Of a stretch of 64,000 bases of DNA, positions 1-64,000 are shown one piece after another; the stretch's first letter is position 1; each line of letters opens with the position of its first letter. Made by a program: the position numbers and the translations under genes. The DNA is from Rathayibacter sp. VKM Ac-2857. GTDB lineage: Bacteria > Actinomycetota > Actinomycetes > Actinomycetales > Microbacteriaceae. Below the pieces are notes generated by a model. That model was not told the origin of the DNA, ran no database searches, and saw only the letters and a list, made by a program, of their open reading frames with translations. Location of the stretch: the NCBI RefSeq assembly GCF_013205025.1, contig NZ_JABMLE010000001.1:1-64000 (forward strand), read 5' to 3'.

Positions 1-876
1 GAGGTCGCCCCGGAGGTGACTCCGACGCAGCTGAGGAGGATCGTCGGCCGTCTGCGTGATCAGCTGCACGAGGAGCCGCTCGTCCAGCGCCATGCTCGGG
101 CCCGCCAGGACCGTGCCGTCTGGATCACGCCCGACGTCGACGGGATGGCCACCCTCTGCGCGCTCCTCCCCGCGCCGGACGCGATGGGGATCGGCGACCG
201 CGTCGACCGCATCGCCCGCTCCCTCCGCGACGGCGGCGACCAGCGCACCCTGGCCCAGCTGAAGGCCGACGTGCTCACCGACCTGCTGCGCGACGGCGAC
301 ATCGCCGGCACCACTCCCGCGAGCGACGGGCCTCAGCTGTCCGCGTCGTACGTGCCCGGGATCCGCGCCGAGGTGCGGCTCACGCTCGCCGCGTCGACCG
401 CCGCGGGTCTCGACGACGCACCGGCGGATCTCGACGGCTACGGCCTGATCCCGGCCGACCTCGCTCGTGCGCTGGTCGCGACGGGCGCGTCGTTCACCCG
501 CGTCCTCACCGATCCAGACACCCGCGCCGTGAGGTCCGTCGGCCGCACCTACCGTCTCCCGCCGCCGCAGATGCGCCTGCACCTGCAGCTGCGCGATCAG
601 ACGTGCCGCTTCCCGGGCTGCACCCGCACCGCATCTCGGGCGGAGGCGGACCACACCCTCGAGTGGCGCAACGGCGGCGAGACCTCGCTCGAGAACCTCG
701 TCTCCCTCTGCACCAGCCACCACCACGTGCGCCACGGCGACCGCTGGACCTACGTCCCCCGCCCGGACGGCGGCATCGGGTGGACCACCCCCACGGGCCG
801 CATCGTCGTCGTACGCCCGCCGGCGCTGGCTGGGGCGCCGCCGGGCCCCCGCTTCGTGGACGTCCCGCCGTTCTGA
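1..876 (+). CDS. DUF222/HNH endonuclease family protein, 5' end outside the window
   Basis: This is the C-terminal part of a 13E12/DUF222-type protein with an HNH nuclease domain. The frame is open from base 1, so the real start lies upstream; the GTG at 16 is probably internal. The last ~100 residues carry the HNH signature: a CxxxxC pair (CRFPGC), then ADHTLEW with the catalytic His, an Asn in SLENLVSLC and a terminal SHHH cluster, as expected for a metal-dependent beta-beta-alpha nuclease. These genes are abundant, often multicopy, in Microbacteriaceae and actinobacteriophage-related DNA; their biological role is not settled. It stops at 874-876 and is followed by a repeat-filled convergent spacer. 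Confidence 0.85.
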   Translation, partial: EVAPEVTPTQLRRIVGRLRDQLHEEPLVQRHARARQDRAVWITPDVDGMATLCALLPAPDAMGIGDRVDRIARSLRDGGDQRTLAQLKADVLTDLLRDGDIAGTTPASDGPQLSASYVPGIRAEVRLTLAASTAAGLDDAPADLDGYGLIPADLARALVATGASFTRVLTDPDTRAVRSVGRTYRLPPPQMRLHLQLRDQTCRFPGCTRTASRAEADHTLEWRNGGETSLENLVSLCTSHHHVRHGDRWTYVPRPDGGIGWTTPTGRIVVVRPPALAGAPPGPRFVDVPPF

Positions 877-1184
877 AGGACGCGGGTCTCGATACGCGCT
901 GCGCGCTACTCGACCAGGAGGGGCTGCCGCCGCGGCGGTTCCGTGCGCCGCCCGCATGCGTCAGCCCGCGCTCATCATGCTGGTCGAGTAGCCCCGCAGG
1001 GGCGTATCGAGACCCGCCGTCATCAGCAGGGCGGGTCTGCAGACCCGCGTTCTGACGCTGGTGGATCTCGATACGCCCGCTGCGCGGGCTACTCGATCAG
1101 CATGGCTTTCCCCCTCTACGCGCTGCGCGCTGCTCGACCAGCAGGGAACGCACGCGCTGCTCGACCAGCAGGGGCGCGATGCCG
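877..1184. repeat. REP-like repeat cluster A
   Basis: This 308-base gap between two convergent genes holds no gene. It contains copies of a palindromic unit with core TCTCGATACG...CTACTCGACCAGC: forward at 885-919, reverse at 976-1015, forward at 1063-1105, and two partial copies near 1117-1143 and 1150-1174. In the complete copies the two halves flank a short self-complementary hairpin that varies in sequence. An exact 18-bp palindrome, GCGGGTCTGCAGACCCGC, lies at 1031-1048. The same unit recurs near 35770-35963 and 62597-62828. The arrangement resembles REP/BIME elements that could fold at the 3' ends of both mRNAs. Confidence 0.85.
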
Positions 1185-2603
1185 CTACAGGCCCGCGGGC
1201 TTGGACGGCGTGCGGAGCCAGGTGTCGAAGAAGGCGGAGAGGTCCTGGCCGGAGACCGACTCGGCGAGGTCCTGCAGGTCGGCCGTGGTCACGTTGCCGT
1301 AGCGGTTCTCGGCGGCCCAGCGCTGCAGCAGCGTGCCGAAGGCCTCCTCGCCGATGGTGGAGCGCAGCTCGACCAGCGTGAGGCCGCCGCGCGCGTAGAT
1401 CGGGCTGTCGAAGAGGCCGAGCGCCCCCGGATCGGCGACCTGCGTCGCCCAGAACGGGTCGTCGGCGGGGATCGCCGCGACCTCGGCGGCCGACTCCTCG
1501 ACGGTCGGGCCGCCGTCGTGCTCCGCCCACAGCCACTCGGCGTAGGTCGCGAAGCCCTCGTTCAGCCAGATGTCCGCCCAGACCCGCGGGGTGACGCTGT
1601 CGCCGAACCACTGGTGCGAGATCTCGTGCGCGACGGTCGAGGTGTCGGCGCCGCCCGAGTAGAACGACCGCCCCTGCGTCTCGAGGGCGTAGCCGATCTC
1701 GTCGTCGTCGACGACGGCGCCGCCCGAGCGGAACGGGTACGGGCCGAAGACGGTCGTGAAGTAGTCGATGATCTCGCCCTGGCGCGCGAGCGCGGCCTCC
1801 GTGCTCGCGCGAGCGTCGCCGGTGAGGTCGCGGTCGACGGCGTCGATGCTGACCACGCCCCCCGCCCGCGAGCGCACCAGGTCGTAGTCGCCGATGTTGA
1901 CCATCGCGAGGTAGCTCGCCATCGGGCTGGTCTCGACCCAGCTGGAGGTGGTCCAGCCGTTGCGGGTGACGGGCGAGCCCACCGGGACGCCGTTCGCGAC
2001 GGCGGTGCGCCCCTCCGGGACCGTGAGGGTGAAGGAGTAGCGGGCCTTGTCGGCCGGCGAGTCGTTGACCGGATACCAGGTCGAGGCGCCGTCGGGCTCG
2101 CTCGCGACCAGGGCGCCGTCGTCGGTCGACCACCAGCCGTACGGGGCGCCGGTGGCGTCGACCGGGTTGCCCGTCGTGCCGGCGTAGCGGATGTCGACCA
2201 GGGTCGGCGCGCCCTTCTTGAGCGAGCGGGCGGGCGTGATCGTGAGCTCGTCGCCGACCTGCGTGAAGGCGGCGCCCTTCGTGTTCACCGAGACCTTCGA
2301 GACCGTCAGGCCGCGGAGGTCGAAGGAGAACGAGCTCAGCTCCTGCGTCGGCGAGAGGGTCACGACGGCACGGCCGGTGAGCGCCCGCGGGGCCGGGTCG
2401 TAGGTGAGGAACAGGCTGTAGCTGAGCGCGTCGAAGCCCGAGCTGCCGAGGCCCGGGAAGTACGGGTCGCCGGAGCTGGTGCCACCGCTCGTGCCGGCCT
2501 TGGCGGCGGTGTCGGCGAGGGCCGGCGCCGGGAGCGCGACGGCTCCGGCGACGAGGGCGGTGGCGAGGAGCGCCGGAACGACACGGCGAGCGGAGGCGGG
2601 CAT
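1185..2603 (-). CDS. Secreted M1-family zinc metallopeptidase
   Basis: Gluzincin aminopeptidase of the M1 family, predicted exported. The zinc site is HEISH at residues 326-330 with the third ligand Glu349 in WLNEGFATYAE, the HExxH-18x-E spacing of the family. The substrate-binding GAMEN motif is replaced by GYALETQ, as in many actinobacterial members. An Ala-rich signal sequence ending near APALA covers residues 1-30. At 472 residues it lacks the long C-terminal helical domain of classical aminopeptidase N. I chose the ATG at 2603 because a TAGCGT box (2616-2611) sits 7 nt upstream, suggesting a leaderless mRNA; a GTG at 2612 is the alternative. Confidence 0.85.
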   Translation of the reverse strand: MPASARRVVPALLATALVAGAVALPAPALADTAAKAGTSGGTSSGDPYFPGLGSSGFDALSYSLFLTYDPAPRALTGRAVVTLSPTQELSSFSFDLRGLTVSKVSVNTKGAAFTQVGDELTITPARSLKKGAPTLVDIRYAGTTGNPVDATGAPYGWWSTDDGALVASEPDGASTWYPVNDSPADKARYSFTLTVPEGRTAVANGVPVGSPVTRNGWTTSSWVETSPMASYLAMVNIGDYDLVRSRAGGVVSIDAVDRDLTGDARASTEAALARQGEIIDYFTTVFGPYPFRSGGAVVDDDEIGYALETQGRSFYSGGADTSTVAHEISHQWFGDSVTPRVWADIWLNEGFATYAEWLWAEHDGGPTVEESAAEVAAIPADDPFWATQVADPGALGLFDSPIYARGGLTLVELRSTIGEEAFGTLLQRWAAENRYGNVTTADLQDLAESVSGQDLSAFFDTWLRTPSKPAGL

Positions 2604-2634
2604 GCGGCTCACGCTAGACCCTCGGGTGCGCTCC

Positions 2635-5196
2635 CTAGCCTCGCCGCTCCAGCGCGGCCAGCAGGTACGGCGCCGTCCGGCTGCCGTCCGCCCGCGCGAC
2701 CTGCTCCGGCGTGCCGGTCGCGACGATCGAGCCGCCCGCGTCGCCCGCTCCCGGGCCGAGGTCGATCACCCAGTCCGCGTCGGCGACGATCCGCATGTCG
2801 TGCTCGACGACGATCACGGTGTTGCCCGCGTCGACGAGGTGCTGCAGGTGGCCGAGCAGCCGGTCCGCGTCGGCCGGGTGCAGTCCCGACGTCGGCTCGT
2901 CGAGGAGGTAGAGGGTGTCGCCGCGCTGCGCCCGCCGCAGCTCCGAGGCGAGCTTCACCCGCTGCGCCTCGCCGCCGGACAGCTCCGGCGCGGGCTGCCC
3001 GAGCGCGACGTAGCCGAGACCCACGTCGAGCAGCGCGTCGAGGTGCCGGCCGATCTCCGTCTCCTCGGCGAAGACCTCGCGCGCCTCGGTGACGCTCAGC
3101 GCGAGGACGTCGGCGATCGAGCGCCCGCCCCAGGTGACCTCGAGGGTCTCGGCGTTGTAGCGAGTGCCGCCGCAGGCCGTGCACGGCGCCTGCACGGTCG
3201 GCAGGAAGAGCAGCTCGACCTCCATCGTGCCCTCGCCCTTGCAGACCGGGCAGCGGCCGCTGGGCATGTTGAAGGAGAAGCGGCCGGCCCCGTAGCGACG
3301 GCGCTTGGCCTCCGGAGTCGCCGCGAAGAGCGCGCGGACGCGGTCGAACAGGCCGGTATAGGTGGCGACGTTGGAGCGCGAGGTGCGCCCGATCGGCGTC
3401 TGGCCGACCTGCACCACCCGGCGCAGCCGCTCCGCAGGTCCGGTCGCGCTGCCGGTCGTGACGCCGGAGTCGGCGTCGAGCAGCGGGTCGTCGGAGGACG
3501 ACTCGTCCGGCTCGGGGCTCTCCCCCGCGAGATCGGCCTGCAGGCTCGCGCGGAGCAGGTCCGGGAGCGCCTGATTGACCAGCGTCGACTTGCCCGACCC
3601 GGACACCCCCGTCACCGCGGTCAGCGCGCCGAGCGGGAATGCGACGTCGAGCCCGCGGAGGTTGTTGCGCGCCACGTCGACCAGCCGCACCTGCGCGTCG
3701 GGCGTCCGCCGTACGGGCAGCGGCGGCGTCGGCTCCGCGGTCTCGGGGAAGAGGTAGCGCCGGGTGATCGAGTCGCCCGCCTCGCGCAGGCCCGCGAGCT
3801 CGCCCGAGTAGACGACGGTGCCGCCGCCCGAGCCGGCCGCCGGGCCGATGTCGACGATCCAGTCGGCCTCGCGGATCACGTCGAGCGAGTGCTCGACGAA
3901 GAAGACCGTGTTGCCGCTGTCCTTCAGCGAGCGCAGGATGCCGAGCAGCGCCTCCGTGTCGGCCGGGTGCAGCCCCGTCGACGGCTCGTCGAGCACGAAG
4001 ACCACGCCGAACAGCCGCGAGAGCACCTGGGTCGCGAGGCGCATCCGCTGCAGCTCGCCCGAGGACAGGGTCGGCGTCGACCGGTCGAGCGACAGGTAGC
4101 CGAGGCCGAGGTCGACGATCGGCGCCATCCGGCCGAGCAGGTCCGAGACCAGGCGCTGGGCGGCGAGCCGCGTCTCGGGAGGGAGGGGCGCGCCGCCCGC
4201 CGGGATCCAGTCCGGCTCGAGCACGCGGGTCAGCAGCGCCGCGAGCTCCTCCAGCGGCAGCGCCGACAGCTCGGTGATGTCCAGGCCCTCGAAGCTCACC
4301 GCCAGGGCCTCCGGCTTCACCCGCTTGCCGTGGCAGTCCGGGCAGGCGACGCTGACCAGGAAGGTCGCCGCGCGCTCGCGCATCCGGGCGCTCTTGGAAC
4401 CGGCGAAGGTGTCCATCACGTAGCGGCGCACCCCGAGGAACGTGCTCATGTAGCGCGGTTCGGCCCCTGCCGCCACGGCCGCCCGCACCTCGGCCGGCCC
4501 GCGATCCGTCCAGACCGGGACCTGCGGCGACTCCTGCGTGTACAGGATCCACTCGCGCTCCTCCGCCGGAAGCGTCGTCCAGGGCACGTCGATGTCGTAG
4601 CCGAGCGAGATCAGGCTGTCGCGCAGCTGCTTGCCGTGCCAGGCGGTCGGCCAGGCCGCGAGCGCGCCGTCCCGGATCGAGAGCGAGCCGTCCGGCACCA
4701 TCAGCTCCTCGGGCACGTCGTAGACGCGGCCGATCCCGTGGCAGGCGGGGCAGGCGCCCTGGACGGTGTTCGCGGAGAAGTCCTCCGCGAGGAGCATCGG
4801 CGCGCCCTCGGGGTAGGTCCCGACCCGGGAGAAGACCATCCGCACCACGGACGAGAGAGTGGTGGCGCTGCCGAGCGTCGAGCGGGCCGAGCCGCCGGAG
4901 CGGCGCTGCGGCAGCGCGACGGCCGGCGGCAGTCCGTCGATCGCGTCGACGTCCGGAACGCCGACCTGGTCGATCAGCCGCCGCGCGTACGGCGCCACCG
5001 ACTCGAAGTAGCGGCGCTGCGCCTCCGCGTAGAGCGTGCCGAACGCGAGCGAGCTCTTGCCCGAGCCCGACACCCCGGTGAAGGCGACCAGCGCGTCGCG
5101 CGGGATGTCCACGTCCACGTCGCGGAGGTTGTTCTCGCGGGCGCCGCGGACGCGGACCCGGTCGAGGCGGTGGTCGTCGGGGGTGCGCGCAGTCAT
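2635..5196 (-). CDS. UvrA-like tandem ABC ATPase lacking the UvrB-binding region
   Basis: UvrA-family protein of 853 residues with two ABC ATPase modules: Walker A GVSGSGKSS at 41-49 and GVSGSGKST near 535, with signature motifs LSSGELQ near 378 and LSGGEAQ near 737. The second zinc module is complete (CPVC...CTAC). The first is reduced: the chain runs from RVGT straight to FSANTVQGACPAC, omitting the first CxxC pair and roughly 115 residues that in E. coli UvrA bind UvrB. It is therefore unlikely to be the canonical excision-repair UvrA. Relatives include UvrA2 and DrrC-type proteins linked to DNA-binding drug resistance. Its substrate here is unknown. Confidence 0.85.
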   Translation of the reverse strand: MTARTPDDHRLDRVRVRGARENNLRDVDVDIPRDALVAFTGVSGSGKSSLAFGTLYAEAQRRYFESVAPYARRLIDQVGVPDVDAIDGLPPAVALPQRRSGGSARSTLGSATTLSSVVRMVFSRVGTYPEGAPMLLAEDFSANTVQGACPACHGIGRVYDVPEELMVPDGSLSIRDGALAAWPTAWHGKQLRDSLISLGYDIDVPWTTLPAEEREWILYTQESPQVPVWTDRGPAEVRAAVAAGAEPRYMSTFLGVRRYVMDTFAGSKSARMRERAATFLVSVACPDCHGKRVKPEALAVSFEGLDITELSALPLEELAALLTRVLEPDWIPAGGAPLPPETRLAAQRLVSDLLGRMAPIVDLGLGYLSLDRSTPTLSSGELQRMRLATQVLSRLFGVVFVLDEPSTGLHPADTEALLGILRSLKDSGNTVFFVEHSLDVIREADWIVDIGPAAGSGGGTVVYSGELAGLREAGDSITRRYLFPETAEPTPPLPVRRTPDAQVRLVDVARNNLRGLDVAFPLGALTAVTGVSGSGKSTLVNQALPDLLRASLQADLAGESPEPDESSSDDPLLDADSGVTTGSATGPAERLRRVVQVGQTPIGRTSRSNVATYTGLFDRVRALFAATPEAKRRRYGAGRFSFNMPSGRCPVCKGEGTMEVELLFLPTVQAPCTACGGTRYNAETLEVTWGGRSIADVLALSVTEAREVFAEETEIGRHLDALLDVGLGYVALGQPAPELSGGEAQRVKLASELRRAQRGDTLYLLDEPTSGLHPADADRLLGHLQHLVDAGNTVIVVEHDMRIVADADWVIDLGPGAGDAGGSIVATGTPEQVARADGSRTAPYLLAALERRG

Positions 5197-5226
5197 CCGA
5201 CCAGCCTGCCCTGTCCCGATGTGCGC

Positions 5227-6765
5227 TCAGTCCAGGCGGGGGCGGTACGCGCGGACGACCGGCGGCGACTCGAGCGTCTCCCGCTTCACGACGTCGAGGC
5301 GCTGCAGCAGCGCGGGGATCGTCGGCGTCATCTCGAGCCGGACCTCGAGCTCGCCGTCGCGGCCGGGCAGGGAGAAGGAGACCTGGGCCGCGGAGGCGCT
5401 CCAGAGCAGCCGCTCGCGCAGGGGGCGAGCGGTGGGCTGCTCCGCGAGTCCGCCGACCTCTTCGAGCACAGTGGCGAGGCGGCGGGCTCGCACCTCGGCC
5501 GGCACGTCGCTGAGGAGGTTGGGGCTGAACAGCACGCCGCCGGACATCTCCTCCGCCTGACCGGGGTCGCCGGGACCGACGATCGCGGCCTCGACGGCGG
5601 CGGCGGCCGCCAGCGTCGACGGGTGCAGCGCGATCGTGCGGGCCGGCGGTTCGGCGTCCTCGAGCGCCGCGCGGAGGAGGCCCGTGGCCGCGGCGGCGAG
5701 CTTGGCGCCGTTCGTGGTCGCGAAGACCACGACGCCCAGACCGGACTCCAGGTGCCAGCGCATGTTCGAGGACCAGCCGGGCAGCCCGCCGGAGTGATGG
5801 GCGATCGCGCCGAAGCGGACGTCCTGCTCGATCACGAGCCCGAGACCGTAGGCCGAGCCGTCGAGGGTGCTCTCGCCGGCGCGGGGGCTGAGCGCGGGGA
5901 CCGGGGTCCAGCCGCGCTGCATCTCGCGGCGGGAGGCGCGGCTGAGGACGGCGTCGTCATCGTTCCCGTCGGCACCGTCTCCGTTCTCACCGTTGTCGTC
6001 CGCGCCGACGAACGCCGACGACAACCAGCCGCTCCAGCGCGCGATGTCGCCGACGGTGCTGTACATGCTCGCCGCGCAGGCGCCCACGCCGGTGCCGGTG
6101 TACGGGCGGGCGGTCCAGGTCGCGCCCTCGTCGAAGCTGCTGAAGCCCCGCGCGAGGTCGGTCCCCGCGGGGTAGGCGTTCACGTCGTAGCGCGTGCTCG
6201 CCAGGCCGAGCGGCTCGAGGATCGTCCGGGTCGCGAAGGCGACGAAGTCCTCGCCGGAGACGTTCTCGACGATCACGCCGAGCAGCCAGAAGCCGATGTT
6301 GGAGTACTGGTAGACCTCGCCCGGCCGTTCCGTGAAGGTGAGCCCGCGCGCGATCAGCGCGAGGAACTCCGCGCGCGGCATCGCCATGACGTGGTCGGCC
6401 CAGCCGTTGTCCTCGGGCAGCCCCGAGCAGTTGCTGAGCAGCATCCGGAGCGTCACCGGCAGTACCCGGCCCGCGGCGTCGACCGGGTCCGCGAACTCGG
6501 GCACGTGGGCGCTCACGCGGTCGTCGAGGTCCAGCAGCCCGCGGTCGCGGAGGATCAGCACGGCGGCCGCCTCGAAGCTCTTCGACATCGACGCGATGCG
6601 GTGCACGGTGCCGGCCGCGGGCGTCGCACCGTCGAGGCGGTGCTCGCCGATCGCGTGCTGGAGGAGCAGCCCGTCGCGGTCGAACAGCGCCCAGCTCAGC
6701 GACGGAGCGACCGGCGCGCCCTCGTCGAACCAGTGCGCGAATCGGTCCCGGAGCTGCGGAGTCAT
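5227..6765 (-). CDS. Serine beta-lactamase-like (class C/esterase) hydrolase
   Basis: Beta-lactamase-superfamily serine hydrolase. The nucleophile and general base form SMSK at residues 59-62; a YSN motif (QYSNIGFW) and an HSGG motif (HHSGGLPGW) replacing KTG follow in the usual order. No signal peptide is visible, so it is probably cytoplasmic. Such proteins are esterases, D-aminopeptidases or peptidases more often than true beta-lactamases, and sequence alone does not decide. A run of acidic and Gly/Asn residues near position 270 looks like an inserted flexible loop. The start at 6765 is preceded by AAGGATGAGGGG; an in-frame start at 6798 would overlap the upstream gene. Confidence 0.8.
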   Translation of the reverse strand: MTPQLRDRFAHWFDEGAPVAPSLSWALFDRDGLLLQHAIGEHRLDGATPAAGTVHRIASMSKSFEAAAVLILRDRGLLDLDDRVSAHVPEFADPVDAAGRVLPVTLRMLLSNCSGLPEDNGWADHVMAMPRAEFLALIARGLTFTERPGEVYQYSNIGFWLLGVIVENVSGEDFVAFATRTILEPLGLASTRYDVNAYPAGTDLARGFSSFDEGATWTARPYTGTGVGACAASMYSTVGDIARWSGWLSSAFVGADDNGENGDGADGNDDDAVLSRASRREMQRGWTPVPALSPRAGESTLDGSAYGLGLVIEQDVRFGAIAHHSGGLPGWSSNMRWHLESGLGVVVFATTNGAKLAAAATGLLRAALEDAEPPARTIALHPSTLAAAAAVEAAIVGPGDPGQAEEMSGGVLFSPNLLSDVPAEVRARRLATVLEEVGGLAEQPTARPLRERLLWSASAAQVSFSLPGRDGELEVRLEMTPTIPALLQRLDVVKRETLESPPVVRAYRPRLD

Positions 6766-6769
6766 CCCC

Positions 6770-7888
6770 TCATCCTTCCGCACGCGATCCCTCCGCACTC
6801 GCCCCTGGAGCTCGCACGGGGCCGTCCCTGCGCAGCTCCACGAGGATGCGGCGCAGGTGGATCGCGACCAGGACGCCCGGGCCCATGCTCGTCCCGGTCG
6901 CGGCGGCGCGGGCGTCCACGGCGCGCACGAGCTCCTCGACGGCGGCGTCCGCAGGCTCCAGGGAGCGGTCCTCCGGCGAGCCGCCCGTCACCACCGCATC
7001 GCCGACCGCGTGGCAGGCCGCGCTCAGCGGCGCCGCCAGCTCCGCGTCGAACGGCAGCGCGCCCGGGCGGTTCCAGATGGTGTCCGCCAGCGCGGCCGTC
7101 ATGTCGCGGACGTGGAAGAGCGTCCCGTCGAGGGTCGCCAGGCGGAGGTGGTCGGTCTGCGAGCTGTGCCGGTGCAGCAGCGCGCGCGGATTGCCCTTCC
7201 GGCTCTCATCGCCGTCGACCAGCGCGCGCCGGACCTCGGCCGCGGTCGCCGCCAGCTGCTCGCCGTTGGTCGACCAGGCCTCGTGCTCGGGCGGCCAGGT
7301 CTCCTCGAGGGCGGTGCCCATGTCGTGCAGGTGGGTCGAGAGCTGGCGCTCGAACTCGTCGACGCGGGCCGTCGCGGCCTCGGAGGTGAGCCCCGGAGCG
7401 ACCAGGAGGTTGACCAGCAGCCCGACCATCACGCCGACCGCCATCTGCACGAGGTAGCCGAGCGAGTAGTCCTCCGCCTTCGCGCCGCCGATGATCAGCA
7501 CGAAGAGCGCCGCCATCGGCACGTACTCCCGCCCCGCGCCGAACCAGCCGGTGCCCGAGAGCACCACGCCGATGCCGACGATCAGCGGGATCGTCCACCA
7601 GGTCGGGCCGACGGTCACCACGACCAGCACGGCCAACCCGATGCCCGCCGCGAGCCCGAGGAGGGTCTGCAGCCCCGTCTTCGCCGAGCCCATCAGCGTC
7701 GGGTACATGCTGACGAGCGCGCCGAGCGGCGCGTAGTACGGGTACTGCTCCGCGACTCCGGGCACGTGCGGGGCGACGGCCCAGGCGATGCCCACCGCCA
7801 CCGCGGTCTTCAGTGCGAGGAGCAGCCGCGGGCCGGAGACCGCGTCGCGCCAGGCCCGAGCGGCCCGGGTGAGGCGAGGGCCGGTCAC
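6770..7888 (-). CDS. FUSC/aromatic acid exporter-like integral membrane protein
   Basis: Membrane protein of 372 residues. The N-terminal half has about five hydrophobic segments with the FUSC-like pattern (ALKTAVAVGIAWAV, GALVSMYPTLMGSAKTG), followed by a soluble alpha-helical C-terminal half. The family includes efflux components such as AaeB and YccS, but its substrate is unknown here. Translation starts at a GTG (7888) overlapping the TGA of the upstream flavoprotein gene in GTGA, so the two are almost certainly translationally coupled. The open frame extends upstream through that gene, but the extension is low-complexity and not a real N-terminus. Confidence 0.75.
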   Translation of the reverse strand: MTGPRLTRAARAWRDAVSGPRLLLALKTAVAVGIAWAVAPHVPGVAEQYPYYAPLGALVSMYPTLMGSAKTGLQTLLGLAAGIGLAVLVVVTVGPTWWTIPLIVGIGVVLSGTGWFGAGREYVPMAALFVLIIGGAKAEDYSLGYLVQMAVGVMVGLLVNLLVAPGLTSEAATARVDEFERQLSTHLHDMGTALEETWPPEHEAWSTNGEQLAATAAEVRRALVDGDESRKGNPRALLHRHSSQTDHLRLATLDGTLFHVRDMTAALADTIWNRPGALPFDAELAAPLSAACHAVGDAVVTGGSPEDRSLEPADAAVEELVRAVDARAAATGTSMGPGVLVAIHLRRILVELRRDGPVRAPGASAEGSRAEG

Positions 7889-8397
7889 GCCTGGTTGTCG
7901 AGATGCGCAGCGTCGAGGCGGGGTGCGTCGAGCCGCGCCGCGACGTCCGCGGGGAACCCGCCGGTCGCGATCGGGCTCCAGCGGGTCGGTGTGATGCGCA
8001 GCAGCGACTTGTCCTGCAGTCGCATCGCCGCGCGGTACTCGTCCCAGTCCGGATGCTCGCCCGAGATGCTGCGGTAGTAGTCGACGAGCGCGTCCTCCGC
8101 CTCCGGCATGTGCAGGACCTCGGCCTCGCCGTCGACCTGGATCCACGCGTCGTTCCAGTCGTCGGAGAGCACGAGGACCGAGGCGGCGGAGCGGCGCTCG
8201 GCATTGCGGGTCTTCGCCCGGCCGGGGTAGGTCGAGATCACCAGGCGGCCCTCGGCGTCGACGCCGCCGGACACCGGCGACATCTGCGGCCGGCCGTCGG
8301 CGCGGGTGGTGGCGACGAGCATCCGGTGCCGCGGTCGCACGAAGTCGAGCATGCCGTCGCGGTCGACGGCGGTGGTGGTGGAGACGGTTCTGGCCAT
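7885..8397 (-). CDS. PPOX-class (pyridoxamine oxidase-like split-barrel) flavin/F420 protein
   Basis: A 170-residue split-barrel protein of the pyridoxamine 5'-phosphate oxidase superfamily. Recognisable elements are MLVATTRADGRPQMSPV, the strand RLVISTYPGRAKTRNAERR, and the closing SLLRITPTRW. Many actinobacterial relatives use F420 or FMN to reduce unsaturated compounds; the cofactor cannot be read from sequence. It is the first gene of a two-gene unit with the FUSC-like membrane protein (GTGA overlap), which suggests a shared substrate. No Shine-Dalgarno sequence precedes the ATG; instead TAGCCT (8409-8404) lies exactly six bases upstream, the pattern of a leaderless transcript. Confidence 0.8.
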   Translation of the reverse strand: MARTVSTTTAVDRDGMLDFVRPRHRMLVATTRADGRPQMSPVSGGVDAEGRLVISTYPGRAKTRNAERRSAASVLVLSDDWNDAWIQVDGEAEVLHMPEAEDALVDYYRSISGEHPDWDEYRAAMRLQDKSLLRITPTRWSPIATGGFPADVAARLDAPRLDAAHLDNQA

Positions 8398-8587
8398 CCA
8401 CCCAGGCTAACGAGCACCCCTTCCGAACTAGGTGGTTCTACCCGGTCGTGTCGGCCGGAGCCCAGGAACGGCGTGCCTCCTCCCCCTGAGAGGGGCCGGG
8501 CCCGGGCGGGCGCTGGCGCGGAAGGACGGGCGCGCTGTCGCTAATTTCTGGACGGAACTCCCCCCCTCCCGGCCCCGAAAGGACCCC

Positions 8588-9124
8588 GTGCCCACCTCCT
8601 CCCCCCTCTCCCCCTCGCGCCGCTCCGTCGCGGTCGCCGCGGCCTGGTCGCTGCCCGTCATCGCTGTCGCCGCTGCGGCGCCGCTCGCGAGCGCCTCCAC
8701 CGTCCCGGTCGTCCCCGGCCAGCCGGACACCTACCCGAACCCCACCTTCTCGGCCACCCGCCAGTCGGTCGGCGACCCGAGCCTCAAGGCGACCAACAAC
8801 ACCGGCTACGCCCGCACCGACTTCACCGCCGTCCCCGACGACGGCGACTACGCCTCGTACAAGACCGGCTGGACCTACGTCATCACCTCCGCGAAGCCGG
8901 TGTCGAACATCAGCTACGACACCACCAGCCTCGCGATCGGCGTGCAGGGCGCGCTGACCGACGGCCTCTACACCTACTCCTGGACCCTGACCCGCGCGGC
9001 GGAGACGACCTGGGTGCGGGTCAAGCCCACGGCCTTCCCGCAGGAGATCCGCTTCGTGCTGACCGACACCACGTCGAACCCGCAGGGCGTCGTCGGCAAC
9101 GCGACGGCCACCTCGAAGGCGTAG
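8588..9124 (+). CDS. Secreted protein of unknown function
   Basis: A 178-residue exported protein that I do not recognise. Residues 1-35 form a signal sequence with a twin-arginine-like SRRSVAV segment, an Ala/Val core and a likely cleavage after LASAS, so Sec or Tat export is possible. The mature part is rich in Thr, Asn, Asp and Tyr with alternating hydrophobic residues, consistent with a beta-sandwich fold. I chose the GTG at 8588 because GAAAGGA precedes it at good spacing; the frame is open further upstream, but that extension is Pro/Arg-rich and not protein-like. It is monocistronic and ends at a strong hairpin. Confidence 0.65.
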   Translation: MPTSSPLSPSRRSVAVAAAWSLPVIAVAAAAPLASASTVPVVPGQPDTYPNPTFSATRQSVGDPSLKATNNTGYARTDFTAVPDDGDYASYKTGWTYVITSAKPVSNISYDTTSLAIGVQGALTDGLYTYSWTLTRAAETTWVRVKPTAFPQEIRFVLTDTTSNPQGVVGNATATSKA

Positions 9125-9130
9125 GCCACC

Positions 9131-9160
9131 GGCGGGCTCGCCTACTCGGGCGAGCCCGCC
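9131..9160. terminator. Bidirectional hairpin between convergent genes
   Basis: A perfect 12-bp inverted repeat, GGCGGGCTCGCC at 9131-9142 and its complement at 9149-9160, with a 6-nt loop. It lies just after the stop of the secreted-protein gene and covers the last codons and stop of the tetR gene, so it could end transcription from both sides. There is no clear U-tract on either strand. Confidence 0.6.
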
Positions 9161-9729
9161 TGCTCCGCCGGGCCGACCAGGCGTTGAAGCCTCGCGCGCT
9201 GCTCGTGGAGCACCACGACCAGCGTGCTGTCTCGCTCCCGGAGCCACTGCTCCAGCGACGCGTCGAAGAGCGCGGCCGCCGTGCGGGCGGCGAGCGCCGC
9301 GTCCTCCGCCGGGACACTCCGCTCGACCAGCGCGTCGCGCATCGCGTCGGCGAGCACCGCCGACTTCAGCAGCTCGCGCTCGCGCAGCGCCGGCTCGGAC
9401 ACGATCACCGCTCGCCGCGCCGCGATCTCTCCGCGCCAACCCTCGAGGTCCCCCGCCGCGACCGTCACGAGTCCGTGCATCAGCAGGCCCAGCGGATCGA
9501 GGCCCGCGGGCGCCGCGGCGAGCAGTCGCGCCACCACCTCCGGGAACTCCCGCTCGCGGAGGAACAGCACGTCGCGCTTGTCGGGGAAGTGCCGGAAGAA
9601 GGTGCGGGTCGTGAGCCCGGCCCGCTCGGCGATCGACGGCACCGTCGTCGAGGAGTAGCCGTGCTCGGCGAACAGCTCCATCGCGGCGCGCTCGAGGCGC
9701 AGAGCGGCGTCGGGGGCCCAGCGTGACAT
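9142..9729 (-). CDS. TetR-family transcriptional regulator
   Basis: TetR/AcrR repressor of 195 residues. The N-terminal helix-turn-helix spans about residues 10-55 (AAMELFAEHGYSSTTVPSIA, then AGLTTRTFFRHFPDKRDVLF). The C-terminal ligand domain is unspecific. It is divergent from a medium-chain reductase gene, and two near-identical operator palindromes lie between them, so it probably controls that reductase, the following MFS gene and itself. TAGCCT (9741-9736) is exactly six bases upstream of the ATG with no ribosome binding site, indicating a leaderless message; operator 1 covers the expected -35 region of this promoter. Confidence 0.9.
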   Translation of the reverse strand: MSRWAPDAALRLERAAMELFAEHGYSSTTVPSIAERAGLTTRTFFRHFPDKRDVLFLREREFPEVVARLLAAAPAGLDPLGLLMHGLVTVAAGDLEGWRGEIAARRAVIVSEPALRERELLKSAVLADAMRDALVERSVPAEDAALAARTAAALFDASLEQWLRERDSTLVVVLHEQRARLQRLVGPAEQAGSPE

Positions 9730-9735
9730 GGAGAC

Positions 9736-9793
9736 AGGCTAGCCGATGACACGACGTGTCATCAAGTGTACGGTGACGACACGTCCTGTCATC
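9736..9793. promoter_or_regulatory. Divergent promoters with two TetR operator palindromes
   Basis: Operator 1 is GATGACACGACGTGTCATC at 9745-9763, a perfect palindrome with 9-bp arms. Operator 2 at 9775-9793 matches it at 16 of 19 positions, with centres exactly 30 bp apart, about three helical turns. The reductase promoter fits ATGACA (9746-9751), a 17-nt spacer and TACGGT (9769-9774). Its -35 thus lies in operator 1 and its likely start site, near 9781, in operator 2. The tetR -10 (TAGCCT, 9741-9736) abuts operator 1. Binding of the adjacent TetR would block both directions. Confidence 0.8.
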
Positions 9794-9809
9794 GAGCACT
9801 GGAGACCCG

Positions 9810-10943
9810 TTGCCCTCGAACCCCGCTGTGCCCACGAACACCGCCGCCCGGCTCCCCTCCGCCCGCGCCGACCTCGTCGTCGGGCCCGCCGCGCTGCACG
9901 TCCCCGGGCCCGGCGAGCTGCTCGTGCGCAACCGCGCCGTCGCCGTGAACCCGCTCGACGAGCTCAAGCAGTGGACCGGCGACCTGATGTACCGCTGGCT
10001 GCCCTACCCCTCCGTGCTCGGCGAGGACGTCGCCGGCGAGGTCGCGGCGGTCGGGCCCGGCGTCGACCGCTTCTCCGTCGGCGACCGCGTCGTCGCCTAC
10101 GCGGTCGGGATGGAGCGCGGGCGCCGGCACGACGCCGAGGGCGGCTTCCAGGAGTACACGGTCGTCCGGGCGGATCTCGCCGCGCCGATCCCGCCGCAGC
10201 TGGCGGACGAGCAGGCCGTGGTGCTGCCGCTCGCGGTCTCCACCGCCGCCACCGCGCTCTTCCAGAAGGACCGCCTCGCGCTGCCCCACCCGTCGGCCGA
10301 GCCCGTCGCCACCGGCCGGACCGTCGTCGTCTGGGGCGGCGCCACCAGCGTCGGCAGCAACGCGATCCAGCTCGCCGTCGCCTCCGGCCACCGCGTCGTC
10401 GCCACCGCCTCGCCCGGCAACCATGCCCGCCTCCGCGAGCTCGGCGCCGACGTGGTCGTCGACTACCGCGGCCCGAGTGCGGTCGCCGACGTCGTCGCCG
10501 CGATCGGCGGCGCCGAGGTGGCGGGGATCCTCGCGGTCGGCACCGGCTCCGCCGAGCCCTGCGTCGCCGTCGCGGCCGCCACCGGAGCCCGCCGGGTCGC
10601 CCTCGCCAGTCCCTCGGTCTCCTTCGGCTCCCTGCCGCGGAAGGCGGGGCTCTCCCTCCCGTTCGTGCGCACGATGTCGCGCCTCGTCGGCGCGAACCTC
10701 CGCCTCCAGTTCGCCGCCCGCCGCCGCGGCATCCGCGCCCGCTACGTCTGGGGCGCCACGCTGATGAGCAACGAGGTCGGGCCGATGCTCTGGCGCGACC
10801 ACCTGCCGAGCGCGCTCGCCGACGGCCGGCACCGCTGCGCGCCCGAGCCCGAGGTCGTCGGCACCGGTCTCGGCGCCGTGCAGGGCGCGCTCGACCGGTT
10901 GCACGCGGGGGTGTCGGCACGGAAGCTGGTCGTGCGGCTCTGA
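9810..10943 (+). CDS. Medium-chain dehydrogenase/reductase, quinone or enoyl reductase type
   Basis: MDR-superfamily oxidoreductase of 377 residues. The N-terminal GroES-like domain (NPLDELKQWTG, VLGEDVAGEVAAVGPGVDRF) is followed by a Rossmann domain with VVVWGGATSVGSNAIQLA for NAD(P)H binding. The catalytic zinc cysteines of alcohol dehydrogenases are absent, so a zinc-free quinone- or enoyl-reductase activity is more likely. It is divergent from tetR and followed within 33 bp by an MFS transporter gene, which together suggest inducible modification and export of a toxic compound. The start is TTG at 9810 after GGAGA; a GTG at 9828 is an alternative. Confidence 0.85.
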   Translation: MPSNPAVPTNTAARLPSARADLVVGPAALHVPGPGELLVRNRAVAVNPLDELKQWTGDLMYRWLPYPSVLGEDVAGEVAAVGPGVDRFSVGDRVVAYAVGMERGRRHDAEGGFQEYTVVRADLAAPIPPQLADEQAVVLPLAVSTAATALFQKDRLALPHPSAEPVATGRTVVVWGGATSVGSNAIQLAVASGHRVVATASPGNHARLRELGADVVVDYRGPSAVADVVAAIGGAEVAGILAVGTGSAEPCVAVAAATGARRVALASPSVSFGSLPRKAGLSLPFVRTMSRLVGANLRLQFAARRRGIRARYVWGATLMSNEVGPMLWRDHLPSALADGRHRCAPEPEVVGTGLGAVQGALDRLHAGVSARKLVVRL

Positions 10944-10975
10944 CCGCGAGCCGCTCCGGTGCGCCACTATGGACC

Positions 10976-12196
10976 GTGCCGCTCCCCTCCGCCGCCGGAC
11001 CGTCCGTGCCCTCCACCCGCTCCTGGCTGCTCGTCGCGCCGTCGCTCGTCGTCCTCGGCTGGGGCGGCAACCAGTTCCTGCCGCTGATGCAGCTCTACCG
11101 CCAGCTCGAGGGCTACACGCAGACGCAGGTCACGATCCTGCTCGCCGCCTACGTCCTCGGCATCGTGCCCGGCTTCGCCCTGGCCGGCGGCTGGTCCGAC
11201 CGCTTCGGCCGCCGGCCGGTGCTGCTGGCCGGCCTCGTCCTCGGGGTCCTCGGCAGTGTCGTGCTCGCCTGCTCCCCCGCCTCCGTGCTCGGTCTCGGCA
11301 TCGGCCGCTTCATCAGCGGGCTCAGCGTCGCGGCCGGGATGGTCGTCGGCACGGCCTGGATCAAGGAGCTGTCGATCGCGACGGGAGCGTCCTCGGCCGG
11401 CGCCCGCCGCGCCTCCGCGATGCTCACCATCGGCTTCGGCGGCGGTGCGGGAGTCGGCGGCGCGCTCGCGCAGTTCGGCCCCTGGCCGACCGTGCTGCCC
11501 TACTTCGTGCAGTCGGCGGCCTGCGTCGCGGCCGTCCTGGTGCTCCTCCGCGCGCCGGAGACCCGCGCCTACGACCCGTCCGCCGGCCGCCTCGCCGGCG
11601 AGCTCAGCATCCCGCGCCCCGCCCGCGCCCGCTTCGCCGCCGTCGTCCTGCCGCTCGCCCCCTGGGTGTTCGCGGCGCCCGCCCTGTCCTTCGCGGTCGG
11701 GCCGAGCCTGGTCGCCGACCGCCTGCCCGGCGTCACCGTCGGCTTCGCGACCCTCGTCACCGTGATCACCCTCGGCTGCGGCTGGGTCACCCAGCTCTTC
11801 TCCGGCCCGCTGCTCGCGCGGCTGCGCGGCCGCGGCGCCCTCGTCGGCGGCGCGCTCACGGCGCTCGGCGCGCTGCTGCTGATCCCGGCCGCCGTCGGGC
11901 AGCAGCTCTGGCCGGTCCTCGTCGCCGCGCCGGTCTTCGGCTGCGGCTACGGCCTCGCGATGGTCTCCGGGCTGACCGCCTCGCAGGCCCTCGTCGAGAC
12001 CCGCGACCTGGCGAGCATCACCGCCGTCTACTACTCGGTCACCTACGCGGGCTTCCTCGTGCCGGCGATCCTGGCCGCGCTGGCCGTCGCCCTGCCGATG
12101 CCGCTGCTGCTGGCGGCGACCGCGCTGGCGATCCTCGCCTGCGTCGCGCTCGCGGCCCGTGGACTGCGCCGCCGGTCCGCGCCTACGCTCACCTGA
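10976..12196 (+). CDS. MFS-family multidrug-type transporter
   Basis: Major facilitator permease of about 406 residues with twelve predicted hydrophobic segments. The loop 2-3 signature is present as GGWSDRFGRRPVLLAG, and the second half has a large cytoplasmic break near YDPSAGRLAGELSI. It follows the TetR-controlled reductase gene on the same strand and is likely co-transcribed, which favours an efflux role, though the substrate is unknown. The start is uncertain: GTG at 10976 gives a 10-residue longer N-terminus than GTG at 11006, and neither has a good ribosome binding site. Confidence 0.8.
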   Translation: MPLPSAAGPSVPSTRSWLLVAPSLVVLGWGGNQFLPLMQLYRQLEGYTQTQVTILLAAYVLGIVPGFALAGGWSDRFGRRPVLLAGLVLGVLGSVVLACSPASVLGLGIGRFISGLSVAAGMVVGTAWIKELSIATGASSAGARRASAMLTIGFGGGAGVGGALAQFGPWPTVLPYFVQSAACVAAVLVLLRAPETRAYDPSAGRLAGELSIPRPARARFAAVVLPLAPWVFAAPALSFAVGPSLVADRLPGVTVGFATLVTVITLGCGWVTQLFSGPLLARLRGRGALVGGALTALGALLLIPAAVGQQLWPVLVAAPVFGCGYGLAMVSGLTASQALVETRDLASITAVYYSVTYAGFLVPAILAALAVALPMPLLLAATALAILACVALAARGLRRRSAPTLT

Positions 12197-12222
12197 ACCG
12201 TCGTCCGCCCGAAGGAGACCCC

Positions 12223-12879
12223 GTGTCAAAGGTCCGAGTCCACAACTTCTCCGTCTCGCTCGACGGCTACGCCGCCGGGGAGGGCCAGTCGCTCGAGACC
12301 CCGTTCGGCCACGCCGGCTCCCGGCTGGTCGAGTGGGCGATGGGGACCCGCACCTTCCGCAGGATGGGCCTGCCCGGTCCGGGCGAGGGCTCGCAGGGCG
12401 TCGACGAGGCGTTCGCCGGCGCCTGGGCGGACGGCGTCGGCGCCGAGATCATGGGCCGCAACAAGTTCGGGCCCCAGCGCGGTCCATGGGAGGACGAGGA
12501 GTGGACCGGCTGGTGGGGCGAGGACCCGGTCTTCCACACGCCGGTCGTGGTCCTCACGCACCACCCGCGCCCGACCGTCACGATGGCCGGCGGCACGAGC
12601 TTCCACTTCGTCGACGCCGACCCGGCGACCGCCCTCGAGCGGGCCCGCGAGCTGGCCGGCAGCGGCGACGTGCGCATCGGCGGTGGCGCGGCGACGGTGC
12701 GGCAGTTCCTCGCCGCCGATCTCGTCGACCGGATGCACGTCGTGCTCGTCCCGATCGTCCTCGGCCGCGGCGAGCGGCTGTGGGACGGGCTCGAGGGCCT
12801 GGAGCAGCGCTTCCACATCGAGGCGACGCCGTCACCGTCCGGGGTCGTGCACCTCGTCTTCGAGCGCCGGGAGCGCTAG
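12223..12879 (+). CDS. Dihydrofolate reductase/RibD C-domain family protein
   Basis: A 218-residue member of the DHFR-like RibD_C family. It opens with KVRVHNFSVSLDGYAAG, the strand and Asp typical of the fold, and has GDVRIGGGAATVRQFLAADLVD for the NADPH phosphate region and LVPIVLGRGERLWDG near the end. These stand-alone proteins are widespread in actinobacteria and mostly uncharacterised; there is no evidence for a folate or riboflavin role. The GTG start at 12223 follows GAAGGAG. Its TAG overlaps the TAG of the convergent LLM gene in the palindrome CTAG. Confidence 0.85.
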   Translation: MSKVRVHNFSVSLDGYAAGEGQSLETPFGHAGSRLVEWAMGTRTFRRMGLPGPGEGSQGVDEAFAGAWADGVGAEIMGRNKFGPQRGPWEDEEWTGWWGEDPVFHTPVVVLTHHPRPTVTMAGGTSFHFVDADPATALERARELAGSGDVRIGGGAATVRQFLAADLVDRMHVVLVPIVLGRGERLWDGLEGLEQRFHIEATPSPSGVVHLVFERRER

Positions 12880-13751
12880 AACCGCGCCGCTACCTCGTAG
12901 AGCACGTCCTCGTCGCCGGCGTACAGCCCCTCCATCCGCGGCCAGTGCGCGATCACGTCGGTGAAGCCCAGCGCCTCGGCGCGGCCGGCCGAGTCGGCGT
13001 AGCGGTCGACGCTCTCGAGCGAGTAGTCCGGGCCGGAGTCGAGCGAGAGGTGCCGCTCGATCGAGCGCGGGTCGCGACCGGCGGCCTCGAGCGCGTCGTC
13101 GAGGCGCTTCGAGAGCTCGGCGACCGCCGCCCACCACTCCTCGGTGCTGCGGCCCTCCGGACCCGTCGTCACCCAGCCCTGCGCCCGCTCGGCCACGAGC
13201 GCGAGGCCCTTGGGCCCGTTCGCCGCGAGCACGAACGGCACGCGCGGCGACTGCACCGGCTCCCCCACCATCCGGGCCCCGCGCGCGGTGAACCAGGCGC
13301 CTTCGAGGTCGATGCCGCCCGAGCCGGGCACCTCGTGCCGCAGCAGCACGTCGAGTGCCGCGACGAACTCCACGTAGCGCTCGTGCCGCTCCCGCGGCGA
13401 GTGCAGCTCCTGCCCCAGCACCGTCGCGTCGAAGCCCGTCCCGCCCGAGCCGACCCCGAGGACGAAGCGGCCGCCCGAGATCTCGTCCACCGTGGCGATC
13501 TCCTTCGCGAACGGCACCGGGTGCCGGAAGTTCGGCGAGGCGACGAAGGTGCCCAGCCGCAGCGTCTCGGTGACCACCGCGGCGGCCGTCAGCGTCGGGA
13601 TCGTCGCGTGCCAGACCTGGTCCGCGAGCGAGCGCCAGGAGAGGTGGTCGTAGGTCCAGGCGTGATCGAAGCCGAGCCCCTCCGCGGACTGCCACTTGCG
13701 GCGGGCGGTGGACCAGGGCTCCTGCGGGAGGATGACGATGCCGTGTCGCAT
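12876..13751 (-). CDS. LLM-class (luciferase-like) flavin/F420 oxidoreductase
   Basis: A 291-residue TIM-barrel protein of the luciferase-like monooxygenase family. Diagnostic stretches are [28 protein letters not shown] and [24 protein letters not shown]. In actinobacteria many use F420, others FMN; the substrate is unknown. The ATG at 13751 is six bases downstream of TACACT (13763-13758) with no ribosome binding site, so the message is probably leaderless. The gene is divergent from nhaA, whose promoter region it shares, and ends by overlapping the upstream DHFR-like gene by 4 bp. Confidence 0.85.
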
Positions 13752-13779
13752 CGTCCGAGTGTAGGGAGGAACGTGTCGG

Positions 13780-13869
13780 TACGATGGTCGGCGGTGTGCC
13801 GGGAAGTCTGGTCGGCGGACGCGGCCCTCTGGCGCGTTCTCACGTGATCCGACGACCTCCCGAAGGAAG
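13780..13869 (+). promoter_or_regulatory. Promoter and structured RNA leader of nhaA
   Basis: TACGAT at 13780-13785 is a -10 candidate, giving a leader of about 85 nt. The leader folds on paper into three nested helices: 13800-13804 with 13858-13862, 13811-13815 with 13849-13853, and 13817-13823 with 13833-13839 (one G-U pair, 9-nt loop). The ribosome binding site AAGGAAG follows directly at 13863-13869. A second GGTCGG at 13786-13791 could compete for the same CCGAC if it were transcribed. A structured leader before a Na+/H+ antiporter suggests ion- or pH-responsive control. I cannot assign it to a named RNA family. Confidence 0.5.
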
Positions 13870-13876
13870 CCCCTCC

Positions 13877-15172
13877 GTGCCCCATACCCCTGCCGCCGAG
13901 CCCACCCGCTCCGAGCCCACCCGCCAGGCGCCGCACGCGATCTGGCGGGGCCTGCGCCAGACGCTGCGCTCCGACGCCGTCGGCGGCGCCCTGCTGCTCG
14001 GCGCGACCGTCCTCGCGCTGGTCCTCGCCAACTCGCCCGCGGCCGGCTTCTACGAGACCGTCCGCGACTACGAGTTCGGCCCCGAGGCGCTCCATTTGAA
14101 CCTCAGCGTCGGCGCCTGGGCGGCCGACGGACTGCTCGCGATCTTCTTCTTCGTCGTGGGCCTCGAGCTCAAGGAGGAATTCGTCGTCGGCAAGCTCCGC
14201 GATCCGCGCACCGCCGCGCTCCCGGTGGCCGCCGCGTTCGGCGGGGTCGCCGTCCCCGCCCTGATCTACGTCGCGATCAACGCGACCGCCGGCCCCGACG
14301 CCCTCCAGGGCTGGGCGATCCCGGTCGCCACCGACATCGCCTTCGCCGTCGCCGTGATCGCAGTCGTCGGCAAGAGCCTCCCGGTCGCCCTGCGGACGTT
14401 CCTGCTCACCCTCGCCGTCGTCGACGACCTGCTCGCCATCACGATCATCGCCGTCTTCTACACCTCGGCGATCGCCTTCCTGCCGCTGCTGCTCGCGCTC
14501 GTCCCGCTCGGGATCTTCGCCGTCCTCGTCCAGCGCGGCGTCCGCACCTGGTGGATCCTGATCCCGCTCGGCGTCGCCACCTGGGCGCTCGTCCACGCCT
14601 CCGGCATCCACGCGACCGTCGCGGGCGTGCTGCTCGGCTTCGCCGTCCCGGTCGTCGCGACCGCCCGCGCCCGCGTCCGCACCGGAACCGGCAGCGACGG
14701 CGAGCCCGAGTACGACGGGCTCGCCGCGCACTTCGCCGACCGCTGGAGCGGCGTGTCGGCCGGCGTCGCCGTCCCGGTCTTCGCCTTCTTCTCGGCCGGA
14801 GTGACGATCGGCGGCCTCACCGGCCTCGTCGAGTCGTTCCAGGACAGCATCGCCCTCGGCATCATCGTCGGCCTGGTCGTCGGCAAGCCGCTCGGCATCC
14901 TCGCGACCACCTTCCTGATCACCCGGCTGCCCGGCCTCCGCCTCGACCCCGCGCTGCGCTGGCCGGATCTGGTCGGCATGTCGATGCTCGCCGGCATCGG
15001 CTTCACCGTCTCGCTGCTCGTCGGCGAGCTGTCCTTCGGCGTCGGCAACGCGGCGGGCGAGCACGTGAAGGTCGGCGTGCTGGCCGGCTCGGTGATCGCG
15101 GCGGCGCTCGGAGCGACGGTGCTGTCGGCGCGGAGCCGCGGCTACGCGCGGTCCGGAGTCCTCTCGGACTGA
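13877..15172 (+). CDS. nhaA: Na+/H+ antiporter NhaA
   Basis: Electrogenic Na+/H+ antiporter in the cytoplasmic membrane, exporting Na+ in exchange for H+ for sodium and alkaline-pH tolerance. The 431-residue protein has the family's hydrophobic pattern, the entrance motif [16 protein letters not shown], the TDIAFAV segment of the discontinuous helix, and the paired cation-binding aspartates Asp183-Asp184 in [10 protein letters not shown], matching Asp163-Asp164 of the E. coli protein. The start is the GTG at 13877 after AAGGAAG; the frame is open further upstream but runs through the structured leader. Its last 31 bp overlap the convergent LysR gene. Confidence 0.92.
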
Positions 15173-16098
15173 CCCCCCGCCAGCCGCATCGTGCCGCCGG
15201 CCCGCGCCGCGAACGCCCGCGCGGTCGCCGCGATCGTCCGCTGCATGACCCGCACCGCCGCCGTCGGCGCGAGGTCCGCCGGGCGGGCGAGGCTGATCGT
15301 CCGGCTGAGCGTGGGCTCCTCGAGCCGGATCGAGCGGAGCCCGGGGCGGCCCTGCAGCACCATCGCCGGCACGATCGCGACGCCGAGCCCGCGCTCGGCG
15401 AAGCGCAGCACCGCGTCCATCTCGGCGCCCTCCAGCACGACGTCGGGCATCAGGCCCGCGGCGGCGAACGCGGCATCGGTCGTCCGGCGCAGGTCGTAGC
15501 TGGAGTTGAAGACGATCTGCGGAAGCGCGGCCACCGCCGCCAGGCCGAGGGCATCACCGGCGGCGAGCGCCGGCTCGTCCGCCGAGGAGACCACGACCAG
15601 CTCCTCGACCAGCAGCGGCGTCACCGTGAACGCGCCGACGGCCGCCGCCGTCGACGTCGTCACGAGCGCGAGGTCGAGCTCCCCGCGCGCGAGTCGATCG
15701 AACAGGCTCCGCGAGCCGTCCTCGGCCAGGTGCAACTCGATCGCGGGATGCGCCGCGTGGAAGGCGTGCAGCACCTCCGCGACGAGGCTGATGCAGAGCG
15801 TCGGCGTCGCGCCGAAGCGGACCCGCCCGCGCTCGAGCCCGGCGAGCTCGGCCAGCTCCCGCCGCACCGACTCGGCGTCCGCGAGCATGCGCCGCGCGAG
15901 CGGCAGCAGCAGCTCGCCGGCGGAGGTGAGCGTGCTGCCGGAGCGCGCCCGGTGGAACAGCTCGGAGCCGAGGTCCTGCTCGAGCGCGGAGATCTGGCGG
16001 CTCAGCGAGGGCTGCGCGAGATGCAGCTCCTCGGCGGCGCGGGTGAAGCTGCCGAGGCGCGCGACCTCGACGAAGCCGGACAGCTGCTCGAAGTTCAT
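15142..16098 (-). CDS. LysR-family transcriptional regulator
   Basis: LysR-type regulator with an N-terminal winged helix ([20 protein letters not shown], then [20 protein letters not shown]) and a C-terminal two-lobed periplasmic-binding-like effector domain. It is divergent from the fumarate-reductase-like flavoprotein gene, 76 bp apart, and probably regulates it. The start is set at 16098 rather than 16104 because TACGCT (16110-16105) lies exactly six bases upstream of it and no Shine-Dalgarno sequence is present, the leaderless pattern. The 3' end overlaps nhaA by 31 bp. Confidence 0.88.
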
Positions 16099-16104
16099 GG
16101 CCAT

Positions 16105-16168
16105 AGCGTAAGCGCATGCCGAGCCCCAGCATTATGCATTGGAGTAATCGAAGCGCCCTGCCTAGCGT
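16105..16168. promoter_or_regulatory. LysR operator and divergent leaderless promoters
   Basis: ATTATGCATTGGAGTAAT at 16131-16148 has ATTA/TAAT arms around a 10-bp centre and contains a T-N11-A arrangement, the usual LysR box. On the + strand, TAGCGT (16163-16168) is the -10 of the flavoprotein gene, and TTGGAG (16139-16144), inside the box, is at -35 distance. On the - strand, TACGCT (16110-16105) serves lysR. Both -10 boxes lie six bases from their start codons. Confidence 0.6.
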
Positions 16169-16174
16169 GGAGTC

Positions 16175-17926
16175 ATGACCACTTCAGCGACCACCACGAC
16201 CCCGGAGCGCCGGATCTCCACCTCCGTCCTCGTCATCGGCACCGGCGGCTCGGGACTTCGCGCCGCGATCGAGCTGGCCGAGGCCGGCGTCGACGTCCTC
16301 GCGCTGGGCAAGCGCTCGAAGTCGGACGCCCACACCTCGCTCGCCGCCGGCGGCATCAACGCGGCCCTCGCGACGATGGACCCCGACGACAGCTGGCAGC
16401 AGCACGCGGCCGACACGATCACCGAGTCCTACCAGCTCGCCAACCCGCACACGGTCGAGATCGTCACCTCGAACGCCGCCCGCGGCATCCAGGACCTCGA
16501 GCGCTACGGCATGCCGTTCGCCCGCGAGGACGACGGCCGCATCTCGCAGCGCTTCTTCGGCGCGCACACCTACCGCCGCACCGCCTTCGCCGGCGACTAC
16601 ACCGGCCTCGAGATCCAGCGCACGCTGGTCAACCGGGCGGCGCAGCTCGACATCCCGATCCTGGACACCGTCTACGTCACCCGCATCCTCGTCAACGAGG
16701 ACGGCGCCGTCTTCGGCGCCTACGGCTTCGACCTCGTCGACGGCACCCGCTACCTGATCCACGCCGACGCGGTGATCCTCGCCGCCGGCGGTCACAACCG
16801 CATCTGGCGCCGCACCTCCTCGCGCCGCGACGAGAACACGGGCGACTCGTTCCGCCTGGCCGTCGAGGCCGGCGGGCGCCTGCGCGACCCGGAGCTGGTG
16901 CAGTTCCACCCGTCGGGCATCATCGAGCCCGAGAACGCGGCCGGCACGCTCATCTCCGAGGCGGCCCGCGGCGAGGGCGGCATCCTCCGCAACGGCCTCG
17001 GCGAGCGCTTCATGGGCAAGTACGACCCGGAGCGGATGGAGCTCTCCACGCGCGACCGCGTCGCGCTCGCCTGCTACACCGAGATCAAGGAGGGCCGCGG
17101 CACGCCGAACGGCGGTGTCTGGCTCGACGTCTCGCACCTCCCGCGCGAGACGATCATGACCCGCCTCCCCCGCGTCTACCAGACGATGCTCGAGCTGCAG
17201 ATGCTCGACATCACGAAGGACCCGATCGAGATCGCGCCCACCGCGCACTACTCGATGGGCGGCGTCTGGGTCCGCTCGGACGACCACAGCACCGACGTCC
17301 CCGGCCTCTACGCCATCGGCGAGGCGTCCAGCGGTCTGCACGGCGCCAACCGGCTCGGCGGCAACTCGCTGATCGAGCTGCTCGTCTTCGGCCGCATCGT
17401 CGGGCAGGCGGCGGCGGAGTATTCCGCCTCGCTGACCGCTCAGACCCGCTCGGCGGCCTCGGTGCAGGTCGCCCGCGACGAGATCGCCGACCTGCTCGCC
17501 GCCGACGGCGAGGAGAACGTGCGGGCCCTGCAGCGCGCGATCCGCAACACCATGACCGAGCACGCCGGCGTCGTCCGCGACGAGGCGGGCCTGCTGGCCG
17601 GTCTCGCCGAGCTGAACGCCATCGAGGCGCGCATCGCCGGCATCGGCATCCACCCGGACATCGCGGGCTTCCAGGACCTCGCGCACGCCTTCGACCTGAA
17701 GTCCGCCGCGATGGCGGCGCGGGCGACCCTCGAGGCCGCGCTGGAGCGCCGCGAGAGCCGCGGCTGCCACAACCGCAGCGACTACCCCGAGATCGACCCG
17801 GCGCTCCAGGTGAACCTGGTCTGGTCGCCGTCCACCGGGATCACCCGCGAGGAGATCCCCGCGGTGCCGGAGGAGATCCAGGCGCTGATCCGCGAGGTCG
17901 CGACCGCGGGGAAGCTGCTCGAGTAG
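16175..17926 (+). CDS. FAD-dependent succinate dehydrogenase/fumarate reductase-like flavoprotein
   Basis: A 583-residue flavoprotein of the SdhA/FrdA/NadB superfamily. The N-terminal dinucleotide motif is VLVIGTGGSGLRAAIELAEAG; the capping and active-site region includes HTSLAAGGINAAL, QFHPSGI, SEAARGEGG, and GEASSGLHGANRLGGNSL for FAD binding. No iron-sulfur or membrane-anchor subunit gene is nearby, so it is not a normal respiratory complex. No nadA or nadC flanks it, which argues against L-aspartate oxidase but does not exclude it. The divergent LysR is its likely regulator. Its -10 TAGCGT (16163-16168) is six bases before the ATG, consistent with a leaderless mRNA. Confidence 0.8.
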   Translation: MTTSATTTTPERRISTSVLVIGTGGSGLRAAIELAEAGVDVLALGKRSKSDAHTSLAAGGINAALATMDPDDSWQQHAADTITESYQLANPHTVEIVTSNAARGIQDLERYGMPFAREDDGRISQRFFGAHTYRRTAFAGDYTGLEIQRTLVNRAAQLDIPILDTVYVTRILVNEDGAVFGAYGFDLVDGTRYLIHADAVILAAGGHNRIWRRTSSRRDENTGDSFRLAVEAGGRLRDPELVQFHPSGIIEPENAAGTLISEAARGEGGILRNGLGERFMGKYDPERMELSTRDRVALACYTEIKEGRGTPNGGVWLDVSHLPRETIMTRLPRVYQTMLELQMLDITKDPIEIAPTAHYSMGGVWVRSDDHSTDVPGLYAIGEASSGLHGANRLGGNSLIELLVFGRIVGQAAAEYSASLTAQTRSAASVQVARDEIADLLAADGEENVRALQRAIRNTMTEHAGVVRDEAGLLAGLAELNAIEARIAGIGIHPDIAGFQDLAHAFDLKSAAMAARATLEAALERRESRGCHNRSDYPEIDPALQVNLVWSPSTGITREEIPAVPEEIQALIREVATAGKLLE

Positions 17927-17953
17927 CGGCACCGCTCGCGCTCCGCGCACACG

Positions 17954-17989
17954 ACGACGCCGGCCCGGATGATCCCGGGCCGGCGTCGT
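17954..17989. terminator. Strong bidirectional hairpin
   Basis: A perfect 15-bp stem (17954-17968 with 17975-17989; arm ACGACGCCGGCCCGG) with a 6-nt loop. It lies between the convergent ends of the flavoprotein gene and the GlsB-like gene. There is no long U-run, as is common for high-GC actinobacterial terminators. Confidence 0.7.
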
Positions 17990-18005
17990 GTCGTTCCGCA
18001 TCCGA

Positions 18006-18284
18006 TCAGGCGCGGCTGCGGGCGCGTCCGCCGAAGCGGGTGTAGAGGAACAGCACGATGATCGCGCCGATGATGGAGCCGATGATCCCGGCCGGCTGGA
18101 GGAAGCCCTCCATCGGGTCGTGCTGGAAGATCAGGAAGCCGAGGAAGCCGCCGACGAAGGATCCGACGATCCCCAGCACGATGGTCATCAGGATGCTGAT
18201 GTTCTGGCGTCCCGGCACGATGAGGCGGGCGAGAGCGCCGGCGATGAGGCCGACGACGATGAGGCTGATGATGAGTCCGAGCAC
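18006..18284 (-). CDS. GlsB/YeaQ/YmgE-family stress-associated membrane protein
   Basis: A small membrane protein of about 92 residues with three hydrophobic segments and the family motifs GLIAGALARLIVPG, GIVGSFVGGFLG and IGAIIVLFLYTR. The family (transglycosylase-associated protein family) is stress-induced in several bacteria; no biochemical activity is established. The GTG at 18284 was chosen because AGGAAGG sits 8 nt upstream; the GTG at 18293 would abut that sequence directly and so lacks proper spacing. It is divergent from the response regulator, with an unusual palindrome between them. Confidence 0.8.
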   Translation of the reverse strand: MLGLIISLIVVGLIAGALARLIVPGRQNISILMTIVLGIVGSFVGGFLGFLIFQHDPMEGFLQPAGIIGSIIGAIIVLFLYTRFGGRARSRA

Positions 18285-18382
18285 GGGAGTCACCTTCCTG
18301 TCGAGCACGGCGGACCGTGCGGTGGGGCTCTGCGGTCGCTGAGCCGATGGGCAACCCAAGCAGTCGCGGAGGGGTGGCCGGT

Positions 18383-18427
18383 ACACCCCTGGGGGTGTGG
18401 TCACGGTGCCCGGTGGCGCGGTACGGT
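18383..18427 (+). promoter_or_regulatory. Palindrome and leaderless promoter of the response regulator gene
   Basis: ACACCCCTGGGGGTGT at 18383-18398 is a palindrome with 7-bp arms and a 2-bp centre. It lies just upstream of the -35 position for TACGGT (18422-18427), which is six bases before the ATG at 18434. The site is well placed for autoregulation by the encoded NarL-type regulator. It also resembles the C-rich/G-rich operators of copper-sensing CsoR proteins, so another factor is possible. Confidence 0.5.
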
Positions 18428-18433
18428 CCGTGC

Positions 18434-19102
18434 ATGCCCACGCCCCTGCCCACGCCCCTCACCGTCGCCCTCGTCGACGACTACGACGTGGTGCTCAAGG
18501 GCCTCGCGCACATGTTCGACCACTACCGCGACCGCGTCGTCGTCGCCGAGATCGACGCGAACGCCGCGCTCTCCGACCGCATCGACATCGTCCTCTACGA
18601 CTCGTTCGCCCAGCCGGAGTCGGACCTGCAGGAGCTCGCCGACCTCGTCCGCAACCCGCGCGCCGAGCACGTCGTCGTCTACACCTGGAACTTCCACCCC
18701 GACCTCGTCGCCGACGCCCTCGACCAGGGCGTGCGCGGCTACCTGTCGAAGACCCTCCCCGCGCGCGAGCTCGTCGCCGCCCTCGAGGCCGTCCGCTCCG
18801 GCGAGCTCGTCGTCAGCGAGCCGCCCCGCCGCGCCGGCACCGCCCCCGGCCTCGACTGGCCCGGCCGGCACGAGGGCATCACCGACCGCGAGTCCGAGAT
18901 CCTCGCCCTGATCACCCAGGGCAAGAGCAACGCCGACGTCGCCGCCCTCACCTACCTCAGCCCCAACACGGTCAAGTCCTACATCCGCAGCGTCTACGGC
19001 AAGATCGGAGCCTCCAGCCGCACCCAGGCCGTCCTCTGGGGCGTCGAGCACGGCTTCACCCCCGACCACCACCGCATCGACCACTGGCTCGGCGGGCCGT
19101 GA
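18434..19102 (+). CDS. Orphan NarL/FixJ-type response regulator
   Basis: Two-component response regulator of 222 residues. The receiver domain starts VALVDDYDVVLKGLAHM with the acidic pair, and the likely phospho-acceptor Asp is in IDIVLYDSF; KTLPAREL supplies the conserved Lys near the domain end. The C-terminal LuxR-type helix-turn-helix is ITDRESEILALITQGKSNAD followed by SPNTVKSYIRSVYGKIGA. No histidine kinase gene adjoins it, so its partner is unknown. No ribosome binding site precedes the ATG; TACGGT is six bases upstream, indicating a leaderless mRNA and ruling out longer in-frame starts. Confidence 0.88.
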   Translation: MPTPLPTPLTVALVDDYDVVLKGLAHMFDHYRDRVVVAEIDANAALSDRIDIVLYDSFAQPESDLQELADLVRNPRAEHVVVYTWNFHPDLVADALDQGVRGYLSKTLPARELVAALEAVRSGELVVSEPPRRAGTAPGLDWPGRHEGITDRESEILALITQGKSNADVAALTYLSPNTVKSYIRSVYGKIGASSRTQAVLWGVEHGFTPDHHRIDHWLGGP

Positions 19103-19263
19103 CCGCGCACGCCCACCTTCGGCTCGTGAAACCGGCTCCGGCGCGCTGAATCGCGCCGTTCCGACGAGCCCGACGCGCTTCCGCGAGCCCGAGCCGCTCC
19201 GCCGCCCGTCCACGCCCCTCGAATCCGCCTAGGGTGAGCACACCGGAGCACGAGGGGGACGCG

Positions 19264-19692
19264 ATGCCACGGAACCACCGGCACAGAAGAGCCACCGGCG
19301 CGGCGATCGCGCTGCTCGCCCTGCCGCTGCTCGCGGGGTGCGCGGGGCCGACGCCCTACTCGGACTTCGATCGGACGCGGGACGAGCGGGACGTGCTGCC
19401 GGATCTCGGCGACGTGGGCGAGCAGATCGACCCCGACTCGGTTCGCTTCGTCGGCACGGCCGAGGGCGTGGACGTCTACCTCGGCTCGTCGATCCGCGGT
19501 GACGACCACTGCGTGATCATCGACGGCGACGACGGGCCCGTGAGCGGCTGCGGCGGAGGCGGCGACCTGGAGGTGTCGCAGCGCACCTCGGTCGTGGTGC
19601 AGGTGCATCCCGACGGCGTCGTGCCGGAGGACTCCCCCGGTCTCGATTGGACGGCCCTCGGTCAAAACGTGTCGGTACGGTCCTACAACTGA
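19264..19692 (+). CDS. Putative lipoprotein of unknown function
   Basis: A 142-residue predicted lipoprotein. Basic residues MPRNHRHRR precede a hydrophobic core and a lipobox LLAGC, so the mature protein should start at that Cys and be membrane-anchored outside the cell. The mature part is acidic; two later cysteines (DDHC and SGCGG) may form a disulfide. I do not recognise the family. GAGGGGG precedes the ATG at 19264, and TAGGGT at 19230-19235 is a plausible -10. Its end overlaps the convergent DHFR-like gene by 10 bp. Confidence 0.7.
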   Translation: MPRNHRHRRATGAAIALLALPLLAGCAGPTPYSDFDRTRDERDVLPDLGDVGEQIDPDSVRFVGTAEGVDVYLGSSIRGDDHCVIIDGDDGPVSGCGGGGDLEVSQRTSVVVQVHPDGVVPEDSPGLDWTALGQNVSVRSYN

Positions 19693-20267
19693 TCGCCGTC
19701 CCGCCTGCGGTAGGTCGCCAGCGCGACGCCACCGGGCAGCGCGAGCAGATCGACCGCCTCCAGCGCCACCGGCCGCGCGAGCCCGCCGAGCAGCGGGACG
19801 CCCGCGCCCAGGAGCAGCGGCGAGATCTTCACCTGGATCTCGTCGATCTCCTCGATCAGCTTCGCGGCGAGATCGCCGCCGCCGCAGAGCCAGATGTCGC
19901 GCCCCGGCTCCCGCTTGAGCGCCGCGACCTGCGCCCGGACGTCGCCCGACATCGTCTCCACCCGGTCGGAGGCGGGCAGGCGTCCGTGCGTCACCACGAT
20001 CTGGCGCAGGTGCGGGTAGGCGCCGTCGACGAGCCCGGCGTCCACCGCGGGGGCATGGGTCCGGCGGCCGAGCAGCACGGTGTCGAACCGGCGCGGCGGC
20101 GCCGTGACACCGAGCGCCGCGCGCAGGTGCGCCGGGCAGGTCTCGGGGTAGCGCTCGAAGAGGTCCGCCAGGGTCTCCGGCGCGGTCGGGAACGCGGAGA
20201 CGTCCCCCGCCGGGTCCGCGAGGAAGCCGTCGAGCGAGGTGGCGATGTAGTAGACGAGGTCGCGCAT
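19683..20267 (-). CDS. Dihydrofolate reductase/RibD C-domain family protein
   Basis: A 194-residue DHFR-like reductase. It begins MRDLVYYIATSLDGFLADPAG, has a VLLGRRTHAP strand-helix and ends with the nucleotide-binding region GRDIWLCGGGDLAAKLIEE and SPLLLGAGVPLLGG. It is only distantly similar to the other two family members in this window (12223-12879 and 42561-43265), so these are separate acquisitions or old paralogues. Substrate unknown. TACCGT (20281-20276) lies 8 nt upstream of the ATG, giving a very short or absent leader. Confidence 0.85.
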   Translation of the reverse strand: MRDLVYYIATSLDGFLADPAGDVSAFPTAPETLADLFERYPETCPAHLRAALGVTAPPRRFDTVLLGRRTHAPAVDAGLVDGAYPHLRQIVVTHGRLPASDRVETMSGDVRAQVAALKREPGRDIWLCGGGDLAAKLIEEIDEIQVKISPLLLGAGVPLLGGLARPVALEAVDLLALPGGVALATYRRRDGDQL

Positions 20268-20298
20268 GCCACCGCACGGTACCTCTCGTCGGCGGGGG

Positions 20299-20334
20299 TC
20301 TTCTACCCTGGAAGGGCTCTTCTACCCTGGAAGG
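20299..20334 (+). promoter_or_regulatory. Tandemly duplicated -10 promoter element
   Basis: A 17-bp unit TCTTCTACCCTGGAAGG occurs twice, at 20299-20315 and 20318-20334, a period of 19 bp. Each copy carries TACCCT (20304-20309 and 20323-20328), a typical actinobacterial -10. The second copy merges into the ribosome binding site of the DUF1992 gene. Two start sites 19 nt apart are therefore expected. Confidence 0.5.
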
Positions 20335-20346
20335 AGAGGAGGCCCC

Positions 20347-20895
20347 ATGTCCGAAGCGAGGGATCGCGCCGCCCGGTACGCCGCGGAGCGCGCGGCCGGC
20401 GGCCGGCCGGAGACCGACGACGAGAGCACCGGCTCGCTGCCGGAGAACGCGGAGGACCGCGCCGCGTTCATCGAGACGTCGATCCAGCAGGCGATCCGCC
20501 GCGGCGAGTTCGACGACCTGCCCGGCGCCGGCAAGCCGCTCGAGGGGCTCGGCGAGCACCACGACCCGGACTGGTGGATCCGCCGCAAGATCGAGCGGGA
20601 GAACCTCACCGGCATCGGACCGGCCGCGTTCCTGCTCCGCGCCGAGGACCGCAGGCTCGACGAGCAGCTCGACCGCCTGATGCGCGAGTCCGAGGTGCGG
20701 GCCGTGCTGACCGACTTCAACGGGCGCGTCGTCGAGGCCCGCCGCCAGCTGCTGGGCGGCCCGCCGGTGGTCACGCCACTGCGCGACATCGACGCGGAGG
20801 TCTCCGCCTGGACCGAGCGCCGGAACGCCCGGTTCGCGGCGCCCGAGCCGCAAGAGCCCGCGCGGCCCCGCCGCCGGTGGTGGCGCCGGCGCTGA
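20347..20895 (+). CDS. DUF1992 (DnaJ-homologue C28-like) protein
   Basis: A 182-residue protein with the DUF1992 core: FIETSIQQAIRRGEFDDLPG followed by GKPLEGLGEHHDPDWWIRRK and ENLTGIGPAAFLLRAEDRRL. This domain is shared by bacterial YhdN-like proteins and the conserved region of eukaryotic DNAJC28; its function is unknown. The C-terminus is a basic, Pro/Arg-rich tail. The start ATG follows a strong AAGGAGAGGAGG, preceded by the duplicated promoter. Confidence 0.85.
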   Translation: MSEARDRAARYAAERAAGGRPETDDESTGSLPENAEDRAAFIETSIQQAIRRGEFDDLPGAGKPLEGLGEHHDPDWWIRRKIERENLTGIGPAAFLLRAEDRRLDEQLDRLMRESEVRAVLTDFNGRVVEARRQLLGGPPVVTPLRDIDAEVSAWTERRNARFAAPEPQEPARPRRRWWRRR

Positions 20896-20960
20896 CCGCT
20901 CCGCGCACGAGCACACCGATCCTCATCACTATGCTGGGAAACTCCGCGAGGGAGGGTCGG

Positions 20961-22133
20961 ATGAAGGTTCCGCGCACCGCGACGACCCGCGTCGTCACCG
21001 AGATCAACCGGACGGCGATCGTCGACGCCCTGCGTCTGCACGGTCCCTCCTCCCGCAGCGCCATCGCGCGCCACACCGGCCTCAGCCCCGCCACCGTCGA
21101 GCGGCTCTGCTCGGCCCTCCTCGGCGAGGGCGTCATCGTGCTCGACGGCCGCGAGCGCTCCTCCGGCGGCCGGCCGTCCTCGCTCTACCGCTACGCCGGC
21201 GACGCGCGCGTCGTCGCCGCGATCGAGGTGTCCGAGGCGCAGGCGCACGGCCGCCTCGTCGACTTCGACGGCAAGACCGTGCGCGACGAGGTCCTCGCCT
21301 TCGAGCTCTCCGGCGACGGATCCGACGCCGACCGCCGCCTCGCCGGCACCATCGAGATGGTCGACCTGCTGATGGCCGCGTCGAAGCGCATCCGCAAGCC
21401 GTGCGCGGGAGTCGGCGTCACCATCCCGGGCATCGTGCACGGTCCGGAGGGCCGGGTCACCAACACGATCGAGCTCGGCTGGAGCGACGTGATGCTCGGC
21501 AGCATCCTCAAGGCCCGCGTCGGCGTGCCCGTGCTGGTCGAGAACGACGCCAACGCCATCGGCTTCGGCGAGTGGTCGCGCGGCGCCGGCCGCGGCACGC
21601 AGAGCCTCGCCACCTACGTGCTCGGCGTCGGAGTCGGTGCCGGCATCGTGCACGACGGTGCGCTGCTGCGCGGCTCGCGCTCGGCCGCGGGCGAGATCGG
21701 CTACCTGGTCACCGAGCGCTCGCACCTCGAGCGCCCGTACACGACGCAGGGCGACCTGGAGTCGCGGATCGCCGGAATCTCCCGCGGCTACGCCCGCGAG
21801 CACGCGTCCGACGCGGCGAACCCGCTCGGCGCCCTGCTCGACGCGGCCGCGGCCGGCGAGGAGTCCGCCCAGGCGCCCGCCGCCGAGGTCTTCGACTACA
21901 TCGGCCTGTCCTGCATCGCGCTCTGCACCGTGCTCGACCCGGAGCTGATCGTGCTGGCCGGCCACCTCTCGCGCCAGCCCGCGTACGCGATCCAGGAGGT
22001 GACGCGCCGCCTGGTCGGCCGGATCACCATCCCGCCGCGCATCGCAACCGCCGAGCTGGGTGCCGACGCGGCGCTCGTCGGCGTCGCGCAGCTCATCATC
22101 GCCCGCTCGCGGACGGCGACCTATCTCAGCTGA
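20961..22133 (+). CDS. ROK-family (NagC/XylR-like) transcriptional regulator
   Basis: A 390-residue ROK regulator. The N-terminal winged helix (NRTAIVDALRLHGPSSRSAI, then ARHTGLSPATVERLCSALL) is followed by a sugar-kinase-like domain with GVGVTIPGIV, VENDANAIGFGEWSRGAGRG and VGVGAGIVHDGALLRGSRSA. The usual CxCGxxGCxE zinc motif is degraded, since GEIGYLVTE is followed by SHLERPYTTQGDLES without cysteines. Its position beside nagB, a sugar kinase gene and an ABC importer suggests it controls the glycan locus in response to a phosphorylated amino sugar. The ATG at 20961 follows GAGGGAGGG, so the earlier ATG at 20931 is rejected. It overlaps convergent nagB by 8 bp. Confidence 0.88.
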   Translation: MKVPRTATTRVVTEINRTAIVDALRLHGPSSRSAIARHTGLSPATVERLCSALLGEGVIVLDGRERSSGGRPSSLYRYAGDARVVAAIEVSEAQAHGRLVDFDGKTVRDEVLAFELSGDGSDADRRLAGTIEMVDLLMAASKRIRKPCAGVGVTIPGIVHGPEGRVTNTIELGWSDVMLGSILKARVGVPVLVENDANAIGFGEWSRGAGRGTQSLATYVLGVGVGAGIVHDGALLRGSRSAAGEIGYLVTERSHLERPYTTQGDLESRIAGISRGYAREHASDAANPLGALLDAAAAGEESAQAPAAEVFDYIGLSCIALCTVLDPELIVLAGHLSRQPAYAIQEVTRRLVGRITIPPRIATAELGADAALVGVAQLIIARSRTATYLS

Positions 22134-22908
22134 GGCGCCGGTCGAGCGCTGCGGCCGCCTGCTGGTCCAGCAGCACCGTCACGTCCGGGTGGCCCTGCAG
22201 CGCCGAGGCCGGGCAATCGACGTCGACCGGACCGAGCAGCGCGCGCGCCACGGCGTCCGCCTTGGCCGACCCCGAGGCGAGCAGCACCAGCGAGCGCGCG
22301 GACAGGATGGTCGCGACGCCCTGCGTGATCGCCGACTCCGGCACCCGGTCGATCCGCCCGTCGAAGAACCGGGCGTTCGCCTCACGGGTGCTCCGCTCGA
22401 GCCGGACGACGTGCGTGCCGGCGTCGTGCGGGGTGCCGGGCTCGTTGAAGCCGATGTGCCCGTTGCCGCCGATGCCGAGGATCTGCAGGTCGACGCCGCC
22501 GACCGCGCGGATGGCCGCGTCGTAGTCGCGCCCCGCCTGCTCGCCGTCCGCGCGAGTGCCGTCCGGGACGTGCACGGCGCCCACGCCGAGCGGCACGCGC
22601 ACCTCGCGGTCGAGGACCGCGCGGTAGCTCTCGGGATGCCCGAGATCGATCCCGACGTACTCGTCGAGCGCGAAGGCGCTCACCCCGGAGAAGTCGATCC
22701 GGCCCGCCATGACACGCTCGGCGAGCTCGCGGTACAGCAGCGAGGGCGTCGAGCCGGTCGCGACGCCCAGCACCGCGCGCGGGTCGGCGAGGACGCGCTC
22801 GGCGACGAGATCCGCGGCGGCGCGGGAGGCCTCGGCGAAGGAGTCGAAGACGCGGACGGTGGTGCCGGGGGCGAAAGCGGTGCTCCCGCGGGTTCCGGTC
22901 AGGCTCAC
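22126..22908 (-). CDS. nagB: Glucosamine-6-phosphate deaminase
   Basis: Converts glucosamine-6-phosphate to fructose-6-phosphate and ammonia, the last step feeding amino sugars into glycolysis. The 260-residue chain has the phosphate loop GVATGSTPSLLYREL, the catalytic Asp in SAFALDEYVG, and GIGGNGHIGFNEPG with the active-site His. It starts at a GTG overlapping the TGA of the kinase gene (GTGA), so the two are translationally coupled. NagA at 34559-35734 supplies its substrate. Confidence 0.93.
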   Translation of the reverse strand: MSLTGTRGSTAFAPGTTVRVFDSFAEASRAAADLVAERVLADPRAVLGVATGSTPSLLYRELAERVMAGRIDFSGVSAFALDEYVGIDLGHPESYRAVLDREVRVPLGVGAVHVPDGTRADGEQAGRDYDAAIRAVGGVDLQILGIGGNGHIGFNEPGTPHDAGTHVVRLERSTREANARFFDGRIDRVPESAITQGVATILSARSLVLLASGSAKADAVARALLGPVDVDCPASALQGHPDVTVLLDQQAAAALDRRLS

Positions 22909-23867
22909 GAGGCCACCTCCGAGAGGGTGCGCTCGGCGGTGGCGAGGGCCCGTGCGTGCGCCATCGCGCCCACCACCGGCGGCCGCCGCACGACGACGAA
23001 CGCCAGCTGCGGAGCCCCCTCGGCCAGCCGCTCGCGGATCCGCCGCTCGTACGCGGGCTGGTTGACAATCACGCCGCCGCCCGCCACCACGAGCGAGCCG
23101 ATCGCCCCGCGGCGCACGAGCGAGGCGACGCCCGCGGCCAGCGCCTGCGCGGCGTCCTCGACGATCCGCCCGGCGAGGGCCGACCCGGCGGCCGCCTGCT
23201 CGAAGACGAGCGGGGCGAACGCGCCCCAGGCCGCGCCGCCGGCGATGCGCGTCGCCTCGGCGGCGAGGGTCGCGGCGTCGCTCGCGCCGAACGCGGTGAG
23301 GACGGCGCCGATCAGCGGATCCGGGGCCCCGCCCTCAGGAGTGACACCGTTATCGCAGGCCACGAGGGTCGCCCGCAGCGCCGTCGACACGAGGTCGTGC
23401 GCGCTGCCGCGGTCGCCGAGCGGCCAGCCGTGGCCGTCGACGGTGATCCGGGCGCCGTCCGCGGTCGTCCCGCAGATCACGGCGCCGGTGCCGACGATCA
23501 TCTGGATGCTCGGTTCCTCCTGCTCCGCGAAGCCCAGCAGCTCGGCGTCGTTGACGACCGTCACGGGCCGGCCGAGGCGGAGCGACAGCGTCGCCGTCGC
23601 CTCCCGCATCTGCCCGGGGGTGTCGCAGCCGTGCACGCCGAGCACCACGACGGCGTCCTCGGCGAGCGGGCGGAGGCGCAGCAGCACCTCGGCCAGTCGC
23701 GGCAGGTTCTCGGGGTCGGCGAAGAGCTCGCCGGAGCGCCAGGCGCTCGAGGGGAGGACGAGGTCCTCCTCCGCGCCGTCCGTGTCGAGGAGGCGGACGT
23801 GGGTCTTGGTGCCGCCCACGTCGACACCGACGAGGTGGGCTGCGGCCTGCGGAGGATTTTGCGTCAC
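22905..23867 (-). CDS. BadF/BadG-type N-acetylglucosamine kinase-like protein
   Basis: A 320-residue ASKHA-fold kinase of the BadF/BadG/BcrA/BcrD type, most likely phosphorylating GlcNAc or a related amino sugar. The N-terminal phosphate loop is GVDVGGTKTHVRLLDTDG; VVNDAELLGF and MIVGTGAVICG form the catalytic and adenosine-side segments, and VVAGGGVIVN lies near the C-terminus. It is the first gene of a coupled pair with nagB, which fits GlcNAc, GlcNAc-6-P (NagA), GlcN-6-P (NagB) in order. The GTG at 23867 is chosen because upstream in-frame sequence is not protein-like; no clear ribosome binding site is visible. Confidence 0.82.
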   Translation of the reverse strand: MTQNPPQAAAHLVGVDVGGTKTHVRLLDTDGAEEDLVLPSSAWRSGELFADPENLPRLAEVLLRLRPLAEDAVVVLGVHGCDTPGQMREATATLSLRLGRPVTVVNDAELLGFAEQEEPSIQMIVGTGAVICGTTADGARITVDGHGWPLGDRGSAHDLVSTALRATLVACDNGVTPEGGAPDPLIGAVLTAFGASDAATLAAEATRIAGGAAWGAFAPLVFEQAAAGSALAGRIVEDAAQALAAGVASLVRRGAIGSLVVAGGGVIVNQPAYERRIRERLAEGAPQLAFVVVRRPPVVGAMAHARALATAERTLSEVAS

Positions 23868-23941
23868 AGTGGCATGAAAGCATCTCTCGCCCCGTGGGAC
23901 AAGGCGGCTGGCGCGTGATGCAGCCCCTCGCACACCCTCGC

Positions 23942-23967
23942 GTTACGGCGCTGTTTCCGCGAGTTAC
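23942..23967. promoter_or_regulatory. GlnR-like box between the kinase gene and the ABC importer
   Basis: On the - strand the region reads GTAAC, 5 bp, GAAAC, 6 bp, GTAAC (23967-23963, 23957-23953, 23946-23942). GTNAC-N6-GAAAC repeats at about 11-bp intervals are the known binding pattern of the actinobacterial nitrogen regulator GlnR; here one interval is 10 bp. The site lies 75-100 bp upstream of the kinase-nagB pair and about 135-160 bp upstream of the importer. Because amino sugars supply nitrogen, control by GlnR is plausible. Confidence 0.4.
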
Positions 23968-24004
23968 GGCCCGATCACGACTTCCGGCGCCTCGAAGATT
24001 CTTG

Positions 24005-24033
24005 TTGACCTATATGGGTCGTATTGATAAGAA
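24005..24033 (+). promoter_or_regulatory. Promoter and candidate ROK operator of the importer operon
   Basis: TTGACC (24005-24010) is a good -35; at 17 nt spacing TAAGAA (24028-24033) is a weak -10. The palindrome GACCTATATGGGTC (24007-24020), with a single mismatched pair, overlaps the -35 and spacer, where a repressor would block polymerase. The stretch is conspicuously AT-rich for this genome. The ROK regulator at 20961-22133 is the obvious candidate binder. Confidence 0.5.
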
Positions 24034-24100
24034 AGCACTACCGCCTCGACGACGAAGCGCCCGCGCCTCGTCGACTGACAGACACATGAAAGGTGTTCCG

Positions 24101-25363
24101 TTGAAGAAGACAGCACGCGCCACCCTGGCGCTCCTCGGCACGGGAGTGCTGATCGCTTCTCTCGCCGGGTGCGCGAACGGCTCCTCCGGAGCCGGCGCCT
24201 CCGACCCGCTCCAGTTCGTCCTCTCCGGCGACGGGACCCAGGGCGGCGGCTACCAAAAGATGGCCGATCTCTACCAGGAGCAGACCGGTGTCGAGGTCGA
24301 GATCGTCGACGTCCCGGGCGACGACCTGACGACGCGCCTGCGCAACAGCGCTCAGGCGAACGACCTGCCGGCCCTCGCCGCGGCGGCGAACGTCGACCCG
24401 CTGTGGAAGGACCAGATCCTCGACCTCTCGCAGATCGCGACCGACCAGGACATCCTGCCGCTGCTCGCCGTGCCCGACCCCGAGGACGGCAAGGTCAAGG
24501 CGCTGCCCACCAGCCTCACCTCGGTCGGCATGTTCATCAACAAGTCGCTCTTCGACGAGGCCGGCGTCTCCTACCCCACCGACGCGACGCAGAGCTGGAC
24601 CTGGGACGAGTTCGTCGCCAAGTCCGAGGAGGTCCAGGCGGCCACCGGCGCGCAGTACGGCATGGTGATGGACAACTCCGCGCACCGCCTCCGCTCCTTC
24701 CTCTACGAGTTCGGCAGCGAGGGCATCGTCGACGACGGCGGCACCTTCACCGCGAACGCCGAGACGAAGACGGCGCTGGAGTACTTCAAGAAGCTCAACG
24801 ACGACGGGTTCATGCCCAAGTCGGTCTGGACCGCCGGCGAGGACGCCAGCGCGACCTTCAAGAGCGGCCAGGTCGTCTCCTACTACTCCGGCGTCTGGCA
24901 GATCGCGGACTTCCAGTCGAACATCACCGAGTTCGAGTGGGCCTCGGTGCCGACCCCGCAGCAGCCCGTCAAGGCGACCAACTACGGCGCCGCCTCGTGG
25001 ATCGTCGCCTTCGACGGCACCGGCCAGGAGGAGGAGGCCCAGAAGTTCATCGACTGGCTCTACCAGCCCGAGCAGTACTCCGCGTACTGCGAGATCGCCG
25101 GCTGCCTGCCCGCCGTCACTGGCCTCGAGATGAACTACCCGGCCAACCAGGACGCGTTCGCGCTCTACAACGCCGAGATCGCGGCCTCGCCCGCCGTCTC
25201 CTCGCTGCAGACCGTCGACCAGCTGATCGGCGGCTACGAGGGCAAGTTCCTCCAGTCGGAGCCGCTCAAGGACGAGACGATCAAGTACCTCAACGACCAG
25301 CAGAGCGTCGACGAGACCATCGACAACATCCTGTCGACGACCCAGGCCGCCCTCGGCGAGTAG
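24101..25363 (+). CDS. Sugar ABC transporter substrate-binding lipoprotein
   Basis: Family 1 (MalE/UgpB-like) solute-binding protein of 420 residues, anchored outside the membrane. A Lys-rich start, hydrophobic core and lipobox SLAGC mark the lipoprotein signal; LQFVLSGDGTQGGGYQKMAD opens the mature two-lobed fold. It captures the oligosaccharide for the two permeases encoded next. The TTG at 24101 is preferred over the ATG at 24086 because AAAGGTG lies 6 nt upstream. A strong hairpin after the stop separates it from the permease genes, a common means of keeping binding protein in excess. Confidence 0.88.
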   Translation: MKKTARATLALLGTGVLIASLAGCANGSSGAGASDPLQFVLSGDGTQGGGYQKMADLYQEQTGVEVEIVDVPGDDLTTRLRNSAQANDLPALAAAANVDPLWKDQILDLSQIATDQDILPLLAVPDPEDGKVKALPTSLTSVGMFINKSLFDEAGVSYPTDATQSWTWDEFVAKSEEVQAATGAQYGMVMDNSAHRLRSFLYEFGSEGIVDDGGTFTANAETKTALEYFKKLNDDGFMPKSVWTAGEDASATFKSGQVVSYYSGVWQIADFQSNITEFEWASVPTPQQPVKATNYGAASWIVAFDGTGQEEEAQKFIDWLYQPEQYSAYCEIAGCLPAVTGLEMNYPANQDAFALYNAEIAASPAVSSLQTVDQLIGGYEGKFLQSEPLKDETIKYLNDQQSVDETIDNILSTTQAALGE

Positions 25364-25370
25364 GTCCCCC

Positions 25371-25402
25371 GGGCGGTGCGGGGTCCTCTCCCCGCACCGC
25401 CC
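25371..25402 (+). terminator. Intra-operon hairpin after the binding-protein gene
   Basis: A perfect 13-bp stem (25371-25383 with 25390-25402; arm GGGCGGTGCGGGG) and a 6-nt loop, located 8 nt after the binding-protein stop and 48 nt before the first permease start. It is likely a partial terminator or a 3' RNA stabiliser that raises binding-protein output relative to the permeases. Confidence 0.6.
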
Positions 25403-25449
25403 TCCCCCTCGACCGATCGCACCGCCGATCACCCGATCAGGAGAGCATC

Positions 25450-26421
25450 ATGACCGTCCAGCCGCTCGTCACTCCGTCCTCACCACCGGAGGCGGTCCTC
25501 ACGGTCCCCGGCGCAGGTCGCGGATCGAAGGGCTCGCGCCGGCGCCCCGTGCGCCGCCCCCGCTACGTCGTCAGCACGGTGCTGCTGACGGTCGGCGTCG
25601 CGATCCTCTTCGCCCTCTTCTTCGTCTGGCCGGGCGCGCTCGGCGTGATGTACTCCTTCACCTCCTACCGGGGCTTCGGCGACATCGAGTTCGTCGGCCT
25701 CGACAACTACACGGCGCTCGCGCAGGACCCGGTGTTCTACGCCGCGGTCGGCCGCACGCTCGTCTACGCGCTGTTCTCGGTGCCGTTCGCCTGCGGCCTC
25801 TCGCTGCTGATGGCCGTCGCGCTGAACAATGCGCGTGCCAAGGGCAAGATCGGCGCCCGCATCATCTTCTTCCTGCCCTGGCTGGTCTCCCCCATCGTCG
25901 CGGGCGTCATCTGGCGCTGGATGTTCGGCGAGAGCTTCGGCTTCGTCAACTTCGCCATCACCTCGCTCGGCGGCGGCGCCGTGCCGTGGTCCTCGAACGC
26001 CGATCTCTCGCTCTTCGTCGTGATCCTCGCCTCCGCCTGGGGCGGAGCGGCCTTCAACATGCTGCTGTTCATCGCCGCGCTGAACAACGTGCCGGTCTCG
26101 CAGTACGAGGCGGCCGAGCTCGACGGCGCCAACCCCTGGCAGCGCTTCGTGTCGATCACCCTCCCCGGCATCGCGCCGACCACGCTGCTCGTGGTCCTGC
26201 TCTCGACGCTCGGGCACATGAAGGAGTTCGCGATGATCCAGGCCCTCAACAACGGCGGCCCGGGCACCGAGAACCAGCTCATCGTCCAGTACATCTTCCA
26301 GACCGGATTCGCGCAGTCGAACGTCGGCTACGCCAGCGCCGCCTCGATGGTGCTGCTGGTGATCCTGCTGATCATCGCCGCCATCCAGCTCGCCATCAGC
26401 AAGAGGAGCCAGGCATGGTGA
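25450..26421 (+). CDS. Sugar ABC transporter permease, MalF/UgpA type
   Basis: Inner-membrane permease of 323 residues with six predicted membrane helices after a basic cytoplasmic N-terminus (about 40 residues). The EAA loop that contacts the ATPase is EAAELDGANPWQRFVSITLPGI. It pairs with the next-encoded permease to form the channel for the binding protein above. The ATG at 25450 follows AGGAG. Its stop overlaps the next start (ATGGTGA, 7 bp). No ATPase gene lies in this locus, so a shared MsiK-type ATPase elsewhere is expected, as is usual in actinobacteria. Confidence 0.9.
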   Translation: MTVQPLVTPSSPPEAVLTVPGAGRGSKGSRRRPVRRPRYVVSTVLLTVGVAILFALFFVWPGALGVMYSFTSYRGFGDIEFVGLDNYTALAQDPVFYAAVGRTLVYALFSVPFACGLSLLMAVALNNARAKGKIGARIIFFLPWLVSPIVAGVIWRWMFGESFGFVNFAITSLGGGAVPWSSNADLSLFVVILASAWGGAAFNMLLFIAALNNVPVSQYEAAELDGANPWQRFVSITLPGIAPTTLLVVLLSTLGHMKEFAMIQALNNGGPGTENQLIVQYIFQTGFAQSNVGYASAASMVLLVILLIIAAIQLAISKRSQAW

Positions 26422-27320
26422 CCACGACCCCCGCCCCCGTCCGCACGACCCGCCCGAAGCGCACGCCGGCCGCGCCCGCGCCGATGACCCGGAAGAAGAC
26501 CGGCGAGTTCCGCCGCTCGATCGGCCCGACCGCGATGCTCTGGGCGATCGCGATCCTCACCCTCTTCCCGCTGCTCTGGTTCCTGCTCAGCTCCTTCAAG
26601 GGCGGCGGCGACCTCTTCACCTACCCGCTCTCGCTGCTGCCGCGCGAGTGGACCCTCGACGGCTACCAGCGCGCGCTCGAGCGGGTCGACTTCCTCCGCT
26701 ACTTCTCGAACACCTTCGTGGTCGCGACGCTGACCACGCTGCTCACCGTCTTCTTCAGCGCGACGACCGGCTACGCCCTGGCGAAGTACAAGTCGCCGTG
26801 GCTGAGCGTGCTGGCGCTCTGCATCCTGGCGACGACGATGCTGCCCGGCGAGGTCATCCTCAACCCGGTCTTCACCGTGGTCCGCGACCTCGGCATGTAC
26901 AACACGCTGATGGGCATCATCATGCCGTCGATCCTCACGCCCACCGGTGTCTTCATGTTCCGGCAGTTCTTCATCACGGTGCCGGACGAGCTGCTCGACG
27001 CCGCCCGGATCGACGGGGCGCGCGAGCTCTCGATCTTCTTCCGGATCATGCTGCCGCTGTCGAAGCCGATCATCCTGACGCTGTCGATCATCTCGTTCCA
27101 GTGGCGCTGGAACGACTACATCTTCCCGCTGATCATCCTCAGCGACCCGAAGAACTTCACCCTGCAGATCGCGCTCCGCCAGCTGATCGGCGCCCAGAAC
27201 ATCGACTGGGCGATCCTGCTCTCCGCCTCGGTGCTCTCGATGCTGCCGCTGGTGGCGATCTACCTGGTGTTCCAGAAGTACATCACCGGGTCCGACATCA
27301 ACGCGGGGCTGCGCGACTAG
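26415..27320 (+). CDS. Sugar ABC transporter permease, MalG/UgpE type
   Basis: Second permease of the importer, 301 residues, six membrane helices. The EAA loop appears as DAARIDGARELSIFFRIMLP, close to the consensus, and the segment SFQWRWNDYIFPLIIL is typical of carbohydrate uptake family 1 permeases. It overlaps the upstream permease gene by 7 bp and is followed after 2 bp by the GH38 gene, so the importer and the glycosidases form one operon. Confidence 0.9.
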   Translation: MVTTTPAPVRTTRPKRTPAAPAPMTRKKTGEFRRSIGPTAMLWAIAILTLFPLLWFLLSSFKGGGDLFTYPLSLLPREWTLDGYQRALERVDFLRYFSNTFVVATLTTLLTVFFSATTGYALAKYKSPWLSVLALCILATTMLPGEVILNPVFTVVRDLGMYNTLMGIIMPSILTPTGVFMFRQFFITVPDELLDAARIDGARELSIFFRIMLPLSKPIILTLSIISFQWRWNDYIFPLIILSDPKNFTLQIALRQLIGAQNIDWAILLSASVLSMLPLVAIYLVFQKYITGSDINAGLRD

Positions 27321-27322
27321 AG

Positions 27323-30300
27323 ATGCACCACGACGAAACCAAGGCCGCCGCCCGCGTCGACCGCTTCCTCGCCGAGCGCCTCCCCCTCGCGGTGACGGCC
27401 GAGCGGATCCCGCTCGCCGTCGCCGCGTGGACGGCCGCCGGCGAGCCGGTCGCCTTCGAGACCGCGACCGACCCGCGGAACAGCTACGAGACGATCGAGC
27501 CGGGAGCGCCGTGGGGCGCCGCCTGGGACACCACCTGGTTCCGGGTGACCGGGACGGTGCCCGCCCTGTGGAGCGACGTGGGCGACCGGTTCCGGATCGA
27601 GCTCTCGCTGGACCTCGGCTTCAACCGGGCCAAGCCCGGGTTCCAGTGCGAGGGGCTCGCCCGTGCCGAGGACGGCCGGGTGCTCAAGGGCCTCGAGCCG
27701 CGCAACCACCACGTGCCGCTCGACGCGGCTCCCGGGGAGGAGTTCCTCGTCTGGGTGGAGGGCGCGTCCAACCCCGACCTCACCGGCGGGAACGACTTCG
27801 CCGGCCCGGACGGCTTCTCGCCCACCCCGTTCGGCGACCGCGCCACCGCGCCCGTCGAGCCGCTCTACCGCCTCGGCCGCTTCTCCGTCGTGCTGGTCGA
27901 CACCGTCGCCGAGCGGCTCGGCCTCGAGCTCGGCGTCCTCCGCGGGCTGCACGACGAGCTGCCGGTCACCGAACCGCGGAGGCACGAGATCCTCGCCGGG
28001 CTGACCCGGGCCCTGAACACCGTCGACCCCGACGGCCTCGCCGGCACCGTCGCCGACGCGCGCGCGGTGATCGCGCCGCTGCTCGCCGCGCCGGCCGCGC
28101 ACTCCGCGCACCGCATCTCGGCGACCGGCCACGCCCACATCGACTCCGCCTGGCTCTGGCCGACCCGCGAGACCGTCCGCAAGTGCGCGCGCACCTTCTC
28201 CAACGTGCTCGACCTGATGGACTGCGACCCGGACGCCGTCTTCACCTGCTCCTCCGCCCAGCAGTTCGCCTGGATGAAGGAGCACCACCCCGGGATCTTC
28301 GCCCGCATCGTCGAGCGGGTCCGCGAGGGCCGCTTCGTGCCGGTCGGCAACATGTGGGTCGAGTCCGACGTCACCATGCCCTCCGGCGAGTCGCTGGTGC
28401 GCCAGCTGCAGCAGGGCGCGCGCTTCTTCCAGGAGGAGTTCGGCGCGATCAGCGAGGTCGGCTGGCTGCCCGACTCGTTCGGCTACCCGGCCGCGCTGCC
28501 GCAGCTGCTGCGGAAGGCGGGGCTGCGCTGGTTCTTCACGCAGAAGATGTGCTGGAACGAGACCAACGCGATGCCGCACCACTCCTTCGTCTGGGAGGGG
28601 CTCGACGGCTCGCGGATCTTCACCCACTTCCCGCCGTCGAACACCTACAGCGGCGACCTGCGGCCGACCGAGCTGGCGCGGATCGTCCGCAACTTCCAGG
28701 AGCACGGGCGGGCGACCCGCTCGCTGATGCCGTTCGGCTACGGCGACGGCGGCGGCGGGCCGACCCGCGAGATGATGGCGCTCGCCCGGCTGCAGTCCGA
28801 CCTCGAGGGCTCGCCGCGGATCGAGTTCTCCTCCGCGCACGACTTCTTCGAGGCCGCCGAGGCCGAGTACGCCGACCCGCCGGTCTGGTCCGGCGAGATG
28901 TACCTCGAGTTCCACCGCGGCATCCTCACCTCGCAGGCGCGCACCAAGCAGGGCAACCGGCGCAACGAGCGGCTGCTGGCCGAGGCGGAGCACTGGGCGA
29001 GCGTCGCGTTCCTGCGGCACGGCGTGCCGTTCCCGTTCGACGAGCTCGACGCGCTCTGGCGGCGGGTGCTGCTGCTGCAGTTCCACGACATCCTCCCCGG
29101 CACCGCGATCGCCTGGGTGCACCGCGAGGCCGAGCGCACGCACGCCGAGGTGACGGACGCGCTCGAGCGGATGATCGGCGAGCGGCTCGCGGTGCTCGTC
29201 GGGCCGGGCGAGCGGCGGATCGCCCTGAACGCGGCGCCGGTAGTCGTCGGCGGGGTGCCGGCGCGGGGCGGGGCGGTGGTCACGCCCGTCGAGGGCCTGA
29301 TCGTCCGCGCCGACGGCGAGGGCTTCGTGCTCGAGTCACCGCTGCTCACCGTCGTGGTCACGGCCACCGGGCAGCTCTCGAGCGTCGTCGACCGCGACTC
29401 CGGGCGCGAGCTGCTGCCCGCCGGACGGGTCGGGAACCTGCTGCAGCTGCACCGCGACGAGCCCAACCAGTGGGACGCCTGGGACCTCGACGCCGCCTAC
29501 CGCGACACCGTCGTCGACCTCGTCGACGGCACGGTCGAGCTCGGCGAGGACGGCGCGAGCGTCGTCGTCCGCCGGAGCTTCGGGCGCACCGGCAGCACGG
29601 CGACCCAGACGATCGCCCTCGATCCCCGCGAGCCCGCGGTCCGGATCCGCACGGTCGTCGACTGGCACGAGCGGCGGAAGCTGCTGAAGCTCGCCTTCCC
29701 GCTCGACGTGCACGCCGAGCACTCCTCGGCCGAGACGCAGTTCGGCCACGTCCGCCGCCCGGTGCACACCAACACCAGCTGGGAGGCCGCGAAGTACGAG
29801 ATCTGCGCGCACCGCTGGCTGCACGTCGGCGAGCCGGGCTTCGGCGTCGCCGTCGCCTCCGACGCGGTCTACGGCTACGACGTCCAGCGCACGATCGACG
29901 ACGGCCGCGTCAGCACCGTCGTCCGCCAGTCGCTGCTGCGCGCGCCGACCTTCCCCGATCCGGAGGCGGACCAGGGCGAGCACGAGTTCCTCAGCACGCT
30001 CACGGTCGCGCCCGGCATCGCCGACGCCGTCCGGGCCGGCTTCGCCGCGAGCACCGCGCCGCGCGTCGTCCTCGGCGGCTCGGTCCCGGAGGCGCTCGTC
30101 GCCGTCGAGGACCCGGCCGTGGTCGTCGACACCGTCACCCTCGCCGCCGACCGCAGCGGCGACGTGATCGTCCGGCTGCACGAGGCGCTCGGCGGACGCG
30201 TTCGCACGGCGCTGGTCGTCGCACATCCGCTCGGCCGCGTCCGCGAGGTCGACCTGCTCGACCGCGACGTCGAGGGGACGGCGCTGCTGGGCGTCGACTC

Positions 30301-30409
30301 CGGCCGGATCGCGCTCGAGCTTCGGCCGTTCGAGGTCGTGAGCCTCCGCCTCTCCCCCGCTGCCGTTCCTTCCCCCGCTTCCGATCCTCACCCCGTGGAG
30401 ACCCCGTGA
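27323..30409 (+). CDS. Alpha-mannosidase, glycoside hydrolase family 38
   Basis: Retaining GH38 alpha-mannosidase of 1028 residues, predicted cytoplasmic because no signal peptide is present. Zinc-site residues occur in GHAHIDSAWLWP (His272, Asp274), and Asp384 in GWLPDSFGYPA is the expected catalytic nucleophile. A long N-terminal beta domain precedes the catalytic domain, and the C-terminal beta domains extend to the end; length fits the bacterial/yeast-vacuolar type. It should trim mannose from oligosaccharides after import. Its TGA overlaps the GTG of the next gene (GTGA), indicating coupled translation. Confidence 0.92.
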   Translation: MHHDETKAAARVDRFLAERLPLAVTAERIPLAVAAWTAAGEPVAFETATDPRNSYETIEPGAPWGAAWDTTWFRVTGTVPALWSDVGDRFRIELSLDLGFNRAKPGFQCEGLARAEDGRVLKGLEPRNHHVPLDAAPGEEFLVWVEGASNPDLTGGNDFAGPDGFSPTPFGDRATAPVEPLYRLGRFSVVLVDTVAERLGLELGVLRGLHDELPVTEPRRHEILAGLTRALNTVDPDGLAGTVADARAVIAPLLAAPAAHSAHRISATGHAHIDSAWLWPTRETVRKCARTFSNVLDLMDCDPDAVFTCSSAQQFAWMKEHHPGIFARIVERVREGRFVPVGNMWVESDVTMPSGESLVRQLQQGARFFQEEFGAISEVGWLPDSFGYPAALPQLLRKAGLRWFFTQKMCWNETNAMPHHSFVWEGLDGSRIFTHFPPSNTYSGDLRPTELARIVRNFQEHGRATRSLMPFGYGDGGGGPTREMMALARLQSDLEGSPRIEFSSAHDFFEAAEAEYADPPVWSGEMYLEFHRGILTSQARTKQGNRRNERLLAEAEHWASVAFLRHGVPFPFDELDALWRRVLLLQFHDILPGTAIAWVHREAERTHAEVTDALERMIGERLAVLVGPGERRIALNAAPVVVGGVPARGGAVVTPVEGLIVRADGEGFVLESPLLTVVVTATGQLSSVVDRDSGRELLPAGRVGNLLQLHRDEPNQWDAWDLDAAYRDTVVDLVDGTVELGEDGASVVVRRSFGRTGSTATQTIALDPREPAVRIRTVVDWHERRKLLKLAFPLDVHAEHSSAETQFGHVRRPVHTNTSWEAAKYEICAHRWLHVGEPGFGVAVASDAVYGYDVQRTIDDGRVSTVVRQSLLRAPTFPDPEADQGEHEFLSTLTVAPGIADAVRAGFAASTAPRVVLGGSVPEALVAVEDPAVVVDTVTLAADRSGDVIVRLHEALGGRVRTALVVAHPLGRVREVDLLDRDVEGTALLGVDSGRIALELRPFEVVSLRLSPAAVPSPASDPHPVETP

Positions 30410-32106
30410 CCACCGTCGACGACGCCCCCTACGCCGCCCGGCTGATCGCGGACGCCCGCGTGCGGTGCGACGAGTTCGCCGGGCGCGCCCGGCAGCCGCT
30501 GAGCGGGCTCGGCCCGCGCCCGACCATGCGCGCCATCACCTCCCTCGTCGCCCAGGCGATCGCGGAGGGCGACGAGGGGCCGGAGCTGCGCGAGACGGCC
30601 GAGACCTACCTCCGGCACCTCGCCGTCCAGCAGCTCGACAGCGGGCTGTTCTCGAGCAGCGGCAACCTCGCCTCCCCGCCCGACACCGCGTTCACGATCA
30701 ACGACCTCTGCGGCTGCGTCGAGCTGCTCGACCGCTACCGGCCCGCGGGCTTCGACGAGCTCCGAGCGGGACTCGCGGACATCGCCGTCGCGGCCTCGCC
30801 CGCGATGCTGGCGGGCGGCGTGCACACGCCGAACCACCGCTGGGAGCTGGCGAGCGCCCTCGCCGCCCTCGCGGTGCACGTGCACGGCGGGCGCTCGGCG
30901 GACGGCGCGTCGGGCGCCCTCGCCGCCGCGCTGCTCGACCGCGCCGACGCCTGGCTGGCCGAGGGCGTCGACATCGACGCCGACGGTCAGTACAGCGAGC
31001 GGAGCGCCGTCTACGCCACCGAGGTCACGAACCCGAGCCTGCTCGCGCTCGCGCACGACCTCGACCGGGCGGCGCTGCTCGAGCCGGTGCGGCGGAACCT
31101 CCGTGCTATCGCCGGCCTGGTCGAGGACGACGGCGAGATCGAGTGCGTGCACTCGCGCCGGCAGGACCAGACCATCCCCTACGACGTCGAGAACCTGCTC
31201 TCGCCCTACCGCCTGCTCGCGCTCGAGGACGGCGACCGCGACGCCGCCCGGATCGTCGGGCAGATCCTCGGCCGGACGCTGCGCGAGCCGGAGCGGCACC
31301 TCGCCGAGCTGCTGCGCCGCCCGGAGCTCGGCGGACTCCTGCCCGAGCCCGCCGCGACGCCCGCCTCCGTCACGCGCGGCTACCCGGTCAGCCGGCTGCT
31401 CCGCCGTCGCGAGGGCGCACTCTCCGTGTCCGTCTCGGCCGGCAGCGACTTCGCGGCCACCGGCCGGATCGGCTCCGGACTCGCCAACTCGGCGACCCTG
31501 CTCCGCGCCCGCGCGCACGGACTCGTCCTGCGCTCGCTCCGCGTCTCGCCCGCGTTCTTCTCGCTCGGCTGCGCGCGCCCGCAGACGCTGGAGCAGACCG
31601 AGCGCGGCGGCGTGCTCGTCGAGCGGCGCGTCTCGGGCTACTACGACACGCTCGGCGCTGACGCGCCCGCCGTCACCGCCGTCCCGGACAGCGAGGGCCG
31701 CTTCTTCTCGGTGATGGACTTCGCCCGCCGCGAGCGCTTCGACGTCGAGCTGCGCACCGAGGTGGCGGTCGAGATCGACGAGAAGGGGATCGACGTGCGG
31801 GTCTCCTTCACCGGGCTCGAGACGCGCTACGCGCTGGAGCTGGTCGTCGACGGCGACGCACTCGTGGCGGGGGCCGCGGCCCTCGAGGACGGCTGGTGGC
31901 TCGACGGAGCCTCCGCGACCGTCGCCACCGGCTCCGCCGTGCTCTCGATCGAGACCGAGCCGGGCGACGGCGTCCCGCCGGTCTTCGACGACGGCGAGAT
32001 GTTCACGTACGTCGGCGGCGCCGACCGCGTCGCCGGCACCCGGATCCTGCTCGGCGGCTCCACGACCGAGCCGCGCCGCCTGCGGCTCGCGATCGCGGCG
32101 CGATGA
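30406..32106 (+). CDS. Unclassified alpha/alpha-toroid-like protein of the glycan locus
   Basis: A 566-residue protein I cannot assign with confidence. Residues 1 to about 330 look all-helical, with repeated short aromatic or charged motifs: GNLASPPDTAFTINDLCG, HTPNHRWELASALAALAVH (His140, His144, Trp146), and YSERSAVYATEVTNPSLLAL from Tyr196. The remainder is beta-rich. This two-domain layout resembles heparinase II/III-type lyases and unsaturated uronyl hydrolases, but I see no decisive active-site match. It has no signal peptide and overlaps both neighbours by 4 bp, so it is embedded in the operon between GH38 and the GH95-like enzyme and is probably a glycan-active enzyme. Confidence 0.6.
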   Translation: MTTVDDAPYAARLIADARVRCDEFAGRARQPLSGLGPRPTMRAITSLVAQAIAEGDEGPELRETAETYLRHLAVQQLDSGLFSSSGNLASPPDTAFTINDLCGCVELLDRYRPAGFDELRAGLADIAVAASPAMLAGGVHTPNHRWELASALAALAVHVHGGRSADGASGALAAALLDRADAWLAEGVDIDADGQYSERSAVYATEVTNPSLLALAHDLDRAALLEPVRRNLRAIAGLVEDDGEIECVHSRRQDQTIPYDVENLLSPYRLLALEDGDRDAARIVGQILGRTLREPERHLAELLRRPELGGLLPEPAATPASVTRGYPVSRLLRRREGALSVSVSAGSDFAATGRIGSGLANSATLLRARAHGLVLRSLRVSPAFFSLGCARPQTLEQTERGGVLVERRVSGYYDTLGADAPAVTAVPDSEGRFFSVMDFARRERFDVELRTEVAVEIDEKGIDVRVSFTGLETRYALELVVDGDALVAGAAALEDGWWLDGASATVATGSAVLSIETEPGDGVPPVFDDGEMFTYVGGADRVAGTRILLGGSTTEPRRLRLAIAAR

Positions 32107-34562
32107 GCATCCCGACGAGCACCCCGATGAGCGCCGACGGCTCTCACCACAGCACGGCCGGCTCCGGAGGCTTCCACGGCAGCACCGCCGCCGCCGGCTG
32201 GGAGACCGGGCTGATGGTCGGCACCGGGACGACCGGCGCGGCACTGTACGAGGGCGCCGACGGCGAGGGCCCCGAGGGCGAGGGCGACGGCGACGGCGGC
32301 GGCGGCGCGGTCGTCTCCCTCTCGCACGAGCGGCTGCGGCTGCCGGTCGACCCGCTGGTCGGGCCGCCGCTGCTCGCGCCGCTGCTGCCCGAGATCCGCG
32401 CGCTGCTCGCGCACGCGCCCGTCGGCGCCGCGGACGCCGAGCGGATGGAGGAGTGGCACACCCGCGCCTGGGCCGAGGAGGGGCACGACGGCTCGCTGCT
32501 CGACGCCGACCCGCTGGTACCCGCGGGGGTGCTGCGGCTCGAGCTGACCACCGGGTCCTCGGGCGGCACGCGCGAGCGCTCCGTCGACTACCCGACGGGC
32601 ACTGCCTCCCTCACTCTGCCGACCGGCCTCGCCGTCACCGTGCGCGCCGATCGCGGCGCCGACCGGCTCCTCGTCTCGGTGCACGCGGACTCGCCCTTCT
32701 CCGGCCTGCTCCGGCTCGCCCCGGCCGACGAGCCGACCGAGCCCGACCTCGGTCCCGACGCCCCGCGCGACCACCGCGAGCACGCCGTCGTCCGCGCCGT
32801 CGACGGAGGCGAGACCCTCGCCCTCGAGACCGTGCCCCGCCACCCCCGCCCGGCGGGCTTCCGCTCCGCCCTCGTCGTCGCGCGCCTGCTGCGGGGCCAG
32901 GAGTCCGTCGAGCGGGAGCGCGACGCGCCCTGGCCCGTCTGGCGCGTCTCCGGCGCGCGCGAGCTCGAGCTGGAGCTGCGCGTCTCGGTCACCTCGACCG
33001 CGTCCGCGCCCGTCGCTCCGCCGGTGCTCGTCCGCTACCCCGCAGCGACCACCCCGCACGAGCGGCTCGTCGGCGCCTGCTCGTTCTCCCTCGGCGCCGC
33101 GACCGCGCGGAGCATCGAGGAGGTGCGCGCCGACCCCGCGGCGACCGACGAGCTCGTCGAGCGCGCCTTCGCCGCCGGCCGGCACGCGATCATCGCCTCG
33201 ACCGGTGAGCTGCCCGCCAGCCTGCAGGGCGTCTGGGCCGGCTCCTGGGCGCCGGCCTGGTCCTCCGACTACACGCTCAACGGCAACGTGCAGAACGGCG
33301 GCGTCGCCTCGCTCGGCACGACCGGCACGCCCGAGCTGCTGCGCTCCTTCTTCACCGCCGTCGCCGAGTTCGAGGACGACTACCGCCTCAACGCCGAGCG
33401 CATCCTCGGCGCGCCCGGCTTCCTGCTGCCCACCCGCATCTCCGGGCACGGCCGCGCCAACCACTTCACGGCCGAGTACCCGCTGCAGTACTGGCTCGGC
33501 GGCGGCGGCTGGATCCTCCGCCTCGCCTGGGACCACTGGTCGGGCACCGGCGACGAGGAGTTCCTCCGCGACTGGGCCCGGCCCTTCGCCCGCGAGGTCG
33601 TCGCCTGCTACCGGCACGCGCTGGTGCTCGACGAGGACGGCACCGCGCACGTCTCGCCCGGCTACTCCCCCGAGAACCACCCCGGCGACCAGGAGACGCC
33701 GATCACGCGCGACGCGACGTCGGAGGTCGCGATGATCCGCGACGCCCTGCTGCTCGCCGCGCGCATCGAGCGGCTGGTCGCCCCCGACGCTTCCGACACC
33801 GCCGAGGAGTGGGAGGCGCTCGCCGCCGGGCTCCCCGGCTACCGCGTCAGCCCCGACGGGCAGCTGGCCGAGTGGCAGGACCCCGCCCTCACCGACCGGC
33901 CGGAGCACCGGCACGCCTCGCACCTCTACCCCTGGTGGTACGAGGGCGTCCCGGCCGCCGCCGATCCCGGCGTCGGCGCCGCGGCGCTCGAGGCGGTCCG
34001 CGCCCGGCTGCGCTGGCGCGCCGAGGAGCCGACCGCCCCGCCCGGCCGGATGGAGATGGCCTTCGGACTCGTGCAGGCCGGCGTCGCCGCCGCGACCCTC
34101 GGCGACGCCGACGCGGCGCTGCAGTGCGTCGACTGGCTGGCCCGCCTGCACTGGCGCCCGAACATGATGCCGACCCACGACGCCGACGCCATCTTCAACG
34201 TCGACGCGGCGGGCGGGCTGCCCGCCCTGGTGGCGCAGATGCTCGCCCGCTCCGACGGCACGACGCTGCACCTGCTGCCCGCCCTGCCCGCGCGCTGGTC
34301 GGAGGGCCGGATCACCGGCCTGCACCTGCGCGGCGCGCTGCGGGTCGAGTCGCTCACCTGGAGCCCGGAGTCCGTCGAGTGCGTGCTCCGCAGTCCCCTC
34401 GACGCGGCGGCGGCACGGCTCGGCGAGCGCGTGCTCGTGCGGCTGCCGGTCGACGTCGAGCTCGAGGAGGGCACGCCCGGAGCGCTCCAGGTCGACCCGC
34501 GCACCCTCTCGGTGGACCTGCGGAGTGGCGCACCCCTGCACCTCGCCCTGCGGAGGATCTAG
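32103..34562 (+). CDS. GH95-like glycoside hydrolase (alpha-L-fucosidase/galactosidase type)
   Basis: An 819-residue protein with GH95 hallmarks: SLQGVWAGSWAPAWSSDYTL then NGNVQN, with the water-activating pair Asn393/Asn395; the general-acid Glu524 in SPENHP; HRHASHLYPWWYEG; and Asp701 in FNVDAAGG. These align in order with Asn421, Asn423, Glu566 and Asp766 of the bifidobacterial 1,2-alpha-L-fucosidase. Overall similarity is low, and the substrate could be fucose or galactose in another linkage. A Gly/Asp/Glu-rich stretch near residues 50-66 is an unusual low-complexity insert. There is no signal peptide. The ATG overlaps the previous TGA, and the end overlaps convergent nagA in CTAG. Confidence 0.78.
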   Translation: MSIPTSTPMSADGSHHSTAGSGGFHGSTAAAGWETGLMVGTGTTGAALYEGADGEGPEGEGDGDGGGGAVVSLSHERLRLPVDPLVGPPLLAPLLPEIRALLAHAPVGAADAERMEEWHTRAWAEEGHDGSLLDADPLVPAGVLRLELTTGSSGGTRERSVDYPTGTASLTLPTGLAVTVRADRGADRLLVSVHADSPFSGLLRLAPADEPTEPDLGPDAPRDHREHAVVRAVDGGETLALETVPRHPRPAGFRSALVVARLLRGQESVERERDAPWPVWRVSGARELELELRVSVTSTASAPVAPPVLVRYPAATTPHERLVGACSFSLGAATARSIEEVRADPAATDELVERAFAAGRHAIIASTGELPASLQGVWAGSWAPAWSSDYTLNGNVQNGGVASLGTTGTPELLRSFFTAVAEFEDDYRLNAERILGAPGFLLPTRISGHGRANHFTAEYPLQYWLGGGGWILRLAWDHWSGTGDEEFLRDWARPFAREVVACYRHALVLDEDGTAHVSPGYSPENHPGDQETPITRDATSEVAMIRDALLLAARIERLVAPDASDTAEEWEALAAGLPGYRVSPDGQLAEWQDPALTDRPEHRHASHLYPWWYEGVPAAADPGVGAAALEAVRARLRWRAEEPTAPPGRMEMAFGLVQAGVAAATLGDADAALQCVDWLARLHWRPNMMPTHDADAIFNVDAAGGLPALVAQMLARSDGTTLHLLPALPARWSEGRITGLHLRGALRVESLTWSPESVECVLRSPLDAAAARLGERVLVRLPVDVELEEGTPGALQVDPRTLSVDLRSGAPLHLALRRI

Positions 34563-35734
34563 CCCGTCGCGACCGGCTCGCCCGCGGCCCACACCGCCCG
34601 CACCTGCAGGGCGTCGTCCAGCAGGACCACGTCGGCCGCCCGGCCGACCGCGAGCGCGCCGAACCGCTGCTCCGCGCCGAGCACGCGGGCGGGAGTCGCG
34701 GTGACCGCACCGACCGCGGCCTCGAGACCCAGGCCGACGCCGGCTCCGACCGCCCCGGCCGCACGGCGGAGCGCCGCGTCGAGCGTCAGCGTCGAGCCGG
34801 CGAGCGTCGCCGTGCCCTCCAGCCGGGCGACCGCGCCCTGGACGTCGACGCGCAGCCGGCCGATCCGGTGGGCGCCGTCGCCCGCTCCCGCCGCCGCCAT
34901 CGCGTCGGTGACCAGCGCGATCCGTCCGGGCGCCGAGGCGAACGCGAGCCGCGCCACGTCCACGTCCACGTGCTCGCCGTCGAGGATCAGCTCCAGCACC
35001 ACCCGCTCGTCGGCCAGCGCCACCGGGATCGGTCCCGGCGCGCGGTGCCCGATGCCCGGCATCGCGTTGAAGGCGTGGGTGACCAGCCGAGCCCCGCGCT
35101 CGATCGCCGCGCGCGTCGTCGCCGCGTCCGCCTCGGTGTGGCCGACGGCGACGACGACGCCCGCCTCACTGAGCCGCTCGATCGCTTCGAGGGCCCCCGG
35201 CAGCTCGGGCGCGATCGTGATCTGCCGGAGCCTCCCGCGCGCCGCGTCGAGCAGCCGCTCGACCGCCTCGGGCGTCGGCGCGATCAAGGCGTCCGGGTCG
35301 TGCGCCCCGCAGCGGGACGGCGCGAGGAACGGCCCCTCCAGGTGAGCACCGAGGACGAGCGGATCCTCCGCCACGAGCGAGGCGACCGTGTCGAGCGACG
35401 CCTCCAGCTCGTGGAGCGGCGCCGAGACCAGGCTCACCAGCGAGCGCGTCGTCCCGTGCGCGCGGTGCAGCGCGAGCCCGGCCCGCATCCCGCCCGCGCC
35501 CTCGTCGAAGCTGCGCCCCGCCCCGCCGTGCACGTGCAGATCGACGAACCCCGGAGTCGCCGTCAGCCCGCCCGCGTCGTGCACCGGCGCGCCCTCGGCC
35601 ACCCGCTCCCAGCCTCGCCCAGTCCCGACCTCGACGATCACACCGTCGTCCGCGACCAGCCAGAAGTCCTCGACGGTCCCCTCCGCGTCCACCATCCGCG
35701 CGCCGTGCAGCACCAGCCTCCCGCTCCGCTCCAT
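34559..35734 (-). CDS. nagA: N-acetylglucosamine-6-phosphate deacetylase
   Basis: Amidohydrolase of 391 residues that removes acetate from GlcNAc-6-P, giving GlcN-6-P for NagB. Metal and catalytic residues are visible: GFVDLHVHGGAG, HLEGPFL (Glu), VGHTEA (His), THAFNAMPGIGHR (His) and the catalytic Asp in ALVTDAMAA. It is transcribed convergently to the glycosidase operon and ends in a 4-bp overlap with it. A ribosome binding site, GAGGAGAGGG, precedes the ATG. With the kinase and NagB it completes the GlcNAc pathway around the importer. Confidence 0.93.
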   Translation of the reverse strand: MERSGRLVLHGARMVDAEGTVEDFWLVADDGVIVEVGTGRGWERVAEGAPVHDAGGLTATPGFVDLHVHGGAGRSFDEGAGGMRAGLALHRAHGTTRSLVSLVSAPLHELEASLDTVASLVAEDPLVLGAHLEGPFLAPSRCGAHDPDALIAPTPEAVERLLDAARGRLRQITIAPELPGALEAIERLSEAGVVVAVGHTEADAATTRAAIERGARLVTHAFNAMPGIGHRAPGPIPVALADERVVLELILDGEHVDVDVARLAFASAPGRIALVTDAMAAAGAGDGAHRIGRLRVDVQGAVARLEGTATLAGSTLTLDAALRRAAGAVGAGVGLGLEAAVGAVTATPARVLGAEQRFGALAVGRAADVVLLDDALQVRAVWAAGEPVATG

Positions 35735-35968
35735 GTCCCTCTCCTCACCTCCCGGGGCACCGCCCCCTCAGCTCATGCCGGCCGACCAGCGACGCAGCTC
35801 CTGCCGCCCAACCACCGGCGCAGCTCATGCTGGCCAACCACCGGCGCAGCTCATGCTTGCCGACTACCGGCGCAGCGGCCCTTCATGCCGGTCGAGTAGC
35901 CGCACAGCCGCCGTTCATGCTGGTCGAGTGGCCGCGCAGCGGCGTATCGAGACCCACGTCACCGGCAC
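35735..35968. repeat. Repeat cluster B: degenerate ~26-bp tandem units
   Basis: Between nagA and the PmoA-like gene lie about six tandem units of roughly 26-32 bp (35769-35963) of the form CTCATGCTGGCCAACCACCG followed by GCGCAG. They grade from diverged copies on the left to an intact unit on the right, CATGCTGGTCGAGTGGCCGC then GCAGCGGCGTATCGAGACC. The first copies have lost the pairing half, so the array looks like amplification of half of the REP-like element seen at 877-1184 and 62597-62828. No gene is present. Confidence 0.8.
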
Positions 35969-36808
35969 TCAAGCGCCCCGCCCCCAGCTCGCCTCGATCT
36001 CCTCCGCACCCAGCACCGAGTCCGCCAGCAGCAGCTGCCAGCTCCATTCCGCCTCGGCACCGGCCTCCAGTGTCCACGTCGCGCCGAAGAACGGCGCCGC
36101 GCACAGCATCGGCGTCTCGCTCGTCCGCACGAACCACGTCGTCGGATCCACCGGGTTGCCCTCGTCCGCGCGCAACGCGACCGTCGCGCTCCCGTCCGCT
36201 ACCGCCAGCCAGCGCGACGCGACCCCCATCGGCTCCGCGACAGCCCCGTCCGGCCCGCTCACCGTGCTCCCGTCGAACGACGGATCCAGCCGCAGGAACA
36301 GCCCGCCGTACCCCGCGTCCGGCCGCCCCGCCGTGGTCGGCGAGCCGAAGACGAGCCGCTCCCCGAGCGCGCGCCAGCGGCTCTCGATCCGCAGCACCGT
36401 CACGTCCCCGAGCCGGCGGACGCTCAGGCGCCGCCGCTCGTCGAGGAACCGCCGTCCGCGCGCATCGAACCACCCCAGCGCGAGGTCGGCGGGATCCGCG
36501 CCCTCCGGCCGCTGCGAGCCGTTGTTGTCCACCTGCCGGTAGCCCGTCCCGGTCAGCCAGGTCGGGCCGCCCCACAGATTGGTGTCGAGCTCGTCCGCGC
36601 CGATGGTGATGTTCGACACCGCGAGCGACAGCCCGAGATGCCAGTCGTGGTCCGCGGGCCGCACGTCGCTGACGACGCGCCCGGCGGGCGTCCGCAGCGG
36701 ATGCAGATACGGCCGCGGCGAGTCCCTCGGCGGCGTGTCCGGATCGGTGAGCACGAGGCGCCCGACCCCGTCCGGCAGTTCGACGGAGGTCGGCGAGTCC
36801 TGGTCCAT
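35969..36808 (-). CDS. PmoA-like (DUF6807) family protein
   Basis: A 279-residue soluble protein of the DUF6807 family, often misleadingly annotated as methane oxygenase PmoA; it has no relation to that membrane enzyme in topology. Recognisable segments are RPYLHPLRTPAGRVVSDVRP and ADHDWHLGLSLAVSNI, with conserved His residues, and FLRLDPSFDGSTVSGPDG. Family members frequently sit in carbohydrate utilisation loci of actinobacteria and Bacteroidetes, as here beside nagA; the function is unknown. TACCGT (36821-36816) is 7 nt upstream of the ATG, suggesting a leaderless mRNA. Confidence 0.72.
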   Translation of the reverse strand: MDQDSPTSVELPDGVGRLVLTDPDTPPRDSPRPYLHPLRTPAGRVVSDVRPADHDWHLGLSLAVSNITIGADELDTNLWGGPTWLTGTGYRQVDNNGSQRPEGADPADLALGWFDARGRRFLDERRRLSVRRLGDVTVLRIESRWRALGERLVFGSPTTAGRPDAGYGGLFLRLDPSFDGSTVSGPDGAVAEPMGVASRWLAVADGSATVALRADEGNPVDPTTWFVRTSETPMLCAAPFFGATWTLEAGAEAEWSWQLLLADSVLGAEEIEASWGRGA

Positions 36809-36848
36809 GCGGCCGACGGTACACGCTTTCCCGGGCTACAGTGCGACG

Positions 36849-36890
36849 ATGCCCCGCACCGGAACCACGCCCCGATCGTCGCGCCGATGA
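36849..36890 (+). CDS. 13-codon leaderless upstream ORF
   Basis: An ATG at 36849 is exactly six bases downstream of TACAGT (36837-36842), the spacing seen at other leaderless starts in this window. It would encode [13 protein letters not shown], and its TGA overlaps the ATG of the SGNH hydrolase gene in ATGA (36887-36890). No ribosome binding site is seen for the hydrolase itself, so its translation may depend on termination-reinitiation from this short frame. The peptide is basic and has no recognised motif; the role may be purely regulatory. Confidence 0.45.
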   Translation: MPRTGTTPRSSRR

Positions 36891-37645
36891 CCGCCGTCCG
36901 CTTCGTCTCGATCGGCGACTCCTTCTCGGAGGGCGTCGGTGACGAGCTCCCCGACGGGACCGCCCGCGGCTGGGCCGACCTCACCGCGCAGGGCTGGGCC
37001 GACGCGCTCGGCGAGCCGATCGAGTACGCCAATCTCGCCATCCGCGGCCGCCTCATCGACCCGATCATCGAGCAGCAGCTCGAGCCCGCACTCGCCCTGC
37101 GGCCGACCCACCTGTCCTTCAACGGGGGCGGCAACGACATGCTGCGTCCGCGCGCCGACATCGAGCGCATCGCGGACCGCTACCTCGAGGTCCTGGCCCG
37201 CTGCGACGCCGAGGGCGTGACCCTGATCGCACTCTCCGCCCCCGATCCGTCCGCGCGCCTTCCGCTCGGCCGGCTGATCAAGCGCCGCGGCGACGCCCTC
37301 ACCTCGGCCGTCCTGCGCCGCACGAGACAGCGCCAGGACATCGTCGTCGCCGACAACTGGACCGACCCGGCGTTCGCCGACCCGACCCTCTGGTCGGAGG
37401 ACCGGCTGCACCTCGGGCCGCGCGGCCACCACCGCGTCAGCGCCCGCGTGCTCGGCGCGCTGGGGCTCCCGGTGCCGCCCGCCGCGGAGGAGGCGCCCGA
37501 GCGGCCGGCCGCGAGCGGCGGCTCGGCGCAGTACTACCGCACCCACGTCGCACCGTGGCTGCGCCGCCGGCTCACCGGCACGTCCTCCGGTGACGGCCGC
37601 ACGGCGAAATACCCGCAGCTCGTGCGGATCGCCCCGACCGCCTAG
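36887..37645 (+). CDS. SGNH/GDSL-family hydrolase
   Basis: Lipase/esterase-like SGNH hydrolase of 252 residues. The catalytic Ser12 is in SIGDSFSEG, the oxyanion Gly is in NLAIRG, the Asn is in NGGGNDM, and the Asp and His are in SEDRLHLGPRGHH. No signal peptide is present, so it is cytoplasmic; substrates in the family are acyl or acetyl esters. A C-terminal extension of about 60 residues, rich in Arg, Pro and Ala, follows the core. Its ATG overlaps the TGA of a 13-codon leaderless ORF. Confidence 0.87.
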   Translation: MTAVRFVSIGDSFSEGVGDELPDGTARGWADLTAQGWADALGEPIEYANLAIRGRLIDPIIEQQLEPALALRPTHLSFNGGGNDMLRPRADIERIADRYLEVLARCDAEGVTLIALSAPDPSARLPLGRLIKRRGDALTSAVLRRTRQRQDIVVADNWTDPAFADPTLWSEDRLHLGPRGHHRVSARVLGALGLPVPPAAEEAPERPAASGGSAQYYRTHVAPWLRRRLTGTSSGDGRTAKYPQLVRIAPTA

Positions 37646-37673
37646 GCGGGGCCGCCGGAGCTCGGCATCCGGC

Positions 37674-38204
37674 TCAGCGCCAGCCGTACCGCGCCGAGAC
37701 GACCCGCGCGACCGCGTCGAAGCGCGCGCGCTCGAGCGCCGCACCCTCGCGCCGCATCCCCGCGGGGTGCACGCGGAAGACCCGCTCCGGGTCCGCGAAG
37801 CTCGGCCGCCCCTCCGGGTCCCACGGCCCCGCGCCCACTGCGAGGTAGCCGTCGTGCTCCTTCGAGCTCAGCCGGATCGCCAGCGCCGTGCCGGCCTTCT
37901 CGACGGCGAGGACGAGCACGGGCCGGTCCTTGCCGCGGCCGTCGTCCTCCTCGTAGGGCACCCAGGTCCAGACGACCTCGCCCGGGTCGGGATCGCCGTC
38001 CGGCGTCGGCGCGTAGCCGAGGTGCACGCCGCGCAGCCGGGTCGGATCGACCTCGGCGGTCCTGCCGATCCCGTTCGCACCCGGCGTCGGCGCCGTGGTG
38101 CTCAGGTACGGCCGCTGCGCGGGAGCCCCGGCGTCGGCGCGAGGAGCGCTCGCGCGGCCGAGCAGTCGGAGGAGCAGGGACACGACCGAGCGTGAGGAGG
38201 GCAC
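37674..38204 (-). CDS. PemK/MazF-like protein without a visible antitoxin gene
   Basis: A 176-residue protein whose central part, GEVVWTWVPYEEDDGRGKDR then PVLVLA, matches the PemK/MazF ribonuclease-toxin fold's first strands (GDVVWV...K.RPVLVL). The N-terminal ~60 residues are an extra, partly basic region. No small antitoxin gene is adjacent on either side, so this is probably one of the stand-alone actinobacterial homologues rather than a functional toxin-antitoxin pair. The GTG start is six bases after TAGGGT (38216-38211), a leaderless arrangement. Confidence 0.7.
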   Translation of the reverse strand: MPSSRSVVSLLLRLLGRASAPRADAGAPAQRPYLSTTAPTPGANGIGRTAEVDPTRLRGVHLGYAPTPDGDPDPGEVVWTWVPYEEDDGRGKDRPVLVLAVEKAGTALAIRLSSKEHDGYLAVGAGPWDPEGRPSFADPERVFRVHPAGMRREGAALERARFDAVARVVSARYGWR

Positions 38205-38231
38205 GCGAAGACCCTAGCCGGGAAAACGGAA

Positions 38232-38257
38232 GGAGCCGGCTCCTGAGAGCCGGCTCC
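38232..38257 (-). terminator. Intrinsic terminator of amtB
   Basis: A perfect 11-bp stem (GGAGCCGGCTC, 38232-38242 with 38247-38257) and a 4-nt loop. Read on the - strand it is followed by TTCCGTTTTCC, a U-rich tail. It lies between the amtB stop and the pemK-like start, so amtB is monocistronic. Confidence 0.85.
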
Positions 38258-38294
38258 ACCGGGGTGTCGCGCCGAGCGCGACGAGGGGTCGGGA

Positions 38295-39557
38295 CTAGTC
38301 CGCGAGGACGTAGCCCGCCTCGCCGTGGATGGCGGTGTCGATGCCCGCGACCTCGTCCTCGTTCTTCACGCGGAACCCGATCGTCTTCTGGATGACCCAG
38401 CCGATCGCGTAGGTGAGGACGAAGGAGTAGATCAGGACGGTGAAGGCCGCGAGGGCCTGCTTGCCGAGCTGGCTGGCGTCACCGGTGAGGAAGAGGCCGA
38501 CATCGGTGCCGAAGAAGCCGATGTAGAGCGTTCCGATCAGACCGCCGACGAGGTGCACGCCGACCACGTCGAGCGAGTCGTCGTAGCCGAGCTTGTACTT
38601 GAGGTCGATCGCCAGCGCGCAGACCGCACCGGTGATGATGCCGAGCACGATCGCCCAGAACGGCGAGAGGCTCGCGCAGGCCGGGGTGATCGCGACGAGG
38701 CCGGCGACGGCGCCCGAGGCTGCACCGATCGAGGTGGGCTTGCCGTCCTTGATCTTCTCGACGACGAGCCAGCCCAGGATCGCCGCGGCCGGGGCCGCGA
38801 TGGTGTTGAGGAAGGCGATCGCCGCGAAGCCGTCGGCCGCGAGCTCGGAGCCGGCATTGAAGCCGAACCAGCCGAACCAGAGCAGACCGGCGCCGAGGAG
38901 GACGAAGGGCGGGTTGTGCGGCTGGTGCGCGCCCTTGGTGAAGTTGACGCGCTTGCCGAGGACGAGCGCCAGGGCGAGGGCCGCGGCTCCCGCGTTGATG
39001 TGCACCGCGGTGCCACCGGCGAAGTCGATGGCGCCGACGTTGTAGGCGATCCAGCCGCCGTCGACCACTCCCTCGTCACCGAGGGTGAAGTTGAAGACCC
39101 AGGAGGCGACCGGGAAGTAGACGATGGTCGCCCAGACGCCGGCGAAGACCATCCACGCGCCGAACTTGGCGCGGTCGGCGATCGCACCCGAGATCAGGGC
39201 GACGGTGATGATGGCGAAGGTCGCCTGGAAGGCGGCGAAGGCGAGGGTCGGGAACGCCGTCTCGATGTCGCCCTGCGCCTCGGCGTAGGCACCGGCGAGG
39301 CCGAGCTGGCTGAGGTCGATGCCGAGGACGCCGTCGATGCCGACGAAGTCGCCCACACCGGCGTTGGAGAAGGTGATCGCGTAGCCGTAGAGCACCCACA
39401 GGACGCCGATCAGGCCCATCGCGCCGAAGCTCAGCATCATCATGCTGATGACGCTCTTCGCGCGGACCAGGCCGCCGTAGAAGAACGCGAGCCCGGGGGT
39501 CATGAGCAGGACCAGCGCCGCCGCCAGGAGCAGGAACGCGGTATTGCCTTGATCCAT
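38295..39557 (-). CDS. amtB: Ammonium transporter AmtB
   Basis: Ammonium channel of 420 residues with about eleven membrane helices. Typical segments are MTPGLAFFYGGLVRAKSVIS (helix 1 with the FFYGGL motif), GGTAVHINAGAAALALAL with one of the twin pore histidines, and VGVHLVGGLIGTLYIGFFG with the second. It imports ammonium for assimilation when nitrogen is scarce. The ATG at 39557 follows GAGAGG at good spacing. No glnK follows, unlike the usual amtB-glnK arrangement. A GlnR-type box lies about 190 bp upstream, and a terminator isolates it from the next gene. Confidence 0.93.
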   Translation of the reverse strand: MDQGNTAFLLLAAALVLLMTPGLAFFYGGLVRAKSVISMMMLSFGAMGLIGVLWVLYGYAITFSNAGVGDFVGIDGVLGIDLSQLGLAGAYAEAQGDIETAFPTLAFAAFQATFAIITVALISGAIADRAKFGAWMVFAGVWATIVYFPVASWVFNFTLGDEGVVDGGWIAYNVGAIDFAGGTAVHINAGAAALALALVLGKRVNFTKGAHQPHNPPFVLLGAGLLWFGWFGFNAGSELAADGFAAIAFLNTIAAPAAAILGWLVVEKIKDGKPTSIGAASGAVAGLVAITPACASLSPFWAIVLGIITGAVCALAIDLKYKLGYDDSLDVVGVHLVGGLIGTLYIGFFGTDVGLFLTGDASQLGKQALAAFTVLIYSFVLTYAIGWVIQKTIGFRVKNEDEVAGIDTAIHGEAGYVLAD

Positions 39558-39864
39558 TGTTGAACCTCTCGTGAGTAAGCAGAGTCGTGCAGGAGTCGTG
39601 AGTGAGGGCAGTGCAGTGCCCGATGCGGGCCGGCAGTCGCTGCACGACCCCGAAGACACGGCGTCTCGGAAGACGCGGGGGTGTCGGGTCACCTCGGGTA
39701 GCCGACAGTCTGGCCGCGCGACGTTACGTCCCGTGCGGCACGAGGTTTCGCGGATGTTACGAGCGGCGCCCCCGTGTGAACAGTGCGTTACGGCGCGCCG
39801 ACGATCCCCCGCGCAGGAGCCGGGGAGTTGCCGCGCGGAGCCGACGCCGCGCGCCGGTCCGTCG
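39558..39864 (-). promoter_or_regulatory. amtB control region with GlnR-type box and leader hairpins
   Basis: No gene lies in this 307-bp gap. On the - strand GTAAC (39760-39756), six bases and GAAAC (39749-39745) exactly match the GlnR consensus. A further GTAAC at 39727-39723 is in register, at three 11-bp steps from the first. Between box and gene the transcript can form a hairpin with helices 39661-39666/39671-39676, 39657-39659/39681-39683 and 39649-39653/39684-39688, and a second stem 39611-39616/39640-39645. The layout fits activation by GlnR under nitrogen limitation plus a structured 5' leader. Confidence 0.65.
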
Positions 39865-40923
39865 TCAGGCGAACGGCCGCATCGAGGTCAGCGCGATCAG
39901 GCGCGACATCGAGCGGAGGTACTTCTTGCGGTAGCCGCCGCTGAGCATGTCGCCGCCGAAGACCTCGTCGAGCGCGACGCCGGAGGCGAGCACCGGGATC
40001 TGCGCGTCGTACACGCGGTCGATGAAGGCGACGAGGCGCAGCGCGTCAGTCTGGTCCGTGAGCGCCGTGACCTCGCGGAGCACGATCGCGTCGACCCCGT
40101 CGATCACCTTGATGTAGCGCGAGGGGTGCACGGTGCCGAGGTGGTCGACCGCGGCGCGGAAGGAGTCGTCGGTGACGACCGCACCGGCCGGCGCGGTGGC
40201 GACGAGCTCGTCGATCTCGCCGTCCCCGCGGGTGACCGCGTGGCCCTCGATGTCGCGGCGGCGGTAGTCGGTGCCGTCGATCCGCATCGTCTGGAAGTGC
40301 TCGGCCATCGCGTGGATCTCGCGGAGGAAGTCGGCGGCGGCGAAGCGCCCCTCGCCCAGCGCGTTCGGCGGCGTGTTCGAGGTCGCCGCGATCCGGGTGC
40401 CGGAGGCGACCAGCTCGCCCAGGAGCCGCGTCATCAGCATCGTGTCGCCCGGGTCGTCCAGCTCGAACTCGTCGATGCAGAGCAGCGCCGAGCCCTTGAG
40501 CAGCGAGACCGTCGCCGCGTAGCCGAGGGCGCCCACCAGGGCGGTGTACTCGATGAAGGTGCCGAAGTAGGTGCGGCCCGGCACCGCGTGCCAGATCGCC
40601 GCGAGCAGGTGGGTCTTGCCGACGCCGAAGCCGCCGTCGAGGTAGACGCCGGGCTTGACCGCCGGCGCCTTCCTCCGGCCGAAGCCGAGGAAGCCGCCGC
40701 CCCCACCCTTGGAGCCGCCGCCGGCCGCGAACGCGCGCAGCGCCTCGACGGACTCCCCCTGCGACGGGTACTCCGGGTCGGGCCGGTAGCTCTCGAAGGT
40801 GGCGCCCTCGAACTGCCGCGGCGGCACCAGGGTCGAGGCGATCTCGTGGCCGCTGATCTGCGGCGATCGCGCGGTCAGGCTGCTCGTCGAACGGACGTCG
40901 TCGGGGGTCACGCGCTCTCGCAT
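39865..40923 (-). CDS. zapE: AFG1-like ATPase ZapE
   Basis: P-loop ATPase of the ZapE/AFG1 family, 352 residues. Walker A is GGFGVGKT at 97-104, Walker B is ALLCIDEFEL, and the sensor region is IAATSNTPPNAL. In E. coli ZapE associates with the Z-ring under stress; the role in actinobacteria is less clear. A Gly-rich insert (AAGGGSKGGGGGFLG) lies just before Walker A. It is divergent from the rhodanese gene. No ribosome binding site is evident before the ATG. Confidence 0.9.
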   Translation of the reverse strand: MRERVTPDDVRSTSSLTARSPQISGHEIASTLVPPRQFEGATFESYRPDPEYPSQGESVEALRAFAAGGGSKGGGGGFLGFGRRKAPAVKPGVYLDGGFGVGKTHLLAAIWHAVPGRTYFGTFIEYTALVGALGYAATVSLLKGSALLCIDEFELDDPGDTMLMTRLLGELVASGTRIAATSNTPPNALGEGRFAAADFLREIHAMAEHFQTMRIDGTDYRRRDIEGHAVTRGDGEIDELVATAPAGAVVTDDSFRAAVDHLGTVHPSRYIKVIDGVDAIVLREVTALTDQTDALRLVAFIDRVYDAQIPVLASGVALDEVFGGDMLSGGYRKKYLRSMSRLIALTSMRPFA

Positions 40924-41083
40924 TCAGGGTCGGCCTACTGTGTCGAACTCTTACGGGGCCGTCCGTGCACCCGCGCACGAGGGCGCGTACTGTCGCTGAA
41001 GGGCGGGCTCCAGCGTAGCCCGCTCGCACCGCCGCCCATCCGAGAACCACGCCGCGCTCCGCGCACCACCCTGGAGGTCCCTC

Positions 41084-41986
41084 TTGCCCGTTGAACTCGA
41101 TCCGTCGCCGAAGTTCGCCACCTACGCGCACCCCGAACGACTCGTCAGCGGCGAGTGGCTCGAGCAGCGCCTCGGCACCCCCGGCCTCGTGGTGGTCGAG
41201 TCCGACGAGGACGTCCTGCTCTACGAGACCGGCCACATCCCCGGCTCGGTCAAGATCGACTGGCACACCGACCTCAACGACCCGGTGCAGCGCGACTACA
41301 TCGAGGGCGCCGCGTTCGCCGCCCTGGCCGGCGCGAAGGGCATCGCCCGCGACAGCACCGTCGTCATCTACGGCGACAAGAACAACTGGTGGGCCGCCTA
41401 CGCCCTCTGGGTCTTCACCCTCTTCGGCCACGAGGACGTCCGCCTTCTCGACGGCGGCCGCGACAAGTGGATCGCCGACGGCCGCCCGATCACCACGGAC
41501 GCCTCCAGCCCCGCCGCGGTCGAGTACCCGGCGGTCGAGCGCCGCGACGAGGACATCCGCGCCTTCAAGGAGGACGTGCTCGCCCACTTCGGCAACCCGC
41601 TGATCGACGTCCGCTCCCCCGAGGAGTTCTCCGGCGCCCGCACCACCGCGCCGGCCTACCCGGAGGAGGGCGCCCTGCGTGCCGGCCACATCCCCAGCGC
41701 GCAGAACGTGCCGTGGGGCAAGGCCGCGGCGGAGGACGGCACCTTCCGCTCGCTCGACGAGCTGAACGGCATCTACCGCGACGGCGCCGGCCTGGCCGAC
41801 GGCGACACCGTGATCGCCTACTGCCGCATCGGCGAGCGCTCCTCGCACACCTGGTTCGTGCTCACCCACCTCCTCGGCTTCGAGGGCGTCAAGAACTACG
41901 ACGGCTCCTGGACCGAGTGGGGCAGCGCCGTCCGCGTCCCGATCGTCCAGGGCGCCGAGCCCGGCGAGGCGCCGGCGCCGCGCTGA
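41084..41986 (+). CDS. Thiosulfate/3-mercaptopyruvate sulfurtransferase
   Basis: Tandem-rhodanese sulfurtransferase of 300 residues. The N-terminal inactive domain ([20 protein letters not shown]) and the C-terminal catalytic domain with Cys247 in [12 protein letters not shown] are both complete. The CRIGER loop is the actinobacterial CysA/SseA type, favouring thiosulfate. It transfers sulfane sulfur to acceptors such as cyanide or Fe-S assembly proteins. SufE is encoded next, which suggests a sulfur relay, although a strong hairpin separates the two genes. Start is TTG at 41084 after GGAGG. Confidence 0.9.
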
Positions 41987-42009
41987 CCTTCCTGCGCTGA
42001 CCATCCTGC

Positions 42010-42042
42010 GAGGGCCCCGTGCACACCTGTGCCGGGGCCCTC
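42010..42042 (+). terminator. Hairpin between the sulfurtransferase gene and sufE
   Basis: GAGGGCCCCG at 42010-42019 pairs with 42033-42042, and GCAC at 42021-42024 pairs with GTGC at 42029-42032, giving a 14-bp stem with one bulged T and a 4-nt loop. It probably ends the sulfurtransferase transcript, with possible read-through to sufE. Confidence 0.7.
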
Positions 42043-42085
42043 TCCCCTGCGTCCCGCCGCCCGGGCGGGTGGAAGAATGAGATCG

Positions 42086-42538
42086 ATGACTGCCGACACG
42101 CCCACCACCGACACGCTCGGGCCCGCGCTCCGCGAGATCCGCGACGAGTTCCTCGCCCTCGAGAAGCCGGAGCGCCTCCAGCTCCTCCTCGAGTTCTCGA
42201 ACGATCTCCCCGAGCTGCCCGAGCGCTACCGCGACCACCCCGACCTGTTCGAGCGAGTCGAGGAGTGCCAGTCGCCGGTCTTCATCGTCGTCGAGTTCGA
42301 CGGCGACGTGATCCACCTGCACGCCACCGCCCCGCGCGAGGCGCCGACCACCCGCGGCTTCGCCTCGATCCTCGCCCAGGGCCTCGACGGCCTGTCGCCC
42401 GAGCAGGTGCTCGCCGTGCCCGACGACTTCCCGCAGACCATCGGCCTGTCCGAGGCCGTCTCACCGCTGCGGCTGCGCGGGATGAGCGCTCTGCTCGGCC
42501 GCACCAAGCGCCAGATCCGCGCCCACCTCGCCGCCTGA
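42086..42538 (+). CDS. sufE: SufE-family cysteine desulfurase activator
   Basis: Sulfur-acceptor protein of 150 residues. Cys61 in VEECQSPVFI is the residue that receives persulfide from a SufS-type desulfurase, and LLLEFSNDLPELPERYRDHP is the typical N-terminal part. It delivers sulfur for Fe-S cluster assembly in the cytoplasm. Pairing of a rhodanese gene with sufE is common in actinobacteria. I chose ATG 42086; ATG 42077 adds three residues and leaves no room for the GGAAG ribosome binding site. Confidence 0.9.
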   Translation: MTADTPTTDTLGPALREIRDEFLALEKPERLQLLLEFSNDLPELPERYRDHPDLFERVEECQSPVFIVVEFDGDVIHLHATAPREAPTTRGFASILAQGLDGLSPEQVLAVPDDFPQTIGLSEAVSPLRLRGMSALLGRTKRQIRAHLAA

Positions 42539-42560
42539 GCCCCGCGCAGAACCCGGCACC

Positions 42561-43265
42561 GTGATCCTCCAGCCGCTCGTCCCCGCCGGCGCGGCGATCC
42601 GCCTCGGTGACGACGGCGCGCGAGCGGCGATCGAGGCGGCCTACCGGCCCGGCGACGGCGTCCGCGTCCGGCTGAACATGATCGCGAGCGTCAACGGCTC
42701 GAGCATCGGCTCGGACGGCACGAGCGAGACGCTGACCAACCGCGTCGACCGGACGATCCTCGGCGTGATCCGCGCCCAGGCCGACGTCGTCCTCGTCGGC
42801 GCCGCCAGTGTGCGCGCGGAGGGCTACCGCGTGCCGAAGCGCGCGCCGCTCGCGATCGTCTCCTCCTCCGGCGACCTGGCGGGCCACCGCCTCGAGGTGC
42901 AGGAGGGCGCCCGCGTGCTCCTGCTGCTGCCGGAGGAGCGCGAGGCACCGGGCGATCTCCCCCGCGGCGTCGAGGTCGTCCCGGTGGCCGCGACCGAGGG
43001 CCGGATGACCGTGGACGCGATCCTCACGGCCCTGCACGCGCTCGGGCTCAGGCGGGTCGTCTGCGAGGGCGGCGCGTCGCTCTCGGGGCAGTTCCTCGCC
43101 TCCGGCCGTGTCGACGAGATCTGCCTGACCACCGCGCCCCGCGTCGTGCTCCCCGGGCTCCCGGTCGCGGCGACCGATGCCCGGATCGACGACTCCTACG
43201 CCTTGACCGCGCTCGCGGCCGACGACGCCGGCTTCACCTACGCGCGCTGGAGCCGGACCGGCTGA
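42561..43265 (+). CDS. Pyrimidine reductase-like RibD C-domain protein
   Basis: A 234-residue RibD_C/DHFR-like reductase. VRLNMIASVNGSSIGSDGTS matches the substrate and cofactor-binding start of riboflavin pyrimidine reductases, VVLVGAASVRAEGYR is the next conserved block, and GLRRVVCEGGASLSGQFLAS is the NADPH phosphate loop. It lacks the deaminase half of RibD and is not next to riboflavin genes, so a role in riboflavin synthesis is possible but unproven. GTG start at 42561 with no clear ribosome binding site. Its end overlaps the convergent hydrolase gene by 32 bp. Confidence 0.83.
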   Translation: MILQPLVPAGAAIRLGDDGARAAIEAAYRPGDGVRVRLNMIASVNGSSIGSDGTSETLTNRVDRTILGVIRAQADVVLVGAASVRAEGYRVPKRAPLAIVSSSGDLAGHRLEVQEGARVLLLLPEEREAPGDLPRGVEVVPVAATEGRMTVDAILTALHALGLRRVVCEGGASLSGQFLASGRVDEICLTTAPRVVLPGLPVAATDARIDDSYALTALAADDAGFTYARWSRTG

Positions 43266-44451
43266 GCGCCCGATCGGCGAGCCAGCGCTCGACCGACGCC
43301 TCCCAGAGCGCCGGATCGTCGTTCCAGAGCCGGGTGTGCCCGGCGCCGTGGAAGAGCACGAGCTGCACCAGGTCCGGCCGCGCCGCCGCGAGGGCCTCGG
43401 ACGGCCCGCTCGGCACGAAGTCGTCGTCGACGCTGTGCAGGAGCAGGATCGGCACGGTCAGCTCGGCGGCCCGCTCGACCAGGTCCAGCGCCGCCAGCGG
43501 GACGTGGCTGCTCTGCCCGGTCAGCGCCGCCGACCACGGCCGCTGCATCACCGTGAGCGCGAGCGCCGCGATCGGCGCCGGGATCCGGTTCAGCCGCGCC
43601 TGCTTGCGCAGGGTCACCCGCCAGTCGATGACGGGTGAGTCGAGCACGACCCCCGCGATCAGGCCGCGGCGGCTCGAGCGCAGCGCCGTCTGCAGCACGA
43701 TCGCGCCGCCCATCGACCAGCCGACGAGCACGACCCGGCGAGCGCCGCGGCGCTCGGCGAAGCGGATCGCGGCGTCGATGTCGCGCCACTCCGTCTCCCC
43801 CAGCGCGTAGCGACGGTCGGGGCTCGCCGGAGCGTCCCCGTCGTTGCGGTACGACACGACCAGCGAGGTCAGCCCGGCACGGTGGAACGCCGCGATGCCG
43901 CGCAGCGTCTCCTCGCGCGTCGTCGCGCGGCCGTGCACGTGGATCGCCCAGACGTCGCCCTCTCGCTCGGCCGGGAAGAGCCAGGCGGGAGCGGCGCCGA
44001 ACTGCGTCGGCACCTCCTCCGCGGTGAACGGCAGACCGGTCTCGCGCGGCGACAGCAGCAGCCAGCCGTTGATCCGTCCGCGGGCGCCGGGCCGCAGCGT
44101 CCCGCGATCGACCTGCCCGAGCTCCCGCACGACGCGGCCCTGCCCGGTCGCCAGGAGCCGGCCGATCCGCGCGTGACCCCGCCCCTGGTCGAACCAGAGG
44201 CTGAAGCCGCCCCGCGCAGCGGTGTCGGCGCGGGCCGTCAGCTCGATCTCGTGCACGTCCGGTCGGACGGCGAGCACCCGGATCTCCTCCGCGCGCCGCG
44301 AGGGCGGAGTGACCACGCCGCGGAGGAAGGCCGTGCCCAGCGCGGCGACCCCGACGGCCGTCAGTGCGGCGAGAGCCGGAGCCGCGAGGAGCCCGGCGAG
44401 GACGACACCGGTGTGCGCGCTCTCCGCGGCGTGCCTGCGGGCTTCGAGCAT
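43234..44451 (-). CDS. Alpha/beta hydrolase with an N-terminal membrane segment
   Basis: A 405-residue alpha/beta hydrolase. A hydrophobic stretch at about residues 14-45 could be a membrane anchor or uncleaved signal. The nucleophile elbow is VLVGWSMGGAIV; the Asp is in LLLHSVDDDFVP and the His in LFHGAGHTRLW. The fold resembles the dienelactone hydrolase/BAAT-like peptidase group; substrate unknown. The ATG is six bases from TAGAGT (44463-44458), a leaderless start that shares its promoter core with the divergent DUF3000 gene. The 3' end overlaps the RibD-like gene by 32 bp. Confidence 0.82.
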   Translation of the reverse strand: MLEARRHAAESAHTGVVLAGLLAAPALAALTAVGVAALGTAFLRGVVTPPSRRAEEIRVLAVRPDVHEIELTARADTAARGGFSLWFDQGRGHARIGRLLATGQGRVVRELGQVDRGTLRPGARGRINGWLLLSPRETGLPFTAEEVPTQFGAAPAWLFPAEREGDVWAIHVHGRATTREETLRGIAAFHRAGLTSLVVSYRNDGDAPASPDRRYALGETEWRDIDAAIRFAERRGARRVVLVGWSMGGAIVLQTALRSSRRGLIAGVVLDSPVIDWRVTLRKQARLNRIPAPIAALALTVMQRPWSAALTGQSSHVPLAALDLVERAAELTVPILLLHSVDDDFVPSGPSEALAAARPDLVQLVLFHGAGHTRLWNDDPALWEASVERWLADRALSRSGSSARR

Positions 44452-44457
44452 GCGGGA

Positions 44458-44467
44458 ACTCTAGTCT
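44458..44467. promoter_or_regulatory. Overlapping divergent leaderless -10 boxes
   Basis: In the 22-bp gap between two divergent starts, TAGAGT (44463-44458, - strand) and TAGTCT (44462-44467, + strand) share their first two base pairs. Each is exactly six bases from its start codon (ATG 44451 and GTG 44474). Polymerase cannot occupy both at once, so the two genes should be expressed in a mutually exclusive way from this site. Confidence 0.6.
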
Positions 44468-44473
44468 GCGACC

Positions 44474-45073
44474 GTGCCCGAATTCCCAGCGCCGTCCCAG
44501 CTCCCGGAGGAGTTCCGCGCCGCGGTCCACTCCCTGCGCCGCGCGACGACGCGATCCGAGCTCACCGTCTCCGAGATCGCCTCGCCCGCCGGACTCGCGC
44601 CCTACGCCGTCGCCCTCTCCGGCGACGTCTCGCCGCGGTCCCACGGCCGCGACTCCGAGCTCGGCACCGGCCGCTTCATCCTGCTCTACGACCCCGAGGA
44701 GCCGGAGCAGTGGGGCGGTCCGTTCCGCGTCGTCTGCTTCGCCCAGGCCCCGCTCGAGATCGAGATCGGCACCGATCCCTTCCTCGCCGAGGTCGCCTGG
44801 TCCTGGCTGATGGACGCGCTCGAGGTCCGCGGTGCCTTCTACACCGCCGCCTCCGGCACCGCGACCAAGGTCCTCTCCACCGGGTTCGGCGAGCTCGCCG
44901 CCCAGGGCGACGGCGCGCAGATCGAGATCCGGGCCTCCTGGAGCCCCGAGGATGCGCAGCTCGCTCCCCACGTGGAAGGCTGGGGGGAGCTGTTGTGCAT
45001 GCTCGCGGGCCTCCCGCCCGTATCGGGCGACGGCGTGACCTCGCTCGCCTTCCGACGGAACAACCGTGACTGA
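44474..45073 (+). CDS. DUF3000 family protein
   Basis: A 199-residue actinobacterial conserved protein (DUF3000) with ELTVSEIASPAGLAPYAVAL, GRFILLYDPEEPEQWGGPFR and DPFLAEVAWSWLMDALEVRG. Function unknown; it is regularly encoded immediately before ribonuclease D in this group, as here, with an 8-bp overlap that implies coupling. The GTG start is six bases after TAGTCT, a leaderless pattern. Confidence 0.88.
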   Translation: MPEFPAPSQLPEEFRAAVHSLRRATTRSELTVSEIASPAGLAPYAVALSGDVSPRSHGRDSELGTGRFILLYDPEEPEQWGGPFRVVCFAQAPLEIEIGTDPFLAEVAWSWLMDALEVRGAFYTAASGTATKVLSTGFGELAAQGDGAQIEIRASWSPEDAQLAPHVEGWGELLCMLAGLPPVSGDGVTSLAFRRNNRD

Positions 45074-46265
45074 TTACCGTGTCCTCTCCACCCCCGACGA
45101 GTTCCTCGCCGCGGTCGACGCCCTCGCCGCCGGCGAGGGTCCCGTCGCCGTCGACGCCGAGCGCGCCTCCGGCTTCACCTACTCGCAGCGCGCGTACCTG
45201 ATCCAGGTCTATCGCCGCGGCGCCGGAGCGTTCCTCTTCGACCCGCCCGCGATCGGCCGGATGGACGCCCTCCAGGCCGTGATCGGCGAGGAGGAGTGGA
45301 TCCTGCACGCCGCCAGCCAGGATCTCGCCTGCCTGCGCGAGGTCGGCCTCGACCCCGTCCGCATCTTCGACACCGAGCTCGCCGCGCGCCTGCTCGGCCT
45401 GCCCAAGGTCGGCCTCGGCGCCGTCGTCGAGGACCTGCTCGGCATCCACCTCGCCAAGGAGCACTCGGCCGCCGACTGGTCGACCCGCCCGCTCCCGCAG
45501 AGCTGGCTCGTCTACGCCGCGAAGGACGTCGAGCTGCTGCCCGACCTGCGCGACCGGATGGCCGAGATGCTGGTCGAGGCCCGCAAGACCCGGATCGCCC
45601 GTGAGGAGTTCGAGGCGACCCTGGCCCGGCAGCCCAAGCCTGTCCCGGCGGAGCCGTGGCGCCGCCTCTCCGGCATGCACGCCCTGCGCGGCCCGCGCGC
45701 CCTCGCCATCGCCCGCGAGCTGTGGCTGGCCCGCGACGCCTTCGCCCGGGAGCGCGACATCGCGCCCGGCCGGCTGATCCCCGACTCGTCGATCATCGCC
45801 GTGTCGCGCAACGTGCCGACCACCCTCGGCCAGCTCTCCGGCCGCCGCGACTTCACCGGTCGCGCCAGCCGCGGCGAGGTCGAGCGCTGGTGGGCCGCGA
45901 TCGAGCGCGGCCAGAGCACCGAGGACCTGCCGAGTCCGGTGCGCCCCGCCGCCGACACCCTGCCGCCGCCGCGCGCCTGGGGCGACCGCAACCCGGCCGC
46001 CGACGCCCGGCTGAAGGCCGCGCGCGCCGTCGTGGGCGAGATCGCCGAGCTGCTCTCCCTCCCCGTCGAGAACCTGCTCACGCCCGAGCTGGTCCGCCGC
46101 CTCGCCTGGAACCCGCCGGAGCCGCTCGACACGGACTCCGTCGCCGCCGAGCTGGAGCGCGCCGGTGCCCGCTCCTGGCAGATCGACGCGACCGCCGGCT
46201 CGCTGGCCACCGCGTTTGTGGAAGCCGGGCAAGCACCGGTCGCGGGCACGGAAGCCGCTTCGTAG
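45066..46265 (+). CDS. rnd: Ribonuclease D-like 3'-5' exonuclease with HRDC domain
   Basis: DEDDy-type exoribonuclease of 399 residues for 3' maturation of tRNA and other small RNAs. The exonuclease motifs are Asp30 and Glu32 in VAVDAERASGF, the Asp in HAASQDLACL, and YAAKDVELL with the Tyr/Asp pair. An HRDC domain follows around residues 205-290 (MHALRGPRALAIARELWLAR). The GTG start overlaps the DUF3000 stop by 8 bp, and the two probably form one operon. Confidence 0.9.
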   Translation: MTDYRVLSTPDEFLAAVDALAAGEGPVAVDAERASGFTYSQRAYLIQVYRRGAGAFLFDPPAIGRMDALQAVIGEEEWILHAASQDLACLREVGLDPVRIFDTELAARLLGLPKVGLGAVVEDLLGIHLAKEHSAADWSTRPLPQSWLVYAAKDVELLPDLRDRMAEMLVEARKTRIAREEFEATLARQPKPVPAEPWRRLSGMHALRGPRALAIARELWLARDAFARERDIAPGRLIPDSSIIAVSRNVPTTLGQLSGRRDFTGRASRGEVERWWAAIERGQSTEDLPSPVRPAADTLPPPRAWGDRNPAADARLKAARAVVGEIAELLSLPVENLLTPELVRRLAWNPPEPLDTDSVAAELERAGARSWQIDATAGSLATAFVEAGQAPVAGTEAAS

Positions 46266-46297
46266 GAAGAAGCAAAGGATTCCGGCGCCCGTCGCCG

Positions 46298-46316
46298 CCT
46301 TCCTACGATCGGAAGG
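46298..46316 (+). promoter_or_regulatory. Palindrome over the fadA -10 region
   Basis: CCTTCC (46298-46303) and GGAAGG (46311-46316) flank TACGATC. TACGAT (46304-46309) is a good -10, giving a leader of about 43 nt with AGGAGG before the GTG. An operator centred on the -10 would allow simple repression of the fatty-acid oxidation genes; it could also be a hairpin. Confidence 0.4.
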
Positions 46317-46358
46317 ACGTCCGGTTTCCGAGAGGGCGTCCCGTTTTCAGGAGGCACT

Positions 46359-47573
46359 GTGGCCGAGAGATCCGAAGTCGTGTTCGTCGACGGAGTCCGT
46401 ACTCCGTTCGGACGGGCCGGTGAGAAGGGCATGTACTGGCAGACCCGGGCCGACGACCTCGTCGTCAAGGCCATGATCGGTCTGCTCGAGCGCAATCCCG
46501 CGCTGCCCAAGGAGCGCGTGGACGAGGTCGCCATCGCCGCGACCACCCAGCAGGGCGACCAGGGCCTGACCCTCGGCCGCACCGCCGCGCTCCTCGCGGG
46601 CCTGCCGCGCTCCGTGCCCGGCTACGCGATCGACCGGATGTGCGCCGGAGCGATGACCTCGGTCACCACGACCGCCGGCGGCATCGCCTTCGGCGCCTAC
46701 GACGTCGTGATCGCCGGCGGCGTCGAGCACATGGGCCGGCACCCGATGGGCTTCAACGCCGACCCCAACCCGCGCTTCCTCTCCGAGCGCCTGGTCGGCG
46801 AGGAAGCCCTCAACATGGGCAAGACCGCGGAGAAGATCCATGACCGCTTCCCGCAGCTCACCAAGAGCCGCTCCGACCACTACGCCCTGCGCAGCCAGCA
46901 GAAGCTGGCCGAGGCCTACCGGAACGGGAACGTCCAGCCCGACCTGATCCCGGTCGCCACCCGCAGCGCCGCCGGCTGGGGCCTCGCCACCGCCGACGAG
47001 GCACCCCGCCCGGAGACCACGCTCGAGGGCCTCGCGACCCTGCGCACCCCGTTCCGGCCGCACGGCCGCGTGACCGCCGGCAACTCCTCCGGGCTCAACG
47101 ACGGCGCCGCCGTCTCGCTGCTCGCGAGCGCCGACGCCGCGAAGGAGCTCGGCCTCCCCGAGAAGATGCGGCTCGTCAGCTTCGCCTTCGCCGGCGTCGA
47201 GCCCGAGATCATGGGCATCGGCCCGGTCCCCTCGACCGAGAAGGCGCTGAAGAAGGCCGGGCTCGGCATCGAGGACATCGGCCTCTTCGAGCTCAACGAG
47301 GCGTTCGCCGTGCAGGTGCTCTCCTTCCTCGACCACTTCGGCATCGACGACGACGACCCGCGGGTCAACGAGTACGGCGGAGCGATCGCGATCGGCCACC
47401 CGCTCGCCTCCTCGGGAGTCCGGCTGATGATCCAGCTCGCCCGCCAGTTCGAGGCGCACCCCGAGGTCCGCTACGGCCTGACCGCGATGTGCGTCGGTCT
47501 CGGCCAGGGCGGCTCGGTCATCTGGGAGAACCCGCACTTCGACGGCAAGCGCGCACGACGGAAGGGACGCTGA
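46359..47573 (+). CDS. fadA: Acetyl-CoA C-acyltransferase (3-ketoacyl-CoA thiolase)
   Basis: Thiolase of 404 residues that cleaves 3-ketoacyl-CoA in the last step of beta-oxidation. The nucleophile Cys95 is in IDRMCAGAM; the His is in GGAIAIGHPLASSG and the second Cys in AMCVGLGQGGS. It is followed after 3 bp by fadB, forming the standard two-subunit fatty-acid oxidation operon. GTG start at 46359 after AGGAGG. Confidence 0.93.
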   Translation: MAERSEVVFVDGVRTPFGRAGEKGMYWQTRADDLVVKAMIGLLERNPALPKERVDEVAIAATTQQGDQGLTLGRTAALLAGLPRSVPGYAIDRMCAGAMTSVTTTAGGIAFGAYDVVIAGGVEHMGRHPMGFNADPNPRFLSERLVGEEALNMGKTAEKIHDRFPQLTKSRSDHYALRSQQKLAEAYRNGNVQPDLIPVATRSAAGWGLATADEAPRPETTLEGLATLRTPFRPHGRVTAGNSSGLNDGAAVSLLASADAAKELGLPEKMRLVSFAFAGVEPEIMGIGPVPSTEKALKKAGLGIEDIGLFELNEAFAVQVLSFLDHFGIDDDDPRVNEYGGAIAIGHPLASSGVRLMIQLARQFEAHPEVRYGLTAMCVGLGQGGSVIWENPHFDGKRARRKGR

Positions 47574-47576
47574 CCC

Positions 47577-49700
47577 ATGCTCGAAGGATTCGAGGACCTG
47601 GTCGAACTCGCCGAGGGCGAGGTCGTCACCCACTCCTACGTCCGCGACGTGCCGCTGCCCAGCGGCCGCGTCCTGGCGCTGATCACGCTCGACAACGACC
47701 GCGACCACACCCGGCCGAGCACCTTCGGCCCCGCCGGGCTGTTCGAGCTGGCCGACGTGCTGCTCGCCCAGCAGGCGCGCGCGAAGGCCGGCGAGATCCA
47801 GGCAGTCGGAGTGACGGGCAAGCCGTTCATCCTCGCCGCCGGCGCCGACCTCAGCAAGGTCGGCAGCATCCCGAGCCACGAGATCGGCCGCCAGCTCGCT
47901 CGCCTGGGCCACAGGACCCTCGGCCTGCTCTCCGAGCTCGGCGTCCCCTCCTTCGTCTTCATCAACGGGCTCGCACTCGGCGGCGGCACCGAGATCGCGC
48001 TGAACGCGGACTACCGCACCGTCGACGCCTCGATCCCGGCGCTCGGGCTGCCCGAGGTCTTCCTCGGCATCATCCCCGGCTGGGGCGGCGCCTGGCTGCT
48101 GCCGAACCTGATCGGCATCGAGAACGCGCTGAAGGTGATCGTCGAGAACCCGCTGAAGAACAACCGCACCCTCAAGGGTCAGGACGTCTTCGACCTCGGC
48201 ATCGCCGACGCGATCTTCCCCTCCGCGAGCTTCCTCGAGAACTCGCTGGTCTGGGCCGACGGCGTCCTCGGCGGGACCGTCGAGGTCAAGCGGCCGAACG
48301 TGCCCGGCAAGATCGAGCGCCTGGTCAAGTGGGACGCGGCGATCGCGATCGCCCGCAAGCAGCTCGAGTCCAAGATCGGCACCGTCGCCGCCTCGCCGTA
48401 CCGCGCGCTCGACCTGCTCAAGGCCGCCAAGAGCAGCACCCGCGAGGAGGGCTTCGCCGCCGAGGACGAGGCGCTGGCCGACCTCGTCTCCGGGGACCAG
48501 TTCCGCGCGAGCATCTACGCCTTCGACCTGGTGCAGAAGCGGGCGAAGCGCCCCGCCGGCGCCCCGGACAAGAGCCTCGCCAAGCCGGTCACCAAGGTCG
48601 GCGTCATCGGCGCGGGCCTGATGGCCACGCAGTTCGCGCTGCTCTTCGTCCGCCGCCTCCAGGTGCCGGTGGTCATCACCGACCTCGACCAGGAGCGGGT
48701 GGACCGCGGCGTCGCGAGCATCGTCGGCGAGATCGACACCCTGCTCGCCAAGGGCCGCCTCTCCCCGGACGACGCGAACCGCCTTCGCGGTCTCGTCACC
48801 GGCACGACCGACCGCGCCGACTTCGCCGACGCCGACTGGGTGATCGAGGCCGTCTTCGAGGAACTCTCCGTCAAGCAGGAGGTCTTCGCCGACATCGAGC
48901 GCTACGTCTCCCCCACCGCCGTCCTCGCGACGAACACCTCGTCGCTCTCGGTCGAGCGGATCGGCGAGCGGCTGGAGCACCCGGAGCGCCTGGTCGGCTT
49001 CCACTTCTTCAACCCGGTGGCCGTGATGCCGCTGATCGAGGTGGTGAACACGCCGCAGACCGACGACGAGACGCTGTCGACGGCGATGGTCACGGCGGCG
49101 AAGCTGAAGAAGAACGCGGTCATCACCCGCGACACTCCGGGCTTCGTCGTGAACCGGGTGCTGGCCAAGGTGCTCGGCGAGGCGATGCACGCCGTCGACA
49201 CCGGCACCCCGTTCGAGGTCGTCGAGGCCTCGCTCGAGCCGTTCGGCCTGCCGATGACGCCGTTCGAGCTGCTCGAGCTGGTCGGCCTCAAGGTCGGTGC
49301 GCACGTGCTCGACACGCATCACGCCGCCTTCCCGGACCGCTTCTACGACAGCGCGAACCTGCACCGCCTGGCGGAGCTCGGGCACGTCTTCGAGCGCGAC
49401 GCCAAGGGCCGGGTGAAGGGCGTGGACAAGCGCGCCGTCGCGATCGTCAAGGGCGGCTCCGACCCGATGACGGCCGAGGAGCTGCGCCTGCGCGTCGAGA
49501 CCGGGCTCGCCGACGAGGTGAAGCGGATGCTGGACGACGACGTCGTGCACGCCGCGGAGGACATCGACCTCTGCCTCATCCTCGGCGCCGGCTACCCGTT
49601 CCAGATGGGCGGGCTGACGCCCTACCTCGACCGCGTCGGTGCGAGCGAGCGCGCCTTCGGCGGCACGTTCCACGAGCCGGCCGTCCGCGGGGTGCAGTAG
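47577..49700 (+). CDS. fadB: Enoyl-CoA hydratase/3-hydroxyacyl-CoA dehydrogenase fusion
   Basis: Multifunctional beta-oxidation protein of 707 residues. The N-terminal crotonase domain (about 1-320) has TGKPFILAAGADLSKV and INGLALGGGTEIALNADYR, which bind acyl-CoA in the oxyanion hole. The Rossmann domain begins near residue 340 at KVGVIGAGLMATQFALLF, followed by the dehydrogenase motifs ATNTSSLSVERIGE and VGFHFFNPVAVMPLIEVV. It hydrates enoyl-CoA and oxidises the product to 3-ketoacyl-CoA for FadA. Gene order fadA-fadB with a 3-bp gap indicates one mRNA, ended by a strong hairpin. Confidence 0.93.
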   Translation: MLEGFEDLVELAEGEVVTHSYVRDVPLPSGRVLALITLDNDRDHTRPSTFGPAGLFELADVLLAQQARAKAGEIQAVGVTGKPFILAAGADLSKVGSIPSHEIGRQLARLGHRTLGLLSELGVPSFVFINGLALGGGTEIALNADYRTVDASIPALGLPEVFLGIIPGWGGAWLLPNLIGIENALKVIVENPLKNNRTLKGQDVFDLGIADAIFPSASFLENSLVWADGVLGGTVEVKRPNVPGKIERLVKWDAAIAIARKQLESKIGTVAASPYRALDLLKAAKSSTREEGFAAEDEALADLVSGDQFRASIYAFDLVQKRAKRPAGAPDKSLAKPVTKVGVIGAGLMATQFALLFVRRLQVPVVITDLDQERVDRGVASIVGEIDTLLAKGRLSPDDANRLRGLVTGTTDRADFADADWVIEAVFEELSVKQEVFADIERYVSPTAVLATNTSSLSVERIGERLEHPERLVGFHFFNPVAVMPLIEVVNTPQTDDETLSTAMVTAAKLKKNAVITRDTPGFVVNRVLAKVLGEAMHAVDTGTPFEVVEASLEPFGLPMTPFELLELVGLKVGAHVLDTHHAAFPDRFYDSANLHRLAELGHVFERDAKGRVKGVDKRAVAIVKGGSDPMTAEELRLRVETGLADEVKRMLDDDVVHAAEDIDLCLILGAGYPFQMGGLTPYLDRVGASERAFGGTFHEPAVRGVQ

Positions 49701-49714
49701 CCGCAGGAACGCAG

Positions 49715-49745
49715 GAGGGCGCCCACCGATCCGGTGGGCGCCCTC
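49715..49745. terminator. Terminator after fadB
   Basis: A perfect 14-bp stem (arm GAGGGCGCCCACCG, 49715-49728 with 49732-49745) and a 3-nt loop, 15 bp after the fadB stop and before the convergent end of dxs. It could serve both genes. Confidence 0.75.
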
Positions 49746-49764
49746 TCTCGTGCGTGGAGCGTGC

Positions 49765-49824
49765 TCAGTCGTTGAGCACTCAGTCCTCGAGCACTCAGCC
49801 CTTGCGCACTCAGTCCTTGCGCAC
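49765..49824. repeat. Four 15-bp tandem repeats including the dxs stop codon
   Basis: Four units at 49765-49779, 49780-49794, 49795-49809 and 49810-49824. Read on the dxs strand the units are GTGCGCAAGGACTGA, GTGCGCAAGGGCTGA, GTGCTCGAGGACTGA and GTGCTCAACGACTGA. Each encodes four residues and a stop (VRKD, VRKG, VLED, VLND). The first unit is the real end of dxs; the other three repeat its last codons plus stop in the same frame. Confidence 0.85.
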
Positions 49825-51750
49825 GTCGTCGTGCGCGGCGACCTCTTCGGGCAGCGGGCGCGCGACCGGGATCTTGCTGCCGAGCACCTGCGCGACCACG
49901 TCGCGGGCGATGTGCTGCGGGGTCAGCCCGACGTCGTCGAGGATCTCCTCGCGCTTGGCGTGGTCGAGGAACTGATCGGGCAGCCCCAGCTCGGTGACGG
50001 CGGTGTCGACGCCGGCCTCGCGCAGGTCCTGGCGGATCCGCGTGCCGATGCCGCCGACGCGCACGCCGTCCTCGATCGAGACGACGATGCGGTGCTCGCG
50101 GGCGAGGTCGATGATGCTCCGCGGCACCGGCACGACCCAGCGCGGGTCGACGACGGTGGCGCCGATGCCCTGCGCGGCGAGGCGCCGGGCGACGTCGAGG
50201 CCCATCGCGGCCATGGGGCCGACGGTGACCAGCAGCACGTCCTGGCGCTCGGAGCGCAGCAGCACGTCCACGCCGTCGTCGAGGCGCTCGACCGCGTCGA
50301 TCTCGTCGCCGACGTTGCCCTTGGAGAAGCGCACGACGGTCGGCGCGTCGGTCACACCGACGGCCTCGCGCAGCTCCTCGCGCAGGCGCACGGAGTCGCG
50401 TGGGGCGGCGAGGCGGATGTTCGGGACGACCTGGAGGATCGCGAGGTCCCACATGCCGTGGTGGCTCGGGCCGTCCGGGCCGGTGACGCCGGCGCGGTCG
50501 AGCACGAAGGTGACGCCGGCGCGGTGCAGCGCCACGTCCATCAGCACCTGGTCGAAGGCGCGGTTGACGAACGTCGCGTAGAGCGCGACGACCGGGTGCA
50601 GACCGCCGAAGGCGAGGCCCGCAGCGGAGGTCACGGCGTGCTGCTCGGCGATGCCGACGTCGAAGACGCGGTCCGGGTACTTCTCGGCCAGGCGGTCGAG
50701 GCCGACCGGGCGGAGCATCGCGGCGGTGATGCCGACGATCGTCGGGTCCTCGTCGGCGAGCGTGACGATCTCCTCGGCGAAGACCGAGGTCCAGGAGCGG
50801 GCGCCGCTCGCGCTGAGCGGCTCGCCGGTCTCCGGATCGATCTGGCCGACCGCGTGGAACTGGTCGGCGAGGTCCTGGACGGCGGGCTCGAAGCCCTTGC
50901 CCTTCTGGGTGATCGCATGCACGATCACCGGCGTGCCGTAGTCCTTGGCCTGCTGGAGCGCCTCCTCCATCGCGGTGAGGTCGTGACCGTCGATCGGGCC
51001 GAGGTACTTGATGTCGAGGTTGGAGTACAGCGCCTCGTTGTTGATGAAGCGGCTGAGGAAGCCGTGCAGGCCGCCGCGCACACCGCGGTAGACCGCCGCC
51101 GCGGGGCCGCCCAGGCGCTCGGAGACGGCGCGGGAGCCGCGGTGCAGCGTGCGGTAGGTGCGACGGGTGCGGACGCCGTTGAGGAAGCGCGCCATGCCGC
51201 CGATGGTCGGGGCGTAGGAGCGGCCGTTGTCGTTGACGACGATGACGAGACCGCGGGAGTTGTCGTCGCTGATGTTGTTCAGCGCCTCCCAGGTCATCCC
51301 GCCAGTGAGCGCGCCGTCGCCGACGACCGCGACCACGTGGCGGTCCGTCTGACCGGTCATCGTGAAGGCCCGCGAGATGCCGTCCGCCCAGGACAGCGAG
51401 CTGGAGGCGTGCGAGCTCTCGACGATGTCGTGCGGCGACTCGGAGCGCTGCGGGTAGCCGGCGAGACCGCCGCGCTGCCGGAGGCCGGAGAAGTCCTGGC
51501 GCCCGGTGAGCAGCTTGTGCACGTAGGACTGGTGCCCCGTGTCGAAGATGATCGCGTCGTGCGGCGAGTCGAAGACGCGGTGGATCGCGATGGTCGTCTC
51601 GACCACGCCGAGGTTCGGACCGAGGTGGCCGCCGGTCTTGGACACCTCGCGCACGAGGAAGTCGCGGATCTCCTGCGCCAGCGTCTCGAGCTCGGTCCGG
51701 GTGAGGCGATCGAGGTCGCGCGGTCCGGAGATGGTCTCGAGAACAGCCAT
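49810..51750 (-). CDS. dxs: 1-deoxy-D-xylulose-5-phosphate synthase
   Basis: Thiamine-diphosphate enzyme of 646 residues making DXP from pyruvate and glyceraldehyde-3-phosphate, the first step of the MEP isoprenoid pathway. The cofactor motif GDGALTGGMTWEALNNI is followed by VIVVNDNGRSYAP; GIAEQHAVTSAAGLAFGG holds the catalytic Glu of the pyrimidine domain, and VLDRAGVTGPDGPSHHG is typical of DXS. The ATG at 51750 follows GGAAGG; the frame is open to 51948, but that extension is not conserved-looking. The extreme C-terminus and stop are part of a 15-bp tandem repeat. Confidence 0.94.
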   Translation of the reverse strand: MAVLETISGPRDLDRLTRTELETLAQEIRDFLVREVSKTGGHLGPNLGVVETTIAIHRVFDSPHDAIIFDTGHQSYVHKLLTGRQDFSGLRQRGGLAGYPQRSESPHDIVESSHASSSLSWADGISRAFTMTGQTDRHVVAVVGDGALTGGMTWEALNNISDDNSRGLVIVVNDNGRSYAPTIGGMARFLNGVRTRRTYRTLHRGSRAVSERLGGPAAAVYRGVRGGLHGFLSRFINNEALYSNLDIKYLGPIDGHDLTAMEEALQQAKDYGTPVIVHAITQKGKGFEPAVQDLADQFHAVGQIDPETGEPLSASGARSWTSVFAEEIVTLADEDPTIVGITAAMLRPVGLDRLAEKYPDRVFDVGIAEQHAVTSAAGLAFGGLHPVVALYATFVNRAFDQVLMDVALHRAGVTFVLDRAGVTGPDGPSHHGMWDLAILQVVPNIRLAAPRDSVRLREELREAVGVTDAPTVVRFSKGNVGDEIDAVERLDDGVDVLLRSERQDVLLVTVGPMAAMGLDVARRLAAQGIGATVVDPRWVVPVPRSIIDLAREHRIVVSIEDGVRVGGIGTRIRQDLREAGVDTAVTELGLPDQFLDHAKREEILDDVGLTPQHIARDVVAQVLGSKIPVARPLPEEVAAHDDVRKD

Positions 51751-51823
51751 TCGCGCCGCCTTCCGGGGGATGTCTGAGGGATGTGGACGTCTGCCGAGTC
51801 TACGCACGGCGCCCCGGGGGAAC

Positions 51824-51860
51824 AGGTGTGCGCCTCCCCCTTGCGGGAAGGCGCACACCT
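51824..51860. terminator. Hairpin downstream of acnA
   Basis: AGGTGTGCGCCT (51824-51835) pairs perfectly with 51849-51860; TCCC and GGGA extend the stem inward with one bulged A. It is 27 bp past the acnA stop and upstream of the dxs promoter, so it separates the two same-strand genes. Confidence 0.7.
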
Positions 51861-51886
51861 CTGTCGGGTTTCCCGACCGCGGGTCG

Positions 51887-54700
<2,814 letters not shown>

Positions 54701-54831
54701 GTCGCCCTCTCCTTCGCTGACGTGGGCTCCGCCGACGGGCGCACCCACATATCCGTCTCCATCTTGGCGACCGCGCACAGCGCCCCGCCACCAAGGAGGA
54801 CCTAACTATTTATCTTGACGTCGAGACAACT

Positions 54832-55605
54832 CTACGCGCGATCGGCGGGCGGAGCCGCGTCGTCGCGCTCCGCCGCGCCCCGGTACTCCGCCCGCACGGC
54901 CAGGACGGTGAGCACCAGCAGCGGCGCGTACAGGGGCAGGCCGAGCACGAGCTTCCAGGTGCCCAGCGCCGTCGCGTCCCCCGCGAGGAAGAGCGGGTAC
55001 TGCACCGCGAGCCGGACGAAGAACAGGGCCGCCCAGGCGAGCGTGAGCAGCGAGAAGAGCCGGCGCTTCCGCCGGTCGTCCCGCCAGGCCGTGCCGTCGC
55101 CCATCAGGTAGCCGGCCGCGACGCCGATCAGGGGCCAGCGCGCGAGCACCGAGACCAGGAAGACGAGGCCGTAGACGAGGTTGGTGATCAGGCCGGGCAC
55201 GAAGTTGTCGACGGCGCGGCCGGTGATCAGCGCGAGGGCGGCCGAGATCACGACGCCGAGCAGACCGCCGACCGCCTGGATGACCGGCGTGCGCCCGAGG
55301 ATCCGCGCGACCGTGAACAGCACGGCCATCCCGACCGAGGCGACCAGCGAGAGCACGAGCTCTCCCGTGATCGTGAAGAGGAGGACGAAGGCGACTCCGG
55401 GCACGACGGCCTCGAGGATGCCGCGGACGCCGCCCATCGAGCCGAGCAGTGCGCGGCCGTCGAACGGCTCGCCGTCGGCGACCACGCCGAGGCCGGAGCG
55501 GCGGGCGGCCTTCGCGATCGCCTCGCCGACCTCCGGCTGACCTGCGCGCTCCAGCCACTCGGGCTGATCGGCGCGCTCCGGCTGCGGGTCGCCCTCGGGG
55601 CGCAT
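54832..55605 (-). CDS. DUF3159 integral membrane protein
   Basis: A 257-residue actinobacterial membrane protein (DUF3159). After a polar 55-residue N-terminus come about six hydrophobic segments, including GILEAVVPGVAFVLLFTI and ITNLVYGLVFLVSVLARWPLIGV, and RRLFSLLTLAWAALFFVRL. Function unknown. It is third in the same-strand run dut-DUF3710-DUF3159, starting 5 bp after the DUF3710 stop, so it is likely part of that operon. Confidence 0.88.
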   Translation of the reverse strand: MRPEGDPQPERADQPEWLERAGQPEVGEAIAKAARRSGLGVVADGEPFDGRALLGSMGGVRGILEAVVPGVAFVLLFTITGELVLSLVASVGMAVLFTVARILGRTPVIQAVGGLLGVVISAALALITGRAVDNFVPGLITNLVYGLVFLVSVLARWPLIGVAAGYLMGDGTAWRDDRRKRRLFSLLTLAWAALFFVRLAVQYPLFLAGDATALGTWKLVLGLPLYAPLLVLTVLAVRAEYRGAAERDDAAPPADRA

Positions 55606-55610
55606 CCCGC

Positions 55611-56240
55611 TCAGCTCGCGCTCTGCTGGGTCTGGCCGCTGTCCGGCATCTTGAGGGGGATCAGGTCGCGCGGGGGCATCGGGCCGGAGCCGCGCACCAC
55701 GACGACGCTGCGGAAGAGGTCCTCGACGGCGGCCGCGGCCTGCTCGTCGGTGGCGCCCGCTCCGGCGATGACGCCGCGGAGGAACCAGCGCGGCCCGTCG
55801 ACACCGACGAAGCGCGCGACGCGCACGCCGCCGCCGGCCAGCGGGAGCTGAGCGACGATCTCGGGGCCGAAGACGCCCTCGCGCTCCTCGGTGCTGCCGC
55901 CCTGGCGGCCGATCTGCTCGGCGATCTGGCCGCGGATCTCGTGCCAGAGGCCGGAGGAGCGCGGCGCCGCGAACGGCTGCACCTGGAGGGTGGACCCGGC
56001 GTAGTCGAGGCCGACCGCGATGACGCGCTTGGTCGCCTCCTCGACCTCGAGGCGGATGTGCATCCCCTCGCGGGGCAGCACCTTCACCCCGCCGAGGTCG
56101 ATGTAGGGACGGACCGGGTTGGCCTCGCGCTCGTCGAGCGGGCCGGCCTCGGCGCGGTCGGCGGGCGCGGACTTCTCGAAGTCCTGCGCGGCGGTCTCGA
56201 CGGCCGCGTCCTCGGTGCCGGCGGGCTGGATGTCGCTCAT
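55611..56240 (-). CDS. DUF3710 family protein
   Basis: A 209-residue soluble actinobacterial protein (DUF3710). The conserved core is [20 protein letters not shown], then [20 protein letters not shown] and [17 protein letters not shown]. The first ~40 residues are acidic and probably disordered. Function unknown; the position directly after dut is conserved in this phylum. Its ATG overlaps the dut stop (ATGA). Confidence 0.9.
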
Positions 56241-56713
56241 GCGTTCTCCTCGTTGGTGCGGGCGTCTGATGCTTCTGCGGTGGCGTAGCCGGTCGAGCCG
56301 AAGCCGCCGGTGCCGCGGACGGAGTCCGGGAGCTGCTCGACGGCGGTGAAGCGGGCCCGGACGACGGGCAGGATCACGAGCTGCGCGATCCGGTCGCCGA
56401 CGGCGATGCGGTACGGCTCGCGGGCGTCGGTGTTCAGCAGCGCGACCCGGATCTCGCCGCGGTAGCCGGCGTCGATGGTGCCGGGCGAGTTCACGATGGT
56501 GAGCCCGTGCTTGAAGGCCAGCCCGCTGCGCGGCACGACGAAGCCGACGTGGCCGTCCGGCAGGGCGATCGAGACCCCGGTGCCGACGCTCGCCCGCTCG
56601 CCGGGAGCGAGCACGAGCTCCTCCGTGGAGCGCAGATCGGCTCCGGCGTCGCCGGGGTGGGCGTAGAACGGGACCTCGTCCGCGCGGATCGGGACGTCGA
56701 CGGTTTCGTTCAC
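56237..56713 (-). CDS. dut: dUTP diphosphatase
   Basis: Trimeric dUTPase of 158 residues that hydrolyses dUTP to dUMP and diphosphate, keeping uracil out of DNA. All five family motifs are visible: [39 protein letters not shown] and [10 protein letters not shown] (the C-terminal arm). The GTG at 56713 was chosen because TACCCT (56725-56720) is exactly six bases upstream, a leaderless arrangement; upstream in-frame residues would run through the promoter. It is coupled to DUF3710 by ATGA. Confidence 0.93.
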
Positions 56714-56751
56714 GTGACGAGGGTAGACCAATCGTCTGATGCAATAGGGAC

Positions 56752-57228
56752 ATGCCGTCCTACCGAGAGAGGCTGTGGCCCGCGCCCTGGCTCTTCGTCT
56801 CCACCGCCCTCGTGATCCCCGCCAGCATCCTGGTCTTCGCGCCGATCAACCTGTTCGCGGGGGTGGTCGTCGCGCTCGTGCTCTACGGCGGCACCGTGGC
56901 GACGCTGCTGGCCACGTCGCCGACCATCGAGGTCGTCGACGGCGAGCTGTGGGCGGGCCGGGCGCACATCCCGCTCGAGCTGGTGGGCGACGCGGTCGCC
57001 TTCACCGGCGAGCGCGCGTTCGCTCAGCGCGGACCGCGATTGGACGCCAGGGCGTTCCTCGTCATCCGCGGCTGGGTGCGCGACGTCGTGCGGGTCCCGA
57101 TCGAGGACCCCGCCGACCCGACGCCGTACTGGCTGCTGTCGAGCAGGCGCCCCAACGACGTCGTCGCCGCGATCCGGGAGGGATCACGGCGACGGGGCGC
57201 TGGTCTTTCGGAGCCGGGAGAGGCCTAA
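56752..57228 (+). CDS. DUF3093 membrane protein
   Basis: A 158-residue actinobacterial protein (DUF3093). Two N-terminal hydrophobic helices ([20 protein letters not shown], then [20 protein letters not shown]) are followed by a small beta-rich cytoplasmic domain with [20 protein letters not shown] and [20 protein letters not shown]. Function unknown. It is divergent from dut; TGCAAT, an imperfect -10, is six bases upstream of the ATG. The stop overlaps the convergent DUF4193 gene by 4 bp. Confidence 0.88.
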
Positions 57229-57518
57229 GCGGCGCACTCCAGGCAGATCGGGCCGAGCTTCTCCTCGTGGTCGATCTGCGAGCGGTGCTTCACCAGGAAG
57301 CAGCTGACGCACGTGAACTCGTCCGCCTGCGGCGGAAGGACCACGACGTCCAGATCGAGGTCGGACAGATCGGCACCGGGCAGTTCGAATCCGCCCGGGT
57401 TGTCGGCGTCATCGACGTCGACGACACCGGACATCTTGTCGGGGACTCGCTCCTTCAGGGCCTCGATCGACTCGGAGTCGTCATCGGTCTTGCGGGGGGC
57501 GTCGTAGTCCGTAGCCAT
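57225..57518 (-). CDS. DUF4193 zinc-ribbon-like protein
   Basis: A 97-residue actinobacterial protein (DUF4193), starting with the conserved MATDYDAPRKTDDD. The acidic middle is followed by two CxxC pairs (FTCVSCFLVKHRSQ and ICLECAA), which would bind zinc. Function unknown. The ATG at 57518 is preferred over 57524 because the family begins at MATDYD. The upstream region is comparatively AT-rich and shared with sepH. Confidence 0.9.
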   Translation of the reverse strand: MATDYDAPRKTDDDSESIEALKERVPDKMSGVVDVDDADNPGGFELPGADLSDLDLDVVVLPPQADEFTCVSCFLVKHRSQIDHEEKLGPICLECAA

Positions 57519-57752
57519 TCCCATCCACTTCTTAAATTCAGTCGTTCAACAAATCGGCGGGGACAGTGTGCATCAAGAAGTATCGATGCGCAAACCGCTT
57601 CGAACGCGTCTTGACAGCCGCTGCCGCGCCCTCTTCCGCACCAACTTTCGACCCGCCCGCGGTATTCCCGGGGAACGGCCCGTTCGCGTGCGATCCTGAG
57701 CCGGTTCGCGGCAGGCACGGGCTCGTCCGCGGCCAGAAGGAGGTCCAGCACG

Positions 57753-58841
57753 ATGATGGAACTGAAGGTGATCGGCGTCGAGAGCGGATCGCTCGTCCTC
57801 GTCTCGGACGGCGGGGAGCGGTTCTCCGTCCGCATCGACGAGACGCTGCAGAGCCAGCTGCGCCCGCGCGTGCACTCGCTGCCGCCGCGGGAGAAGCGCG
57901 TGTCGCCCCGCGAGATCCAGGCGCACATCCGTGCCGGCCTCTCCGCTGAGGAGGTCGCCGAGCTCACCGGTGCCGACCTCGACTACGTCGCCCGCTTCGA
58001 GGGCCCGGTCACGGCCGAGCGCGAGCACATCGTCGCCTCCGCCCTCGCCGTCCGCGTCTACACCAGCGCCGATCCCGACCCGCTCGAGGAGGGCACGCCC
58101 TTCGGCGACGTCATCCGCGAGCGCCTGGGCGCCCTCGGCGCCGACGGCGAGCAGTGGTCGAGCTGGAAGGAGGAGGAGGGCTGGGTCGTCAAGCTGCTCT
58201 TCCGCTCCGACGAGATCGACCACGACGCCCGCTGGCGCTTCGACCCCAAGAAGGCGCTGCTCTCCCCGCTCACCGCCGAGGCGACCACGCTCTCGCAGCA
58301 GGGCGAGATCCGGCCGACGCTCATCCCGCGCCTGCGCGCCGTCATCCCCGCCGCGGTCGACGAGCTGGCGACCCGCTTCGACACCGACGCCTTCGCGAAG
58401 CCCGCCGAGCCGTCGCGCCCCGAGCGCACCGAGCGCCCGGCTGCCGCGCGCCTCCCGCACTCGCGCCCCTCCGCCGCCCGCCCCTCCGACACCGAGCCGC
58501 AGCCGGCCCTCTCCGACACCCCGCGCCCGGTCTCGACGCTCCCCCGCCCGGTGACCAGCACGACCGAGCAGCGCGAGCGCAACCTCAACGACACCGCGGA
58601 CCTCCTCGACGCCCTCCGCCGCCGCCGCGGGGAGCGCGACCACGCCTCCTCGGCGCGGGTCCGCGAGGAACCGCAGCCGGAAGCGCCCGCGATCGTCGCC
58701 CCGAAGGCCCCCGAGCCCGAGCGCCCCGCGACGCCCGCCGCCGAGCACCCCGCCGCGGGCGGGCGGAACTCGATCCGCCGCGGCCGCGCCGCCATCCCCA
58801 GCTGGGACGAGATCGTCTTCGGAGCCCGCAGCGACGACTGA
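57753..58841 (+). CDS. sepH: Cell-division protein SepH
   Basis: Actinobacterial SepH, 362 residues, which promotes FtsZ assembly at the division site. The conserved N-terminal DUF3071 domain (about 1-175) includes MELKVIGVESGSLVLVSDGG and the helix-turn-helix-like VSPREIQAHIRAGLSAEEVA. The C-terminal half is Pro/Arg-rich and disordered, ending in a conserved RRGRAAIPSWDEIVFGAR. The ATG at 57753 follows AAGGAGG at 9 nt; a second ATG at 57756 is possible. TTGACA at 57611-57616 is a good -35, but I see no matching -10. Confidence 0.9.
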   Translation: MMELKVIGVESGSLVLVSDGGERFSVRIDETLQSQLRPRVHSLPPREKRVSPREIQAHIRAGLSAEEVAELTGADLDYVARFEGPVTAEREHIVASALAVRVYTSADPDPLEEGTPFGDVIRERLGALGADGEQWSSWKEEEGWVVKLLFRSDEIDHDARWRFDPKKALLSPLTAEATTLSQQGEIRPTLIPRLRAVIPAAVDELATRFDTDAFAKPAEPSRPERTERPAAARLPHSRPSAARPSDTEPQPALSDTPRPVSTLPRPVTSTTEQRERNLNDTADLLDALRRRRGERDHASSARVREEPQPEAPAIVAPKAPEPERPATPAAEHPAAGGRNSIRRGRAAIPSWDEIVFGARSDD

Positions 58842-58876
58842 CCGAGCGTCGGCCGGCAGAGGGGCGCTCCCGGGGG

Positions 58877-60007
58877 TCAGATCCCGGAGAGCGCGCCGAA
58901 GCCGAGCAGCGGCACCTGGGTCTCCTCGGGCGTGAGCGAGCCGTGCTGGCCGATCATCGACCGGCCGGAGGCGTCCTCCGCCGAGTAGTAGGCGATCGCC
59001 TTGCGCGCGGCGACGAACACATCGCCCATCCGCTCGGCCGCCGGCGCGCCGATCTCGCCGAACCAGCCGCTCGCGGCGACCTCGTCGCGCGTCGCGATCC
59101 AGGCCCGGGAGCCCTCCGCCTGGGCCCAGCGCGCCGCGACCGCCGCGGGATCGACCCCGGCCTCGAGGTGCAGCTGCAGGCAGCGCGGCTCGCCGGCCAG
59201 GTGGCGCACGCCCTCGAGGAGTGCTGGATCGCGCACGAGGACGTGCGAGGAGGCGGGGACGTCGAGCACGCCGTGGTCCGCGGTGACCAGCACGCCCTCG
59301 CGCCCGGAGAGCCCGCGGACGAAGCCCGCGACCTCGCCGTCGAGCTGCTCCAGGACCGTCGTCCACTCCGGCGACTCCCAGCCGCGGGCGTGCGCGGTCA
59401 TGTCGAGCTCGGGGACGTAGAGGTAGACCAGCTGCCGGCCGCCCCGGTCGAGCAGGTCGCGCGCCGCGGCGAAGCGCTCGGCGACTCCCCCGGCGACCCG
59501 GTACTCGGCGCCGCGCAGGATCGCCCGGGTCAGCCCCGAGTGCGCGTAGCGGGCGGCGCCGATGACGCTCGCCGCGACGCCCTCCTCGACGGCGCGCTCG
59601 AAGACGGTAGGGTGCGGCTGCCACTGCTCCGGGACCATCCGGTCGTCCCAGCCGGAGAGCTGGTTCACCAGGCGGTCGTGCGCGCGGTCGAGCACGCGGT
59701 AGCCGACCATCCCGTGCTCCCCGGGCCGCCGGCCCGTGGTGAGACTGGCCAGGGCCGCCGCGGTCGTCGTCGGGAAGCCGGAGACGAGGGTCGTCGCCTT
59801 CGTGAGCGCGGGCACGAGCGTGCGGGCGTGCCCGGCGCGCTGGCGCAGGTTGGCCGCGCCGAGCCCGTCGACCAGCACGACGACGATCCGCTCGACGCGC
59901 GGCGAGCCGAAGGTCCCCGGGCGGCCGAGGAGGGCGTCGAGAGCGCCGGGGAGGACGTCGGCGAGGCTCCGCCGCCCGGCGGGGACGGCCGGTAGCATGG
60001 GGGTCAT
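58877..60007 (-). CDS. Alkaline-phosphatase-superfamily phosphodiesterase/pyrophosphatase
   Basis: Type I phosphodiesterase/nucleotide pyrophosphatase-like enzyme of 376 residues. The metal site includes VVVLVDGLGAANL (Asp), the nucleophile Thr in SGFPTTTAAALASL, VPELDMTAHARGW, VTADHGVLDVP (Asp-His) and the final His in GQHGSLTPEE. No signal peptide is present. This gene is regularly found between sepH and the topoisomerase genes in Microbacteriaceae; its substrate is unknown. The start is either ATG 60007 or ATG 59999, neither with a clear ribosome binding site. Confidence 0.85.
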   Translation of the reverse strand: MTPMLPAVPAGRRSLADVLPGALDALLGRPGTFGSPRVERIVVVLVDGLGAANLRQRAGHARTLVPALTKATTLVSGFPTTTAAALASLTTGRRPGEHGMVGYRVLDRAHDRLVNQLSGWDDRMVPEQWQPHPTVFERAVEEGVAASVIGAARYAHSGLTRAILRGAEYRVAGGVAERFAAARDLLDRGGRQLVYLYVPELDMTAHARGWESPEWTTVLEQLDGEVAGFVRGLSGREGVLVTADHGVLDVPASSHVLVRDPALLEGVRHLAGEPRCLQLHLEAGVDPAAVAARWAQAEGSRAWIATRDEVAASGWFGEIGAPAAERMGDVFVAARKAIAYYSAEDASGRSMIGQHGSLTPEETQVPLLGFGALSGI

Positions 60008-60082
60008 CGCGCCCAGTTTCGCACGCTGCGCCCTCCCGCGGAGCGTGCCCCGCCGTGCCCGCGCCCGCTACCGAAGTGAGAC

Positions 60083-62551
60083 ATGAACGCTGCACCCCCT
60101 CCCTCCGGCTCCTCCCTGACCGAGCGCATCGAGGACGTCGACGTCTCGGCCGAGATGGAGGGGTCGTTCCTCGAGTACGCCTACTCGGTCATCTATTCGC
60201 GCGCCCTGCCCGACGCCCGCGACGGCCTGAAGCCCGTGCAGCGCCGCATCCTCTACATGATGAGCGAGATGGGTCTGCGCCCCGACCGCGGCCACGTGAA
60301 GTCGGCCCGTGTCGTGGGCGAGGTGATGGGCAAGCTGCACCCGCACGGCGACGCCTCCATCTACGACTCCCTCGTGCGCCTCGCGCAGCCGTTCACGCTG
60401 CGGGTCCCGCTGGTCGACGGCCACGGCAACTTCGGCTCGCTCGACGACGGCCCGGCCGCCGCCCGCTACACCGAGGCCCGCCTCGCCGCGGCGGCGACGG
60501 CGATGACCGAGCACCTCGACGAGGACGTCGTCGACTTCGTCCCCAACTACGACAACTCGCACGACCAGCCCGTGGTGCTCGCGGCGGCGTTCCCGAACCT
60601 GCTCGTCAACGGCGCGAGCGGCATCGCGGTCGGCATGGCCACCAATATGGCCCCGCACAACCTGATCGAGGTGATCGGAGCGGCGCGGCACCTGATCGCG
60701 CACCCCGACGCCTCGCTGGACGACCTGATGTCCTTCGTCCCCGGCCCCGACTTCCCCAGCGGCGGCACGATCGTCGGCCTCGCCGGCGTCCGCGACGCCT
60801 ACGCGACCGGCCGCGGCAGCTTCAAGACACGCGCGCGCGTCTCGGTCGAGAGCATCACCGCCCGCAAGTCGGGCCTGGTCGTCACCGAGCTGCCGTACCT
60901 CGTCGGCGCCGAGAAGGTCATCGACAAGATCAAGGACGGCGTCCAGAACAAGAAGCTCAGCGGGATCGCCGACGTCACCGATCTCACCGACCGCGACAAC
61001 GGCCTGCGCCTCGTGATCGGGATCAAGACCGGCTTCAGCCCGGAGGCGGTGCTCGAGCAGCTGTACCGCTACACCCCGCTCGAGGACGCCTTCTCGATCA
61101 ACAACGTCGCGCTCGTCGACGGCCAGCCCCGCACGCTCGGCCTCAAGGAGCTGCTGCAGGTCTACGTCGGCCACCGCCTGACCGTGGTCACCCGGCGCTC
61201 GCGCTACCGGCTGCGCAAGCGCCAGGAGCGGCTGCACCTGGTCGAGGGACTGCTGATCGCGATCCTCGACATCGACGAGGTCATCCAGCTGATCCGCGCG
61301 AGCGACGACACCGCCGCCGCCCGGGCCCGGCTGATCGAGGTCTTCGACCTCAGCACGATCCAGGCCGACTACATCCTCGAGCTCCAGCTGCGCCGGCTGA
61401 CGAAGTTCTCCCGGATCGAGCTCGAGACCGAGCGCGACACCCTGCTCGCCGAGATCGCCGAGCTCGAGGCACTGCTGGCCAGCCGCAGCCGCCTCGAGGC
61501 ACTCGTGTCCGACGAGCTCGACGACGTCGCCCAGCGCCTCGGGACGCCGCGCCGGACGCTGCTCACCGAGGCGCGCCCCTCCGTCGCCACGACCGGACGC
61601 AAGACCGCCGCCGTGCTCGAGATCGCCGATCTGCCCTGCCGCGTCCTGCTGAGCACCACCGGCCGGATGGTCCGCATCGACCGCGACCCGGAGGCGGCGC
61701 CGCACCCCGAGCGCGCGACCCGCCGCAGCAAGCACGACGCGGTGCTCAGCACGATCGACACCACCACGCGCGCCGAGATCGGTGCGGTGACGACGGCCGG
61801 CAGGCTGCTGCGCTTCTCCCCCGTCGACGTGCCCGCCGTCCCGTCCTCCTCGGTGCAGCTCGGCGCGGGCGTCCGGATGAGCGACTACCTCAGCCACCTG
61901 GCCAAGGACGAGCGCGTCCTCGCCCTGGTCGCCCTCGACGACCCCCGCCCGATCGCCCTGGGCACCCTGCAGGGCACGGTCAAGCGCGTCGCCCCCGGTG
62001 ACCTGCCGAACCGCCCGGACATCGAGCTGATCGCCCTGCGGCCGAAGGACGCGGTCGTCGGCGCCGCACCGTCGGCCGACGAGGACGAACTCGTCTTCGT
62101 CACCGGCGAGGCCCAGCTGCTGCGCTTCTCCGCCTCGGCGGTGCGTCCGCAGGGCCGGACCGCGGCGGGCATGGCCGGAGTCAAGATCAGCGAGACCGAC
62201 GAGGTCGTCTCCTTCGCGGTCGTGCCCGAGTCCGAGCGCGACGAGACGGTCGTCGCGACCGTCGCCGTCGACAGCTGGGCCCTCACCGGCACCGACACCG
62301 GCAGCGCCAAGGTGTCGGCGTTCTCGGAGTTCCCGCCCAAGGGCCGCGCGACCGGCGGCGTCCGCGCCCAGCGCTTCCTCAAGGGCGAGACCGCCCTCGG
62401 CGTCGCCTGGGTCGGCCCCGGCCCGGCGCACGCGCTCGAGGCCGACGGCAGCGTCGCGGCACTGCCCGACTCCGGGATGAAGCGCGACGGCTCCGGCGTC
62501 GCCCTCGCGGCCCCGGTCGCCAGCATCGGCGCGGCCCCCGAGCAGTTCTGA
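60083..62551 (+). CDS. parC: DNA topoisomerase IV (type IIA) subunit A
   Basis: Breakage-reunion subunit of 822 residues. The active-site Tyr129 is in AARYTEARL, with [15 protein letters not shown] and the quinolone-region helix [20 protein letters not shown] just before it. The C-terminal half holds degenerate beta-pinwheel repeats. Decatenates chromosomes with the ParE subunit encoded convergently after a repeat-filled spacer. Assignment to topoisomerase IV rather than gyrase rests on the gene neighbourhood (not beside dnaN/recF) and on the poorly conserved C-terminal domain. Confidence 0.88.
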
Positions 62552-62848
62552 CGCCGCGCGGACGACGCGCAGGCCCTCCTCGACGACCGGCGATCGCATG
62601 CTGATCGAGTAGCCCTCGGAGAGGGCGTATCGAGATCCTCCGTTCTGCAGGACGTGGGTCTCGATACGCCCCTTCGGGGCTACTCGACCAGCATGGGGTG
62701 GCCGCTGTCCGGCTACTCGACCAGCATGATGTGCCCGCCGTGCGGCTCCTCGACCAGCATGGGGTGGCCGCGGTCCGGCTCCACCAGCATGATGTGGCAT
62801 GCTGTCCGGCTACTCGACCAGCATGGGGAGGAGAACGGGCGGGGCGCG
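62552..62848. repeat. REP-like repeat cluster C between parC and parE
   Basis: No gene lies in this 297-bp convergent spacer. It has one full reverse unit (62597-62638) and one full forward unit (62656-62697) of the element with core GTCTCGATACG...CTACTCGACCAGCATG. Four or five half-units follow, ending near 62828, each CTACTCGACCAGCATG or a variant (CTCCTCGACCAGCATG, CTCCACCAGCATG) preceded by GTCCGG or similar. The half-unit expansion mirrors cluster B. Confidence 0.85.

Positions 62849-64000
<1,152 letters not shown>

Follow-up and report, generated by a model that had tools for sequence, protein, structure and literature searches.

Among the systems described so far, the closest to the locus analyzed here is the pneumococcal N-glycan system (CPL with NgtS-NgtP1-NgtP2), which, according to the available sections of its description, imports glycans by means of a binding protein and two permeases, contains a ROK protein and a GH38 enzyme accompanied by GH125, GH92, GH20, GH29 and an endo-GlcNAcase, and encodes its importer and its enzymes in separate loci (PMC5215778). 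Within a 64,000-nucleotide stretch (referred to as the window) of the genome of Rathayibacter sp. VKM Ac-2857, a bacterium of a kind that lives in soil and on plants, ORF calls and domain searches delineated eleven genes spanning positions 20961-36808 that likewise include a GH38 enzyme, a ROK protein and a binding protein with two permeases. Unlike the pneumococcal system as those sections present it, the Rathayibacter locus keeps importer and enzymes together, and has an unclassified 566-residue protein (x566), a GH95-like glycosidase, nagA, nagB and a DUF6807 gene but not GH125, GH92, GH20, GH29 or an endo-GlcNAcase. The locus also resembles the NagA-NagB pathway of GlcNAc catabolism, in that deacetylase, deaminase and kinase are encoded together, while differing from it in having a BcrAD/BadF-type kinase and an ABC importer and, as we read it, in being fed by a heteroglycan. 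We propose, with a probability of roughly 0.4, that the locus is an accessory unit by which a small anionic glycan is taken up and broken down inside the cell, and that this glycan is most likely an inositol glycan of plant GIPCs. In the portions of the literature accessible to us, GIPCs are described as the glycosphingolipids that predominate in plant membranes (PMC12201980), with headgroups that contain GlcA, inositol and Man or GlcN(Ac) and can bear Ara, Gal and Fuc (PMC12201980, PMC7980081), and GIPC-type inositol glycans are described as occurring free in plants and in infected leaves (PMC11496612). No paper on bacterial use of GIPC sugar heads was found among the open-access papers listed.

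The locus begins with a ROK-family transcriptional regulator made up of a winged HTH and a ROK domain (20961..22133, plus strand; PF00480 E 4e-32, HTH_IclR). Two minus-strand genes follow, nagB, encoding glucosamine-6-phosphate deaminase (22126..22908; PF01182; TIGR00502 E 2.5e-65), and a BcrAD/BadF-type sugar kinase gene with a GTG start, whose product is probably a GlcN/GlcNAc kinase (22905..23867; PF01869 E 1e-17). The importer is encoded on the plus strand by a solute-binding lipoprotein gene (24086..25363; PF13416 E 3e-34) and the genes for ABC permeases 1 and 2 (25450..26421 and 26415..27320; both PF00528), and these are followed on the same strand by the GH38 alpha-mannosidase (27323..30409; PF01074 E 7e-92 and other GH38 domains), x566 (30406..32106) and the GH95-like glycosidase of the alpha-L-fucosidase/galactosidase family (32103..34562; PF22124 E 1.5e-52), with overlaps of 4 bases between GH38 and x566 and between x566 and GH95. 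The remaining pair, nagA, encoding N-acetylglucosamine-6-phosphate deacetylase (34559..35734; TIGR00221 E 7e-64), and the DUF6807 or 'PmoA-like' gene (35969..36808; PF14100 E 1e-48), shares with the nagB-kinase pair the minus strand, opposite to the core genes. Judged by hydropathy and with no trained predictor, the binding protein carries a signal peptide with the lipobox LAGC, and GH38, x566 and the GH95-like protein all lack a signal peptide. The positions and identities of all eleven features, the overlapping starts and stops and the missing signal peptides of the glycosidases had been given in a preliminary description of this DNA and were borne out, and its picture of a locus that imports a glycan and then cuts it, with amino-sugar handling and an alpha-mannosidase, is supported. 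The same description had placed the transport ATPase elsewhere, in agreement with our finding of none among the eleven genes and of an MsiK-type ATPase gene on contig C1 at approximately 925 kb, away from the locus and with no permease or binding protein gene around it in the 3 kb read. Rfam gave zero matches in the 64-kb window.

The sugar-processing enzymes were compared with characterized families. The nearest PDB relative of the GH38 protein is the alpha-mannosidase 7ufr (E 4e-210), and the motifs HxD, DSFG and FHD, which we take to have roles in GH38, are all present. The GH95-like protein scored 179 bits to PF22124 against a cut-off of 27, and shares with the GH95 alpha-L-fucosidases 8zbv, 7kmq, 4ufc and 2eab the catalytic domain and the NxN, SPE and VD positions, presumably the catalytic residues. 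It differs from GH95 enzymes in having VQNGGV in place of a (Q)MNYW-type stretch, and Pfam found no match to the GH95 N-terminal domain PF14498, yet 7kmq aligns over almost the full length. NagA and NagB are strong family matches that fall below the NCBIfam equivalog cut-offs (216 bits against 226 and 220 bits against 237, respectively). The PDB relatives of the kinase include the hexokinase 2e2n and the MurNAc/GlcNAc kinase 8zo3; the binding protein is nearest to 7bvt (E 1e-21), and its PDB relatives point to no particular ligand. The GH38 match and the presence of NagA, NagB and a kinase, together with the components shared with the pneumococcal system (in the sections of PMC5215778 referred to above), are what could be expected if a fucosylated, mannose-containing N-glycan fragment were imported in pneumococcus-like fashion, with GH38 trimming mannose, GH95 trimming fucose, and NagA, NagB and the kinase handling GlcNAc. 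The preliminary description had named a plant or fungal N-glycan fragment as an example of the substrate, a reading that we found to be unsupported, since GH125, GH92, GH20, GH29 and endo-GlcNAcase are absent from the eleven genes, although the GH95-like enzyme could replace the fucosidase, and since x566 would have no role in N-glycan breakdown.

x566 belongs to a large actinobacterial family. Nothing in Pfam or NCBIfam matched it, PDB searches with the single sequence and with a profile gave only chance-like matches, and the heparinase families PF16889 and PF07940 matched none of 38 members at E values up to 1. Profile comparison with hhalign, for which the heparinase profile was drawn from 13 loci with L115 left out, gave a score of 41 between x566 and heparinase II/III, compared with 12-26 for 14 control families and a maximum of 35.6 over 100 block shuffles; the HH-suite probability, however, was just 29%, or 5% with a smaller heparinase set. 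DUF2264 and GH88 were also tried as relatives and scored 18.7, 18.5 and 24.5, no better than the controls. The x566 invariants N143-H144, E198 and Y203 align with the NNH, E and Y that are invariant in four heparinase-type proteins; in heparinase III, N240 and Y294 have active-site roles. Thus x566 shares the toroid Asn-His and Glu/Tyr motifs of heparinase II/III-type lyases (PF16889; 4mmh, 5jmd, 4fnv), but differs from them in having neither a family-level Pfam match nor the second-domain HxHxD. The four heparinase-type proteins keep this motif as H529, H531 and D533, whereas the only invariant histidines in the 38 x566 sequences are H140 and H144, and no counterpart of the beta-sandwich HxHxD was found among the invariants. 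Taken together, the profile and motif alignments suggest that x566 is distantly related to heparinase II/III lyases.

The missing second-domain histidine can also be taken to mean that x566 is not a lyase but a hydrolase that represents a new glycoside hydrolase family, a mechanism that is compatible with any substrate and whose odds are not to be added to those of the substrates. The several invariant acids (D93, D100, E147, E186, D189, E198 and D254) would suit such an enzyme, while the Asn-His and Tyr motifs that line up with heparinases speak against it. GH88 hydrolases are found paired with polysaccharide lyases, and in two bifidobacteria the x566 module has PF07470 genes, for GH88 unsaturated-uronyl hydrolases, next to it, which is a further argument for lyase chemistry. 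In contrast to such GH88-lyase pairs, the window locus has no PF07470 gene, and the two PF07470 matches in its own genome are unlinked, on contig C3. We searched for PF07470 in 40 x566 genomes from the 80 named loci described below (one Streptomyces and 39 under other labels) and found 11 over the cut-off, 4 weaker and 25 with none. GH88 thus fails as a constant companion of x566, and in those 25 genomes the product of a lyase would need another hydrolase, a result that favors hydrolysis. On balance we regard the hydrolase as less likely than not.

Gene neighborhoods were compared in 87 x566 loci, namely 80 named loci, 6 further Microbacteriaceae loci and the window, L018 being left out because it comes from the same genome as L100. 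The loci are not independent, 41 of the 87 being labelled Streptomyces (one of them, L072, is titled just 'Actinobacteria bacterium'), and the neighbor counts, made by tblastn with E values up to 1e-12 and at least 40% of the query, are lower bounds. Permease relatives were present in 84 of the 87 loci, with only distant, oppositely oriented ones in three Kribbella loci; importer genes were missing in three, two of which (L036 and L042) end at contig ends. A binding protein was found in 80 loci, the amino-sugar kinase in 50, GH38 in just 16, a DUF6807 relative in 12 (in L023, DUF6807 is fused to a Gfo/Idh oxidoreductase), ROK in 22 by tblastn and in 56 by clustering, and the GH95 family in 5, to which Pfam added L032; only in the two Rathayibacter loci counted was nagA beside x566. 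Among the open-access papers searched, DUF6807 came up in one, in passing. The Streptomyces neighbors PAP2, PMT, GH65, HAD and the unclassified c9 were left out as probably separate.

At least three iol genes (myo-inositol catabolism) were near x566 in 6 of the 87 loci, under 5 genus labels, and in the other 81 three iol genes were not found within the DNA examined. GH2, GH51, x566 and iol genes occurred all together in L020, L050 and L062, and an IolB-family gene lay within approximately 5 kb of x566 in 2 of 10 x566-bearing Microbacteriaceae genomes. Catabolic genes tend to cluster, which makes the chance rate of iol linkage uncertain. The Rathayibacter genome itself has a strong IolB match that is unlinked to the locus; strong IolB matches (E below 1e-70) were present in 4 of 4 Rathayibacter genomes with the locus and in 7 of 11 without it, a comparison that is uninformative, as is the lack of PI-PLC in 15 Rathayibacter genomes, since the controls were silent too. 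The scarcity of GH38 and the incomplete presence of the kinase beside x566 argue further against an N-glycan, which would also leave the iol and GH88 linkage unexplained, and we consider that substrate improbable.

The recurrence of x566 with an importer, its heparinase likeness and the inositol and uronyl-hydrolase neighbors in some lineages suggest a glycan that contains uronic acid and inositol. The headgroups of plant GIPCs are built from components that include mannose, GlcN(Ac), uronate, inositol, Gal and Ara, and for this reason we favor the GIPC inositol glycan over an N-glycan. Evidence that weakens this reading comes from the 25 genomes with no PF07470 match, the 81 loci in which three iol genes were not found, the confinement of nagA to the Rathayibacter loci, the missing HxHxD and low HH-suite probability of x566, and the unlinked IolB gene of the window's own genome. 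Genes for mannose, glucosamine and inositol found together would fit other inositol glycans as well, and we assume that the GPI-anchor core, fungal GIPC, actinobacterial phosphatidylinositol mannosides and mycothiol-type GlcN-Ins have compositions of this kind. None of these requires uronate chemistry, however, whereas x566 is heparinase-like and GH88 adjoins the bifidobacterial modules, and we rate this group no higher than the N-glycan. Conversely, the heparinase likeness, the amino-sugar kinase, nagA and nagB and the bifidobacterial GH88 could be accounted for by an inositol-free oligosaccharide of uronate and hexosamine, either one resembling a glycosaminoglycan or a capsule or a piece of a Man-GlcA exopolysaccharide, but the GH38, GH2 and GH51 neighbors and the iol operons fit it poorly, and it appears slightly less likely still.

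If the substrate is the GIPC inositol glycan, it would presumably consist of Man or GlcN(Ac) on GlcA on inositol, with additional Gal, Ara, Fuc or Man. The ROK regulator would control the locus, and the lipoprotein and two permeases would import the soluble glycan, powered by a shared MsiK-type ATPase. In the cytoplasm, alpha-mannose would be released by GH38, and fucose or some comparable sugar by the GH95-like enzyme, while x566 would separate the uronic acid from the amino sugar (or mannose) attached to it, probably as a heparinase-like lyase but possibly as a hydrolase. Phosphorylation of the freed GlcN(Ac), followed by loss of its acetyl group through NagA and of its amino group through NagB, would yield fructose-6-phosphate, the inositol would pass to iol enzymes that this genome would have to encode elsewhere, and the DUF6807 protein may have a part in the pathway as well. 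It is interesting to speculate, though we think it rather doubtful, that x566 founds a new heparinase-like family that cleaves plant GIPC heads between the glucuronate and the hexosamine (or mannose), and that the x566-ABC module is an undescribed bacterial pathway for these heads, shared by actinobacteria of soil and plants and by certain bifidobacteria. In that event, x566 would mark the step at which many actinobacteria open GIPC heads, and would provide a testable genetic marker for the turnover of GIPCs in soils, on leaves and in the gut. Even with a different substrate, a frequent family that has no Pfam or NCBIfam name can now be tied to a defined set of neighboring genes and to a candidate chemistry.

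Comparison of the site across 15 Rathayibacter genomes showed the locus in 4, its own included, and no such locus there in the other 11. The right-hand flank genes PemK, AmtB and AFG1 were found in all 11 locus-free genomes and GDSL in 9 of them; positions 20961-36808 are also the borders of the accessory unit. The locus genes are kept together within the genus and are under purifying selection, in support of the single locus proposed in the preliminary description. In the stretches compared from G419, G421 and G116, the ROK gene is cut off at the edge. The ROK regulator showed 95% identity in the Rathayibacter locus L024 and 54-68% identity in loci of Pseudarthrobacter, Agromyces and Agreia.

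Gene models built on codon-position composition and Pfam matches reproduced the gene list of the preliminary description for positions 20961-36808, whose 'PmoA-like' gene is DUF6807 (PF14100). The core genes lie on the + strand in the order binding protein, permease, permease, GH38, a 566-residue protein (x566; 30406-32106) and GH95-like, with intergenic gaps of 86, -7, 2, -4 and -4 bases, and a ROK gene is found on the same strand to their left. A nagB-kinase pair (the BcrAD/BadF-type sugar kinase at 22905-23867) and a nagA-DUF6807 pair occupy the - strand. As had been described for the glycosidases, a hydropathy check found no signal-like N-terminal hydrophobic stretch in GH38, x566, GH95, NagA, NagB, the kinase or DUF6807; the binding protein had such a stretch and a lipobox. 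No ATPase gene was present among the eleven genes of the locus. An MsiK-type ATPase gene lies elsewhere in the genome, on contig C1 at ~925 kb; the surrounding 3 kb that were read contain no permease or binding protein gene.

The site of the locus was compared in 15 Rathayibacter genomes, including that of VKM Ac-2857 (G000). All eleven genes were present in four (G000, G116, G419 and G421), the ROK gene being cut off in the last three where the fetched sequence ends, and were missing from the site in the remaining 11, where PemK, AmtB and AFG1 were always present and GDSL was present in nine. A whole-genome search of four locus-free genomes (G045, G171, G221 and G263) did not find x566, while absence in the other seven refers to the compared site. 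For the eleven genes, dN/dS calculated against three relatives ranged from 0.03 to 0.34. Given this site comparison and these ratios, the coordinates first proposed delimit an accessory locus that evolves under purifying selection. At its right border (36887-38204 in the window) are GDSL lipase and PemK/MazF-like genes.

The x566 protein had no match in Pfam or NCBIfam, PDB searches gave only chance-like matches, and 38 relatives showed only scattered single weak matches to Pfam. Blocks invariant in 38 x566 sequences include SPPD, HTPNHRWE, SERS and SRRQDQ. Counting its own genome both times, x566 turned up in 10 of the 299 Microbacteriaceae genomes searched and, in an even sample of the phylum, in 5 of 396. 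Scanning GTDB species genomes by pattern yielded 447 stretches, 403 of them encoding an x566 relative; the best 80 of the 403 were kept, a choice biased toward close relatives and Streptomyces, and all were actinobacterial by title.

We aligned x566, profile to profile, with 12 heparinase II/III-type proteins gathered via PF16889, and obtained a score of 41 (P 6e-4, 469 columns, HH-suite probability 29%). By the same method, 14 control families from the same loci scored 12 to 26 and the reversed x566 alignment 16, and a score of 41 was reached by none of 100 block shuffles (maximum 35.6) or 100 full shuffles (maximum 24.3). With a smaller set of four heparinases the match kept its register but was weaker (90 columns, probability 5%). 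N143-H144, E198 and Y203 of x566 align with NNH, E and Y residues invariant in four heparinase-type proteins; heparinase III has NHR at the position of N143-H144, and its N240 and Y294 are catalytic. The second-domain histidine of the heparinases, in contrast, has no invariant counterpart in x566. Based on the profile score and residue register, x566 probably carries a heparinase-like toroid domain; membership tests on its sequence do not class it as a heparinase. DUF2264 and GH88, also tried as relatives, scored 18 to 25, within the control range. We lean toward x566 being a lyase rather than a hydrolase.

The 80 stretches, six loci from Microbacteriaceae genomes and the window made up 87 x566 loci, of which 41 carry a Streptomyces label and cannot be treated as independent; genes in the relatives' loci were called mechanically and counted by tblastn. 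Permeases were matched in 84 loci and the binding protein in 80, although in three Kribbella loci (L077, L080, L094) the permeases were only ~30% identical and in opposite orientation. The kinase was found in 50 loci, ROK in 22 (56 by clustering), GH38 in 16, DUF6807 and a Gfo/Idh oxidoreductase in 12 each, nagB in nine, GH2 in six, GH95-like in five, GH51 in four, SIS in three and nagA in two. Since the Glycomyces loci contained only the importer and x566 of this set, the imported glycan itself is most likely the substrate of x566. DUF6807 and the Gfo/Idh oxidoreductase are fused in one locus (L023:4-1914), which suggests that they act together. A DUF993, AP_endonuc_2-type and Gfo/Idh cassette lies near x566 in four loci (L074, L096, L100, L023). 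A 611-residue protein lacking Pfam or NCBIfam matches is encoded at L103:11543-13378 and in 27 other loci, in most cases immediately after x566 in loci of the Streptomyces type; its profile weakly resembles that of heparinases (score 32, P 0.006).

PF07470 enzymes (GH88/GH105) act on unsaturated uronides produced by lyases. Two such genes (1946-4289; PF07470 E 1e-96 and 5e-98) in L031, an uncultured Bifidobacterium, follow the kinase gene on the same strand and adjoin ROK, the importer and x566. In B. panos (L186), a PF07470 gene (3533-4648; E 1e-98) lies on a contig of 6.5 kb, on the opposite strand ~1 kb past a partial kinase gene, and this contig also has a GNAT-like gene. The x566 contig, read separately and not joined to it, ends within apparently the same kinase gene. 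A PF07470 match was absent in 25 of 40 x566 genomes, which speaks against a general rule.

At least three myo-inositol catabolic (iol) genes lay near x566 in 6 of the 87 loci (L020, L022, L050, L058, L062, L066); in L050 and L066 fewer than 100 bases separate the end of x566 from that of the last of these genes, which is on the opposite strand, and L020, L050 and L062 also contain GH2 and GH51 genes. Among the 10 Microbacteriaceae genomes with x566 (3 to 4.6 Mb, with none to three IolB-family genes each), two (G215, G126) have an IolB-family gene 3 to 5 kb from x566, a proximity that exceeds expectation from uniform placement, although clustering is common among catabolic genes in any case.

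The headgroups of GIPC, a plant sphingolipid, are composed of mannose, hexosamine, uronic acid and inositol, sometimes joined by galactose and arabinose. They have a GlcA-inositol core bearing Man or GlcN(Ac) and can contain as many as 19 sugars, among them Ara, Gal, Man and Fuc (PMC12201980; PMC7980081; PMC8366399). GIPC-derived inositol (phosphate) glycans are found free in plants and in infected leaves (PMC11496612), and a soluble substrate therefore exists. We give a GIPC-type glycan a probability of about 0.4 as the substrate of the locus. The N-glycan fragment proposed initially appears unlikely: the locus resembles the pneumococcal N-glycan system in having GH38, an importer of similar make-up and a ROK protein, but it lacks all of the GH125, GH92, GH20, GH29 and endo-enzyme also recorded there (PMC5215778), and the GIPC-type glycan is favoured over it.

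Of the two strong IolB genes in the VKM Ac-2857 genome, neither is on the x566 contig. The genome also has DUF2264, GH88-like and KduI-type genes within 10 kb on contig C3 (312383-322015), a cluster that is probably a separate uronate/pectin island.
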